From Auriscalpium vulgare (lineage: Eukaryota; Basidiomycota; Agaricomycetes; Russulales; Auriscalpiaceae), in assembly GCA_019915015.1 (NCBI GenBank), contig JAHBBC010000010.1, forward strand, positions 992,001-1,056,000: DNA of 64,000 nt, read 5' to 3'. This document shows, in pieces, positions 1 through 64,000 of the stretch; position 1 is the first letter of the stretch; each line of letters begins with the position of its first letter. The translations under genes were made by a program, and so were the position numbers. The notes beneath the pieces were generated by a model. That model was not told where the DNA came from. It saw only the letters and a program-made list of their open reading frames with translations, and did no database searches.

Positions 1-2880
1 GCGAGTAGCCTGAGCAAGGAAGAGGATAGAGCCAACAGCGCTCCCATAGGGCACGCGCTGCATGTAGGCACGCTCCGCCTCGCTCGTGGGCCCCATGTCT
101 GCCGTGAGGCGAAGACCGGGCACCATAGGCGTCGTCACCGGCTTGCAGTCGCTGTGGTTGTAGCGCTCGAGCAGGTCAACAACGTACTGGCGCTGGGAGA
201 GCATGATGCGTCGCTTGGGACGATCCCGAGTGATATGGATGCCCAGTAGGAAGTTGGTCTCCCCCAGATCGCGCAGCTTGAAGTGAAGACGCAGCTCGTC
301 GACTAGCTGGTCGAGGATAGAGGCGTTGTTCGAGGCAAGTGTGCCGTCATCGACAAAGACAGGCAGGATGACGCGGATCTCCCCATGGGAGAACACGTAG
401 ATGCTTGCATCCGAGTAGATGCAGACAAAGCCCATCTTGTCGCATAGGATGCCTGCCAGCTTGATCTTCCACGCACGAGCCGCCTGCTTCAGCCCATAAA
501 TGGACTTGTTCAGGAGACAGACTGTGCCGGGTGGACCGCGCTCGAAGCCCTCAGGCTGCTTCATGTAGACGACTTCATCCAAATCACCGTTCAGGAATGC
601 GTGGGAGATGTCGATGGAGCGCAGATGGAGGTCCTCGATCGCAGCAAGAGCAATGACAACGCGGATGGCCTGGAACTTGGCCGTAGGAGCAAAGGTCTCG
701 AAGAACTCGAAGCCAGGACGCTGACTGTAGCCCTTGGCGATGAGTCGAGCCTTGTAGCGCTCGATCGAGCCGTCTGCATTGCGCTTGATCTTGTAGACCC
801 AGCGACAGCCGATTGCAAACGCGCCCTCGGGCAGCGAAACTAGAGTCCATGTCCCGTTGGCGATCTGCGCATCGTACTCCTCCTGCGACGCAGCCATCCA
901 GAACGGCGCGTCTGAGCGCTGCATGGCCTCCTTGTAGCTCATCGGCTCGCCCTGCGCAGAGAAGAAGGCGTGCTCGAGCGGCGCGTGGACAAGGTAGAGG
1001 CCTTGCGCAAAGGCAATGGAGTCAATGGCGTCCTCTGCCTCATCGATGACGTCGAGTGGATCGTCTTCCTCCCCAGACGACTCGATGACAGGAGCAGGCT
1101 CGCGCATTTTGGCTTTGACAGGAATAGGTGTAGCCTTCCACCACTCGCCCGGTCTGCGATGATTCCTGGAGCTGCGACGAACAGGCTCAGCTGCAGCAGG
1201 CGAGCGCGTTCGCTTGCGAGCGCGTTTGCTCGGACTAGGAGCAGGCGGCGGCGAAGGCGCATGGACCTCTGGCGATGGTGAGAGCGACGGAGCGGGAGAC
1301 GCAAAATCCGGCTCAGAACGCGGCGCTGAAGGTGCCTCCTCTGCAGGTGTCTCTGCAGGTGCCTCTGAAGGTGCCCTATCTCCCCCCTGAGGCGGAGCTT
1401 GCAGCGGTTTGACTGGAGCTGGATCGTCTGGAAGCAAAGGAAGAGGTGCAGGAGACGGTGGATCGAGCGCTGGGACAGTAGACTTGGTCCCAGGAGCGCT
1501 CGTCGAATTCCGCTCTCTCGCTGATGAAGACCTTCTTTGTCGTCGGGTTGTAGAACCTCCAGCCCTTGTAGCCCGGAGGATAGCCGAGGAAGATGCATTT
1601 CTGCATGTGCGACTCGAGGCTCTTGCACTGATCCCGCTGAACATGCACATAGGCCGTACAGCCCCACACTCGAAGGTGCGAGACATCCGGCTTCTGGCCA
1701 TGCCAGAGCTCGTAGGGCGTCGTCGCCTTGGGCACAGCAGACGTAGGAGTGCGATTCCAGACGTGCACGTAAGCAGACAGCGCCTCCCCCCAGAAGGACG
1801 CTGGCAAACGCGACTCAGAAAGCATAGCAGTGACCCCCTCCTGCATTGTGCGATTTGCACGCTCTGCAACACCATTCTGCTGAGGCCGGTTGCGCACAGT
1901 GTGACGGCGCCCGATGCCATGAGCAGTCGTGAAGGAGATGAACTCGTTGGACATGTACTCCCCGCCCTTGTCGTCCTGCAGGTCCTTGATCTTCGCATTC
2001 AGATGGTTCTTAGCATATGCCTTGAAGTCCTTGAACGCAGCAAAGACCTGGCTTGGTACGCATGAAGTAGACGGCACGGAACCGGGTGTGGTTGTCGATG
2101 AAAATGACCGAGTAGCGATACCCGGAAGGCGTGCGGACAGGGAGAGGACCATGGACGTCCGAGTGAATGAGATGGAGTGGAGCACGCGCTCTGTGCGTCG
2201 ACGAAGGGAAGGGATTGGCATGCATCTTGCCGGCCAAGCACGGCTCGCAGATAGGATCAGGCTTTGCGTCCGAGTCACGCGTCATCTCCGACACCAGCTG
2301 GTCACGAAGAATCCCTCGTATCGTGTCATGAGAAGGTCAATGCCAAAGTGACAGATCTCGAGGAGTTGAGTTCGAGATGAGAGCCTGGAACGAAATGGGC
2401 TCTGTAGTGCCTTCCAAAAATGCCGTGTTGAAATAGTCGACGCGAGCAGTGAACAGCACCTCCCCCGAGTGCGAGAACGCAAGCTGCGTGCCCTCAATCG
2501 TGATCCTGAACCCGCGTTGGACCGATAGAAAGAGGACAGAGAGTAGATTGTTTTGAAGCGCAGGGCCCTACATGAAGGACTCTAGTGAACTCGACCGCCC
2601 GCTTTGGTTTCCCCCCAACAACTGGATTGAACACTACTGTCCCAACTACCGCAGAGTAGGCGCACGTGTGATCGGCGGGTCGAATGGGAAGGCAGAGAGG
2701 GGTGTAGTTGCGCAGCCAGTCGATGGGGCGTCATATGAGACGTGGCCCCAGTGTCTACATTCCAGTCGAAGTTAGCGTCGGATTGGAGAGGCGCAAAGGG
2801 ATTAGAGGGGTCAGGACTTGCACTAGTAGCGGCGCCAGCGGACTCGACAGCAGGAGACGGGAAAGGGTAGCGGAGAGTTG
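1..2880 (-). pseudogene. Ty1/Copia retrotransposon pol, 5'-truncated and broken
   Basis: Read on the minus strand this is a Copia polyprotein in the usual order. The protease active site DTGA is at 2755-2744. The integrase has HSDVHG, LQDDKGGEY and NGVAERANRT as its D, D and E. A proline/serine-rich linker follows, then reverse transcriptase with FVDD at 357-346, and the start of the RNase H region (PYGSAVGSILF) running off the left edge. It is not functional. The frame changes near 2060 and again near 1496 (just after FDERS), and a TGA interrupts the pre-integrase region near 2345. No gag and no LTR are seen on the right; similarity stops near 2880 against an unrelated plus-strand exon, so the copy is 5'-truncated. 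The family call is firm; the exact right boundary is inferred. Confidence 0.9.
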
Positions 2881-2891
2881 GAAGCTACCCT

Positions 2892-3876
2892 CATGCGGAG
2901 CTGGATCAAGAAGCAGCTCATGTTTGACTTGGTGAGTGCCCACTACATGTCCCGTGAACAGGTTAACTTGGTTTGCCTTAGATTGAGGTCTGGCGCTTGC
3001 TACCAAACAAACAAGACGGCGCTCGACGAGACCCTCATCAAGCGCCTGGAAACGTATGCAGTGCGCGAGAAGACATAGCACGACCGCAAGTCTCTTCTGG
3101 ACCAGATCTATATGGGACAATGCGGGCGCCGTGGTGCGTGATTGCCCTGAGCATCCCAGAACCGTACTCACAGCCGGCAAGGTGACGGCGTTGTTCTTGC
3201 CGCTCAGAGCACCCCCATTGACATATCAATGACCTCTGTCTTTACGACGTAGTATTCTCATACTTGAAGGTCCACTGGCAAGACGAGTGCACGCTCGTGC
3301 CGGATGGGGGCAACTGGAACGCTGGCGAGCCATTCTTTGTTAATTGTGTGAGGTCGTTTGCCAGCTGCTTTGTGAACGAGATGCGATTCGGTGTGTATAC
3401 AAATTACCGAGGCCAAGGATACTCATACGCGTTCATCGACACGCGCGTGCCTGTTCACATCAAGTACATCTTCGAAGCCGTTCATATGCGCCGCAATGGT
3501 GGCGAGGACCTGACGGCCGCCTTTGCCTTTGTCGAGCGCTTCAAATTTCCCGAAAATCCTCCAGTGCTCCCCTGGGACGCAAGGTACGCGTGGCGGCGTG
3601 ATATGCTGCTTGATAGTTGCTAACGGTTCCCTCAGGGCTGTCCATCTCGGATACGCCACCTGGATGAAGAACGAATTTCATGCAGAGGAGATCGTCCCCC
3701 TCTCACGCTTGACCGGCCATTTTACGCTGCTGGAAGTCCCTGTCAGGGGACCTAGACGGAGTGTATGGGTTACGGCGTCCGTAGGACATGTACACTTTTT
3801 GTCATACTCGCTTGTGCCCGTCCTGACATGTTCACAGCTTGAACAAGAGCCTGACATTGATCTCAACAACGCATGA
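2892..3876 (+). pseudogene. Remnant of a multi-exon hypothetical gene
   Basis: No family was named. Exons can be followed: MRSWIKKQL... from 2892, an intron beginning GTGAGT near 2930, a second exon reading IEVWRLLPNKQDGARRDP, a third block reading VHWQDECTLVPDGGNW from about 3264 to 3583, an intron 3584-3635, an exon 3636-3762, an intron 3763-3837, and a last exon 3838-3876 ending TGA. The frame upstream of 3264 does not join cleanly to the frame downstream near 3240, which suggests a one-base frameshift. The 5' side ends abruptly at the Copia junction near 2880, so the gene is probably truncated. The spliced 3' half is clean and looks like genuine coding sequence. Confidence 0.55.
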
Positions 3877-3916
3877 AGCCTTACAAGATAATTTAGAAGT
3901 CGCGTGTACAGTGCGC

Positions 3917-5674
3917 TTACTCACGCCTAAGTACCGGGTCAACCATTTGTTCATCCTCTGCGTCTGACTTGCTGCGCACACTAGCAGGCTGGCTGCCATT
4001 CGCGCTCCCTTGCTCCCTGCTACCGTCGCTCTCGGCTCCGGCCTCCAACTCCATCAGCCGTGGCTTGTCGCACTCCGGGTGACCCTGAAGCCACGCGCTG
4101 TCAACCATGCGTCTTGGGATACGCGCAACCTGCTTCTTCTTTGATGCCCGGATACCAGGAAGCGGTACATCACGTGGCTCCCCTTGGACCCTCTTGTGAA
4201 ACTCCTCATCTTGAGCGACATACTCATCGAGTTTGTCCAGGAGATCATTGATCTAGGCAGCAAGTAAGGGCCGCATGTCGCAGGCAAAAGTGCATTGGAC
4301 TCACCTTGGGTATGCGATACGTACGTGCGTGCGTCACGTATGGAGGATCAGAACTTTTGGTACACTTGCGTGTCTTCTTCACAGGCTTGCCAACATTGCC
4401 ATCAGCATCACCCTGCACCGCGTCCGGTTCTTCGCCACTGCGGGGATCGATTGCCGACCATTTCTCCGTCTCTGGCGCTGACTCATCCACAGACTGATAT
4501 CCGCCCTGGAAAAGCCAGTTGAACTTTGGAGGAACAAGCTCCGGAACCTTGGAGCGATATTTGCCTCGCAGGCTCGCTTTCTGTAGGGGCATGGTAAGTT
4601 TCGTACATCGGGCGTGTAAATCAAGGAGATACTGACGGTTCCTTTCCGCGTGTCTTGACGGCCCTTGCGCATCGTCGCATCAGTATTCCCTGCCAGCTGA
4701 AGCGTGTACTTCCGCTTCCACGATGACCAGGTCGTGCGCATGCGGCGCTCGATCTCAGCGACTGATGTCTGCTTGAGAAGGTCCCCTCCTTTCTTGGATT
4801 CCAGGCCGTCCCACTCTGCTGGATCTTCTCAGCAGCCTTTGACACCCAGACACGGTTGTCCGACCAGTCTAGGTCCCAGCGCGATCGCAAACCTCATCAG
4901 ATAGGCCTATGGAGACCCAGAACTTCGGAGGTTCATCCGCAGGGGTCAGGACCGGCTCGGGTAACGCGCCGTTCACGGGTGTCTTCATCAGTCCCCTCCA
5001 TGCCCTTCTGATGGCGTCCTTCAGGTACGTCAGTCTAGTCGGGATCCGAGATCAAGATCGCGACTCACCGCAAGCATATTATTCCGCGGAAGGTCAGTCT
5101 CCTCTTCCTTTTTCTCCCCACCGTTGTGTTTTTCACCTCCGTTGACATGTGCTGGCGCAGCTGGGACCTCGCGTGACTCCACGTCTTCCCGAAGGTCTTC
5201 AATTGCATCCTCAAGCTCACGAATCTTCTCGTACGCTTGCATGACCCGCCCGTGAGCTTCATTGCTCTGTCGTTTAGCCTCACTTTTCATTTCTTTCTGA
5301 CTGCACTTGAGATTCTTCACGACATCTTCAAGCTCGGCAACACGGTCTACAATTCCCTTGGCAAGAGACGCGCTGGGGACCTCATAACGGTAGCCTCCTG
5401 CGGTGCGTGTCAGCTTTACGTCAACATGAATTTACCCATGCTCACCTTCCCCATAGCCGTCCTGGGCTCGAATGTCCCTCAGATCTTTGCACCCTCCTCG
5501 GACTCCAGCAGAATTGGTGTGTTCGCGAGAATACCCGTCAGGTTGCTTGCTGTAACGCGACATGGACCGGCTTGGCGTACGCGTTGGGTATTCCCCTGGT
5601 CAAAGGAGCACTCCGGTGAGCTCTCGTACTTCGTACGCATGCTCAAAGCTTACCATCGTGTCCGTCATCCGATG
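3917..5674 (-). CDS. Hypothetical multi-exon protein with coiled coil, 5'-truncated
   Basis: Function unknown. Reading leftwards from 5674, exons encode REHTNSAGVRGGCKDLRDI, then YRYEVPSASLAKGIVDRV followed by a heptad-rich charged segment (KSEAKRQSNEAHGRVMQAYE to about 5145) that should form a coiled coil. Next comes a block with W-rich motifs (WSSWKRKYTLQLAG near 4700) and an acidic, serine-rich C-terminus (RMVDSAWLQGHPECDKPRL) ending with a stop at 3917. Several introns of about 50 nt separate these blocks. The first visible exon (ATGACGGACACGATG then GTAAGC) lies within about 20 nt of the terminal repeat at 5675. I infer that a mobile element cut into the gene here and that its real N-terminus lies elsewhere. 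Exon borders between 4245 and 5030 are approximate. Confidence 0.5.
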
Positions 5675-5721
5675 CAGGCGTCCCTGTAGGTTCATTAAAA
5701 ATAAGACCGGTAGTTACCGGT
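5675..5721 (+). repeat. Orphan KDZ-type terminal repeat
   Basis: The sequence begins CAGGCGTCCCTGTAGG and continues with AATAAGACCGGTAG and a second ACCGGT at 5716-5721. It matches the left terminus of the complete KDZ element at 11469 almost base for base and points the same way, into the DNA on its right. The eight bases before it are ATCCGATG. No partner end was found by eye in this window, so this is either one end of a second related element or a solo remnant. Confidence 0.8.
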
Positions 5722-6157
5722 CAGTTCATTTCTATGGCGGCCGAAGTGATCAAATATTAATCCCGAGAGACTTTTTGATTTCCCGAGAGACTTTCGGGAA
5801 AAGCCGAGAGATATGTTCTCGGGCTGATCCGAGAGACTTTGCAATCCCGAGAGACTTTTGTCGCTTGGGACAGAATCCCGAGAGACTTTTTACCCATTTC
5901 TCAATTGTCATTGGGAGGCCCTAATAAGATGTATGTAGCCTATTTAGATGTAATACATGCTTTTTCCGTGATTTGTGGCCACCTGGGAGGCCCAGGAAGC
6001 CCTGTGGCAGCTCAGATCAACACAGATATCGCTATCGCAAGCCCGGCACGGCCCCGATAACTGTTGTAAATAGTGCGCTGGGTTGGGGGCGTCAATCGCG
6101 TGCGAATGGACCCAAGATCGCGGCAAACGGCCAAAAACTCACCGAGATACGGGCTGC
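5722..6157. other. Gene-free subterminal DNA with a CCGAGAGACTTT array
   Basis: No gene is supported here. Between 5761 and 5891 the word CCGAGAGACTTT occurs five times (5763, 5783, 5829, 5847, 5878) plus a degenerate copy (CCGAGAGATAT near 5804), with spacers of 6-34 nt. It sits just inside the orphan terminal repeat, where DNA transposons often carry transposase-binding subterminal repeats; that role is inferred. The final five bases (6153-6157, GCTGC) are the left copy of the Gypsy target-site duplication. Confidence 0.7.
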
Positions 6158-6507
6158 TGGAAGCCGCCTATCGGCGACAACACTCAGAGCGTGAGAGGAT
6201 CACACACGACGCGAAAGGAATCGAGTGTGATTGACGAGACGTGCTAGCACCGTACGAGATGAGGGGAAAGACGAAGGAAAGGAACTATGTCAGCACACAC
6301 CTAGCACCGTACGAGATGAGGGGAAAGACGAAGGAAAGGAACCATCGAGGACGGCGCTGGCGTGCGCGTATATGTGAGCCGCGAGGCAGCCGAATCGAGA
6401 GAGAAGTAGCTACGTATAGTAAAGATATGTCCGAATCGAGATGATGACGCGACGCGCCGTGGCGCGTCGTCCAGTGACCGTGTGCGCGTTGTAGACCTGG
6501 GTCTACA
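6158..6507 (-). repeat. 3' LTR of the Gypsy element
   Basis: On the plus strand it reads TGGAAGCCGCC... to ...CTGGGTCTACA, so on the element's own strand it starts TGTAGACC and ends CTTCCA. The first bases form a 7-bp inverted repeat (GTAGACC/GGTCTAC). It is 57 bp longer than the other LTR because a 42-bp stretch starting CTAGCACCGTACGAG is present twice, at 6244 and 6301, with a 15-bp spacer. A GC-rich palindrome (ACGCGCC/GGCGCGT) lies near 6450-6470. Confidence 0.93.
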
Positions 6508-6519
6508 CTCCTCCCCCCT
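6508..6519 (-). other. Polypurine tract of the Gypsy element
   Basis: On the minus strand the twelve bases AGGGGGGAGGAG directly precede the 3' LTR, the expected place for the plus-strand primer of an LTR retrotransposon. Confidence 0.7.
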
Positions 6520-6521
6520 AA

Positions 6522-7888
6522 GAAGAAGAGCTCCCCCCGGGGGGATGGCGCGCCAGCCAACGGTCCAGCGCGGCGCAGTCAGCGAGGTGGCGGGAGGGTA
6601 GCCATTGCATGTCCTCGTCGCCCCAGCCGCGCCAGCGCACGAGATATTGAAAGCCGCGCCCACGGCGGCGTTGATCAATAATCTCGTCGACCTCCCATTC
6701 TTCTGCCCCGTCCGGCGTGATGACAGGTCCAGGTTGAGCCAACGCGCGCGAAGGGGCGACAGACGCGTCGTTGGGAATAAATGGGCGAAGGAGCGAGGCG
6801 TGGAAGGTGGGGAAGATGCCGGTCGTCGCAGGAAGGTCCAACGTGTAAACGCTGCGCTCGGGGAACGCGCAGGTGACAGAGTACGGGCCGTCAAAACGCG
6901 GCATGAATTTTGCGACACGACTAGGATCCTGAGCTTTGTAATCGCGACGCCGGTGGAAGGTGGAGAGCAGCACGCGATCGCCGACGGCGTACGCACGCTC
7001 CGGTCCACGATGCTGATTAGCAGAGTTGGCCTGTTGCAATTTAGCGGCGAGGAGCGAGTCCTGTGCTTCAGCGAAGTCAACGGTAAGTTGGTCAATGACG
7101 CGCTGTGCGAGCGTGCCATCGGATCCGAACTCGGCCGTCGCTGCGTCGGCAGCCGGTTGGAGGATCGGAGGGATTAGCCGTGGCTGACGGCCCATGCGCA
7201 ACTGGAAAGGCGAGTAGCCGGTGGACGCGTTGACCGTGTTCATTATGTCGAAACGAACTCGCGGTAGAGCGCGTACCCAGCCGTGCTGCTGCCTGTTGAC
7301 ATGGAACCGTAGACATTGATTGACGGTCTTGTTCGTCTGCTCGCTGGCGCCGTCGGTCTGGGGGTGGTAGGCGGACGACATCTTCAGTTTTACACCTGTG
7401 AGCCGGTGGAGCGCGCGCCAGAACCGAGAGACGAACAACTTGTCGCGGTCGGACACAATCTCGAGCGGCAACCCGTTCTCACAGAACCAGTGGTCGAAGA
7501 AGACGGACACAAAACCTTCGGCGGACAGCGTGCCTTTGATGGGCACAAGACGGACGTTAGCACCCGAGCGGTCGGTCATCGAGACAATGGTGTCGAAACC
7601 GGAATCAAGAGGGAGAGGCCTGATGAAATCAATCGCAACACAATCGCCTCGAGTGTCAGGGATGGACAGGGGATGCAGGGGCCCGGCAGGTTTTACGGAG
7701 GGCGATTTGTTGCGCTGACACTCGGCGCAGGAAGCAATATAGCCAAGCTCGAGATCACGGCGCATACCCGGCCAGTAGTAAGATGAACGCAAAGCGGCGT
7801 ACGACTTGTCAGCCCCGAAGTGACTGAGCGCATCGTGAGCAAGTTGGAAAAATGTCTCGCGCAGTGCAGGTGTGCGCGGGACAACCAA
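6522..7888 (-). pseudogene. Gypsy pol, integrase plus chromodomain part
   Basis: This is the C-terminal part of the Gypsy polyprotein, continuous in frame with the reverse transcriptase part but separated by one TGA at 7891-7889. In order it has an H2C2 zinc-binding domain (HDALSHFGADKSY ... CAECQ), the integrase core with VAIDFI, SDRDKLF and GASEQTNK supplying D, D and E, and a C-terminal chromodomain (EEWEVDEIIDQ ... YLVRWRGW) that places it among chromoviruses. In that group the chromodomain is known to steer integration to heterochromatin. The reading frame from 7888 is open to its stop near 6518. It would need readthrough of the TGA to be made. Confidence 0.92.
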
Positions 7889-9571
7889 TCACTCACCGAT
7901 GAAAAGGAGGCCCTCTTGGAGCCGCGCACCTGGGGTACTCTCCAAGTTACGGAGCAGACGTGCGCAGAACGCGTCGTCGTTGTAGCCCGAACGTATGGAG
8001 TCCAGAAGCGCGCGGTCCTGGGAAATCTGGAGCGATACAGCACACACCGCGGAAGGCAACACAGCGGGGAGGAGGTCATCCACCCGCGCGAGGCATACCG
8101 CGGCCGCAAACGCGGAAACGGTCGGAGCGTCATCCTCAACCGGGAGACGCGACAGCGCATCTGCAACTGTGTTGTCTGCGCCGGGGACGTACTCAATGTC
8201 GAAGTCGTACTGAGCGAGGTACTCCTGCCAGTGACATTGACGACGGGACAATTCGCGCTGCGTCTGGAAATATTCCAGGGTGCGGTGATCGGTGCGGACG
8301 ACGAAATGCGAACCGAGGAGGTCCACACGCCATTTCTGCAATGCGCGCACAATCGCAAGCAGCTCCTTCTTGTGGACCGGGTAGTTGAGCTGCGCCCCCT
8401 TCAACTGCATAGAGTCGAAGGCCACCGGGCGCGCGCTCTCCCAGGTGGGACCCCACGAGAGGACAGCACCAGTGCACAAGTCACTGGCATCGGTCGTCAC
8501 CCAGATTTTATTCTCGCCGGGATTCTGGTGGTCTATGGTGGTTAGACACTCCCGGCTGAGAACAAGCGCCTTTACCCCGTCGAACGCGGCCTGGTGACAC
8601 GGGAACCACCCCGGCCACTCGTGCTGTGCGTCGAGCGTGGTTAGTGGCGTTAAGACGCGCGTCAATTCGGCGAGCTGAGGAAGGAAGGTCGCGATGTACC
8701 GAACCAACCCCAGGAACGCGCGAACATCAGTCGCGTTGCGCGGAACGGGCCAGTTCAGGATCCGGTCTACCTTCGTTGGGTCCGCTTCGATTCCCCGCCG
8801 AGAGATCTCGTGGCCCAAGAAGTGAACCTTGTCGCAGAACAGCGTCGTTTTCTTCAGCGAGCAGAACAGATGTGCGTCGCGAAGCGCGCGGAGAACAGTG
8901 TTGACGTTGCGAACATGTTCCTCGACCGACTGAGACCAGATGATAATGTCGTCGAGGTAGACATGGCAGATCGCGCCGATATGTCTGCGCAAGGCCGTCG
9001 TCATCCGTCGTTGATGGGTGCCTGGGGCGTTGCGCCCGCCCATAGGCATGACCGTCCACTCGTACAGTCCAAACGGCGTGGTGACAGCGGTGAGATGGAT
9101 GTCGTCAGGGTGTACGCGCATCTGAAAGAAGGCGTTGGTCATGTCAAGTTTACCCCAGATTTTACCCTTCGCGCAATCGGCGAGAATGTTGTTGACGCGC
9201 GGCAGCGGGTGAGAATCGGGGACTGTGTTGGCGTTGAGCATGCGATAGTCGTTGACCCAGCGCGGCAGAGCGGTAGGGTCCGCTTTAGGAATGATGAAGG
9301 CAGGGGACGCATGTTCGCTGGACGAAGGACGAATGCGACCCGCGGCCAGGTGTTGGTCAAGCAGCGTACGCCAAGCCTCACGGTACTTCCGAGGACAGTT
9401 ATATGAGCGGGTGGCAATGGTCTTGTCCGCATCTTTCAGACGAATGCGGTGGTATACGGAGGTGGGCAGTGCGTCAAGGTGAGGGATGTCGGACGGGAAC
9501 AGGTCCGCGTACTGCTGCTTCATGTCGGCGTCCAGTTGCTGCAGTCGATCTGCGTGGGCGAGCGCTGCAAC
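7889..9571 (-). pseudogene. Gypsy pol, reverse transcriptase and RNase H part
   Basis: Reverse transcriptase with YLDDIII as the catalytic YxDD box, preceded by LPRWVNDYRMLN and KIWGKLDMTNAFFQ, and followed by RNase H (VTTDASDLCTGAVLSW ... RTDHRTLEYF ... NTVADALSRL). It is in the same frame as the gag part upstream and the integrase part downstream. TGA codons at 9574-9572 and 7891-7889 break what would otherwise be a single gag-pol frame. Both stops read as CGA if one C-to-T transition is undone, as expected for methyl-CpG deamination. The first methionine after the upstream stop is at 9523. Confidence 0.93.
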
Positions 9572-11468
9572 TCACACAGCGATGGCAGCAACGGCGTTGA
9601 CAGGCGCAACGTGTTCTGCGAGACGATCGCAGTGAGCACGCTGGGCCAAGAGACGGGCGCCGAGCTGGTCGAGGACTTGTGCGCGGACCGCGAGCACGTC
9701 CGCGTGCGACCGCGTATGCGCCGGCGTAGTGGCTCGCGGTGGTGCATCGTCGTCCTCGTCGTCCTCGTCGTAGTCGCGGAGTAGATCGTAGGCCGACTCT
9801 TTCGGAATGCACGTGCGCAGATGGTGGTCAACAACAATGTGATTGGCGATGAGAAACGGGAGACCAAGGATTACTGACATACACATAGAATCAGGCGCGA
9901 TGAGCGCGCGGACCGAACGAGCGCGAAAACGGGAGTCGGATGCAGAAAGAGATAATTTGACCCAATGGGTTGCGACAACGGCGGATGGATCAGAAGAAAA
10001 TGTACACTCTCCCCCTGCACTGAACGCGGCTCCGAGAGGGATGGGCTTGACGAGGCGATGACGGCGAAGACCGAGAACGGCGGCGGTCCGATCGCGAATG
10101 AGAACTACCTGTGAGCCGTCGTCAATAAGAGCCGCAAGATCGACTTGCGGGCCTTGCCCATGAAGTGGGCGGGGTCCGAAAGCCGTGCAGTACCACAACA
10201 TAGGCTCCGCCGTGAGCGGGGTGCACAGGGGAGGGGATGCGGGACGGGATGGGGGGACGTCAACAGCGTTAACGACGTACAGATCGTCTGGGTCGCTATC
10301 CGATCCCGCGCCAATGACTGCGGATGTCGACGCATCGGCGACAGGCAGGACTGCGGCGACGACCGGGGTCTTGGGCTTACTGCGCACGGACAGCTTGGCC
10401 ATGGCCTCGGTCAGCGTCTTGTAATTGTCGCCGCTGGGGAAGCCGTTTGGGCATTCGAACGAGCGGTGTCCCGCGTTGAAGCGTCTGCACTTCCGGCATT
10501 CGTCGTGCGCGTTGAGCAAGGCAATTTCACCTTCGGTGAGCTTTGGCAGCCCGCGTGAGCCAGAGGAGCCAGGGCGCGGTGCCGCGGCGGCAGCACCGGT
10601 GCGAGAGCCCGAGGCCGCAGGCTGAGGTTCCTTGCGCGCGCGGGTGAGGCGCGCGATGTGTTCATTGATCTGGTCGAGCTGGCGGATCCTCTTCAGATCG
10701 AGGGTCTCGACGGCGTCGAGCCAATCTTGGAGTGGCTTGTTCTCCGGGTGCCGGAGGTCGGCGACCTCCGTGCCGAGCTCAATGTTCATGCCCGCCTGTA
10801 GCTTGCGTCGCATGGCAGCGTCGTCGAGGTAGGACGGGGTGTCGACGAGGAGGGTGTTCTTGGAGTTAAGCTCGACCTGCCACTCGGAGAACGGCCGGGA
10901 CCCTTGACACGAGTTGAGAAGCTCGTTGGAGACGCGCAACTCCCAGCCCTGCTGGAGCCAGCGCTTGCGGACGATCTCGATGAACTCCTCGAACGGCAGG
11001 ACCTCGTAGAAGTCGCGGCGGGTGCGGATCCATTCGCGAATGCGGGGGTCTTGGAACCCATCAGTGATCATGCGTGTCTGATCGTCCTCCGCGATGCCCT
11101 TGTGTTTATGGTAAGACTCGCATCCGTACTTGAATTCACGGAGCACCTCGGGCGAGACGTTGCCCGGGGTGAGTACGGGTGGCTTCGTGATGGCAGATTG
11201 CTCGAAACGTGCGGCGTTGGTAGACATGGCTGAGTATATGCAGGGTGCAGGTGCGGAGTCGGAGTTGGAGGAGTCAGATGCGTAACGGGAGCGGCGGTGC
11301 GGGCGGGTATATGCGCCTCGGGTTGGCGGTGACGGTGACGGCGGAGACGGTGACGGCGAGGTGTAAACCACGAGGGGGTTTGTGATCGTGCGAGCGGGGA
11401 ACGGTGGGAGTGAACCGGACGGGGTTTCATCTGGGGACGGCGAGCGGGAAACGGGCAGTGGAACCGTG
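9572..11468 (-). pseudogene. Gypsy gag and protease, main part
   Basis: Reading left from 11468 the frame passes through a proline/serine-rich segment and a capsid-like helical domain (RMITDGFQDPRIREWIRT, ELLNSCQGSRPFSEW). A single zinc knuckle (CRKCRRFNAGHRSFEC near 10500) follows, then a protease-like region with ALIDDGSQVVLI, where the usual DTG/DSG is DDG. It ends at TGA 9574-9572 but stays in frame with pol. The frame is also open upstream of the first methionine to 11468, where the KDZ element interrupts it. The missing N-terminus lies at 26658-26949. Confidence 0.88.
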
Positions 11469-11540
11469 CAGGCGTCCCTGTAGGATAATAAGAAATAAGA
11501 CCGGTAGTGACCGGTCGGAACATTTCAATAATAGACCGGT
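11469..11540 (+). repeat. Left terminal inverted repeat of the KDZ element
   Basis: Over about 70 bp this matches the reverse complement of 26587-26657 with a few mismatches. It contains ACCGGT at 11500, 11510 and 11535, a possible transposase-binding word. The target duplication GAACCGTG lies immediately outside at 11461-11468. Confidence 0.88.
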
Positions 11541-11998
11541 AGCGATAAGATTGAAATGCAGGGGCGGATAAAATAGATAAGATAGCGAAAATAATCCCAC
11601 GATATCCGTGGGTGGGGGCAGGGGGATGGGGTACTCACGCGGTCACGTGCTCGATCGAATGCGGTTCCCACGGGCCTGAAAACATGGAATATGCCCAAAA
11701 ACCTTCGAAAATCAGTATAATTAGGTCCATGCAGGCCCCAGATAATTTGGAAAAACTTCAGTAATATTACCACAGCAGGCAGGGGTACATGCGGACACGT
11801 GACCAGTCGAACGCAATTCACACGGGGCTCGGAAATACATAATATCATTGATATTCTTGGGAAAACTATGAAAATACAATATACCGGGTGCATAGCATGG
11901 GTCGGGGTCTCGAATTCACGTTAAAAAAACCTACAGTACCTAGCAGAACATGTTTAGTACACAATCATTGAAATATGACCAGAAAACATACCATAAAT
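11541..11998. other. Gene-free left subterminal region of the KDZ element
   Basis: No gene is supported. The stretch 11640-11780 is a diverged, inverted relative of the 128-bp unit repeated near the right end (shared pieces: TTCCCACGGG and GGGCATNTTYC-like text beside GGACCTAA). Both ends of the element therefore share subterminal as well as terminal sequence. Confidence 0.5.
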
Positions 11999-14900
11999 TC
12001 AGCCTACAGCCATCGGTTCGGCGGCCTCGGCATTGATATCAATACCGTCGTCCTCACGCTGAGACAGGAACTCCACGGCGATGGCCTGAATGTCCTTCCA
12101 TTGGCTGTTGAAGCGCTCCCGCAGACCATCATACATGGCGACTTGCTTGCATGAATACGCCGACAAACCCTCGAGCAGGTCTGCAGGGATGTCGCAGCGG
12201 GCAGACGACCTCTGCGCCCACTCACCTGCCCAATGCTTGAATGTCTCCGGAACGCGCCGCATCTCCTCGAGGAGATGGAGCACCTCCTCCATCCACCGAG
12301 TGGACCGCGCGCGAGTTTTGAACCACTCAAGTCTGAGGTCTGCAGCAAAGTGTTAGCTATGAAATGTTGACAGAAGGCAACAACATACCGTCGCCAATCT
12401 CTGCCTCGTCGTCCTCACCACCGCTGCCCGCTGTGTACCAAATCCACGGGAGCGTGTACCGGCTTTCCCCCGTTGACGACGGACCCCGACGGCTCCGAAG
12501 GTACTCCTTGACGCGTTCAATGTCGGCCAGATCAATCTGATCCAGCAGACGCTCGCCGAGGCCTACGAGGTGCTCGTCGAGGAGCTCACGGAGCCGATTC
12601 TCCCAAGGGCCTGGGCCCACCAAACGATGATACGCCGCCCTGTGCAGCCGATACGTCGCTGCTGCGCGGTGCACCATGTCGTCGATGCGTGATTGGAAGG
12701 TCCGCGCTCGTGTATTCTTCCGCTGCCCCACAATGTTGTTGATCTTGAACCTTTTGACATAGGTTCGAAATCGGAGTTGGTGCCGGACATCTTCGAGCGC
12801 CTGGCATGCACCTGCGTAGCGAAACTTCGCCTCCATCTCGGACAGCGTGGGGTCGCAAGCCGTAGCGCGTTCTCGAACGCCGAGGTCCGAGGGTAAATAA
12901 AGCTTGATGTGCTCGGGTCTGATGGTGTTGTGCGACTGCGCGGGCTCATCGACATTGATGATGCTGGCGACATGGTGCATGTGGATGTCTTGATCAGCCC
13001 GGAAGCGGTGGAGGAGGCGGAGGATGGACGTCCGAGATTCTTGGAGTCGGGCCGCCTGATTCGACGTGCCGCCGTCCTGGTCCTTGGTCTTGTCGAGTCG
13101 TAGCTTCAGTCTGATAGATGTGTTGGCATCAATACGACGTGGCATTATAAGCAGGGTACTCACTGCATGACCTCGAGCCGGAAGCTGGACAAGATGAACG
13201 TGCTGGCGGCGGGTTGCGATACGATAATCTCGGCGGCTTGAACAGCTTCAAAGTCTTCTTGCGCAAGCTCCAGTCGGACGTCAGCGACTGTAATATCTGA
13301 AAGCAATACACATGTCAGCACTTAGACATGCCGCATGCAAACGTCACGCACCTGACACCGGCTTCTTGTACGGGTTGGGGCCTCGACCAAGCATCTCCCA
13401 GCCATCTATCTGCTCCTTCCATTCCGATAACTTCTCTGGATGATCGAGCTCGAGGGACTTGGTAAACTCTGTGTATATGTCACCTTGTTCCGTTGCTTGC
13501 GCAAGCGCGGCCTTCAATCGACGGAGCAACGAAGGACCTGTTGATGTACATCAGCTCCTGCTCGAGTTATTGAGCAGTGGGACATACCTAGCCCTACGAT
13601 CTTCCTTCAATTTGCATGTCCACAATGATCGTCGACCGTGTCGTGTCCACCCCCTGGCCCCATCTCCTTGGTGCTCGCTGCGGCACCATTGACCTGGGAC
13701 CAACCGCGCTCGGGTCCCTCACCATCTGTCTGCCCTGCGCCCCGAGTCTTTGCTAGGTCAAATTCCTCTTGACAGTCCTCTTGATGCGCCGCAATGTGAA
13801 ACTTTGGCACGGCAAAGTTGATGTCGCTGGGGAGAGTCCACTCAGGGTTCGCATCTGCTCTTTTGGAGAGGTTTTTGTGCCATTGGCACGCGATATCGTA
13901 TGACACAAGTAGGGAGGGCGTCTTGAAGCGGCTGATAGCACTGAAAAACATGTAATCCATGTTGCAGTAGCTAGAAAGACGGTTAGGCAATGTAAGATGA
14001 AGCAGACAGAGTTGCGCACCGTTCGCCCTTCTGAAGGTCGCCAAGACCATTCGGCAACCAGAACTCATGCCTCGCATCGAATATGCCGCCGACACCCGTC
14101 ACCCTCAGGCCCTTTGTGCTCTTCAAATTCGCTGCCGTGAGGGCTGCGAAGCGAGAGCACCCGCTCATCTGTGAGACATCTGTTAGATCGCATCCACAGC
14201 AAACAGTATCTTGAAACGTACCTCGTCCTGATCAATATTTGCTGCAACATATTCGTCGTACTTCTCGTCCGCGACGAAGTACGCCTTCCCCGTGTGGAGG
14301 CCAGGATCCTTTGTCTTGGAAGAGCGCATATGATTCTTCATTCGGAAATTTGCATCCATAGTGACTATGGGACGATAGAGCCACCTGCAAGCAAGTCAGT
14401 CCCCCAAATCAATACTGAATTGAATGTACTCACGAGCGATTAGACGGTGTGGCTTCCCAACCCTCCGGTAGATTGATGCCGGGCAAAGGGCAGGCTGGGC
14501 ACTGCACAGCCAACTCCCCGTCCATCGTGCCAGCGACTCCTGTTGCATCGTGACCTCGTCCACCGCGCTTCATGATGGTGATATGCCGCCACTCTCACAT
14601 CATGACCATCCACGAGGGCAAGCGATCCTAAATATTGAAGGTAAGGTCAAGTCGAACACGACGAATAATAGCAAACTCACAGGCACACTGGAACACCCTG
14701 AGTTGTTGGTCTCGAGTCCGAGACTCCGCCACGCATAATAGCCCGTCATTTTGCCCGTCAGGGAGAGAAGATGGTACTTCTTGAGAACTGCAAATGTTGC
14801 TGCGGTGTTGGGGTCGATGACGGTGGCGGGCCACCACGAAAACCGGAGAAGCTGCTGTCGCCGTTGGAGCGTAGACGATAGGCCGCAGCCACAGAAGTCG

Positions 14901-15726
14901 AGGTTGATGATGTGAATGCCACTGGTGTGAATGACAACAAAATCTGCTCGCGCCGGTACTCAATGGCCGCAGACCGTGCCGGGGGGATGGTTTAGCTGGA
15001 TGCGCAACCCTAGCATTGCCAGCGATGTGCGCTCGAAGACGGTTCTGTTCCATTTCTAGATACAATCAATCAGCTTTGTGTGTACCCGGCCACGGGTATG
15101 CCACGCACCTCGACGCGATGCAATGGGTTTCGGGAATGCAGTTTGACAATGCAGGACTCGCAAAGCAACTCACCGCCAACGCAATCTGAGCAGCGAATGG
15201 TCGGGTCCGCATCAGTGTTGCACTTGGGGCATTTGCTTGCTCCAGAATACGGGCCCCTTCCTTCCAAATGAAGGACTTCGTCAAGGTATTCGTCTCGGAG
15301 GGGAATCCATGAGAGCAGGGGAAAATCCTAGCTATTCATCAGTTGAATCCCTAGTTCTTTGTAATATGAACTCACTGAATTCTGGTATCTTTTTGCTCGA
15401 CCCAATGCGACATCTGCCTCCGTGACCTGCACGACCTCGCCGCTTTCATCAACGCCGAGGATGCCATCGTCGTATGCTAGTCCAGAGCTGCTTCCGTCGT
15501 ATTCACCATCGAGAAGAGACACCTGGCCGTCTGGTGACTCTGGTGACTGGGTGGAGGTTGAGGGAGTGGAGAGGGCGGGCAGAGTCTGCGTGTAGACACG
15601 AGATCGGAGGACGGAGACGGCTGGGGTGAGGCGACGGCCATCGGTGGAAGACTTGAGCAGGGTGGATCTCGTGCCCCCGCCACTGCTTTCAAAAAAGCCG
15701 TACGGTTTCTTGGCCTTGGGCGGCAT
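11999..15726 (-). CDS. KDZ transposase with CxC2-like cysteine cluster
   Basis: Multi-exon gene starting at ATG 15726 (MPPKAKKPYGFFESS). An N-terminal low-complexity segment is followed by a cysteine-rich CxC2-like cluster at about 15270-15070 (CPKCNTDADPTIRCSDC ... LLCESCIVKLHSRNP). The catalytic core follows (CSRFAALTAANLKSTKG, GVGGIFDARHEFWLP, SYDIACQWHKNLSKR, PKFHIAAHQEDCQ, GEGPERGWSQVNGAA), then a long helical C-terminal region ending at 11999. Introns of about 50-60 nt join these exons in frame, for example across 14030-13978. All canonical blocks are present with no stop noticed inside exons, so the enzyme may be intact. It should cut and integrate DNA at the ACCGGT-rich ends of this element. 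The family is clear; individual exon borders are approximate. Confidence 0.9.
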
Positions 15727-15858
15727 GGAGTAGACGGAGTAGGAGGGTGTGTGCCAAGAGGCGTAGACCTCGTGACCGTGACCTGACTCTGCGACCAACG
15801 AACCACGACGCGCCAACACAAGTATGGTACCAAAAATGTATTTATGCAAAGATACATT

Positions 15859-17441
15859 CTACTTTACATTAAAGGCAGTCTCGATGTCCTTCGCGAGTTC
15901 GTCATACTTTGAAAACATGGCCACGGAATCACGCCACCTCTTTCGTTTGCTGGCATCCATCGCCGCCTTGCCAACGGGGTCCTCCTCCTCAAACTGCTTT
16001 TCCGTGTGATGCCCATACGCCACCCGCCAAAATAGAGCGCCCGCTGCGTACTGTGTAATTGAGGCCCGAGTCTTGCCCTGCCGAATGGGAATGTTTTTGT
16101 GCGGGAAGGCCGCAGACAGGATATGCATGATGGAATGCGGCGGGAATTCGATGATGAGCTTGGCATGGTGGAGGATGAGCTGTCCTCCCGTCCTCGGGTT
16201 GAACTCCCCAAGCGAGGCGATGCTGCACCAGCCGCAGGGAAGGTTTGCAGAGTCTATGTGAATCTTCGTGAAGGCGCTGGGGCCGAAGTTGAATGTCGTG
16301 GCGGGGCGAATCGCGTTGTCGTAGGGAAGTTCGAGTTCGGGATGATGTGCCAATATTTCGCCTATATTATATTCGTAGTTCTTGTACATTTTTGGTGATC
16401 CCATTGCCCAGGACGCTGTCAGATATTCGTTAGTATCGCGAATGGAGCCAGGACGTATGCGGACGGACCGTTCATGAAGCCTGATATACGGTGCACGCCG
16501 CGTCCACGGCACAGTTTCTTGACAATGGGTCGGTTGCTGCTGTGGAGAATAAACTCAGCAGGCTCCTGCATCAAACGACTGTGAGCTCACGCGCGTACAG
16601 AGTACATAGCCACGCACCGTTTGTCCACCACCGTACGAGATCCCTGCGGTCAACAACGGGTAATTGCCCCGCCGATGGTATCGCTGGTCGTTGGATAGCC
16701 TGAGCTCTCCCAAAGCTTCGTCCAACTCGTCGTATGCGAGAGCGCAGTCGTCGTTCCACGTTGGGTCGCCGACAGGTCGCCCAGCAAGGCTGCCGATTAT
16801 GCGGCCCTTCAAGTCAAGAATCGCGTAGTTGGTTCTTCGAAAGCATGAGAAGCCAGCATGCAGATAAATTAGAGAACTACACACCTTCCATTCCATGCAA
16901 AATAATCGTAGCCGTTTGCCCTCAGAGTCGCCAGCCGCCTGCGGGCCACAAAGAGGATTGCGCAAGCCTTAACCCCCACCCAGCCCCCCCGCGCATGCGG
17001 CAGCCTCTGTGCCACCACTCAAACGGTGAGTTTCTTCGGCGCAGAGTACTTGGCAACCAGCTTGCTTCGGACTTTGTACTTGACCATGCAATTGTTCATC
17101 CGCGACTGCTGTCATAAGCGGTTGCGACGCACAATAGTATGCCATTGGGCAGCAGACTTTGCTTGGAGCTCAATCGTATTGTTGCCCTCGGTGATGGAAG
17201 GTGGAATAGGTGGATGGGGGGCCGTGCCGCCGTCGGAAGGGTGCTCGCTATCTTGGTCGGGTACGTGGCAGTTGTCCTCGGCATCTTCCGCGGCCTCCGC
17301 ACGTTCGTACGCGTCGCTGATGAGGTGGTCCAGATTGCACCCCGCATCAATTACGAGGGCCGCCTGGGGAAGCAGCGCGGCAGCATCCAGCTTGTACGGC
17401 GAGAAAACGCGTTTAGAACGCGTCTTTGGTGTAGTTAGCAA
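15859..17441 (-). CDS. TET/JBP-like 2-oxoglutarate Fe(II) dioxygenase, probably broken
   Basis: Multi-exon gene on the same strand as, and just upstream of, the KDZ transposase. Exon 1 starts MLTTPKTRSKR (17441); later exons give ANGYDYFAWNG, NYAILDLKGRIIGSLAGRP, HRRGNYPLLTAGISYGGGQT and the catalytic beta-helix. The iron ligands are HID at 16260-16252 and a distal His at 16101-16099 (FPHKNIPI); the 2-oxoglutarate Arg is in GKTRASITQY near 16067. This fits basidiomycete TET/JBP proteins that oxidise 5-methylcytosine in DNA. Oddities: an in-frame TGA at 17114-17112 between RRNRL and QQSRMNN, and FWRV after QYAAGAL where relatives I recall have FRWV. It may therefore be a pseudogene or start downstream. 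Ends at 15859. Confidence 0.83.
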
Positions 17442-18308
17442 TGTGAGTGATCGAGATTAATACACACAACGTACGGTGCGCGACATGGTGGCACAGCAAC
17501 AGCTACCACGAAAAAAGACGCGATTTCACCCGTGAAATCACGCGACAGACGACAAAACCTAAGGGAAACAATTATCAGCGCCAACCGCCAAAATGCCCGC
17601 GTGCATGAGTGAAAATATAGGGCGACAGTCCAGCACACGCACCCCGACGTGTCAAGCGGTCCCTGTCGGGCTCTCGTCATGACTTGCCAGGGATTTTGGT
17701 GTGCCCGACGCGACATCGACGACTAGCAACCACAGACGTGGCAAGAGGACCCTGTCGGGTGCACTGACATGCGTTGTCCGGGAGTTGTAGCCAGGACGCG
17801 GTGTATATATGGGTACAAGTAATAAAAATCACAAGCGCACCTGAATAACACGCTCGAGGGGTTCAACAACGGTGAAGAGGGATGGCGAGGGAGTTTTCTG
17901 GGTGCTGGGGCGAACGATGGTCGAGCGACAGGTCGGTGAACCTCATATAACGGCGGAGATGAACCGGCATCGCGGCAGGGACAATGCGCCCCGGCGGGAT
18001 CCCCAGGCCGCCCTTCAAAAAGAATCTACATTGAGCTGTAGGTACGTCGTACAATGGAGAATAATTGTGAAAATATCTCCGTGGACTCATAATCACTGCC
18101 CCAGCCAGAGGAATATAATTCATAATTATCGCAGGCAGGGTGGAAGTGGACGGTCAAGTGCCGAGGCATGCGACTTCTGCAACTGTACGACGCGCTCTTA
18201 CTTACTCACATCCACTGACCACCTTTGCACCTCCCTCGCTCACCCCTCTTGGTATTGTCTCCACACTTATCTCTGCACCGATCACTCATTGTACATGCTT
18301 TTCCAACC
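17442..18308. other. Divergent intergenic region with a short direct repeat
   Basis: No gene is supported. It separates the minus-strand TET/KDZ pair from the plus-strand gene at 18309 and so should hold both promoters. A diverged direct repeat starts CGTGTCAAGCGGTCCCTGTC near 17653 and CGTGGCAAGAGGACCCTGTC near 17735, each followed by an imperfect CCGGGA/CCAGGGA. GTATATATGG near 17808 is a possible TATA-like element. Confidence 0.45.
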
Positions 18309-19048
18309 ATGAACAACACGAGTACTACAACGACTAGTAGTACCAAAGGCGAATATTATCATCGGTTTGTCCCGCGCTCGTTGGCTTTGGCGTAGCCCTC
18401 TCTGACACACGGCGTCAAGCAAGCACGAGGAGCGGAAGCATTACCAGAAGCTCTATTACGAGGCCACGAAAGGTCGCCGCAAGCTCAGCAAAAATGCGCG
18501 CAAGGCGTTAGCAGAAAAACGTAGGCTCGAGCAATGCGGGATGCGCAGGTGTGTGGCTCGTTACTTTGATGTGAAGATTCAACTGACCCCAGACTTTTGG
18601 CAGTGCTTACCTCTGCACGCTCTCACATAGTGACTCAACCGAAGATCCTCGTCGCGACACCGATGCCGAGTCAGCTCTTAGTGACGACATCGTCGCATTG
18701 CGAGACATGCTCTCCAGCCACCTCGGAGAGGAGGGTTGGGTGTCAGAGTTTACTCGCACTGTGCAGATGTGGATCGAGAAGTATGTTCAAGAAGCTCAGC
18801 ATATCCTCACCGAAGGACTCGCGGACCCGATCAGGCTCCACCATCTCCGCCGATTTGTGGCAGGCCTTCGTCAGGAACAAGAGCTCGCAGAACAGGGACG
18901 GGACGCACGGCGCGCTGCGCTCCAGGACTTCCGGCTTGTGCTGCTGTGGGGAAGAAGGTATGTATATTTCCATTCCATACGCGTGTCAAGTAGCTGACGA
19001 GCATGCAGAGTCAATACCGTGACATTCTTCAAGCTCTACGGCTGGTAG
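18309..19048 (+). CDS. Hypothetical protein with basic helical region, KDZ cargo
   Basis: Four exons join in frame: MNNTSTTTTSSTKGEYYH..., a highly basic helical exon (KHEERKHYQKLYYEATKG and ARKALAEKRRLEQCG), a helical exon from about 18632 (DTDAESALSDDIVALRDM to QDFRLVLLWGRR), and a short last exon VNTVTFFKLYGW ending TAG at 19046-19048. Introns have GT/AG ends. Function is unknown. The basic N-terminal half would suit nucleic-acid binding, which is only inference. It is the first plus-strand gene inside the KDZ element and diverges from the TET gene. Confidence 0.6.
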
Positions 19049-19492
19049 TCGGACTGGCCGATGCTTTTTCTTAGATGTAATGCATACGGTAGTGTCCCTA
19101 TGTCCAACTGTACATATATTGCTGCTATACTTGTGCATACAATGAAGGGACGACCGAACACTTCCGTGTGTTCTGTGTGCGTCTCTTCCGCCGCTTATCC
19201 GCTTGCAATCTCCAGGCATCTCAGAGCCCTCAATGCGCTTCTCAGGTCCACCTTGATGTGGTTTCCTCCCTGCCCGTGACCCGTCCGCCGACGATAGCAG
19301 GCTGCAGATGGCATCCTGTAAGCCACTTTGTTCCTTCCAGCCCCACGAGCTTCCTGAACGCGGCCCATGTGCGGCTTGCGATGCTCTGAGGTGCATGACG
19401 TGTTCCTGCACGCAACATCACGTAACTAATCTATGACAGATCCATGCATGTGTAGCCAACATGCGCCTCTCCGTCCTTCATCCTCAACGGCC
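19049..19492. other. Spacer without a supported gene
   Basis: Open frames here are short and have no coherent splicing or family motif. Nothing beyond the promoter expected for the next gene can be proposed. Confidence 0.5.
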
Positions 19493-20097
19493 ATGACCCG
19501 CATCACCCTTACTCTCGATGTTCCCACCGAGGACCTAGCTGACCGTCTCGCTAACTTGTCCGTCAACTTCTCTCCAAAGAAGCCGGCTAAAGATGGGAGA
19601 GGTGAGCTTATTCGTCCGGCAACTCTAGCAGCAAGCTCACAATATCGTAGCATCCTCGGCGTTGCCCACTAGGTCCTCGTCTTTGGCGACATCCAAGACA
19701 TCCAAGGAGTCTTCTTTGCCATCTGTCGACACAGCGGAGCTTGACGATGATGGCGATGTCCCGTCCAAGCCTGTCGCTTCCGAGCCGGAGGAGCGTTGGG
19801 ACGGAGAGGCGTGGGTGGTTTTTAAGGGCGTAGGACCTGGGGTGTATCGTGTGGGGTGAGTCGTATAATGAGGTCCTGGCATTTCGCGTCTTACTGACCG
19901 TTCGATTCAGCTCGGAGGAGTTCCGAAAGGCGCGAGGAGAGTCCCTCTACGCCAAGTTCAGGAAGTTCCCGACGTACGATCAAGCCCGCAGGGCGTTTGA
20001 CGAGGCGAAGCGATCGGGCGAAATATGCCCGTATTCGAAATCTTGGGATGAGAAATCGAAGTACGGGCTGCCGCCTCGTACCAACACTGGGGAGTAG
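19493..20097 (+). CDS. RNase H1 N-terminal (caulimovirus-VI-like) domain protein
   Basis: Three exons. The first (MTRITLTLDVPTEDLADRLA) is followed by an intron starting GTGAGC near 19601. The second is a serine/acid-rich linker ending EAWVVFKGVGPGVYRVG. After an intron 19857-19911 (approximate) the third reads EEFRKARGESLYAKFRKF, PTYDQARRAFDEAKR, and stops with TAG at 20095-20097. The WVVFKG..PGVY...KFRKFPTYDQARRAF pattern is the small fold that binds RNA/DNA hybrids at the N-terminus of RNase H1. No RNase H catalytic domain follows, so this is probably a stand-alone nucleic-acid-binding protein. An upstream in-frame ATG at 19433 is an alternative start. Confidence 0.72.
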
Positions 20098-20104
20098 TTT
20101 AGTG

Positions 20105-21880
20105 CACTATGTCCCTACAGTTGTAACAAGTGGGTGGTGTCATAGGCAGGCAGGATAGTGAAGTGCAAGTATAGGGCAGTATAGTGCACTATAGTGCACT
20201 ATATTGCATATATCAGTACTATGGTGTCCTTGGATGCACTATAGTAGTAGCATGACTGTAAGGACCATTGTATTTTTGCACCAATATAATGGGCTTTGAA
20301 AATGTTATAAATAATGGTGTAGATGCACAGGTGGAACTGCTATATAGATGTAATTCAGCAGAATATATCCGGTTAATGGTAGAGAGCTGTAGGGCAATCA
20401 CTGTCCAATGGATCCCATGGGTTTATGTACTATAGTGAATCATTAATATATTACAGAAATGCTGGGATATATGCACCTTCTCTCCTTTCAAATGAGCTCT
20501 ATAAATTCGAATAATATTACAGCATGCGGCTTAGTATAGTGCATATGTAACCTGAATTTACCAGAATATAGGGGGTCATTTCTGAGGAGTTGTGCAGGGC
20601 ACACTGTATCAGAGATTCATCTACTATAGTGATGTTATACTCTGTAAAGCTTTCTTAATTTGTTATGGGATGACTGGACATTCATAAATCATGACGAAAA
20701 AGGTGGGCATATTTACCATGCATGCCACTGCTGTCTGAATTTATCATAATATCTGAAGCCATTGGTGAGCCACTCCAAGGCATATATGTTTGTGCACTAT
20801 AGTGGTGATCTAATTGGTTGGCCACAAAAGCATATGATATGTCCAATAGCTCTCCAGTACTTGGTCAATATTATCCACAGATATTATAGAGCATTCACAG
20901 ACCATGCTCCACCCAATGCTCAAAATATGGGAATTCTACCTAGAGTTGGCAGAAAGTGCTGTAGTTCCACTCTCATACAGCCTGTAAAGTCTGAGGTATC
21001 CTTGTCCCAGGGTGATCCAGTTTATGATCAGGCATATGGATATAAATGTCTATTTCTTTTACAGAGGATGAGCTTGTGCTCAAGTAAGCTTCATGGATCA
21101 TGGCTCATTGAAAAATAAACAATCATTGCAGTTCACACATATGCTTGGATGTATCTGCAGATGGGACAGGGACATATGGATCATTTAGGCTGTATCAGAG
21201 GATCAGAAGTACGGTACTATATACCAATTGTATGCAAGAACACAAAAGTTTCAGGGATGGAAGGGGCATGGTGTAACAGTGCTCTGGAATATTTAGTTTA
21301 TGAATGTCCAGTCATCCCATAACAAATTAAGAAAGCTTTACAGAGTATAACATCACTATAGTAGATGAATCTCTGATACAGTGTGCCCTGCACAACTCCT
21401 CAGAAATGACCCCCTATATTCTGGTAAATTCAGGTTACATATGCACTATACTAAGCCGCATGCTGTAATATTATTCGAATTTATAGAGCTCATTTGAAAG
21501 GAGAGAAGGTGCATATATCCCAGCATTTCTGTAATATATCAATGATTCACTATAGTACATAAACCCATGGGATCCATTGGACAGTGATTGCCCTACAGCT
21601 CTCTACCCTTAACCGGATATATTCTGCTGAATTACATCTATATAGCAGTTCCACCTGTGCATCTACACCATTATTTATAACATTTTCAAAGCCCATTATA
21701 TTGGTGCAAAAATACAATGGTCCTTACAGTCATGCTACTACTATAGTGCATCCAAGGACACCATAGTACTGATATATGCAATATAGTGCACTATAGTGCA
21801 CTATACTGCCCTATACTTGCACTTCACTATCCTGCCTGCCTATGACACCACCCACTTGTTACAACTGTAGGGACATAGTG
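20105..21880. mobile_element. Foldback element with near-identical 584-bp inverted arms
   Basis: The arms 20105-20688 and 21297-21880 are equal in length and differ at only a few positions that I could see (for example GGTTAATGG against GGTTAAGGG). The spacer is 608 bp. Ends read CACTATGTCCCTACAGTTG. The DNA is AT-rich and contains several TATAGTGCACTATA words, most densely near the ends. One 118-codon frame in the centre (20762-21118) resembles nothing I know, so the element is probably non-autonomous. No clean target duplication is visible. It sits directly after the stop codon of the gene ending at 20097. Confidence 0.88.
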
Positions 21881-22512
21881 AATAAACTAAGCCCCACAGC
21901 CCCTCGTACTCCGGCCTAGGTGGGTGGGTGTCGCGCATCGGCTCCATTCCGGCACACTAACATGATGCCCGTATCCATGACAGGTGGCATGCATGGCTTC
22001 GTCGCTTGCTGGGCGCCCTGTACGAGTACTTCACCTGTGTAGACCGTATCCCCTGCCTTGTATATACCTCAATCTTGCTGCGCCTTTAAGGCTTTCCATG
22101 ACATCTGAGGATGGCGCAACAGAACAGAGCTAATTTTGAGGCAATGAGTGCACAGCAAATGGTAGCGACAGCTTAGCCAAGATGGGAGATCTTCGTCGGC
22201 TGGATTCATAGCCGCATGCTAGCATAGAAAAGGGCATTCTATATTCGAAATTGTCGGTCGGAAAACAGGGAAAATAATTCGAGCATGCACTAAGTACCGG
22301 TCGGCTGTCGGGGATCCCACCGTGCCACGAACGCCTCTCACCCGTACGTGGACTGTTCTGCTGCCCACCAACGCGATCGTGCCGTTGTCCCTTCATCGAA
22401 CCCTCCCCGCAGTCCAAGTCGCCCTCTCCTTCACCCACAGTATCCGTTGCTCGCGCCGAACGTTTGAGCTGACGCCGCTTGCAAGCCTGCACGTCAAACA
22501 GCCCCCAGAATC
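21881..22512. other. Spacer without a supported gene
   Basis: Between the foldback element and the next gene no coding exon is supported. It should contain the promoter of the gene at 22513. One isolated ACCGGT lies near 22297. Confidence 0.5.
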
Positions 22513-25500
22513 ATGTTGAAGTCGTCGAAAAACAGCACGATGCCCGGAAAACAGTCGTCCAAAAAGAAGAAACCGTCTGAGCGCGGTCCGCGCGGCCGTC
22601 CTGCTTGGGCCCGTGGCTCGAAGCTCGCATTCCTCGAGAAATGGCTTCCGGAATACTTGAAGATAGCTGGCAGCAGGGGCGAGGTCGCACCGTTCTATAC
22701 GAAAATCAGCCGCCTTTTTATCATGAAGTATGGCAGCGACTTACCCATTGATCAAGATGCGGCGGAGGAGCTTCCAGAGCCCGATGAGGAAAAGCTCGAC
22801 GACGTGTCTGAGTACGGTGATGACGACGTGGAGGAGCAAAATCGGAGGGACGCGTTCAGGGCCGCTGTTCACAAGGTCAGTATGGGTTGCGCACGTATGG
22901 GATGTGGGCTTACATTTTGCAACAGAAAATTGCGACATGGTATCCTGCCCGTGTACAACGCGTGGCAACCCCAACTGAAACTTCCAGCGTGTCTAACGAC
23001 ACGTTCGCTGCGTTGCTTGAGGGGGTCGTGCAGGCGCCGCGGCGGCAGCAGGCAATGCAGCTCTTCTCGAAGCTGCACTGGGCTGACACGATCGAGGCTG
23101 AGTACCAGAAGCTTTTACTGCTGGAGAGAAAGAAAGGCAGTGATGATCTCGAGGGTAAGGACGTCCACCTACGCATGCGTGCGATTCGCGAGACGTGGGA
23201 GGCCCAGAGTGACGAGAAGCACGAGGAAATCAAGGCCTTGGTCAAGGAGCAATACCAGTATGCCATGCAAGACTACAGGAAGAAGTTCTTAGAGATACCA
23301 ATGACAGACGAGGACCGAGAATGGTACGCATGCTCACCGTACACAGCGCCGCGCGCACTGACTTCATAGCAGGAGCCGCGCGCACGCCTACATGTTCCTT
23401 CAACCGATTGTTGACATGGTCTCGGAGCGCTTCAACTGCGCGGCCTCTCTGTTCATTGCTGGTCCTGTTCCGTCGAAGAAAGGCCATGTGGAGGTCCATT
23501 CGTACGTTGTCATCAGCTTTTGGCCAGGCAGATCAACTGACACGCACCATTAGCGTCCACGCAGGGAAAAAGATTGGCGTTATCGAGCAACTCTGGTCAC
23601 AGTACGATGCCGCGGCGTATGAGGTTGTGTCGCATTCAATGAGTGGGTTTGCTCGAGCTGCTTTCGGTGGGTGTTCTCGACTTCAGTCTTCGTGCTTGTT
23701 GTGTTTGCTAATCATCTGGATACAGCCGCGGATATTCTTCGGATGGCCAAAACGGGAACAAGCAAGGCATGCGATGTCGACTCGGACGCGCCATCCTCTC
23801 GCCACGACGAGGACAGGTTCGTCACGATCAGCTTTCCTCCCTGTCCCTACTAGTGCTCACTACTAGATCTAGCGACCTTTCGGCGTCCACCTCCGCGCTA
23901 CAACTTGTCTGGAATGTCTCCGCGCCCGCCAGCAGACCGCCTGCTTCATCAAATCTAGACTCGACGTCCAACGACCGCTCTCTGCCGACGACGGGCTCCC
24001 CGCCTCCCGCCAATGCCTTGCGCGCAGCGGGCTCTGATGGCGTAGGCCTCACTCATGCCCTGCCAGTGGACGGCGCGCTCAACACCTCAGGGGAGCCGTC
24101 TCATGCCGGCTGCGATGCAGCCCTAATCGCTGACGCCAGCAATGCGCTCACGACGAGCATCGCGACTCATAGCGCAGGCATAGCCAGTACGCCCGCGTCG
24201 CCCGGATTGCAGGCGGACATGAACCATGCCGACGCACCCGACTCGCACGCCACAACCAACAGCCGTGCTCCGAGCACGTCGCCTAGCACCGCCCATGGCC
24301 CCACCACCGCCACCACCGCCACCCACTCCTTCCTCGACAATCCGTTCGGTGCGGTCGCTGATCGTGCGCCAGCGAAGTCAACGCCACCGCGCATGCAGAC
24401 CGGCCACCCTACGGTGCCCAACCAAGTTTCAAGCACTGCTCGCACGCCCAATGCACCGTTCAGCGTGGCCGTCAACAGGGAGGCCTCCAGCGAGTTGCTG
24501 GAGGCTTCCAGTACCGGCACAGCACCCCCAGCCAACACGTTGGTCCATGCGACTGCGTGCCTTGATGCCACCACGTCGCTCGATGCCACCACGTCGCTCG
24601 ATGCCACCACGTCGCTCGATGCCAACGCGGGTGATCAAGATGAGGTGGCCCCCTCAGCTGTCGACGGTGCGCCCCATGCCCCGAAGCCCTCAATTCCCAG
24701 CATCGCGAAGTTGCCCATTGTTAGCGGCGCGACCGCCTTCAAGAATGCTCCACGCCGTGGCACCATCGTGTCTGAGTCAAACGTTGCAAGCTCGTTTCCT
24801 TCGCAGAGTCTCGCCCCACGAGGATGGCCGAAGTTCTTTGATCGAGGAGTGACGGTCATGCGGGGCGCCGGGCTGGGGAAGGGGTGGGATACACTGCTGA
24901 CGCGGTATAGCATATTTGAGGAGGCCCTGGGTTTTGGGGTGAGTCTTCTGTTGCCTTTGCCGACACATTGCTAACTCAGTTGTCCACAGGAGGACAAGGC
25001 CCCTCCGATCGGCTGCATCGATCGCCCCGACGAGGTCCACGCCTGGATCAAGGGCAGGCGCCCGTGGCACCAGGGCAAGATCAAGGACATCAACGACTTC
25101 ATGCAGAAATTCGAGGATTGGTGGCGAGGGCTGCAGCCTCCCGAACGTTTCGACGCCGACGGCGACCCCATGGTGCCATCTGAGGAGATGGACTGGTCAA
25201 GCCTCTGCGTTGCTGGCATCAACGGCTTCATTAGCATCGTTGCAGCGCTTTACTGGTGGGGGGTGTTTGTGAAGGACAACGAAGGTGACGCGAAGGAGCG
25301 CTGGTCCAATGCCGCGGACGACGTCGCGACTGTGCTCTTATTCATGAAAACCACGTCATTGGCCGTCCCGGAGCCCCCTCAAGTCGCTAATATTGAACGG
25401 TCGTCATTGAAGAAGCGTCCAGCGCCCCCCGAGTCCGTCAAACCCAAGAAGCGTTCAAGGACGGGCGCACCGGCGCCTGCTAGCTCGGCAAGTCCTCAGG

Positions 25501-25626
25501 CCTCAACAGGGACGAAGCGTCAGCTGCCTGCCAAACACAACGGCGCCCGGAGGCATTCTCGGTGCGTCATGCGTACCCGTTGATATGATGATCCGTTTAC
25601 TGACTCGACTTTGCTGTAGAAAATAA
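22513..25626 (+). CDS. Large hypothetical protein of an expanded basidiomycete family
   Basis: Eight exons join in frame. Introns are at 22876-22925, 23324-23372, 23502-23553, 23667-23725, 23817-23866, 24939-24989 and 25562-25619, and the stop is TAA 25624-25626. The N-terminus is lysine-rich (nuclear-type), then a conserved helical block (RGSKLAFLEKWLPEYL, EIKALVKEQYQYAMQDYR, VDMVSERFNCAASLFIAG, GVIEQLWSQYDAAAYE). A long alanine/serine/threonine-rich disordered region includes three copies of a SLDATT repeat. The C-terminal block (GWPKFFDRGV, WWRGLQPPERFDADGDP, GINGFISIVAALYWWG) ends in a basic tail. Function unknown. It is the last gene inside the KDZ element. The open reading frame across seven introns argues that it is intact. 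Confidence 0.78.
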
Positions 25627-25659
25627 GCCGTCTATCCCCATCCTTGATTTGTTCATACG

Positions 25660-25760
25660 ACATCGTAAATCGCCTTCAACAGGCATGTTGCTGTGCTCTC
25701 GGACATCGCCTGCAACAGGATCTCGTGTCCGTCCCGTACATCGCCTTCAACAGGCTTCTA
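25660..25760 (+). repeat. Three short spaced repeats, ATCGCCTTCAACAGG
   Basis: Copies of ATCGCC(T/G)(T/G)CAACAGG occur at about 25670, 25705 and 25739, spaced about 34-35 bp, just downstream of the stop codon at 25626. No function is apparent. Confidence 0.6.
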
Positions 25761-26139
25761 GTTAATTAGATCTCTTGCGCCACTTAATACCATTCATGTT
25801 GTTGTGCCCTCAAATGTGCCCTCTGCTGTGTGAACCTGAGTATTATGAGTTTTTAACAAAAATACTGGTGGTAAAATAAAATATGCCGAGTGTTTAAGTG
25901 GACAAAGCTGGCCTCGGAGGTATATCGGATGTCAACTTGGAGGTTTTTTGTACACAACCCAACAGTGACAACATGGAGTGCGGGTACAATTACCATACTC
26001 CCTCTGTCATCTTCAACCTTTGCATAGGTACTACTCATTAGCCTGCTGTGATCCAGCAGGAGCTGTGCAATTATTTAGACAATTATTTAGGATTATGTTT
26101 GGTATTTGTCGTTGAAATTACCCCAGGACTGCCATCCGT
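25761..26139. other. AT-rich spacer without a supported gene
   Basis: Open frames are short and unsupported. This is the inner part of the right subterminal region of the KDZ element. Confidence 0.45.
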
Positions 26140-26511
26140 GGGAATAATATGCCGTGCCAAGCCCAGGAGGCTGCTAGAATGTATCCAGCATTTGATTCAA
26201 TTTTCTGGGTGTGTTTTGGACCGGTATATTGTTCTGTGCAACCCGTGGGAAACATAGGGGAGCCGCGTAGCCCCCCAGGGGGTAGCGAGAATATTTTCAG
26301 TATTTGATTCGATTTTTCGGGCATTTTTCGGACCTAAATCACCGGTTCCCTGTTTAGGGACAACCCGTGGGAATGTGTGTCCTAGGGGAGCTGCGTAGCC
26401 CCCCAGGGGGTCGCGAGAATATTTTCAGTATTTGATTCGATTTTTCGGGCATTTTTCGGACCTAAATTACCGGTTCCCTGTTTACGGACAACCCGTGGGA
26501 ATGTGTGTCCA
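26140..26511. repeat. 128-bp tandem subterminal repeats
   Basis: Two close copies start TAGGGGAGC(C/T)GCGTAGCC at 26255 and 26383 (period 128) and end ...ACCCGTGGGAATGTGTGTCC. A diverged third copy lies just upstream (GGCTGCTAGAATGTATCCAG near 26170, ending ACCCGTGGGAAA at 26252). Each close copy contains one ACCGGT, the same word found in the terminal repeat, so they may be extra transposase-binding sites; that role is inferred. Confidence 0.8.
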
Positions 26512-26586
26512 GGGCAGGTAAGTGCTCACATGACCCGGGGAATTTATCCCACCCAGGAACCAGTGCTATTTTCTATTATATGCCTT

Positions 26587-26657
26587 ACCGGTCTATCATG
26601 GAAATGTTCCGACCGGTCACTACCGGTGTTATTTCTTATTAGACTACAGGGACTGGT
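26587..26657 (-). repeat. Right terminal inverted repeat of the KDZ element
   Basis: Reverse complement of the left terminus with minor differences. ACCGGT occurs at 26587, 26612 and 26622. The outer copy of the target duplication GAACCGTG follows at 26658-26665. Confidence 0.88.
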
Positions 26658-26949
26658 GAACCGTGACGGGTGTCGGGCGGTCGGGGTGCAGCGGTGTCGG
26701 TGTGGGCGGACTCAACTTGTTGATCTCTATCCACCCTGGAGACGTGAGCGCCGACGCTAAATCCGACGTGGTCGGGCTGGCGGGCGATCGGAGCCTTGGA
26801 GACCGTTGATGTTCACCAGCGGAAGGCGACAGGGACCTGGTCACGGCGCGACTCGGCCTAGTCGTGGTGTCCACGCTAAGACCGCGGGCGGAACGAGCAC
26901 GGCGGGCGGCGGTCGTCAGGTTGTCGGCGGACGCTCGATTCGTTTTCAA
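26658..26949 (-). pseudogene. Gypsy gag, N-terminal fragment
   Basis: This frame begins just inside the 5' LTR and encodes a basic, serine/proline-rich segment (ASADNLTTAARRARSARG ... TPVTVHQ). It runs to the KDZ junction. Its phase matches the phase of the main gag part at 11468: both read ACG GTT across the duplicated GAACCGTG. It is therefore the missing N-terminus of the same gag. No ATG begins the frame; a TTG lies at 26949, so the true start is unclear. Confidence 0.8.
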
Positions 26950-26957
26950 AAAAAAAG

Positions 26958-27250
26958 TGGAAGCCGCCTATCGGCGACAACACTCAGAGCGTGAGAGGAT
27001 CACACGCGACGCGAAAGGAATCAAGTGTGATTGACGAGACGTGCTAGCACCGTACGAGATGAGGGGAAAGACGAAGGAAAGGAACTATCGAGGACGGCGC
27101 TGGCGTGCGCGTATATGTGAGCCGCGAGGCAGCCGAATCGAGAGAGAAGTAGCTACGTATAGTAAAAATATGTCCGAATCGAGATGATGACGCGACGCGC
27201 TGTGGCGCGTCGTCCAGTGACCGTGTGCGCGTCGTAGACCTGGGTCTACA
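26958..27250 (-). repeat. 5' LTR of the Gypsy element
   Basis: 293 bp, nearly identical to the 3' LTR apart from the 57-bp duplication that only the latter has. It is followed outward by GCTGC (27251-27255), the right target duplication. The bases just inside it (CTTTTTTTTTTGAAAACG on the element strand) do not resemble a common tRNA primer-binding site. Confidence 0.93.
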
Positions 27251-27255
27251 GCTGC

Positions 27256-28390
27256 TGGCCTCGAGAGCATGGTACTCAAGGAGCAGGAGGTCAGTCCGAC
27301 TCTTCCCGTGGGCCAATCGTGATGCGGGCGGGCCCGCTGGATTCGTACGATTAATACGCGTCGATTAGTGCCGTCTATTTGCCGATACACGCAGAACTGA
27401 TGCTACTGACCTGCGTTTTCCCACACCCAGTTGGCCACAGCTCTGGAGCGATAGCGCTGCAACGCGGGCACATATGCTTGCGCGGCCAGGTGCCCCGTGT
27501 GCGCGACGCTTGTGCGCAGATGCCTGCGAAAAAACAAAAGAAATACGTCAAGAAATGAATATCCTATGACATACCCACCTGCTCAGCACTGTTTTCGAAC
27601 TTGAAGGCTCCCCAGAGCAAATATGAGCAAGCGAATGGCACGCCCATGCTCCAGGACGTGTACCAAACGTATGCACAAAAAGAAATGGGTCAGAAGAGCC
27701 GGTTGGTACTGAGAAAAGGGGGGCTCACCTGCAGCCGTGGTCCTGCAGGCAGGCAGGCCACAGCAAGGGAAGTAGGGCACCAATCGGCCTCGTGTCAGGT
27801 GCAAACGACGCGCGTGGACGGCGCAGGCCCATAGATGAAGCCCCCTGGTCGATCATGAACGATGGTGAGGTGCTGCAGCAAGTGCCCCACTCACACTGCA
27901 GCCTGGGAGTGTTCGCTTTACAGCGAAGAGAGGAGGCATCCAAAAATTGTGATTCTAGGTGCAAACGACGCGCATTAGCAAGGCCAGCGCGCCAGTAAAA
28001 GAACGGGGAGAAACAGACATCAGGGGAACGCACCACAGCCACCCTCTCCTCCTCCCCCTAGTCTCCATGTGTCAACCCTCCAGGCGACTGCAGGCGACTG
28101 CAGGCGACTACAAACGACGCAGAAAACGTCGTAAATGTGCTGAGGGGATCCTAAAGGAAAGGTTTGGAAAGTTTCAGGCACTTTCACAATCAAGAAAAAA
28201 AGATATGGCTCACCCAAGTTGGCCCACCAAGAGCCTTCCTGTGGCCAAAACTCGGCCATGTTCGCAAACTTGCTGCCAGACTCTCCACACAGCTAGCAGT
28301 ATCAAACATATTCATAACGTCATAAAATGTGTACAAGCATGGCATAGGTCATAATGTGCATAGATGGGAGGCTTTGGAAAGGATGTATTT
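27256..28390 (-). other. Unassigned exon remnants
   Basis: Possible minus-strand exons read GLRRPRASFAPDTRPIG near 27800, YVWYTSWSMGVPFACSYLLW near 27650 and HLRTSVAHTGHLAAQAYVP near 27500. They may continue across the Gypsy insertion to about 5950-6152 (open frame LLLLEYHALEASS followed by PYLGEFLAV). No family was recognised and phases do not all match, so no gene is claimed. A short tandem GGCGACTGCA occurs three times near 28083. Confidence 0.3.
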
Positions 28391-30248
28391 CTAGAAAGGA
28401 GTGGCTTCTTCGACACCAAAGAAATTACCAATCTCAGTTCGCTTTTTGTTCTGTTCAGCTGCATGCAACTGCGACTGGCCACCTAGACGACAAAACTTGA
28501 GGTCTGGTTTGCTGTGAAATATTGATAACTTACCTTGGGACTGGATTCGGCTGCTGCTGCTGCTGCCTTCGCCTGCTGTATCCATGCTCATACTGCCAAG
28601 ACTGCTCGTCGCCTGGAGAATTGCTGGTGTGCTCTTGCTGATAGTGCCTATTGAATATTCAGCACCATTACAGATGTCAATGTCACCAGCCTCACCTTCA
28701 CGGCGTCGCTTTACAGCTGGCTTCTGCGGCTCGAAAGCCTCAGGCTCAGGCTCAGTATCACCAGGCTCAATGCCGCCCGGCTCAGGCAACAGTGCAGCAC
28801 GAGTGCGCTTCGTACGATGAGCCTTTGTCTTCGGAGGCGAGGAGATAACAATAATGTCGTCGTCACCGTCACTGCTTGCTATCGATCCAGCCTCTGACGA
28901 CTCGACGGCTGGCTTTGAGGTACGTGCAAGGCGGGGCTGGCCGCGCCGCAAGACTGGCAAAAAGCCTGAGTTATGATCTGGCACATAATACAGTATCAAC
29001 TTACTGGGCTTATCCTGCCTGTCGTCATTGCTGCTGTCGCCGCCAGTATCAGAGTCCTCTGGTGCGCTGTCTACATCATCTCCGCGCATAGGCCAGCGGC
29101 GCCGTGTACCTGCACTTGGCATGAGAGAGACAAAATATGAATAAGAACAGACACACCAAAATAAAGGGTTTGGCCGCGGGGGGGCTTGTTCAATGGTGTC
29201 CTCGCCTGTTCCAGCCGGCCGAGATCAATCGGTGCCCGGTGGTTGCCAACACCCAATTCTGTTGACCCCTTATACAGAATGATGAACGGAGGTAGACCTA
29301 GAGCAGCAGCATCGTCCGAGTCTGGAAGGGCTGTCTTCGAGGGCGGCAGGTGGCTGATGATGGTAAAGGTTTTATCAAACAGCGACATCACTTTGTCTTC
29401 AACAGACTGCGAGCTGTCAAAGGTAATCAGGCTGTCTCCGTCTGCCCTGATCACCAAGTCACGCCCCTCGAGCTTGGTGACCTCGACGGTATTAGGTGCA
29501 TTACCAGCCCGACTCTTCCCCTTCGCAGTGAATGGCCAGGGTCGCTGAAGCTCTGCCTCGTACACAGACTCGCCAGCATAGGTGCTGTCGGTTTTTTTGA
29601 ACTGGTGATTCTGTCAGGCTGGAGTGCATTTCACAGTGCAAGAGGACTTACAGCCAGTCCATATGGAATCAAGACAACGGTACCAACAGCAACCGACTTG
29701 AGACTTGCTTTGGAAGACACACTGCGCTAGAGAAATTTTCAGTAGGCTGAAATGTCATGGGAAATATGTGCACACACCAGGGTAGCGCCACCACCTGTCT
29801 CGCTCGCAACCTTTGTAGCCCTCGCAGCCTTCGTCTCCTTTGCCGATGCCCTTCCCTTTCCCTTTTCCTTCCCCTTTCCTCCCCGAAAGCCTGCATTTGC
29901 CTCAACAACAGCATCGGAATGGGACACACGGGCTCCCGAGCTAGATTGGCTCCGAGCTGTAGGGGCTTGATAGGCAGTAGCCGACGACGAAGGTTTGGCT
30001 GCACTACCTGCACGAAGAGCAGCTAGGACTGTGGTCAAAGCCTACGACTGTGGAACAGATGAAGCAGTCGGGTTGATAGGTGGGGGATCTGGAGTGGTAG
30101 TGGTGGATATGGCAGAGGGATAGAAGTTGCGAGGATGCTTGCAGTCGGTGCAGAGTCGCTCAGATGCTGTATCTGGCTCAAAGGCTAGGCATCCACAGGT
30201 GTAGGCCTGACTAGGCTGCTCTCGAAATGTGCAGCCAGCTTGAGACAT
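28391..30248 (-). CDS. Hypothetical protein with N-terminal cysteine motif
   Basis: Multi-exon gene starting MSQAGCTFREQPSQAY (30248). The N-terminus has a zinc-ribbon-like pattern, CGCLAF then LCTDCKH. A glycine/lysine-rich linker (GFRGGKGKEKGKGRAS) follows, then a conserved-looking domain (VAVGTVVLIPYGLA, VYEAELQRPWPF, DSLITFDSSQSVEDKVMSLF, LGLPPFIILYKGS) and a long acidic, serine-rich tail with nuclear-type basic clusters (HRTKRTRA, KRRREGE). It stops at 28391. An apparent in-frame TAG near 30044 disappears if a 47-nt intron (GTAGGC...GTGCAG) is spliced. Function unknown. It lies next to the integrase gene on the same strand, and similar proteins accompany such loci in other mushrooms as I recall. 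Confidence 0.6.
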
Positions 30249-30398
30249 AGCAGTGAAGGAAACAGAAGATGAGAGACAGAGAGAGAGGAGCAGGCAGGCG
30301 ACACAGCACAAGCAACAACAAAGAACTACACGAGGCAAGCAAAGCACAGATCTCAGATCTGTGATTCGCACAGGGTGCCAAAGTACCGAACAAAGTAT

Positions 30399-31184
30399 CT
30401 AAGCATCAATATGAAGCTGCTTTAGGAGAGATATAGCCTGGCACCAGTATACTGCCCTGGGATACCAGATGTCTGTGGGAAGTGGAATGTGGTATACCCT
30501 ACCAGCCTTTCCGACCTTGATCTCCTCGTCAGCTGGGTAGCCTCCACCATCGCCATGCAGATCCCACTCTTGCTGTGTCAGCATCATATCGGAAGGTATG
30601 ATATGGAGTCGCCCAGCCTCCTGCAGTGCCTGCCAAAAAATAACTTCCTGGTCTGCGGTAAAGGGATTGCGGTTGTCGGCCACGTCGATTGCATCATGTC
30701 GGATATGGTGCTGCTGATCTTGTGCAATGCGTTGCGCAAGATCATGCGTAGGTGTGCCCCAGTCTTCAGCGCCAATATCTGCTGCCGCTTCTTCTAGGCT
30801 GGTGCTGTGATCATCTACCTCGGAGTTATTGTCTTAATTCCAAGACCTCAAAGAGATAAAGATGCACAGGACACACCTCTGGTCTACTCCATAGTAGCGG
30901 TTCAAGATGTCCAGGTGAACATCCGCATATTCGTCGCTACTGGGTGCTGGGTATGTGCCATGTTCAACCGTGCTCATCAGCCGTATCCCCTGTAGGCCTT
31001 ATGAGAAAATTGCAAAATAAAGTTACACAGCAGCTTACCGTTGGTGTGCGGTTATGTTCTGTACTAATGGGATGAGAATTCCACTCACTCCGGAAGGCAT
31101 CACAGTCATTGTTGATGAGTGGAAGGAAAAGCTTGTGTAAAAGCCAGAGGTGCTGGGGGTTCGTAGGATCCAGGCTGTGCAGAT
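30399..31184 (-). pseudogene. Integrase (rve) transposase, 3' half
   Basis: Reads HSLDPTNPQHLWLLHKLF, NNDCDAFRSEWNSHPIS, an intron starting GTAAGC near 31044, then GIRLMSTVEHGTYPAP, ILNRYYGVDQ, an acidic segment, and a conserved C-terminal domain (NPFTADQEVIFWQALQEA ... IPLPTDIWYPRAVYWCQAIS) ending at 30399. This is the C-terminal part of the integrase-core protein whose N-terminal part is at 59588-60895. The first coding base here (31184) joins base 59588 without loss or gain of frame (LE plus NLHSLDP). The gene is therefore cut in two by the 28.4-kb insertion. Confidence 0.85.
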
Positions 31185-31210
31185 TTACGATTCCCACGAA
31201 TCGTTTCTTA
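31185..31210 (+). repeat. 5' terminus of the Helentron-like element
   Basis: Starts TTACGATTCCC; includes a perfect 7-bp stem with 4-bp loop, ACGATTC-CCAC-GAATCGT. Ten bases (TACGATTCCC) recur inverted near the 3' end at 59544-59553. Confidence 0.72.
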
Positions 31211-31345
31211 TGTCATCTTCATACCGCGTTTTTTCAGACCATGCAACACACAAGTATAGCACTATATATAGTCATTAGGTCCCACGGTCTGCTTGCCTGG
31301 CTTTGTTTCTGAACATCGCATAGCATTTGTGATTTAGGGATACTT

Positions 31346-33362
31346 TCATACATGGCTGTGGCGATGGTTGGGACATGCTAAGGTATAGTACTTTGGAGGG
31401 GAAAGAAGGGGAAGTGGGTAGATACCAAGAGTAGTCTTGAATGTATCCGCAAGGACGGCTAGTAAGTAAATCTCGACGACTTGGAGGTCTGCCTCCGGTT
31501 CGCGCGTCATGTTTCCCACCTGCGTCAGGATTTTGGGATCAAAACCTGTCATGTCACTGGCCAGATGTTTCTGGACTGGATACACGCTGACCATGTCGCG
31601 CAATACCAATAGCCAGCCCATCCTGTCCCTTACATTGTCCACATTCCACGCCGGCGGCCGGTCCACTCCGTTGAAGAAGACGAACCGGGTTAGCAGCTCG
31701 CTACGTGTGTGACGGGCATGGACCTGTGCCAAGTTCCTTCCCACATCTGATCCGCTGAGACCCAACTCCGCGTCCAAACGTGCAAGATCGAGGAGGAAGG
31801 AGTGGAGGGTTAGCTTGTAAATCAGTGTTGAACGGTTGTCGAGATTGTTGAACGTGTCGTTGTTCGCTTGGCATCCGCACGCCATTGGTGTGATGGGAAT
31901 GAGTTTGCCGGCCACGATTTGTGTGTGGTCTTCGGGTGTAAAAAACGTTGTTGAACCGAATTGGTAGAACAGCTCGTCATTGAATATGTAGTCGCTCGTC
32001 GGGTCGAACTGTTCGTTCATCTTCGGTGTCGCCTTCTTCCAGTACGTGTCGCTCAGAAAATCGCGCCAGCCCTGCGTTGTGAAGCCTGGTTGTCCCGCTC
32101 GTATCCTGCGTTCACTTGAAGCGTATAGCTGTTGCGCGCGTAGATAAAACTTTGTCTGCAGCGCCTCAGCGCGGCCCCAGAACAGGCGCGGAGGTGGTAG
32201 ACTGAACTTCCGAGGTTCCTCCAGGCTCTTGAGGATACGGTGGTCACAAGCATGTAGCATGGATTGGTCCCAGATGGCTACGGGCTGGGGTAAATACTCA
32301 GGGCGCTCGCTAGGCCGATCGTCCAGCCAGCGTCGAAGTTCTGGTTGTTGTACTTCTCGTACCCATCGACGGTCTTTGGTCTTTGCGTGAGCGGTCACCC
32401 ACTCATCACATGTGTTACTGCTTACCTTTTCCCTTTCCGTTCATGCTCTGATACTGTGCGGACGGGTTCCAAGTGTCGATACGTTCGCTGTATCCTCTGG
32501 CTGCTGCCTCAAACTTCTGATGGGTGTCGGTTGTCGGAGGATAGAACCAAAGCGGACCCTCGTGTTCTAATATCGCACCGCTGTCTTCAATCGTAGCATC
32601 TGTTTGTAACCGGGTTCTTCGTTTCGTCCCCCTGACCCTGAGCTTGTAGTCCAATGAGATTGTCGAGAGGTCAACAGGAAGGAATACAGGATAGCCGTGT
32701 TGCGCAATGTCGCGGTAAGTGAACCTGTCCTGTGCGATGGTGCCCCTCATTGCCCTCCGCGCATTTCCTGTGATAGTGTTGTCGTGCCCGCCATGGTCGA
32801 TGTCACGCCACCACTGAATGAATGCCGTCACCTCCAGGAGTCCTCGCTGCGCTGCCCTGACGCACATCAAGAGCTGCTTCCAGCTTGGCAAGCCATCGCG
32901 GATGTCGGCACGCGCTGCGCGCGCACGGAGAATGGCGTCGTAGGGAATGGTGATTGTATCCGCCAAGTCTGTCAATGCGGCCCGTCGAAGCTGGGGCTTC
33001 ATGCTTTTTGCCCATTCCACCCGCTTATCCAGACGTCCTAGGAAGGTGGCTTTCAGTGAATATAGGCGCGGCTTCGCCGATGTCTCCACCATTTCACTTC
33101 GAAATGGCGTCTTCCACAAGATCTCCACATCCAACTGGATGTCGTGATCGCCAGTCGGGAGCGGGATGTAACCCAGGTAGGGTGCTGTGGCGTCGTACGG
33201 TTGCGGAAACGCTGTCCACTCGTACTCGCCCCACCAGCCGTCGGTTTGGATCTTTGCGATATCGGACAGGCGTGGTTCCATAATTGTTCTTGTATTCAGA
33301 CAAATAATGCCTTGTCTAGTGTTCGGTGCGCTCGCCCACGCATCATAGGTCTCGGAGAACAT
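31346..33362 (-). CDS. Hypothetical two- to three-exon protein, cargo
   Basis: Exon 1 (33362 to about 32427) reads SDIAKIQTDGWWGEYEWT ... LGYIPLPTGDHDIQLDVE ... PVFLPVDLSTISLDYKLR ... ILEHEGPLWFYPPTTDTH. After a roughly 60-nt intron it continues with RRWVREVQQPELRRWLDD ... PMACGCQANNDTFNN ... LTRFVFFNGVDRPPAW ... LAVLADTFKTTLGIYP and stops near 31346. About 650 residues with no transmembrane segment or motif that I recognise. ATG 33362 and ATG 33281 (MEPRLSD) are both possible starts. It is the first gene inside the 5' end of the Helentron-like element and looks intact across one or two introns. Confidence 0.65.
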
Positions 33363-34140
33363 TGTTCGAACCGAGTGAGAGTAATCCTACAGGCAATGGG
33401 CGTGTTCGTTAGTCGGTTGCAAGTGCAACAACTGGCTGCGCACCTGCTGCTTCTTACACCTAATTCCCAGTCCACTCTTTGCTATCCTTTCAACCTCTGA
33501 GCGCAATCGCGCCTGCCCCCCTGATATGTGCGATGCGTTGGATCTACTACCTTTGATTAGCGCGCACTCTTTCTTCACGACTGTCGACACACCTCTTCTT
33601 CTATGCAACAGAAAGTGCTATCACTGTTGGTGCTGATTGTGCGCCCTCTGTGTAGAATGCCTAGGTTGTTCAATTGCTGGTTGAAGCTTCCTGATCTCGC
33701 AATAGGTGATTGCCCAGCGTGCGCGATGTCGCCAGGCCAGGCTCCAATTGTAACCGGAATCTACAGAAATACAAGAGCTCGGCCTAATAGATATCAGCAA
33801 GTATTATAAGGGCCTGATGAGTACGACGCACCGTGAAATACTACCTTTGCAAGGCAAGGTGGACAAGAAAAGGAGCGAAGTCAAGTTCCCACGGGTTCTG
33901 TCTTGGGTAACGCAATCAGCGCGCGCCACTTGCTACCTCACCCTCCTCCTTCCTCATCTCCTGTACATCCACCCTCATTATCCATCCTTTCTCGTCTTCT
34001 ATCCATGGCCTCCCTGGTGCGTACGACGCCTTTCGGCCTGTGGTTTCTTTCTGATCGTCCATCAGTCTCCCCGTTGCGCGATGCCATCTTAGTCATCCTC
34101 AAGGCCTCCCTTCTGCCTTCAAGACCCTTCCTTTTCTCCT

Positions 34141-34430
34141 ACCGACGAGCACGTTCGCGTCCTGCCTGCGACCACGCTCGACTTGCTGTCTGCGTGCTAG
34201 CATACGGATGCCCGTGCCTCGTTCTCGACGTGTCAAGATCACAGTCAAACTTCACGCACCCTCCGCGTTCAACATCATCCGCACCCCCCTTCTCCTGCAT
34301 CATCTGCTCCCTATCCGACAGCAGCGACCATGTTTGCGTCCCGGTTGCGACCACGCTCGACTTGCCGTCTGTGTGTTAGCTTACGGATGCCCATGTCTCG
34401 TTCTCCATGTGCAAGATCGCTCTTGGTCCC
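34141..34430 (+). repeat. Diverged tandem duplication, about 179 bp offset
   Basis: GCGACCACGCTCGACTTGC occurs near 34169 and near 34348, and similarity extends over roughly 90 bp (GTTAGC/GCTAGC, ACGGATGCCC, CTCGTTCTC). Confidence 0.7.
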
Positions 34431-34899
34431 TTCTGCGCTTAAATGCGTTCAATGCTCCCCGCGAACGGTTGCTGCTGTAGTTTGGGTGAGGTGGCGACAA
34501 GGAGTGCTTGGGGTGATTGACATGTGTATGGGTGCACCCCGTTGCAAGTCGTGAAGCTGCGTATCGTGTTCTAATGCTTGTCTTTTCTCGTGCCTTGATC
34601 TACTCGACATGCCGCCACTGCGTCTGATCCCCTCAGCGCATCTATTCAGTGTCCTCCTTGTATGTGAGTAGCATGCCAACGAAGGTACGTTGAGCATTTG
34701 AAGACGTACGCAATCACGTCACTGACCGAATATTTGTCAGAGTCATCGCTGGGTCTCCTAGCTCGACTACTGTCTGAAATCGAGGGCGCCAAGGCTATCA
34801 ACAACGGTTCACCTCGCACCCAGAATCAGCGCTCAGCATTGACCTGGCGCACTATCAACGGCAGAACGTTTTGCGCTCGCATCAACCTCTCGCACAATA

Positions 34900-34948
34900 T
34901 GACGTCACTCCGGTCATTAAAGTGTATTTAGTGACCGGACTGACGTCA
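34900..34948. repeat. Inverted repeat with TGACGTCA ends
   Basis: TGACGTCACTCCGGTCA at 34900-34916 and its inverse TGACCGGACTGACGTCA at 34932-34948 pair with one mismatch around a 15-nt loop. TGACGTCA is the CRE/ATF palindrome, so it could be a regulatory hairpin or a degenerate small TIR element. Confidence 0.7.
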
Positions 34949-36212
34949 TTTCACCTCTAGGCCGTCTTATTCATCGCTCTGCCCGGTGCCCCGTGAGCTA
35001 TCGCGAAGGCTTCTAAATTGTACGCGTGGCTCACCTTTTCCAACTAGCTATGTAACTTGCGCACTGGTCCTTACCGTTTGAAGGCGAAAAAGGAGCGACG
35101 GTTCAACGTTGCGGCAGTGCATTTTCATAGGACAACATGATCAGGCACGTCCTTGTGCGTTTCTTTGCATTTTTTGTGTCTCACATCTTGTTATCGTATT
35201 GTGCCTGTCCCTTATCGTCTGGCCATCCGGCTGTTTCACGGACATCAATGATCAGATGCATTTCTCCGTGCTACGTTACGATGCCGGTGGTCCCAACGCG
35301 ATCGACCGAAAACGTGCGTCCCATACCTCTGCCCACCCATATCTTCCTCTTATATGCAGAACAGATGTGCCGGGCTCCGAAAGCCTCCTGCTGTGTTTCC
35401 AATGCGAGTGCTGCGATATCGCCTCAGTAGAAGCAGATCCCGCCACCTAGTGCTCCACGAGCTGCGCGCGCTTCAACACTCGGTCCGGTCCGGACTATGT
35501 CGGCCTCGGCGTTTTGCGCCCGTGCATCACCACTCACGCCTGGCTTGCGACGGCTTGGCCCAGCCCACAGATGAAAGGCGCGCTCGTGCCCTCGGCTGCC
35601 CCCACATCAAGTACCCCATATGCTTTTGCACCATCATCGTTACATGCGTGTACCGTCTGTACGGGCCATACCTTGTTGTAATCATCACCTGCATGTCCGC
35701 CTCCCTGACCACATGTCTCCACAACACCTGCAATGAACATCTCGCACTCTTCAGACGCGCTTTACGCCACCAGCTTTGGATCTCCTACTCGACCCGGCGG
35801 CTGCGCGGAGATCGTCCTGCGGCCCGGGCCCGGAGAGTGCAGGGTCTGACTGGCGCTCAACTGAGCCCATGTTCAGCACACGACTTGGTCTTGGTGGCGG
35901 TGCTGCGCTACGGCAGTGGCCTTGCAGCCACGACTGGCGCAGACCGCATCCCTCCCTCGCTGGCTTCACATGTGCGGAGCGGAGCGTGGGCTCAACATGG
36001 CGGCCGCCCGACGCTCAAGGGCTACATCATCCCCTGGGCAACGTGCTGTATCGCAGCGGGGCACGTCGACATTCAGATGGACGGTCGCGCTCCGCGCTCG
36101 TGACGTACGTATTTACTGACTGTCGCTCTTTTTGTCTACATGTTGAAGAGAGCCGTTGCTACGCACGGCAGGTGATTCCACGCAAGCATGGGAACTAAAG
36201 TGAAGAAGAATA

Positions 36213-36718
36213 CTGTACCATTTCGATCGGTTCGCCACCCTGGTGTGACCGTGACCCAACAGGCGAAATTTCAGGTTCGCCGCTCATCGGGTGTGACCGT
36301 GACCATGGCAGCATTTCACCTCGTGAACAAGTTCGCCGCATCCATGAGACTGGGAAGGGTGAGTAGCTATCCTACACAACAATGTCAATTGTCCGTGTCA
36401 GTCTACACCGAAGCTGAGACAATGGGAGAAGCCGCTCGGTGACTGCCAAATGTACGAGATTAGATTACTCAGTGTGATAGATAAACAGACAACTAGTCAT
36501 GGAAAAATTCAATTATACACAGCAAGTCTATGTGAACCAACGTAACCTCAACTTGCAGGCCTCCCAGTGTTACTTTCGAGGCCCTTGAAAATTTCAAACT
36601 CAAGACTCGCTGGAGGCTTTCGCCACCCCGCCCTGTGACCCGTGATAGCACCCATATTTCGCCTCGCCGGACACCCCCTGTGACCCATGACCGGCGAACC
36701 GATTGAAATGGTACAGTA
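36213..36718. mobile_element. Candidate small TIR element flanked by TA
   Basis: CTGTACCATTTCGATCGG at the left is matched by the inverse of CCGATTGAAATGGTACAG at the right, followed on each side by TTCGCC inward. TA flanks both ends. Subterminal GGTGTGACCGTGACC and CCCTGTGACCCGTGA words recur inside. At about 0.5 kb with no coding capacity it resembles a Tc1/mariner-type MITE. Confidence 0.5.
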
Positions 36719-37020
36719 TATCATGAATTCGCAAATGTAACAGTTGATACCTGTGACAAATTAGAGATTTCCTGGGAATGCAAGATTTTGAGGCTTTCCT
36801 TAGCTACTTATTGAGGCGTGTTTAATGTGACGAAAAGGGAGCTACAATAAATACATACTTACATATGATGAGTTCTACATGTTTGCATTTTGTTATTTGC
36901 TACAGCAGCACTGAATGAAAGCATTTAAATTAAACATGTAGGTTATAAAGAAGGATTATATATTATGCATAATATATATATATAAAGAATAAAGTAAATG
37001 AATTTAAAATCGATTTTTTT

Positions 37021-37597
37021 CGGAAAACACGGGTGAGCCTCGGGTGAACCCGTAAAGTGTACTTTACTTCGGACTCCGACGCGCTATTCTTCTCCTTGAA
37101 AGAACTGATTCCCAATGTGGAATCAGAACAGGATATGCTTCAAGAGATGTGTAGGGTGCCTAGGTCGAAAATGTACAAACCTTCAGGAAGTTGTAGACAC
37201 CCTTCAAGAAAATGTATGGACCCTTCAAAGGTTTGTAGTCCCCCTTCAAGATGCACAGGCATGGCAGTTTGCGATCTTTAATTCTTCTGGACCGCAAATG
37301 AAAAGTAATCTTTCTTTATTTCGGTGAGCTCAAATTTATTTTATATTGCACCTGCCCAGAAGCCAATAGAGCTGTCAATATTCAAATGTTGATATACGTC
37401 GCACTCAATAGCACTCAGCCTCTGAGCTGACCCAGCGACATTGAGTCTTTTAATATGTATTGTGCTCAGAAAGAATTTAATAATGCTCCGGAAAAACGCG
37501 GGTGAGCCTCGGGTGAACCCGTAAAGTGTACTTTACTTCGGACTCCGACGCGCTATTCTTCTCCTTGAAAGAACTGATTCCCAATGTGGAATCAGAA
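37021..37597 (+). repeat. 108-bp direct repeats flanking about 360 bp
   Basis: The block 37021-37128 (CGGAAAACACGGGTGAGCC ... GTGGAATCAGAA) recurs at 37489-37597 with about two differences near its start. The repeats do not start TG or end CA, so they are not obvious LTRs. The interval is AT-rich with short CCCTTCAAG-type repeats. Confidence 0.75.
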
Positions 37598-39686
37598 TGG
37601 CTTATCTACTTTCTCTTACAGTTTGGCCGCATGCGTGCGCCTCTTGTGGCCGGGTGGACACGACACCGCGTCTCACCATCAATGATCCCGGAGACGGTTG
37701 CGTGGCCGCGCTGCCCCGTGCCAACGCCACCTTCGACGTTGACAACGGGGACGTTACGCAGCTGTAGCGCCTGCATCCCCGCCAAAGGCCGCCGCCGTCC
37801 TTGCGCTGCAGCGGCCCATGCTGCATGCCGCCGCGTCCCCGTCTCCGGATGTATGTAACTTCCGCTTCCTGGTCGAGGAGCTTGGCGCCGCGCGTGAACG
37901 AGGGACACAAGGGGACGCAATGCGCGGTTGGCTCTGCTTTGCCCATAGCGGTCATGCAGTCGCGGTGCCTTAGCTCCTCAAATGCAAAAGCTCTTGTAAG
38001 TTGATATTTTGCTCTGCAGAGCCCGACTGCGGACTCACACGACTTTCTAGCGACATTGACGTGCACCGGCCGTCACGACACTCCACATACCTGTCGCCGC
38101 ATGCACTATCAAGGCATGTCTCCTGAAGGCGGAGCTCGACGCGCAGAGACAAGCATATATGTTTTCACTCCGTTGCGCGCGCGCACGTCGGTACCCTCGT
38201 CAACGGCCGGCAGCGTTCACGCCCTCTGCAACGGCCTATCCCGCATGCCTCCTGCCGTCCCCGTCCCCGTATCCACCATGGCGGTCTAGATGTCCAATCA
38301 TTCCGCTGGTGCTCCACAACCTGCGCACACCTGAACTCCGGACTACGTCGACCTCGACGTTTTGCGGCGGTGCATTACCACATTGACCGCGGCTCGGGCT
38401 CATTTCGCACGCATCGAGGGTGCGCCTGCGCTCTCATCCTCAAGTTCACCGTATCCTTTGACGACGTCTACGACGCTATCATCCTTCCATGCGAGCTACG
38501 CGGTTACGTGTATGTATTTACTGACTGTTGTTCTTTTTGTCTATGACTTATCTACTTCCTCATTCAGTACAGTATGGCCGCATGAGCACGACTCTTGCGA
38601 TCATATGGACACTGAACCGCCTCTCGCTCTCGGACAAGGTTGCGCGGCCGCGCCGCCCCGCGCCACCTTGTTGCTCGTGGCCCGCGCCGCGCGTGCACTC
38701 TTTGCATAGGCCCAACCCACAGCTAGTCCTGACAGATCACGATTCAGACGTCACCTACGACATGGACAAGGCCATTCGCACCTACACAGTCATGCGCGGA
38801 TCAACGCACCGTCACTGCGAGTGCTGTATGTACGCGATGACCATGCTTCCTGGCGTTCTACTCACGGACTTCCTATTCTGTCTAGATGTATACACTGCAC
38901 TATTGCTGCTCTGACTGCGTCAGCCCGCTTCACCAATGGCGCATCTCCGGCTTCGCCTGGCCGTCGTCATCGCGTGTCCCACGCTGTCATGGTTGTTGCG
39001 CCGGCGGACGATCGAACACGCAGTACTTTGTCCGTGTCTGTGAAATGCCCATCCCGGTACGAGTTGACTTGCCTAGTACTTGCCGGGAGATGTCAAGTAA
39101 GCACTCCTTCACAGCTCGTGCTGACCCCGCGGTTGATGTCTTCCTATCAGAGACGGCGGGACGAACAGCGCTAGATTGCGAACTGTGGCTGCGGGCGGTG
39201 ATGTACCTTCGGGCTGTGCATGTGCCTTGAACCTCCTGTGATGCGCCCGTCCGCATCGCCACATCCCTAGGCATGTTCGTCCTTCTTGGTTTCTGACGCA
39301 ACCTGTGCTTCTTTGACATTCTGAAAACATCATGTCCGCAAGACCGCGCGCGAGTATTCCTTGTTCTTGTCTCAAGAGCGAGTGTGATGCCTTGGCTTGC
39401 ATAAGCAGGCTCTCTGCACAAATTTCCGGAAATACTCCGCCTATCTCCGTTGGTTCTGCTCACTGATTATCCTTCAACCGTTGTCATGCAGACAGTCTAT
39501 CTTGTATGTAGCTCAATGAAGTGTCTGCGACGAGACATTCAGCCCGTATGGCTGTGCGTATTGTTACATCAGGTCCCTGTTTCACATTCGTGTCTTAAGA
39601 CTGGATACGCCGTGCTGAACACGTCCTGCCCTCCCTCTGCCTTGGTCCAAGGAACCTGCACCTTCGAACTTCGTCACACAGGATAT

Positions 39687-42600
39687 GTCTTTGCCTGACT
39701 CACACAATGCCCTTCCCATGCGAGCCTTTCCACTCGCAGGGAGGGATCCTCGCCTGCCGTCTCTATTCCACGTAACCGGCACGCACCCGCAACGCAGCGA
39801 CCCACGCCTGTCGCAATACATAGGAGATGTCGGTCGGACCTTCGTGTATGTCCAAGACACTTCGGAAGCCGCCATGCAGAAAGTGTTGGATGACACCCGC
39901 GATCTTCAAATCCCGGAGACTTTTGCAGGTGTGATAGTCATTTACATGCGCGTACGCCTGCTTGCAAATTCTCATTAATGTTCGTCAGGGCTCTTGGAAC
40001 TGCAATGTGGCGACGCCATTTTTGCGCGCGCGTTGAACGGCTGTCCTTGTGGGTGCGAGGATATCATACAAGCCCTTCTCGCGACAGAGTACGTTTTCTT
40101 ACTACCCCTGTTTTCCTACGTTCTCACCGGGCATCAGACGTCTCCTGCGCATGCTACCAAATGGTGACGCCCTCTGTGATAATATGAACACTGCGAGACA
40201 GCGCGTTCTCGGTCCTGCTGCGCATCGCACGTTGTCCAAGTCTACACGCAATGCCGACACGGGGAAGCACGAGGGTGGGACCGCGTTCGAGCGCTCTGGT
40301 AACGCTCATCCTGTCCGCGGGGCTAGGGCCTACAACCTCGGTTTGGGCTACGAGCAACCGACCCAACTCGTGGCGCCGTCCGCAGGAAACAAAGGCTCAC
40401 CCGAAGTTGGCTGTACGGATGGTCTGGGCATGCGCACGCAAATACAGAAGGTACGTGTCGTTTGAGCATTTCAGGTAAAAACTAACTTTCCTGATTCCAG
40501 GCTGCAATGGCACTTGCCACCGCTGGGTATTCCTTCCTGCCTTCCGCCCACTGCGCAGCGATGCGAACACAAGCAGACCTTGTAAACGCGCCTTCTATAG
40601 GTGTTGAGGAAAACAAATATTTCTTTAATTCGCAACTCAATGTATCGCCAAGTGTCCCGGCACTTGATCGTTAGTTCCATTGTCACGGTCGTCGTTGCTC
40701 TTTTCTAATTTAATGCAAAGGCAATACCGACCTGTCTTACGCCTTGGGATTTTTCGGCGCAGTCCATCGCGACCGGCAAGACCCTGTTCCGGGACTTACT
40801 GGTATGGTATCTTGGCCTGACCTGCCGCCTGGGTACAATCCGGGTACCTTCCATCTTGTCGAACTTGGCGTCTTCGTCCGCTTAGATGGTCTGCGTGTCA
40901 TGTACTTCAATGGCTTGCGTCGGCACGGCGGAACGCCTCCGCGCGCCCCGGAGGGTCAGGAGGTTGCGAACTGGGCGTACCGCATTGTCGTCGTCTGCTA
41001 TCCCCCCAGCGTTGTACTCGAAAACCACGGTGTCACCGCCCTTGCGACACTTCGCTCTGCGGACACAGGTAACGTGGACGAATCACAGGGGAAGGCGCAC
41101 GGTATGTTAACTTTGGATATGAATGTCAAGAACAAGTATGGCTCTTGCTTACGGTTCACCAATCTTTCCGCTGATACGATTTCCACAGTCCAGAGGACCG
41201 CCGACATCAAGCCTGGTCCCGTCATGCCACATTTGCCGCGGATGGACACACTGTCATGGACAAGCCGGCATTACTCAGCTTCCATGCTCGGTCATTGTAT
41301 CTCTTGTCGGTCTATGTTCTTGCACAATTCCCGCCGCATATCAAGGTTAGTCAAAGTTTTTGCATGGGACATAAAGACATTGTTGACGCTGCGCGCGGCA
41401 GGCCATGATTGACGCGGACAAGTTCATGTCATCTTTCAGTATCGAATCCTCCGGCAGTGTCCATGTTGCGCCACCGTGGCTTCTCGCGCCAGTCTTAAAT
41501 GGTGAATATTAACTGGACTACTCAGCTTTTAGCCTCCAACTGACGTATTCAGACTTCGCCGATCCGCATGCTGTCGCTCGGCGTGCCGCGGCTGACGCAT
41601 GCAAGATTTACAGGGACAAATGCGGAGCGTTCCTTCCGTACTGCTTTGACGCTAAAGCCAAGATTAAGTCCTTGCAAATAAATTCCGATCCTTCACTCCC
41701 TGTGGGGCCTGTTCTTGGACGCCCTCCTGCTTACGCTTACCACTCTGGTACGTGGGGTCAACTTTTTGCAGTGCCCCTTTCCTGATCCATGACACAGAAG
41801 CAACCCCACCGGAGGACTATGATGTCGCCGATAATGACGAAGTAGACATCCCGAATTCAGGAAGCACGGAAGTTGTCGCAGATCGTACGGTGCCCTTCTC
41901 TCCAACGTATCTTTTTCTTGACATGTTTTCATCTAGCTGCAATCAACACGAGCACTATGGGTGTTATGCGGTCTACAGACAAGCACAAAATGGACAATGC
42001 ACTTACGAATTCCGCAGCCTCAACATCAATGTCCCTGCACACCGCCAGCCGAAAGCGCAAATGTGTGCCTGAAGCAGAACAGTTTGAGGCAACACGCGAT
42101 GATCGCAGACGTGCAGCTCAACATCGACTGCCCGCTGCTCCGGAGCAAGGTATTTCTATGTTTATGACTCATGTGGCCTTTATTGATCGCACCTATAGAC
42201 CTGGAGAAAGACTACGAGGAACGCTTACTGTCTTTGTCCTCATTTCTTTCGGCATCTTCTGCCCCGTCCGACTCTACCGTTTGCGTTCCTATTGAGCGCA
42301 TGGTCCAACCCTGGGCGATCCCACATAATATCACGAAGACTGAAATTGTAGAGATGAAAACATCACAGCCGGCACTACGCGGTATGTTGCCCTCAACTAA
42401 GCTCAGCTTGCGCTGACTCCTTTCCAGACTCATCCGTCTTTTCGCTACCTCTTATGGTGCGGGATGCGAGCACTGTAGCTTCAGCTCTTCAATGTGTCCG
42501 CTCCCTGCAGGCCCAGGCAACCGTCCACCAGGCATCGGATTTTCTATCCAACGCTCAACAGCAAATTGCGTCCCATCATTGGGCTCCCGACATACTCCCC

Positions 42601-44460
42601 GCTGTTGCCTCCGCGTGGCAGGGATGGCATATATTGTCGCGGCCAATGTCTGTCAGCGACCTTGACGTGCGCAACATGAAGGCTATGCTTATGCAACATC
42701 ACGCGGCTCTCTGGACGTGGCTCGAGTCCGTGTGCTACTACTGTTCTATCTCCATATCGACGACGCCCAGGAACAGTCTGCTCCGCCTTGCGCAAGATAT
42801 CTCCACGTCAATTTTATTGCGTCGTCCTTGCGTCCTTACTCCCGCGCAATATCACTCTTCCTTCCCTGCCGATCCTTACACCCTGCCTTTCGTTCGTAGC
42901 CAGACAGATCCGCTGTCGAACACGCCATTCACGCATCAACGCCATGTCTTCAATGGCATGATAAAGGTCCTCTCTCTGTGGCTTGGCTTCCCCCAAGAAC
43001 GCGCGAGCCGACCTCAGGCCTGGCTTATATGCGCCATGCGCCTTCTGTTCGGGCCGGACATCCTGTATACCGCGGCAGCTTTCGATCTCTATCACGGCCT
43101 GGCTAGGAAAGTCCTCGACGTCTCCGTGATACCCACATCCGTTACACCCGCCGCGCTCGTCCCATTCCTTGCTAGCCTGATGGAAGAACCTATCTTTTCC
43201 CCCGACTCCCAGGAGGCGACCGGCATGCATATCATCGCAACTTTGACGCGCTCATTTGCATCCGGTTCTGCGCCCGCATTGTCTCCAGACCAAGACACCT
43301 TCATTTCTTCCGCCCCTGGTCAAGTCGTGCTCCATGCTGCATCTAGAGATGGGAACGTTGTTGATGCTGGTTCGCCGTCAACCGTTCAGGCGTCGGATGG
43401 CTCTGTCAGTGCACCTGGATCATCACACGTTGGTGTTGGAGACGGATCGAACACTGGACAAGGCCATGACAACAACATGGGCACAAGCGACAGCGGCACT
43501 GTGCCCTTCTCATCCCAGCTTGTCACATCTTCCGCTGCTACGCCACCAATTCCGCCGTCGTTGCCTACGGCAACCAACATCCCGCCCTTGCTTCAACGCG
43601 CCATCAATGTCTTGAAGATGATGGAGTACTTCATCGACGGACCAACACTTCATAAAGTGTCTCTTGCGCCGCCTCCCATGACAGGTGTCTCGAAAAAAGA
43701 CCGGGACTTGCTCATATTCGTCGCAACAGACCTGGACAAGTTCTTGCCTTTCCGAGAAATGGCACCAAGCGTCAAGCGAGCCCGCTCAGTCGATGGGCCG
43801 TACGCTGCACCACATGTGCGAACGAGGTCTGGCTTTTTCAGCGCGCTAGTATTTCGGACAATGCTCTTCAGCTGCGGCTACCTCTTCGACCATCCATTCA
43901 TTTTCGATGGCCCGGACAAATTGAAGAACGATTTCAACACAATGACCACGAGCACACCCGCTACTCTCCCCACTTATTTCTTCGACCCGTGCTGTTATGG
44001 TGCTGCCATGAAGAAAGAGGTTGCCAATGCGGATAAACTTTGGACCGCTACAGCTTCTCGACGTCCGCTGTCCTTGACGTCGCCACCTCAGCCTTTCCGC
44101 ACATTCTACGACCAGGTCATCAAAAAGCCCGGCTATTTCAACGTCGGGCCGTTGATTGGCTACCTCATCACCGCGGACTATGTCCATGCAGGCGCTGTTA
44201 TCATGCCTACTATCGACGAAATGGGCACTATCATTCACGTGAACGGACTCGGTTCCCTCCGCGGACTGCAGCTACTAAACCTGTGTCATTCGAAGCCTAC
44301 GCGACAGCAAGTCCTGGTAGCATTTCGTCATTTCTTCACCATAGTGTCCGATGGTCTCACACAGGAACAGCGCTTGCATATGGGCTGGGACGTCATCACG
44401 GCAGAGCACTTCCTCTGCAAAATCAGTCGTCTTTACAAAAGGAAAAAGCTTGTTTTATGA
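39687..44460 (+). CDS. Large protein with putative HxD...H double-stranded beta-helix core
   Basis: Multi-exon gene. N-terminal exons read LPSLFHVTGTHPQRSDPRLS and GLGYEQPTQLVAP. A core follows: GFFGAVHRDRQDPVPGLT (HRD at 40765-40773), GTFHLVELGVFVRLDGL, MYFNGLRRHGGTPPRAP (distal His 40924-40926) and WAYRIVVVCYPP. This HxD...H layout with alternating strands suggests a 2-oxoglutarate/Fe(II) oxygenase-type beta-helix; this is inference from pattern. Then come PHAVARRAAADACKIYRD, an acidic linker, and a long helical C-terminal exon open from 42454 to the stop at 44458-44460 (LSLWLGFPQERASRPQ ... ARSVDGPYAAPHVRTRSG ... IIHVNGLGSLRGLQLLNL). The exon plan between 39687 and 42430 is approximate, and the true start is uncertain. 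It is cargo of the Helentron-like element. Confidence 0.62.
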
Positions 44461-44480
44461 TTCATTCTGTCTTTGTATAT

Positions 44481-45714
44481 CTACTCCTTTGCTTGCCCAT
44501 CCTCCTCCATCGTCGCTATTTCAGACTCTGTGCTACGCTTCAATTTTTTGTCACCTCCCATCTCACTGTACCCTACTTTGCGCTTGATGCTTTTCTGCGA
44601 CTGTGTCACGGTATTGACGTTCAGCCGCTTATCAGCTTGGTCACGTTCATACGCCTGTCGCCTGGTAAGTTCTGTGAACCATGTATGCGCGAATGTCATG
44701 CTCACCTCTTGTAACTCGCGGTCCAAAATAGCGATGGATCTTAGCTTGGACACCATGCGATAGTTACCTTTCTTCCCCCATAGCGGTACGGACGCAAAGG
44801 CCACCTGTAGTTGTACGACTTGCCCAACACGTAGGATAGATGGGTCGATCGGCGTGTACACTGGTTTTCCGGTTCTATGGCAACTAGTAAGCTCATCGTC
44901 ACATTCAAATTATCTCGCAACTGACATCTGATCCAACAGGCAGTCGTAGTACAACACCTGATTGTCCTCCAGATGAGACCCGATACCAGCCATCGCGCTT
45001 GCGAGCAGTCCATGTGGGTCTACAAAACTGCCGAATGCGATGGGCGGTTCATTCTTGACTTGGTTACGCGGTGTAATGAAACGTGTTGCAAAGTCGAGTT
45101 CCATAGTACACCCTGGTGCATTCAAAGCGTGGTCTTCGAATGAGTTCACCTTGTACATGGAGCTGATGCGTCGGTGGACGTCGCGGACACCATTGACGGC
45201 GTCGACAAATTCTGGAGCCCCGAAGCCCATCAACTTCACGCTCTGCTTTGCCCACAGTGGTTTGGGACCAATCCTGTAGCCGTTAAGTTTGACTACTTTC
45301 CAATCAATATTGAAACGCTGACTCACTGTGCTTTGGTGGTCACTGGCGGGAGGTCGTAGTCGACTAGGACGCCTTGAACTTCTAGAGTTGCTTCAACCAT
45401 CTCAGCCCCGTCAGGCGTCATGACAGACACTGTTCCATCCTCATGCTTATGCATGGCCAACACAAGTCCGCTTCGTGCGGTCTGAGCAAGCGTCAGCAAT
45501 TGGAATGCAAACCAAAAGGCATACGTCGCCCTACCTTTGCTGCAGATGAGAGCATGTAAGTTCTATCTCGGTGGGCAACGAAGCTCTTGATCACGTTGCT
45601 AACATGCTCGTCTGTCAGCATCCAAGGACACGTCAAAGACTGTGTCAATAATATATAGCTGGGGAGCGCACCGCATCTATTCCTCGCAGCAAAATCTACG
45701 ATGTCGAGCAGCAT
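44481..45714 (-). CDS. Hypothetical multi-exon protein, cargo
   Basis: Convergent with the gene ending at 44460. Exons read MLLDIVDFAARNRCGALP ... DEHVSNVIKSFVAHRDRTY, then SGLVLAMHKHEDGTVSVM and QRFNIDWKVVKLNGYRIG ... TMELDFATRFITPRNQVK ... FGSFVDPHGLLASAMAG. They continue with TPIDPSILRVGQVVQLQV ... MVSKLRSIAILDRELQE and end in a basic/acidic tail (SIKRKVGYSEMGGDKK). The stop is at 44481. Function unknown. The alternation of a beta-rich middle with the RVGQVVQLQVAF segment looks like a structured single domain. Splice sites (for example GTAAGT-type donors near 44663) are consistent, so it may be intact. Confidence 0.58.
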
Positions 45715-47394
45715 GATGACCGCGGGTTGAGTATGAATGAATGTGCAGTCAGACGTCGCGTCTCGATGTCCTATCTAAGTATTCGCCCGTGCATGCGTTG
45801 CAGCTGTGCGCCAGCCTTGCTCGACGTCATCATTGTTGCGCATGTCTAGCGACCAGCCCCACTTGTTGCCTTCACAATATTTGCCGCCAGTTTCTCCTGA
45901 TTCATTCGGGTCCTTTCCTTGGAGCGTTGGGACTTTCCTTGGGACTTTCCTTGGGACTTTCCATAGTATTACCCAGTGTGTTTCCTATTTTTGCCTTAGC
46001 GTTTTGATTCCCGTATTGGCCGGCAATCTATGGGATGATCCTGAAGTTGGGCAAGCGACTACTTTCTGCTTGCCTAGCGACACAGTGCTAACTCGTTTTT
46101 GTTTCGGCAGAGCGATCATCCTTATTCTCCACCGGCCGCCCTTTATTCAATGGCTCCACCATCTTCAACTAGGTCTATTCCGACCCGTATGCATGTAAAC
46201 CTGGTTTCTACGCCATGTGTGAATTATTTTGGTTTAGTCGTCACTCTGGCAGGAGGCTTTCTCATTCTCGTTTCCCCCAGCTTCCCTGCGCTCTTAGTGT
46301 CGATACTTGCGAGCACCCTTTCTTTCTATAAATATACGTGCATTACCGGACAATAGCTTCCGCGGACAGGCAAGTTAAATTGTAAGTGTATCGCTTAAAG
46401 TCAGATCGCGATCGCAAGATTACCATCGGGCTCACTTGCCTTCAGAATTCCTCCGCAAAAAGTTTCAGTGTCGCCCTGTGGAGCTTCACGAATCCAAGCC
46501 TGACGCCAACCTGCAAAATGCTCCTGATGGTTGACAAATGGCTACGTTGTGCTTGCCTAGCGACACCGTGCTAACTCATTGTCCTTTCCAGCGAGCGCAC
46601 ATCTGTGTGCTCCACGGCTCACCCTTTATTCATTAGCTCCACCATCCTCTACGTCAATTGCCACTGGTTTCAATCTAAGCCTAGTTTGCGCGGCAAGTGT
46701 GAGTTGTTTTGCTCACTTGTCGTTCTGTTAGAAGCCATATGCTATTGTTAATCCTGCACTCTGAAGGTTCGCAAGCTTCTATGAAGATATGTGGATTTGG
46801 CGGGCCATAGCTATCGGAGACAGGCACACTACGTTGACGCGAAACTGATAGCCGAACACCCAGCTTAAACCCGACAGGGAAAACCTCCGGCTCCGCATCC
46901 TCGTGAGTTGCTCTTCTAGTGTTAGGCGTTATAACCCTAATATCCGGCTGTCAATTGCTTCTTTCCAGGGACCTTCTTTACCCCACCTTGTCCACAGGGT
47001 CTGAGATATCGCTTCGCGTTTCTATGTTGCCTCAGGGGTGCTACGCTAATATCCCTCTTCTCCACATTGAACGCTGTGACATCAATTATTGCGTCATTTG
47101 TTGTCCGTTCAGCAGTTTTGCTTGGCGTACGCGGGTGAATTGTGAATCCTGAAGCGTCGCTTGCTGATTGTCCACCCTCATTCCATGTTCCATTCATTGG
47201 TGATGGTTCGAACTTCCCGGCTTTCGCTACATTGCTACTGTCTGTTGTCTTGTTTGCGCAGCTTGATTCATACAAGACGTCATTATTTCCGATGTCCCTA
47301 TATAAGCCCCTTGCTATCCATCGAACGCAACCCATCCTCATATCGACACAGCAACTATCTTCGCGTCTTAACTCACACTTTGCCTTGTCACATT
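45715..47394. other. Gene-poor spacer with a diverged ~480-bp tandem duplication
   Basis: TGCTTGCCTAGCGACAC recurs at 46067 and 46550, each followed by GTGCTAACTC, a CTCCAC(C/G)G segment, CCCTTTATTCA and GGCTCCACCATC or AGCTCCACCATC. Similarity fades about 250 bp later. Before it, GGGACTTTCCTT is repeated three to four times at 45926-45962. No gene is supported. Confidence 0.55.
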
Positions 47395-50300
47395 ATGGTT
47401 GTTACTCGCTCCGCATCCGGAATTGCCAGCGTTCGTCCTCCCGTGGTTAGTGACTGCTCATTTTATGTCAACTGCTCCTGACAGCGTCCTTGTGTTTCTA
47501 GCCGTCTACTATTGTTGAGAAGAAGTCGACGATCACCAAGGCTGACAAGGAGACCGTTGGTTTTCTGTTATCTTTTGTCATCTGCTCTATGCTGAGAGGC
47601 CCCTTGCGTGTCTACTAGCCGGTTATTATCCCGGAGAAGAAGTTGTCGACCGTCAAGGCGAACAAGAGCACCGTTAGTGTTCTCGTATTATCCGTCGTCT
47701 GCTCTATTCTGACCACGCCTTGCGTTTCTAGCCAGCTATTATTTCTGAGAAGAAGTCGACAGTTACCAAGGCCACGAAGAAGAACAACAAGAACAAGCGT
47801 ACCACCAAGTCTGGTGCCAAGGACGCTCCTGTTGTGTCTACGGTCAAGAACAAGGTCCCTCATCACCAAGAGCCCGCCGTTGATAACCAGGATACTGCCA
47901 ACGGGCAGGGCGATGCCAATGCGGACTTGTCCGATGTCGCGTTCTTTGCTGATCCCACTGTCCGTGTGGCCGCAAAGCCGGTTGACGGAGTCCCTCCACC
48001 CAGCCGCAATGGGTTCGTCTGGTTCTCCCTACTTCTTGTACGCACACCCAGTGCTAACATGATGCATACTTTTGCAGCGTGCCGTCGGTCCTCCCCATAC
48101 GGAAGTTGACCTATGCTGAGGCTCTGTCGAGATCGGTATCACCCGTGTACGTTTCTGCTTTGCTATGCCTTGTTCTTGTTCTTGTTCTTATCCCTTCTAC
48201 TCTTTAGTAGTGATGCTTCCGACAGTGTCTCTATACACACTAGTCCTTTGGCGCACAAATCGCGCACTCGTCCAACTGTATCGGCGTCTCTCGTTCAGGC
48301 TCAGGATGCCACTGTCAACCCATCAATGTTCGTCTGTCTTATGCCTTGCGCTAGCTTTGACTAATAATCCCCATCTTCAGGACCACTCTTGACACCAGCA
48401 ACGCCGATGAAGCGGTTGTTATTGACGCTGGCAGGCCAGCGGTCATGGCTGATTCGGCGATGGTGTCAACTACGGTTCATAATGTTCCGGAGGACGCTGT
48501 TGCTATGCAGACATCGTGTGTTATCCCTTGCTTGGTCGACTCTGTGCTCATCCTCAGACACTTTTTCAGCACTGGCAAACAGCTTCGCAACACCAGAAGC
48601 TCCCGCGGAAAGCAGCCAGCAGCATCCCAGGCTGGCAAACGGGCAGTTGCAGTACAAGTCCAGGCTGTGCGCTCGGCCAAAAAGCCTATCATTGCTGCTG
48701 AGAACGATGAGCCGGATTATCGCGTAGCCAAGTGAGTTCCTCCGGATGTGTATATGCTGCATTTCTTTCGTGCTGATTGACCACAGACGTACCGGCATTT
48801 CTGCGAGGACCGCTGTTGACGACTCGGAGGTTTCTAGTGTCGCGTTGGTATTGTTCGTAATGCTCTTCGTCCTCTTTGCTTATTTTTTTTTGTAGGCCAA
48901 AGGGCGCAACATCGCCGACAACAGTCAAGTAAGGCAATAGTCGTCAGACTTGTGAGTCTTTAATAACAGTATGTTCGCAGGGCTGTCAAAAAGGCGCGCA
49001 TGTCTACGGGCGGCAAACCACCTCCTACGCAGTACGTTTCTACTGTACTTACCAGCCCTTTGCCTTATACTTACCTGCTATCATTAGACGTCACGTCGTG
49101 GTCACTGCCGACCATGACATGGAAGACGTTGAACCGGGGTCTACACCTAATTTATCACAGCCAAGCGTTGAACAGCTGTTCGACGACGACATCCAGGTTG
49201 ATTTACATTCGCGCTCTCGTGTTTCCCATCAACACAACGAGAGTGCATCAGCCCACACGGATGTCCCTAAACCAAGTGACGAGTACTCACTTGACAGTGT
49301 TGTCCCTGAAAGCGCAAATCCCGAGGTCTCGTCTCAGTATGTTTCCATGGATGTGGACGCGGTCCCCGAGATCTTGCGTATGTTGAAATCTCCTGTCTAT
49401 GCATTTTATCCTGACCTTTCTTTCAGGCGATGAGTCCGCTATCGCAGAATCACACCTGTCTCCGTATGTATGATCATTGAGATGCCCTGTTGTCTGGACT
49501 CACAGCATTGTAGACCGCCATCAACACAGCCAGGTAGCAAGCGCTCTCACAACTGGGTAGATAGCAATATTGAGCCCCCGAAGTATGCCTCATCTTGATA
49601 TTTGTCAGTGCATTGTTGACTTATTCTTTTAGAAAGCGACAAGCAACTGAGACCAATGAAACACCTGCTGGTGCTTCCGAACATGGACTTCAATCCGATT
49701 CTAGTGTTGTCCTCCTATCACCTCCGTACGTTAAGTCCCCTGCATTGTACTGACATCAACATTCATGTCTCTTTTGATCCAGAAAGCACAGGTATGACAA
49801 TGTGATGCGTGCAGAGCTGCAAGATCCTCTTTTGGAGAAGACATATATGGGCTTGCCAGTCCTACGGTACGTACTTGATCCCTGAATGCTGGAAGCATTT
49901 CACACTGACCTATTTCCCAGCGACACGCCCCTCATTCATGAAGAGCTTTATGTTGGATATAGTCTCGGTCGCGTGCTGCAACCGCGGTATCCACGGGTCA
50001 TTCTCTCGTCAGTATCTTGTATTTGCGCAAGGTCTTTCTGTTGGCTCATTCTGTTGTGCAGGGACTTGACAAAATTGGTCGAGTTCACGTCACATGCTGG
50101 CACCAACATATATAACCCGTCACGCGCCAACCCTGCCAACTTCACAACGCGCACGAATCCGAACTATCGAGCATACACCGATATATGTCGCGCTGGCAGC
50201 GGCGCTTCTAGGGCCACCAAGCTCCCTTTGGCATTCTCGCTTGTCTGGACGCATGTCTCTAGCATCAATGATCCGGAAGAAATCAATGACAAACTTGCCG

Positions 50301-50959
50301 CAACGCTCTTTGGCCATGGCATCACGCAGGATGTTGACCGGTTGTTTGCATTCGTTTCTCATGTCATGGACGATGACGAGCTGTCGCCGGTATTTGGTGA
50401 TCAGGGCAGCCTACGGTTTGGAACGTATAGTGTCGATCCCTCCGCCCCGCCAACATGTGAGTCCTATCCCGCTTGCTTGACAGGCATATTCTCACAATTG
50501 TTCAGCCTCTCAGCGCTCCAAACCGCGTTCAAGTCGCACAGCTCGACCTATCGACAAGTCAGCAATGATGTCCAGCACATCAACAATGCTTACAAACAAT
50601 TCCTGTAACATGCTCTACGAGCGTCGTACGCTGCCGGCGACCGCAACGGGTTCGTCTGCATGCTTACAGTTCTCACAGATATTTGCTTACCAGTTTTTGT
50701 CCTTACAGTTCCAATCTGGGATGCAACCCATCGCTTTACGCAGGGGTCCAGAGATCGCATTGGCAACGTCCACAGCTTCCTTGCCCAATCTCCGCATGAC
50801 CCTATGCATCATGGGCCAATCCCTGAGGACAGTCTTTGTGCTGTCCTCTATACGATTACCCGTACAACTCGCAGCGATGGCGACACGGAGACTCATCTTC
50901 TTTCATTCAACATCTCCGGAGTTATAATTTTGGTCACGCCAAACATTCCTTCTGTCTAG
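47395..50959 (+). CDS. Hypothetical protein with duplicated micro-exons, cargo
   Basis: Starts MVVTRSASGIASVRPP at 47395. Three near-repeated small exons (from 47502, 47619 and 47732) encode PSTIVEKKSTITKADKET, PVIIPEKKLSTVKANKST and PAIISEKKSTVTKATKK, followed by a lysine-rich, low-complexity region and many short exons (for example GKQPAASQAGKRAVAVQV). The C-terminal half is structured: LLEKTYMGLPVLRDTPLI, HEELYVGYSLGRVLQPRY, AFSLVWTHVSSINDPEE, LCAVLYTITRTTRSDGD, ending TAG 50957-50959. The N-terminal part looks disordered and nuclear; function unknown. At least twelve introns are implied and several are uncertain, so the model is approximate. Confidence 0.5.
47502..47800 (+). repeat. Tandemly duplicated exon-intron units
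   Basis: Three units with period about 113-117 bp. Each has a 54-nt exon beginning CCNNNTATTATT or similar and encoding xIIxEKK, then an intron with a shared CTGCTCTAT(G/T)CTGA and TTGCGTNTCTA(C)TAG end. Exon phase is preserved, so each copy adds 18 residues. Confidence 0.78.
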
Positions 50960-51099
50960 ACACTTTTTGGATTCATCGACGTAATTCAGACCCTAAATCA
51001 TCCAATGTTTGAGCTATTCAATTGGTATTTTCCTCCCACCCACGCTACCTGCTTGCGTCAGTGCAATTAGTTCGTGCCCTTAAGATCTATGGAAAGGAC

Positions 51100-52055
51100 A
51101 AAATATGACAGCAAAGCATCCATCCCGATGTTACATGACTGATAGTACGCTGGCGGATGATGAACACAGTGTCTGGATAGTAAGGTTGACTGGCATATAT
51201 TCGGATTTAACCAGGTGCAAGGTACGTAACTGAGCAGCCGGTGTGCAAACGCTGACAAGGCAATGTACAACAGCCACAGTAATGTACGGGAGGGGAAGAA
51301 CATGAAAAACATCTTGCTTCATCTTGAACAATGCTATGAGCCAATTGAAAAGGAAGAAAAGGAGAGGACGCACCCCTCATGTACGAGACCCAACACTTCG
51401 TCATAGACGATCTCCGACTCCCCTGCATCGCCCGCAACCCTCAATGTCACCAAAACTGTGCGCACCAGCTGATTGTCCAGGTTTGATGCTGTCAGATCGA
51501 CAGCAGGTGGATCCGATGCCCACCCTGGAGGGAGAATGTCACCAAGGGCCTGTTGATACGACGTCAATGACCTGACACCAGTGGGATCAACGACAAGATC
51601 GACAACCTGGCAACAGGTGTTACGACACATCAATGGGCATTGCATACTATACACTCACAATAACATGGCCAGGTCCCACTTCAACGTCGAAGACAATGTG
51701 CGCGATCATGGTGGATGGTGCGGAAGCGATATACCGGCTGTCAATCTGAGTCTGCAGCGTAGCATTCGCTTAACCGAAGTCGAAACAATCACGATGTGGA
51801 TCCTTATACCTGGGATGCTCAATTGACACAGCATAATGCGAGCACATTTCACGGCCTGTGCCGTAGTACAATTTTTGGAAATCACATACATAGCATCTTG
51901 ATGAATGCCCAGGCAATCTGACTTGAACCACGTGCATCGGCTTTTGCCACTTCAGCCACATGGTTACATAAGCATGTTCGACTTTGCTCCCTGGCAGACG
52001 ACCGCTTTCGTTCGCTTCCACCATCTGAGTTCCTTTCACATTCCAATCCTCAACC
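51100..52055 (-). CDS. Hypothetical multi-exon protein, cargo
   Basis: Exons include EHAYVTMWLKWQKPMHVVQV and RCYVCDFQKLYYGTGREM, then YIASAPSTMIAHIVFDVEVG, and VVDLVVDPTGVRSLTSYQ ... GDILPPGWASDPPAVDL ... EIVYDEVLGLVHEG. Introns of about 50 nt separate them. The 3' end near 51100-51330 is unclear because two frames compete. No family function was recognised. It diverges from the Rep/helicase gene, whose first codon lies some 20 bp beyond. Confidence 0.42.
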
Positions 52056-52077
52056 TACACAGTTATTCTAAATTGAC

Positions 52078-55000
52078 ATGAATATCACTCTGCTATTTCT
52101 GAGAGCTGCCAATGGGCAATTGTTCTTTGGGCAACTGCCCGTCAAAATGACCTTCATCTTAGCCCAAATGGGCGCGGTCAAAGGACCAGGCATATGGCTC
52201 TTGATATTGGCCGCAATCGGCTTCCTTGCTACCCTGATACTGTTGCGAATTGTATACAACAAATCAGGCCCTGTACCAAATGCTAGTCGAAGCTTAGTCG
52301 GTGGTGGGCCTAGTCTTTGGACCCCTGAAGAATTGATAATGTATGATCCCTCCGGACTCACGCGCTTCCAGTGTAATGCTAAATTTCAATATGTCGGACA
52401 TGGCATTCGTCCTCCTGATATAGCAGATGATAGTCTGCTAGAGCTTTATATGCCGATACAATCCCTCACAAGGCAGCCCAGAAAGGACCTGCTGGATATT
52501 TGTACAAAACATGGCATTCATGTTTACAGGCGTTCAAACCAGGCAGCACTTGCAGCTGACATTACCTCTCATGAGACCCGCACTTGTGCTGCATGCCCTG
52601 TATTACCAACATATTTCAGATGCATCAGTGCACATCCTACGTCTACAGACAGGTCTCGAGCAAGTCGAGGAAGTCGAAAAGCAACAGGTGCTTCACACTC
52701 TTCTTCTGCTTCAAAGTCAAAGGATCATTCTAGCCCTATATTTCCTCCTCCGCCACCCTCTCACAACCTACAGCAGCATATTGTACAAGGATATTGTCAA
52801 GATATTCAATTTGATATGATCAAAGAAGAAGGCTGCAAGATATGTGCTATTCTCACTTCCTGCAAGAATATGATTCCTTGGAGGGATATTGAAAGTGATA
52901 TTGACCTGACATTACTTTCGGGGGAAGGCATTACCAGAGCACCAAGGGTGTCTGTTTCAGACCCAATATGTTCTTTGACTGGTCCGGTTTATGCACCAGG
53001 ATGTGATCTGATATGTAAGAATTGTGTAAGAGACTTGAAAAACCAAAAACGGCCTTTACATGCTTTGGCAAATGGAAATTGGATTGGCCCTGTCCCTCCT
53101 GAACTACAAGGGCTGTCATTTGTTGAAAAGCTGTTAATTGGACGTATTAGCCACAATGCATGTGTAGTCAAAGTTCATACATCTGGACATTATAAAATGC
53201 GTGCTAATACAGTGATGTATCAAGTGCCTATGCCAAAAGTATATCATGTTTTACCGCCCAAGCGAGAAGACCTCGATGAGGTTATTGCTTTCATATATAT
53301 TGGCCCTGTACGGCCAACTGAAAAGGAATTCAGGCGAACCCCACTATTGGTAAGAAGAAACAAAGTAGCAAAGGCGTTGGAGTGGCTAAAGCTAAATCAC
53401 TATGACTATGCAGACTTGAAAATATCATATGACAATCTCGCAGACTATCCTGAAGATATGCCTCCAGTAATTATTGATTACAGACAACCTCCTACAGAAG
53501 ATGACTCAGAGGACAAGGCAGTTAATAAAGAAGAGGAAAATGAAGGTACTAATGAAGGGCAATGTCCATTTGTCATTCATACATTGACAGGAGAACAGTT
53601 GGATCAAAAATCAGGTGCACAAAGGAAAATGTTGGCTATGAAATATCTCAAAGAAGGAGGAAAAGTCTTGGGCATTGGTCATGCTGAAGCACCAGAGTCA
53701 ATCTTTGGTAACCCCAGATTGTATCCCTCTGCATTTCCATGGCTGTTTCCCTATGGCCTAGGTGGATTAGGAAACACAAATGGTCTGAAAGTAGTCAGTG
53801 ATACAGCTAGAAAACGAGCTCTTCTTATGTACTATGACAAGCGTTTTCAGTTGGAGCCTCTATTTCCTTTGATAGCACTGAATCATACCCAAATTGCAAA
53901 CAGCTCAACAGGAGGCTATCTGTTAGCTGCCCGTGCCAGCTTCTCACAAATTGCAGATAGAATAATGAATATTAATTCAGATATATTGGAAACTCTGATT
54001 GCACATTTGGAAGAAGATGACAGATATAAACCACAAACTGATGAAGAGAAACAAATTTATCAAATGATCAATGACCTGGATCATGTTGCACACCATGTTC
54101 AGGGCTCTGCAACAAATAAGAAATTTATGCGCAATGAAATATGGTCTTTGATTATGTGGCTTGGTGCTCCCTCTTGGTTTATTACTTTTTCTCCTACAGA
54201 TATTAAACATCCTATAGCCCTCTATTTTGCTGATGAAAATATACATATTTATCCCAAAGTTCTGACACAGAGTGAGCGGTACAGACTCATAGCAAATAAT
54301 CCAATTGCAGGTGCTCGATTCTTCAAATTCATGGTTGAGCTCTTTCTCAAGCACGTGCTTGGTGTTGGGAACACTCACCCTGGTCTGTATGGAAAGACTG
54401 CTGGCTATTATGGGACAGTTGAGCAGCAAGGGCGCCTAACTCTTCATCTGCATATGCTTTTATGGATACAAAATGCGTTTACTCCCCAGGAAATCAAAGA
54501 TAGAATCATGGCCAATGACTCTGCATTTCAAAAAGCTCTTGTTGAGTATCTAGAGGCAACTCATCAGGGTGAGTTTGTAGATGCAAGTATGCAGGAAGTT
54601 GTTGAAAAGATGGACAAGAAGACCGCAGATGATCCTTCACGTCTTGATCCCACCATGACTGTACCTGATGCCTCGCCTGATCCCTGTAAGAACCATACAA
54701 ATGCAGTTCCAGTGGACACCTGTAATGCATGCTCTACTTCTAAATCTTGGTGGGCCTCTTTCAAAGATACTGTGAATGAGATCTTATTTAGGTCTAACAG
54801 GCATACCTGTCATTCTGGATGTAAAAATCAAAGGTACCCTTCATGTAAGTCAAGATTTCCTCGCGACGTTCATTCACAGACAACAATTGACACAGAAAAT
54901 GGTCTTTTACAAATGAAACAGGGGGAAGCCTGGCTAAATACTGTAACTCCTCTAGTGTCATATGTAATGCGGTGCAATACAGATATTACCAGTCTTCTTT

Positions 55001-55745
55001 CAGGCACAGCTATCAAATCAAGCATTGCCTATATCACTGACTATATTACAAAGACACCTCTTCGTACTAGTGCAATGCTGAAGGCTGTTAAGACAATATT
55101 TAATAGAAACTCTGAATTTATCAATGGAGATGCTACAAAGATTGAAAAGGCTAGGAAAATCATTGTGAAAATTGTTAATGCTTTAACTGTGAAGCAAGAG
55201 CTTGGGGCCCCTATGTGTGCTATGTATATTTTAGGTCATCCTGATCACTATACAATGTTTAAGTTTAAGACTTTTTACTGGAAGTCTTATATTAGTGAAA
55301 TAAAGAAATACTGGTCCTTTCTTGATACAGATGAAACTAAAGAGGAGCGTGTTGTATTGAATAGTGTTCAGGGTAATGTAGTTGCAATGTCGCCAGTTCT
55401 AGACTATATTTATAGACCAAAGGAATTTGAAAAATGGCCATTGCATGATTGGATTTCTAGAGTATACAAAGTGAGAAAAACAGCTAAAAAACCAAAAGGC
55501 AAAGGTTCTCCTATTAAAATACCACCAGTATCAATATTACCACCACATCTAAGCTCACAGTCTGCAACTCAAACTACTCAATTAAATGGTGATATTACAA
55601 TGCATGATATCACAGAAATGCACAAGAATGATGAACAGCTTCATGACGGGCTGGATGGTGATGAGCATATGTCAATCAGTGGTGACACTTTAGTTGGAAG
55701 TCAACCAGTTTCACTCAATGCATCTCAGATTAATGACAATAATGG

Positions 55746-55779
<34 letters not shown>

Positions 55780-58700
55780 ACTGATGATGATGAGGAGGTA
55801 GGAAATGATAACGAGAGCAATGACAGTGACTACATTTTTGATTCGGACTGTGATTCAGATGATGACTATAAGCAGCAGAAACAACAGAAGAAACATAAGA
55901 AAGACAAAGTAGTATACAGCTTTCTCAATGAACATCCTCAGGTCAAGACACACACAGTCAAAGTATACTCTGAGGCCAAAGCCCATGTTCCCTGTTTTGT
56001 TGGTGGTGTATTGCCTAGAAAGGATCAAGGAAATTTAGAAGACTACCATTTGACAATGTTGAGACTATTTTGCCCATGGCGTTCAGGTGCAGATATAAAA
56101 GCAGAGAACCAATCATGGTCGGATGCATTCACTTCTTATGATTTCACAGCACGACAAAAACAAATAATGAAGTTTTGCAACATCAAATATGAGTGTAATG
56201 ATGCACGTCATGATTATGCTGCACAGAGAAAGAAAGAACATTCGGAAAGGGAAGGACATCCAATTTTTGGGCGCTACATAGATGACCTTGATGCTCAACA
56301 AAGTGAAGACATCGCGGCAAGCAGTTTAGGAATTGTTGATATAAGCCATCTCGAAACTGAATGGGATGATATTGGCCCTCAGACAGCCAACAAGATGGCT
56401 CAAATGGTGCAGATTGAAAATTTAATGGAAAAGAGTGGATGGCTGAAAAAGTCTGACATGATGTCTACTGATGGCCTTGTCCCTGACTTTATTGATGGAG
56501 GAGACAAGCAATCCTCTTCTTGGAAGACTCTATTAGCCGATAAAAGGACAGAAATACTAAATAAAAAACAAGACGATGTGATGAAGGAAATGACTGGACC
56601 AGACACAGAGAAGCAGTCTGGAAATTTCAAATTCCAGGCATCTAAAGCCAATGAGGTCAAAGTAGTTGATTATGAGTATCTTTTCAAGTCATTCATACCT
56701 CAGCAGGAAAAGGACAGGGACCTTATCAGAGACACTTGCCTTGGGTTTACTCTGAATGAAGAACAAGAGCGTGCATTTACTATTATTGCAAATCACTCTA
56801 TAGATGAAAATGCATCCCAACTTAAGATGCATATTGGGGGAATGGCAGGCACTGGAAAGTCACAAGTAATCAAAGCACTGATCTCATTATTTGAAAAACG
56901 AGGACAGTCATATTTGTTCTTGATTGTTGCACCCACTGGCTCTGCCGCTGCACTTGTGTCTGGCTCAACATATCATTCTGTATTGGGTTTCAGAGGTGGT
57001 AGGGAAACACCTGGCAGTGGTATAAATAGTTCTGCAGGGACATTGTCAACAATTAGAGATCGACTACGCCATGTCAAATATGTCTTTCTAGATGAGATCT
57101 CTATGGTTGATTGTGGAGATCTTTACAATATTAGTGCTCAGATGAGTACAGCCCTGCAGATTGAAGAGCAGGCATTTGGAGGAAAAAGTATGATATTTGC
57201 TGGTGATTTTGCCCAGCTACCTCCAATCAGTGCCAAAGGCCCAGCTCTATTCAATCATAAGGTTGGAACAGTTCTTAGTACCACAAATAGTATACGTGAT
57301 CAGCGACATACAATGGGCAAGGCATTGTGGCATCAAAGTACGGTTGTAGTACTATTAAGACAAAATATGAGGCAAAATACCATATCCGAAGAAGATGCTT
57401 GTTTCCGTGTAGCATTGGAGAATATGCGATACAAGTCATGCACTTCAGATGACATAGCTTTACTCAGATCAAGAGTGCCTGGTCCACAAAATCCAGATGT
57501 GGACATTTCACATCCTAATTTTCGACATGTGTCAGTCATTACAGCCCTCAATTCACAGCGTGATCAAATTAACACACTTGGCTGTACTAAATTTGCACAA
57601 GATACAAATCAATTGCTGACCACTTTTGTATCGGTTGACAAGTGGAAATCACAGACTGTGGAAAAGCAGAGGAGAAAGAATGCCATAGATCCACACAGGA
57701 TGTCAGATATTTTGCCTGAATCTCTACAGGATAAATTAAGACAGTTGCCACATGCAGCATCTATGAATATCCCAGGTACTTTGAAGCTCTGTCGCGGATT
57801 GCCAGTTTTAATCAAGAGAAATGAAGCAACTGAAGTGTGTGTCACAAATGGTGCAGAGGGAACAGTTGTTGGATGGAAAGCAATCTTGCATAATAACAAT
57901 AAGAGTACATTGGAAACTGTCTTTGTCAAACTTACAAAGCCTCCATCTGTTGTACAGCTTGAAGGTTTGCCCATCAATGTTGTACCAATATCTAAGCAAT
58001 CTCTTCCTATACAGTGCAAAATGTCAAATGATAGTCTGGTAAATGTGACACGTGAGCAAGTTCCTATCATGCCCAATTTTGCAATGACAGACTATGGGTC
58101 TCAGGGACGTACACGACCCCACAATGTTGTAGACTTGAAGAATTGTCGGTCCCATCACTCTGTGTATACATGCCTTTCTCGAGGCTCTAGCCTTAGAGGT
58201 ACAATCATATTACAAATGTGTGATGTGTCAAAAATCACAGGAGGATTGCCTGGGTATCTCAGACAAGAATTTCGCGAGCTGGAGATATTAGATGAAATCA
58301 CAAGGTTGCGATTTATTGGTGAACTTCCTGATTATATCAATGCTACAACACGGTCAAGTCTAATTAAACAGTACCAAGCCTGGCGTGGAGCAGGAACAGT
58401 CCCAGATAAAGTCCATCACTCAATAAGATGGTCAAAAGTAGAGCCCATGGTCATTCCTTCAACAGAAGATGATACAGCTTGGAGAAAAATTTCAACCAAG
58501 CAGATGACTAAATCTGGTACTGAACGACAACCTTCAAATAAGAGGACATTTGATAATGCGCAAATTGATGGCAATGACAATGCATTTGCTCCTGCCCCAG
58601 GCACTAAAACTCTCTCCAAGCTAAACACTGACCACGGCCCTTCACGTGCAATTAAAAAAAGGCGTACTAATATAAGCCAACAAGCTACTGATAGAATTAA

Positions 58701-59505
58701 ATGTGGGATAATATGGAATGCAAACACTTGGAGTTGTGCCTATGACAGTATTATGACTATTTTATATCATATGTATACCTCTCACAAAGCTGCTTGGTCA
58801 ACGAAGGTAAAGCCTATGAATCAAGCATTTACAATTATGACAGAAGGCTGGGCCCTTCTAAATGATTCAACACAGATGTTTTCTCAATTGGAAAGCACAA
58901 GAGATAAGATTCAGCTCATGTTACATACAGAAAACTCACAGTCATTTCCTATGGATGGACGTACAGGGACAGATATCTATAGTCTTTGTGAAGAAATCTT
59001 CAAAAGTGATGTTTATCGCTTCTCAGTAAAGACAGAGTGTCTTCAATGTAATACAACTATATCATATAATCATGTCAATGTGCCATCTTGGAGGTTGGTC
59101 AATGATGTTTCTCAAACAATTGCTGCTGAACTGAAGAAAAAACTCAGTTCAAAAAGCAATCACAGATGTGCCTCCTGTCACTCCTATCTTACACGACTAG
59201 TCACATTTGACCAGGAGCCTCCTCCATTTTTGATAGTAATCTTGCCACAGCCAACAACTCAACTGAAAATTAAACAAGTGATGTCTATTGCAGAAGGGCA
59301 GACGTACAAGCTGAAAGGTATTGTATACTATGGAGAAGCACATTTTACTTCGCGCATTGTTTCTGATGATGGTAGGCTGTCATACCATGATGGAATAGCA
59401 ACAGGAAGATCCTGTATCGATGAGAACAAAATATCAGCAATTCAAGACATACACATAGCCAGAGGTAGACAAGCAAGTGTGTTAATTTATTCTAATATAT
59501 TTTAG
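52078..59505 (+). CDS. Helitron-type Rep/helicase with C-terminal USP-like peptidase domain
   Basis: A single 2475-codon exon that should drive rolling-circle transposition. Order: a hydrophobic first 60 residues; a SAP-like segment (LTRQPRKDLLDICTKHGI, about residue 125); a cysteine-containing DUF6570-like region; and the Rep domain with HLH of the HUH motif at residues 790-792 and tyrosines 985 and 989 (YITDY). A poly-Asp run (about 1223-1240) follows. The Pif1-like helicase has Walker A GMAGTGKS at 1588-1595 and DE at 1672-1673, then FAGDFAQLPP and TCLSRGSS. The C-terminal domain has NTWSCAYDS (Cys 2220), EAHFTSR (His 2422) and YHDG (Asp 2438), as in USPL-type cysteine peptidases. The AT-rich coding differs from its neighbours. 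The hydrophobic start may be spurious; Met 88 (52339) is an alternative. No breaks seen. Confidence 0.93.
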
Positions 59506-59543
59506 GTATTATGATTTTTAGTATTAGTCATTCCATACAATCC

Positions 59544-59587
59544 GGGAATCGTACTGCCGTGCTCTGCATCGGCTCACTCCCAGCAAG
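59544..59587 (+). repeat. 3' terminus of the Helentron-like element
   Basis: GGGAATCGTA at 59544-59553 is complementary to the element's 5' end. It is followed by the stem GCCGTGC/GCATCGGC (59556-59573, one bulged base, 3-nt loop) and a 14-nt tail ending CAGCAAG. The flanking T at 59588 begins the interrupted integrase gene. Confidence 0.75.
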
Positions 59588-60895
59588 TCTCCAGCCGCGT
59601 GAAGAACGCGCGCCAGCGGCGGCAGAATTGGGCTCCAACGTCTACCCAGAAACGCTCAATACGCTGGTTGTGGGTGGATCTAATTGTTATCATAGTCAAT
59701 TATAGCAGCAGAGCATCATAGCCAACCTGCACTTACGATCCCCACATATAAGATGCACTGTTTGGCCCGCGCATCAGAATCATGTATACGCATACCAGAA
59801 TATTTTCTCCACCGCGGTCTCCTCTGGTCCGTAAAGGTAGACCGTGCATATCGACGGCACTGACAAAGTCACTGAGAACTGTTGTCGGCCGGTTGTTGCC
59901 GTTGGCGCGTAGCTGGACACACTGGGCATCCTGTCAGTACCAGCGGCCACGGCATGGGAAGATGCCTACCATGCGGTCAAAGCCATCAATAAAACCGTGG
60001 ATTACGATTCCCCACTGGATAAGCTTGTGGTGCCCATCCATATGCCACAAATGGTTGGAGCGGGGAACTGAGTATTCCCGCCGCACAATAGCCACATTGC
60101 GCCGCAGCGCCTGGCCAAGGCTGTCCACACGATGGAGGGAATCTTCTACGCGATCCCGCTGCAGGCGTAAACCTTGGTGCCGCAGGTGCGCCTCTGCGAA
60201 TCTCCGGCCAGAGTCAGGCCGGTTAGCCTTGAATGTGCGCATGAGAGTGTCGAGCTCGGCGTCAAGAATGACAGTGAAGCCATAGTCAATGCCGTACTCC
60301 TCTGCCGCAGCACGCACGGTATTGCGGGTGACATTGAGAGTCTGTGCGATCTGGGAAATAGATAGCCGGCTGTGTGGGGCAAGCGCATTGCGCAGAAACG
60401 TCTCCGATATAACCTTCCGTGGGCGGCCCGGCCTCCCAGAGTGAACTATAGACACCGGGTTATCATAAATGATATCCCGGTGCAGCCTGCAGGTAGCATG
60501 AGAATTAGAGCAGGTAGAGATGATTCTGGATCCACACACCGATCTTGCTGTGCATCAGCTGCCATGCCAAGCTCGCGGACTGTGCCACCGATACAAAGGG
60601 CACACTGAACTGTCCACTCCTTATTGTCCACTTCATCAACTAGAGCCTGAAGAAGTGGGACAATATCATGGTCAAGTCCTCGGGAAACAGCCCGAAGACG
60701 AAGTGGATCACTATCTTCCTGGTGAAGAATTTGCCGAGCATGCTTGTAGGCCTCAGATATCTTGGTATGTGCATGAAGAGCATGATGAGACCAAGAACTA
60801 CCAGCAGCTGGAAGAGGGAGGGAAGGGAATGGGGCTATGTTAGATTGAGGCAGAGAGTGGTGTAGCTTGCAAACGCGATCTAGAGGTTTGGCCAA
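59588..60895 (-). pseudogene. Integrase (rve) transposase, 5' half
   Basis: Exons 60895-60540, 60486-59970, 59930-59737 and 59679-59588 join in frame. The first is a helical N-terminal region (ISEAYKHARQILHQEDSD). Then comes a helix-turn-helix segment (SGRPGRPRKVISETFLRN, SISQIAQTLNVTRNTVRA), a second conserved region (ELDTLMRTFKANRPDSGR), and the integrase core with HLWHMDGHHKLIQWG (first Asp), RGDRGGENILV (second Asp) and QRIERFWVDVG (Glu). The frame breaks off after FFTRLE at the Helentron-like insertion and resumes at 31184. All three acidic catalytic residues are present, so this was a recently intact enzyme. It is an Agaricomycete integrase-core family whose transposon superfamily I cannot name. 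Confidence 0.87.
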
Positions 60896-60909
60896 ACAAC
60901 TGTCAACAG

Positions 60910-62242
60910 ATGTGTCGCCAGCAGGCTCCCCCTGCTGTCCCCCCTACTTTGGCTCCCATCCTTTCCCTATCTGTCCCCAGTGTAGCTGCCCTCATTCTTT
61001 CTATTTCTATAGCCAACACTACTCCTTTTTCTTCTCATACCCCTGGCCAGGAATCTCAGGCTTTGTCGCAGTCGCAGTTGCTTCCTGCTGGCAACTCACT
61101 GACAGCTGCTATGTATCTCGAAGCTAGCCAGCCCCTACAGAGCCAGACAGCTCCAGCCCCATCGCAGTACACTGCATCCTCTAACCACTATTATGTGGAC
61201 ACTCGCTATATCTATCTTCTGGTCAGTTTCTCGGCTGTGCTGTCGCTCGCTACCATTCTAACATTGCTATCACGATGATTGACTCTAGGTGGAGAAAAAG
61301 ATATTCTGTGTTCCCCTTGCTCTGCTTTGCAGCAGAGTTGGTGCCTTTGCGATTATCATGGACTTCCCTGCTGATGACAAGAGGGAAGGTTCTACCCCCA
61401 ACTACCCACTTGTCGTCCCAGGGGTAACAAGCTCGGAGTTTGGGGTGCTGGCTGACCTCCTCTTCGGAAAAGGGTAAGTTGTCACCTCCATCCACCATAT
61501 CAGCCATTTCTAACCCACCAATATGTAGGAAAATTGAGGAGCTGGGGGACCTGCCTCTCGTCAACCGATATGTCATTCTCCTCAAGCTCGGCCGCATGTG
61601 GGACATCCCATCTGCGTTCCAATATGCCTTCCTCCGCCTTGAACAGCCAGGCCATGAGCTTCCAGGATGGACTCCAGTCTACCAGCTGCACTGTGCCATC
61701 ACGTATAGCATTCCGAGCTGGATCGACGGCCCATTTCGCATGATTGTTGGCTGGCCCTATGCGGTTCTCACCGAGGCCGATGCTGTCCTCCTCGGCGCCA
61801 GCCTCATCCACCGCATCGCATCTGTCAAGTTCAGGATCCAGGCCCACCGCCTTGTCTTTGCGTATACCCCTCCCCGATTCGCCTCTGGGGTTGGCTGCCG
61901 CACTGTCCAGGACTGCACTGACGGGTGGATATATGCGTGGCATTCCGCTCTTGCGCTAAAGATCAACCACCCGTACTATTCAATGAGCAGCGCAGCTGTT
62001 ATGGCACTTTTGGAAGAGAAGGGTGGGTGTCCTGGAGTTTGTGCCCGCTGTTTCAGTGCGACGATGGAGGCCATGCGCGCGGACGAAGCCTTCAACCTGG
62101 AGAACTTTTTGATCAATCAGGCTCTTCAACAGCTTCACGGTTCCATCGTGGTATGTCTCCTGCTTATACGGAATGATGTGGCTCAGCTGATTCCGGTGTA
62201 TAGATTGATGAGGCGTCTCCTGCCCCTGACCCACTCCTTTGA
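60910..62242 (+). CDS. BTB/POZ-like domain protein
   Basis: Three or four exons. A Ser/Pro/Gln-rich N-terminus leads into a BTB-like fold: YYVDTRYIYLLVEKKIFCV, where an intron (GTCAGT ... CTCTAG, about 61223-61289) is removed, then PLALLCSRVGAFAIIMDF, NYPLVVPGVTSSEFGVLA, an intron at about 61471-61528, and RYVILLKLGRMWDIPSAF. A longer helical C-terminal part (WIDGPFRMIVGWPYAVLT, CPGVCARCFSATMEAMRA) follows. The last exon reads IDEASPAPDPLL and stops with TGA at 62240-62242. BTB domains usually mediate protein-protein contacts; the partner is unknown. The first ATG lies only 14 bp from the divergent integrase start, so ATG 61111 (MYLEASQPLQ) is an alternative. Confidence 0.68.
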
Positions 62243-62812
62243 TACCACATGTCAGCTGTTTCCCCCGTGCCTTTTTTCTTATGATCTACATTTAATGTCT
62301 AATGACCGCTATTCCTTTTATGTCAATATCACGCTCTTTCATACACATACAGTCACTACTATCAATCATACCATACTTTACTACTAATTTTTACCAATTT
62401 TGTGGCCTTCAAAGTGATACAGAAAACTCTGTACCGTTTTGAGAACCTTTTCAAAATGGTATATCACAGATTTACATGTCCCAAAATAAGTCTTGTGAAA
62501 AAGTATCAAAATGCGCTCTGTGAGATTCAAACCAGGTTGCGGTTGCTGGGGAATTTCACACCACAGGGAGCACGTCCACTTAGCCATTACACTATATAAC
62601 AATTCTCATTTACTAGGTCCATGCTCTATAGATCCACATTGTCCTCACCTCAACTCTATTTTGCTATCTAGCACTGGCCCCACATCTTATCTGCTATAGC
62701 ATCATGCTAATATATTGCCATACAGTGTACCACACAAGCAGGTACACAAAACTGGTCTTTTTTCAAATGCCCAGAGGCAGTACAGCGTGTAACAGTAGGT
62801 GGTATGACTAGG
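62243..62812. other. Gene-free stretch containing a tRNA-like sequence
   Basis: No protein gene is supported between the convergent BTB gene and the oxygenase-like gene. The only structured content is the tRNA-related sequence described at 62395-62605; the remainder is AT-rich. Confidence 0.5.
62395..62605 (-). repeat. tRNA-related SINE-like sequence
   Basis: On the minus strand TGGCTAAGTGG (62586-62576) matches an RNA polymerase III A box and GGTTTGAATCTC (62533-62522) a B box, about 50 nt apart as in a tRNA with a long variable arm. An AT-rich body follows to about 62395. The acceptor stem does not pair well, so a functional tRNA is unlikely. A SINE head is the better reading. Confidence 0.45.
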
Positions 62813-63838
62813 CTAGTCTATCTCATCAGAGTGCCCATTTCCATGCTGCCACTGGGATCCAATACCGGCACCCTTTGCCTCCTCATATGCGTCACGAATA
62901 TGCTGGGAGAAGGTGATACTCATCACCTGAGTGCTGCGGCAATGCAGTGACGTTGTACCGTGCTTGTGCGTCGGCTTGAACGCCATCAAGGTGCGGGCCG
63001 CAGGGCGGGAGACAACCTTGATATCCAGGTCCACGAAGCTTCCGCCATGGGGAGGCAGAGGCACAGCAGCAATTGGGTTGATATGGCTGTGTTTATGAGC
63101 GCGAGTCGTGCACCGGGAAGGCTGGGAAGGGAGGCCAGCGGAAGGAATGTGAGGCGCTGGGTATTCAGAAACTGCAGCAGTCAGAGCGAAAGCTGTGTTG
63201 GTATAGAGTTTGTCTGTGTGCACTGGGCTAACAATACTCAGTACTCAAGTATCCCAGCAAGAGAGTTTGGAATAGCATACGCAGAATAATCCAGAGCCAT
63301 GTACCCTTCAGGAGGGGCCCGCTGTGCACACGGAAATTCATATGTCTTGCCATCTTCTAAAGTAGCCCGCCAGCCTGTTCCTGAATTGAGGCAGTAATTA
63401 GAGAAACACACTGGGAAGGATGTGCAGAAAATAGTACCTTCGCTAACCTGCCGTGTGGCCAGACGCGGCATGCCAATATCTTCGAGGGTGCTGTTGATGG
63501 GATCAATAAGCTCGCAGGGTGCAAGTGCCTCTGCAATTGCCCAGAAAATAGAAAAGGCAGCCACTGCCTCTTGATCCTGGGCTGTCTTGGTGGCAGCGTC
63601 AAGCTGTTTGGCAAAGCTTACACCAGGGCCCCATACACGTGCATGACGAGGACCAGCATTGAACCCTAATTGGGTCATTTTGCCAGTATGATTGGGCTAA
63701 GAAGGTTCAATAACTTATCAGAGAAGCCTATAGAAATCAAGACTTACACGGACATCACGCCGCATATCACATGCTTGCTCAATGACCCTCAGTAAAAACG
63801 GGAAGTCGAAATTAGTCGGAGCTAGGCGTTGAAAAGTC
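62813..63838 (-). CDS. Putative HxD...H oxygenase-like protein, 5'-truncated
   Basis: Reading left from about 63838: VTFQRLAPTNFDFPFLLR, ACDMRRDVR, an intron (about 63750-63700), FNAGPRHARVWGPGVSFA, AVAAFSIFWAIAEALAPC, ALEDIGMPRLATRQ-like text (STLEDIGMPRLATRQ), and QRAPPEGYMALDYSA. An intron starting GTATGC (about 63276-63227) is followed by PVHTDKLYTNTAFALTAA with HTD at 63220-63212. Then come GGSFVDLDIKVVSRPAAR and FKPTHKHGTTSLHC with a second His at 62962-62960, and ITFSQHIRDAYEEA; the stop is at 62813. HxD...H within alternating strands suggests a beta-helix Fe(II) oxygenase, which is inference. Coding sequence begins abruptly next to the repeat at 63840, so the N-terminus is missing. 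Confidence 0.62.
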
Positions 63839-64000
63839 ACGGAACCCGTGAAATTGACTAAATTGACGATTTTTTGACTGGATTACCCGACTTTACAGTC
63901 ACATCCAGTCCTAGAGTACTGTCTCGCTCAGTCACGACTAGTCGAACTGCGCAGTCATCTGCAGTCACATACAGTCGTAGATTTAGTCGTTCACAGTCAC
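63839..64000. repeat. CAGTCAC-rich terminal repeat at the window edge
   Basis: CAGTCAC occurs at about 63896, 63931, 63964 and 63993, mixed with CAGTC(C/G)TAG and GACTAGTCG words. The sequence continues past the window. It may be the end of another mobile element that truncated the neighbouring gene. Confidence 0.55.

Follow-up and report, generated by a model that had tools for sequence, protein, structure and literature searches.

Starships are giant eukaryotic mobile units that carry their own gene sets and bear, as their mark, a gene for a tyrosine-recombinase captain (DUF3435). Mavericks, too, are giant mobile elements of eukaryotes and come with their own gene sets (PMC6431247). For fungal Helitrons the same 2019 review quotes lengths of 6–14 kb; it puts maize elements at up to 39 kb, with gene fragments, and regards it as exceptionally rare for a Helitron to capture a full-length gene. 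FoHeli, a Helitron2 of Fusarium oxysporum, is described with a Rep and a PIF1 helicase, asymmetric terminal inverted repeats, terminal hairpins and non-autonomous relatives (PMC5148889), and the account of Helentrons in PMC4067079 gives T-adjacent insertion, subterminal inverted repeats, a 3′ stem-loop and accessory genes, with AP-endonuclease and OTU among their features. In Pleurotus ostreatus, autonomous HELPO1 helitrons (PMC4289320) carry between one and four additional, helitron-only cap genes, the autonomous entries among those listed there measuring 6.6–13.7 kb. A TET+ Helitron2 has been reported from Agaricus bisporus (Kojima 2025, PMC12730594), and a role in methylation escape is proposed there for the transposon TET.

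The window, a 64,000-nucleotide stretch of Auriscalpium vulgare DNA, holds a mobile unit of 28,403 bp (31185–59587) within a genome of 51.6 Mb. It has the Rep and PIF1 helicase, the asymmetric terminal inverted repeats and the non-autonomous relatives given above for FoHeli, with ends that can fold into hairpins, and differs from FoHeli in its several conserved extra genes and its terminal letters; it shares T-adjacent insertion, subterminal inverted repeats, a foldable 3′ stem-loop and accessory genes with Helentrons, extra genes with HELPO1 and a TET/JBP-like gene with the Agaricus bisporus element, also from the Agaricomycetes. At 26–29 kb its family exceeds the lengths quoted for fungal Helitrons, and the element is larger than the listed HELPO1 entries. 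A TET-bearing Helitron2 being already published (PMC12730594), the element is a variant notable for its size and conservation. We read it as a giant Helitron2-type transposon with element-owned accessory genes, probably gained stepwise and including a TET/JBP-like dioxygenase that would counter silencing, and put the probability of this reading at roughly 0.85. The unit, its termini and its flank are as follows.

31185–59587, plus strand: whole mobile unit (TTACG...CAAG), delimited by common ends, the reading frame of the joined flanks and paralogous empty sites for sister copies
31185–31205, plus strand: 5′ terminus, with the arm TACGATTCCC at 31186–31195 and the hairpin ACGATTC/GAATCGT at 31187–31204
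59544–59587, plus strand: 3′ terminus, with the arm GGGAATCGTA at 59544–59553, a hairpin at 59556–59573 and a 14-nt tail with a CAAG end
59588–60554, minus strand: flanking integrase-core gene (rva_4), the portion upstream of the insertion; its frame resumes below 31184

The first-pass annotation had described an integrase-core gene split by the insertion, and its halves do join in frame, reading ...FFTRLE/NLHSLDP..., when exactly 31185–59587 is omitted, the frame being lost when one extra T is kept at the join. Joining the flanks of a second copy (C52) also yields a continuous reading frame. Together with the ends common to other copies, the join makes the element limits proposed earlier base-exact. 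Among 40 other matches listed for the 5′ end, 26 begin exactly at 31185 and 11 begin earlier by at most 7 bases; the other 3, on contig C47, fall inside the element. Among the best 40 of 133 candidates for the 3′ end all scored matches terminate at 59587. The listed ends, found by similarity to those of the window, start with TTACGATTCC in 24 of 24 cases and finish with CAAG followed by T in 22 of 22; of the T/T target put forward earlier, the T after the element therefore stands, whereas the base before TTACG is variable. The exact 5′ motif occurs 216 times genome-wide (103 + 113) and the exact 3′ motif 182 times (86 + 96), against 0 + 0 for each reversed control, and within the window each motif is found once at up to two mismatches, where 0.00 and 0.01 were expected. 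The asymmetric 10-bp inverted repeat could be read directly from the two arms, which the C22, C4, C13 and C52 copies carry as well. The predicted hairpin 14 nt from the 3′ end also folds, though unexceptionally against shuffles (z −1.3 and −1.7); the 5′ hairpin is the stronger of the two (z −2.8).

Four other giant copies have both ends in common with the element. They measure 25.9, 25.9, 29.1 and 52.1 kb, with nested segments adding to the length of the longest. Identity is 99.7% across 25.9 kb between C22 and C4 and about 99.8% across 29.1 kb between C13 and C52, and in both pairs the flanks are unrelated and similarity ends at the element ends or within 2 bases of them. Two near-identical pairs with unrelated flanks indicate that whole units moved recently. 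Scoring the best 40 of 93 candidates elsewhere in the same genome, we found uninterrupted copies of the target for three of the four other giant copies, base-exact for two: at least seven for C4 at 97–99% identity (four of exactly the expected 360 bases), at least four for C52 at 90–92%, all of the expected length, and at least two for C22 at 75–76%, with indels. For C13 no empty site was seen among those best 40 of 93 candidates, and a search elsewhere in the genome found none for the window insertion itself. The contiguous empty sites lack a target duplication: the unit is inserted 5′ of a T and its target is not duplicated.

Some places in the assembly are identical pairs with identical flanks (L006/L007, L026/L027), so duplications do exist in it. 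Such pairs speak for segmental duplication or an assembly artefact in place of transposition, a reading that we hold to be scarcely credible given giant copies whose flanks are unrelated and whose similarity ends at the termini, and given paralogous empty sites that lack the unit. Nearly as improbable is a composite, in which a small Helitron2 beginning at about 52.0 kb would lie beside an unrelated insertion or host segment and owe its 5′ end to a chance short non-autonomous element. Short copies that begin with this 5′ end are indeed numerous in the genome, and Rep and cargo are unlike in CpG and in GC (0.41 in Rep against 0.52 in the cargo, bearing out the GC-richer cargo noted at first pass). 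Nevertheless, where a composite predicts that copies of Rep begin near 52.0 kb, the opposite is seen in the four close copies whose two ends could be read: all of them share both ends with the window element and have the cargo in between. The two pairs moved as entire units, the empty sites are contiguous, and 18 elements have TET, D and E upstream of their Rep. A composite could still fit the ancient origin of the family. Pairing by eye of exact-motif ends with diverged Reps, among the first listed of the 216 and 182 places, gave no clear boundaries.

Within the transposon, the mobility gene occupies the 3′ part.

52072–59505, plus strand: Rep/helicase, an open frame of 2,477 codons (model start 52147)
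about 53044–53442, plus strand: DUF6570 in the Rep frame
about 53824–54462, plus strand: Helitron_like_N in the Rep frame (Pfam, 8.6e-31)
about 54445–54456, plus strand: HLH motif in the Rep frame
about 55030–55053, plus strand: YITDYITK in the Rep frame
about 56752–57387, plus strand: PIF1 helicase in the Rep frame (Pfam, 1.6e-21)

GMAGTGKS is also found in the frame, besides HLH and YITDYITK, and we take these three to be the helicase, HUH and two-tyrosine motifs, respectively. A Rep with HUH and two tyrosines and a PIF1/SF1 helicase are thus combined in a single protein, as in Helitron2. Of the label 'Helentron/Helitron2-like' given at first pass, the Helitron2-like Rep/helicase, the giant size and the cargo inside the mobile unit stand, whereas a strict Helentron does not, because no AP-endonuclease, which Helentrons have at the Rep/helicase C-terminus, appears among the Pfam matches of the 2,477-aa frame, of its C-terminal 271 aa or of five cargo models; Pfam likewise matched no OTU, the other feature given for Helentrons (PMC4067079), in Rep and these models. 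A cysteine-protease-like domain suspected by eye in the last 270 aa was dropped, Pfam giving two weak matches below cut-off only, so that this stretch has no assignment, and a PDB sequence search with the Rep C-terminus returned no credible match. Pfam matched no Starship captain (DUF3435), whether in the five cargo models or in ten of the longer frames from the stretches without a gene model, and neither of the Maverick/Polinton marks, a protein-primed DNA polymerase B and a retroviral-type integrase, in those models and frames or in Rep. The integrase-core gene described above belongs to the flank, not to the element. Rep/helicase is the sole mobility enzyme in the Pfam scans, in which the element differs from Starships and Mavericks.

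Upstream of Rep lies the cargo.

31346–33362, minus strand: gene A, 654 aa, two exons (32426–33362, 31346–32373), reading toward the 5′ end
33363–39684, no strand: rapidly diverging segment without a gene model
39685–41408, plus strand: TET/JBP-like 2OG-Fe(II) dioxygenase, 480 aa, six exons (39685–39928, 39989–40088, 40138–40450, 40501–40651, 40721–41135, 41189–41408)
41426–44460, plus strand: gene D, 929 aa, six exons (41426–41501, 41553–41747, 41798–41884, 41937–42172, 42219–42381, 42428–44460)
44328–45714, minus strand: gene E, modelled at 368 aa, opposite in strand to Rep
49000–50959, plus strand: gene F, about 438 aa, eleven exons in an uncertain model

Pfam scans assigned no family to A, D or E, and five frames of the rapidly diverging segment, which contains a short conserved piece at 34136–34405, gave no Pfam match. 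The C-terminus of the gene E model is uncertain, as the frame closes at codon 268 in C22 and C13, and in two sister copies the gene ends 66 codons short of the end of the window segment compared. Purifying selection is evident from dN/dS values of 0.10–0.13 for A, 0.21–0.24 for D, 0.08–0.10 for E, 0.10–0.22 for the TET-like gene (0.10–0.11 against C22 and C13, with 0.05–0.06 in the catalytic exon) and 0.09–0.10 for Rep, compared with 3.1–3.9 for the big exon of gene D when read out of frame, which serves as a negative control. Gene F is 61–63% identical in amino acids to its C22 and C13 counterparts, with synonymous sites close to saturation.

Linkage of the cargo to Rep was counted over 51 Rep loci, one fragment of an already-counted element being left out. 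A, TET, D and E lie upstream of Rep in all seven loci with Rep at least 81% identical; at 60–65% Rep identity TET and D are present in 11 of 13 loci and E in 12 of 13, and at 44–55% E, alone of the set, is present in 11 of 18, making it the cargo gene that accompanies the most distant Reps. Cargo genes were undetected in the other 7 of these 18 loci and in all 12 below 44%. Conversely, 18 of the 19 TET exons have a Rep in the expected orientation no more than 52 kb downstream, as have 20 of the 22 matches to D and 30 of the 31 places with E; of the leftovers, TET, E and one of the two D matches sit together, as a TET–D–E set (C2, 2.54 Mb) with no downstream Rep match. Gene A is the exception: for 11 of its 22 places, the next 80 kb downstream contain no Rep that reaches 44% identity. 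Distant A-like genes (33–36%) are found 25, 35 and 71 kb upstream of three Reps of the 60–65% group, on which account we dropped the idea that A was gained last and is confined to the close family. In the C47 copies Rep stands at 81% identity, A mostly at 77–84% and D at only 44%, and between C22 and C13 dS ranges from 0.085 in TET to 0.75 in A.

These counts bear on whether the cargo consists of captured host genes, with the element a vehicle moving functional host genes between genomes. We consider this improbable: although complete multi-exon genes without transposon domains, the host-like GC of the cargo and the Rep-free places of gene A would suit it, a free host copy of TET or E was not seen in this one genome, nearly all TET, D and E places are Rep-linked and the leftovers lie mostly together, and the set is kept in lineages whose D proteins are about 46% identical. 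Linkage to Rep and purifying selection together lead us to read TET, D and E as element-owned; they look like the transposon's own accessory genes rather than recent random capture, with gene A again the exception. The role in gene transfer suggested at first pass would go beyond what the cargo of the 28.4-kb unit demonstrates.

The catalytic exon of the TET-like gene (40721–41135) holds HRD, H and R, and HxD, H and R are invariant in all seven aligned exons, down to 48% identity. HxE, the PE-type mark, is absent from these seven; the Agaricus bisporus element should, from the account in PMC12730594, be of the PE type with HxE. The Tet_JBP match of the window scores 19.7 bits (E 5e-4), below the curated Pfam cut-off of 34.9 bits, as do the matches of all scanned TET exons that have one (13.0–21.2 bits). 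PDB searches with the protein and its profile gave no credible match, and a single-sequence structure prediction of the catalytic exon failed to fold (mean pLDDT 35.7). The C-terminus varies among copies, C22 stopping at codon 463. It is conceivable, if on balance unlikely, that the protein is another 2OG-Fe(II) oxygenase, acting on RNA or protein or making another base modification, and no DNA demethylase. The sub-cut-off scores point that way, as do the absence of any Tet_JBP match in the Pfam scan of the most divergent exon (L054) and, by simple offset from HxD, the D and T of the window where CcTET has G331 and D337 (PMC12730594). Against it, Tet_JBP is the best match, albeit weaker, for four of five further exons (E 0.0014–0.06), HxD, H and R are conserved, and TET/JBP genes are described on other fungal transposons (PMC12730594). 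The gene probably encodes an anti-silencing enzyme owned by the element.

CpG to TpG/CpA transitions make up 23 of 49 and 32 of 64 substitutions in the two young copy pairs, whose sequence consists of CpG bases to 10.6% and 12%, an excess that fits cytosine methylation of these elements when set against a crude null without a host control. Rep is CpG-poor (observed/expected 0.35–0.40) beside a cargo at about 1.0, which does not follow simply from demethylation.

In the Helitron2-type reading, Rep, with its HUH and two tyrosines, and the PIF1 helicase would recognise the 5′ TTACGATTCC hairpin and the 3′ arm, hairpin and CAAG. A single strand would then be peeled away, copied and placed 5′ of a T, leaving the target unduplicated. 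This mechanism is inferred from the enzyme family; its products, namely common ends, contiguous empty sites and recent near-identical copies, are seen. The upstream genes would act as accessory genes, being present in every close copy with order and orientation kept and under purifying selection. Most likely, the TET/JBP-like dioxygenase counters silencing by oxidising methylated bases in the DNA of the element. Judging from which Rep groups hold which genes, the accessory set was probably built up step by step in the Rep lineage, with E joining earlier than TET and D, although A-like genes near some distant Reps blur the order of gain.

Multi-exon genes under selection have been carried by a rolling-circle transposon for so long that their proteins have diverged to about 46% identity, and 26–29 kb units have recently moved intact. 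We propose tentatively, at a little under even odds, that a rolling-circle lineage became a giant multi-gene parasite by stepwise accretion, with an anti-silencing module of its own and reshuffling of modules between lineages, as the uneven identities of the C47 copies and the spread of dS between C22 and C13 would suggest; if so, it would be a rolling-circle counterpart of Starships and Mavericks. The near-identical copies offer a natural system for testing transposon-borne TET-like enzymes against silencing by DNA methylation.

The 28,403-bp element at window 31185–59587 transposes as a single unit. Both of its ends, with giant content between them, recur at four other places in the genome searched (51.6 Mb, 96 contigs, the window being C10:992001–1056000).

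Giant copies elsewhere in the genome
Contig C22, 25,881 bp
Contig C4, 25,897 bp
Contig C13, 29,103 bp
Contig C52, 52,076 bp

The C22 and C4 copies align over 25,875 bases with 49 substitutions, their similarity ending within one base of the termini. The C13 and C52 copies, with 64 substitutions over 29,120 aligned bases, are about 99.8% identical; the greater length of the C52 copy comes from four interrupting segments (about 0.5, 3.3, 3.4 and 15.8 kb, as read from alignment gaps). Within C52:18001–82000 the longest forward open frame of this copy has 1,003 codons. The window copy is about 77–82% identical to the four in long conserved segments, with order kept and with far greater divergence at window 33.4–39.7 and 45.8–52 kb. 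Among the 41 matches listed for the 5′ region, the window included, 26 of the 40 others begin exactly at 31185, 11 begin at most seven bases before it, and three, all on C47, are internal only; for the 3′ region, 40 of 40 scored matches (133 candidates) stop at 59587. TTACGATTCC stands at the start of 24 of 24 printed 5′ ends, and CAAG then T was found at 22 of 22 printed 3′ ends; the exact motifs occur 216 (5′) and 182 (3′) times in the genome, their reversed controls not once. Shorter copies with the same ends, for which the first-pass annotation proposed to look, are indeed present: 16 fetched loci of about 3 kb, a length at which only short copies are detectable, have both ends in copies of 453 to 1,556 bp. 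At one fetched locus (L016) a short copy sits exactly within the 5′ terminus of another, a nested insertion that agrees with joining 5′ of T and no duplication.

Empty sites were sought with joined flanks as query, 40 of 93 candidates being scored. Within these, the C4 flanks gave seven uninterrupted places at 97–99%, four of exactly 360 bases, and fifteen more at 90–91%; the C52 flanks gave four at 90–92%, all of the expected length; the C22 flanks gave two at 75–76%, with length differences; and those of C13 gave none. A separate search with the flanks of the window copy found none in the genome. Where empty sites exist, there is no target duplication. The integrase-core gene in the window flanks, whose halves had been said to join perfectly, reads through once exactly 31185–59587 is removed, and the C52 flank join likewise keeps an open frame. 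According to the first-pass annotation, Rep copies elsewhere with a 5′ end near 52.0 kb would show the cargo to be a separate insertion; no such end was found among copies with known ends, for which giant copies, empty sites and joined reading frames thus favour cargo and Rep as one unit.

The Rep frame (2,477 codons) holds DUF6570, Helitron_like_N and PIF1 domains, together with HLH and YITDYITK, which we take to be Rep motifs. Since a domain scan of the element's proteins found no AP-endonuclease, the element is better placed with Helitron2 than with Helentrons in the strict sense, so that only the second half of the earlier label "Helentron/Helitron2-like" is supported. Both classes are used here as defined in PMC4067079 and PMC5148889; the latter study found no fungal Helitron carrying an AP-endonuclease, while PMC6431247 mentions the enzyme for certain fungal Helentrons. 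Upstream of Rep, a comparative script gave five gene models.

Comparative models of cargo genes
Gene A, minus strand
TET/JBP-like dioxygenase (TET), plus strand
Gene D, plus strand
Gene E, minus strand
Gene F, plus strand

The dioxygenase model matches Tet_JBP at E 5e-4, below the Pfam curated cut-off; the other four models and ten frames from unmodelled stretches gave no Pfam match. An alignment of seven catalytic exons, with identity down to 48%, shows no change in HxD, the distal H or R, and Tet_JBP matches weakly (E 0.0014–0.06) in four of five further exons scanned, the most divergent giving none. Two C-termini vary among the sister copies, with stops at codon 463 of 481 in the C22 TET and at codon 268 of gene E in both C22 and C13. 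Judged by substitution ratios, the cargo genes are kept: against C22 and C13, dN/dS is 0.10–0.13 for A, 0.10–0.11 for TET (catalytic exon 0.05–0.06), 0.21 for D, 0.08–0.10 for E and 0.09–0.10 for Rep, and between C22 and C13 it is 0.22 for TET and 0.24 for D; gene F has synonymous sites at or near saturation against the window copy. The dS between C22 and C13 runs from 0.085 (TET) through 0.23 (D), 0.40 (E) and 0.56 (Rep) to 0.75 (A), and segments seem to have been swapped between elements. Two more giant elements lie in inverted orientation on C47 (6.6–45 and 98–123 kb); against the window copy their longer A pieces stand at 77–84%, Rep at 81%, TET at 68% and D at 44%, an apparent module exchange.

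Linkage to Rep was scored from every Rep, D and TET match (64 in 51 loci, 22 and 19, respectively), from 7 of 52 A rows and, for E, from one row per place (31 places of 86 exon rows). Where Rep identity is at least 81%, all of E, D, TET and A occur in 7 of 7 loci; at 60–65%, E in 12 of 13 and D and TET in 11; at 50–55%, E in 6 of 12, one being a Rep fragment within an element already counted and the sole locus with D and TET; at 44–48%, E in 6 of 7; and below 44% none of the four was detected in 12 loci. Absences in the more distant groups may reflect low sensitivity. A Rep oriented as expected follows downstream, at most 52 kb away, for TET (18 of 19 exons), D (20 of 22 matches) and E (30 of 31 places), the exceptions being a D fragment on C35 and one TET-D-E set (C2, about 2.54 Mb). 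An A-like gene lies about 28 kb upstream of this set in the usual orientation, and C2:2509–2544 kb is perhaps a giant element after Rep loss. Gene A was re-examined with all 52 rows (22 places). Eleven places have, no more than 80 kb away and oriented as expected, a Rep of at least 44% (seven close copies, one distant A-like gene inside a C47 element, and three distant ones 25, 35 and 71 kb from 60–65% Reps), and 11 have no such Rep in that range. Distant relatives of gene A (about 35%), occurring as repeated copies with no Rep of at least 44% nearby, lie at C3:656 kb, C10:211 and 257 kb, C22:693 kb, C48:30 kb, C4:1.17 and 1.38 Mb, C28:316 kb, C1:3.56 Mb and C19:193 kb. On these counts TET, D and E behave like element-owned genes; A is found elsewhere too, and may belong to, or derive from, another mobile element. 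Their constant proximity suggests that A, D, E and F take part in transposition or counter-defence.

CpG to TpG/CpA transitions make up 23 of the 49 C22/C4 and 32 of the 64 C13/C52 substitutions, with CpG bases at 10.6% and 12% of sequence (p about 1e-10 and 1e-13 in a binomial test with a uniform-rate null). This excess is the mark expected of methylated cytosine, in a comparison of element copies alone. In four elements (window, C22, C4, C13) CpG observed/expected is 0.35–0.40 in Rep versus 0.99–1.04 in cargo; Rep (window 52072–59505) is also AT-rich relative to cargo (31185–52071) in each, and many CpG transitions between young copies fall in cargo too, despite its ratio of about 1.0. Outside the element, window 20001–22000 is AT-rich (GC 0.41) with no long open frame.

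For the ends and whole-unit movement observed here, the family offers a likely course: Rep would nick the 5′ end and the helicase would peel a strand away; with the 3′ arm and hairpin marking where the element ends, that strand would be joined 5′ of T, hence no duplication. The TET-like enzyme probably oxidises methylated bases on element DNA and so resists silencing, the role proposed for other fungal transposons by Kojima 2025 (PMC12730594). That paper already reports a TET-bearing Helitron2 from Agaricus bisporus. The Agaricus element is probably PE type (HxE); the family described here has HxD. The best matches in the open-licence literature searched included no paper on giant fungal Helitrons, and a passage of the review PMC6431247 gives 6–14 kb for fungal Helitrons and up to 39 kb in maize. 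What is new here is an unusually large, gene-rich variant of a known transposon type.
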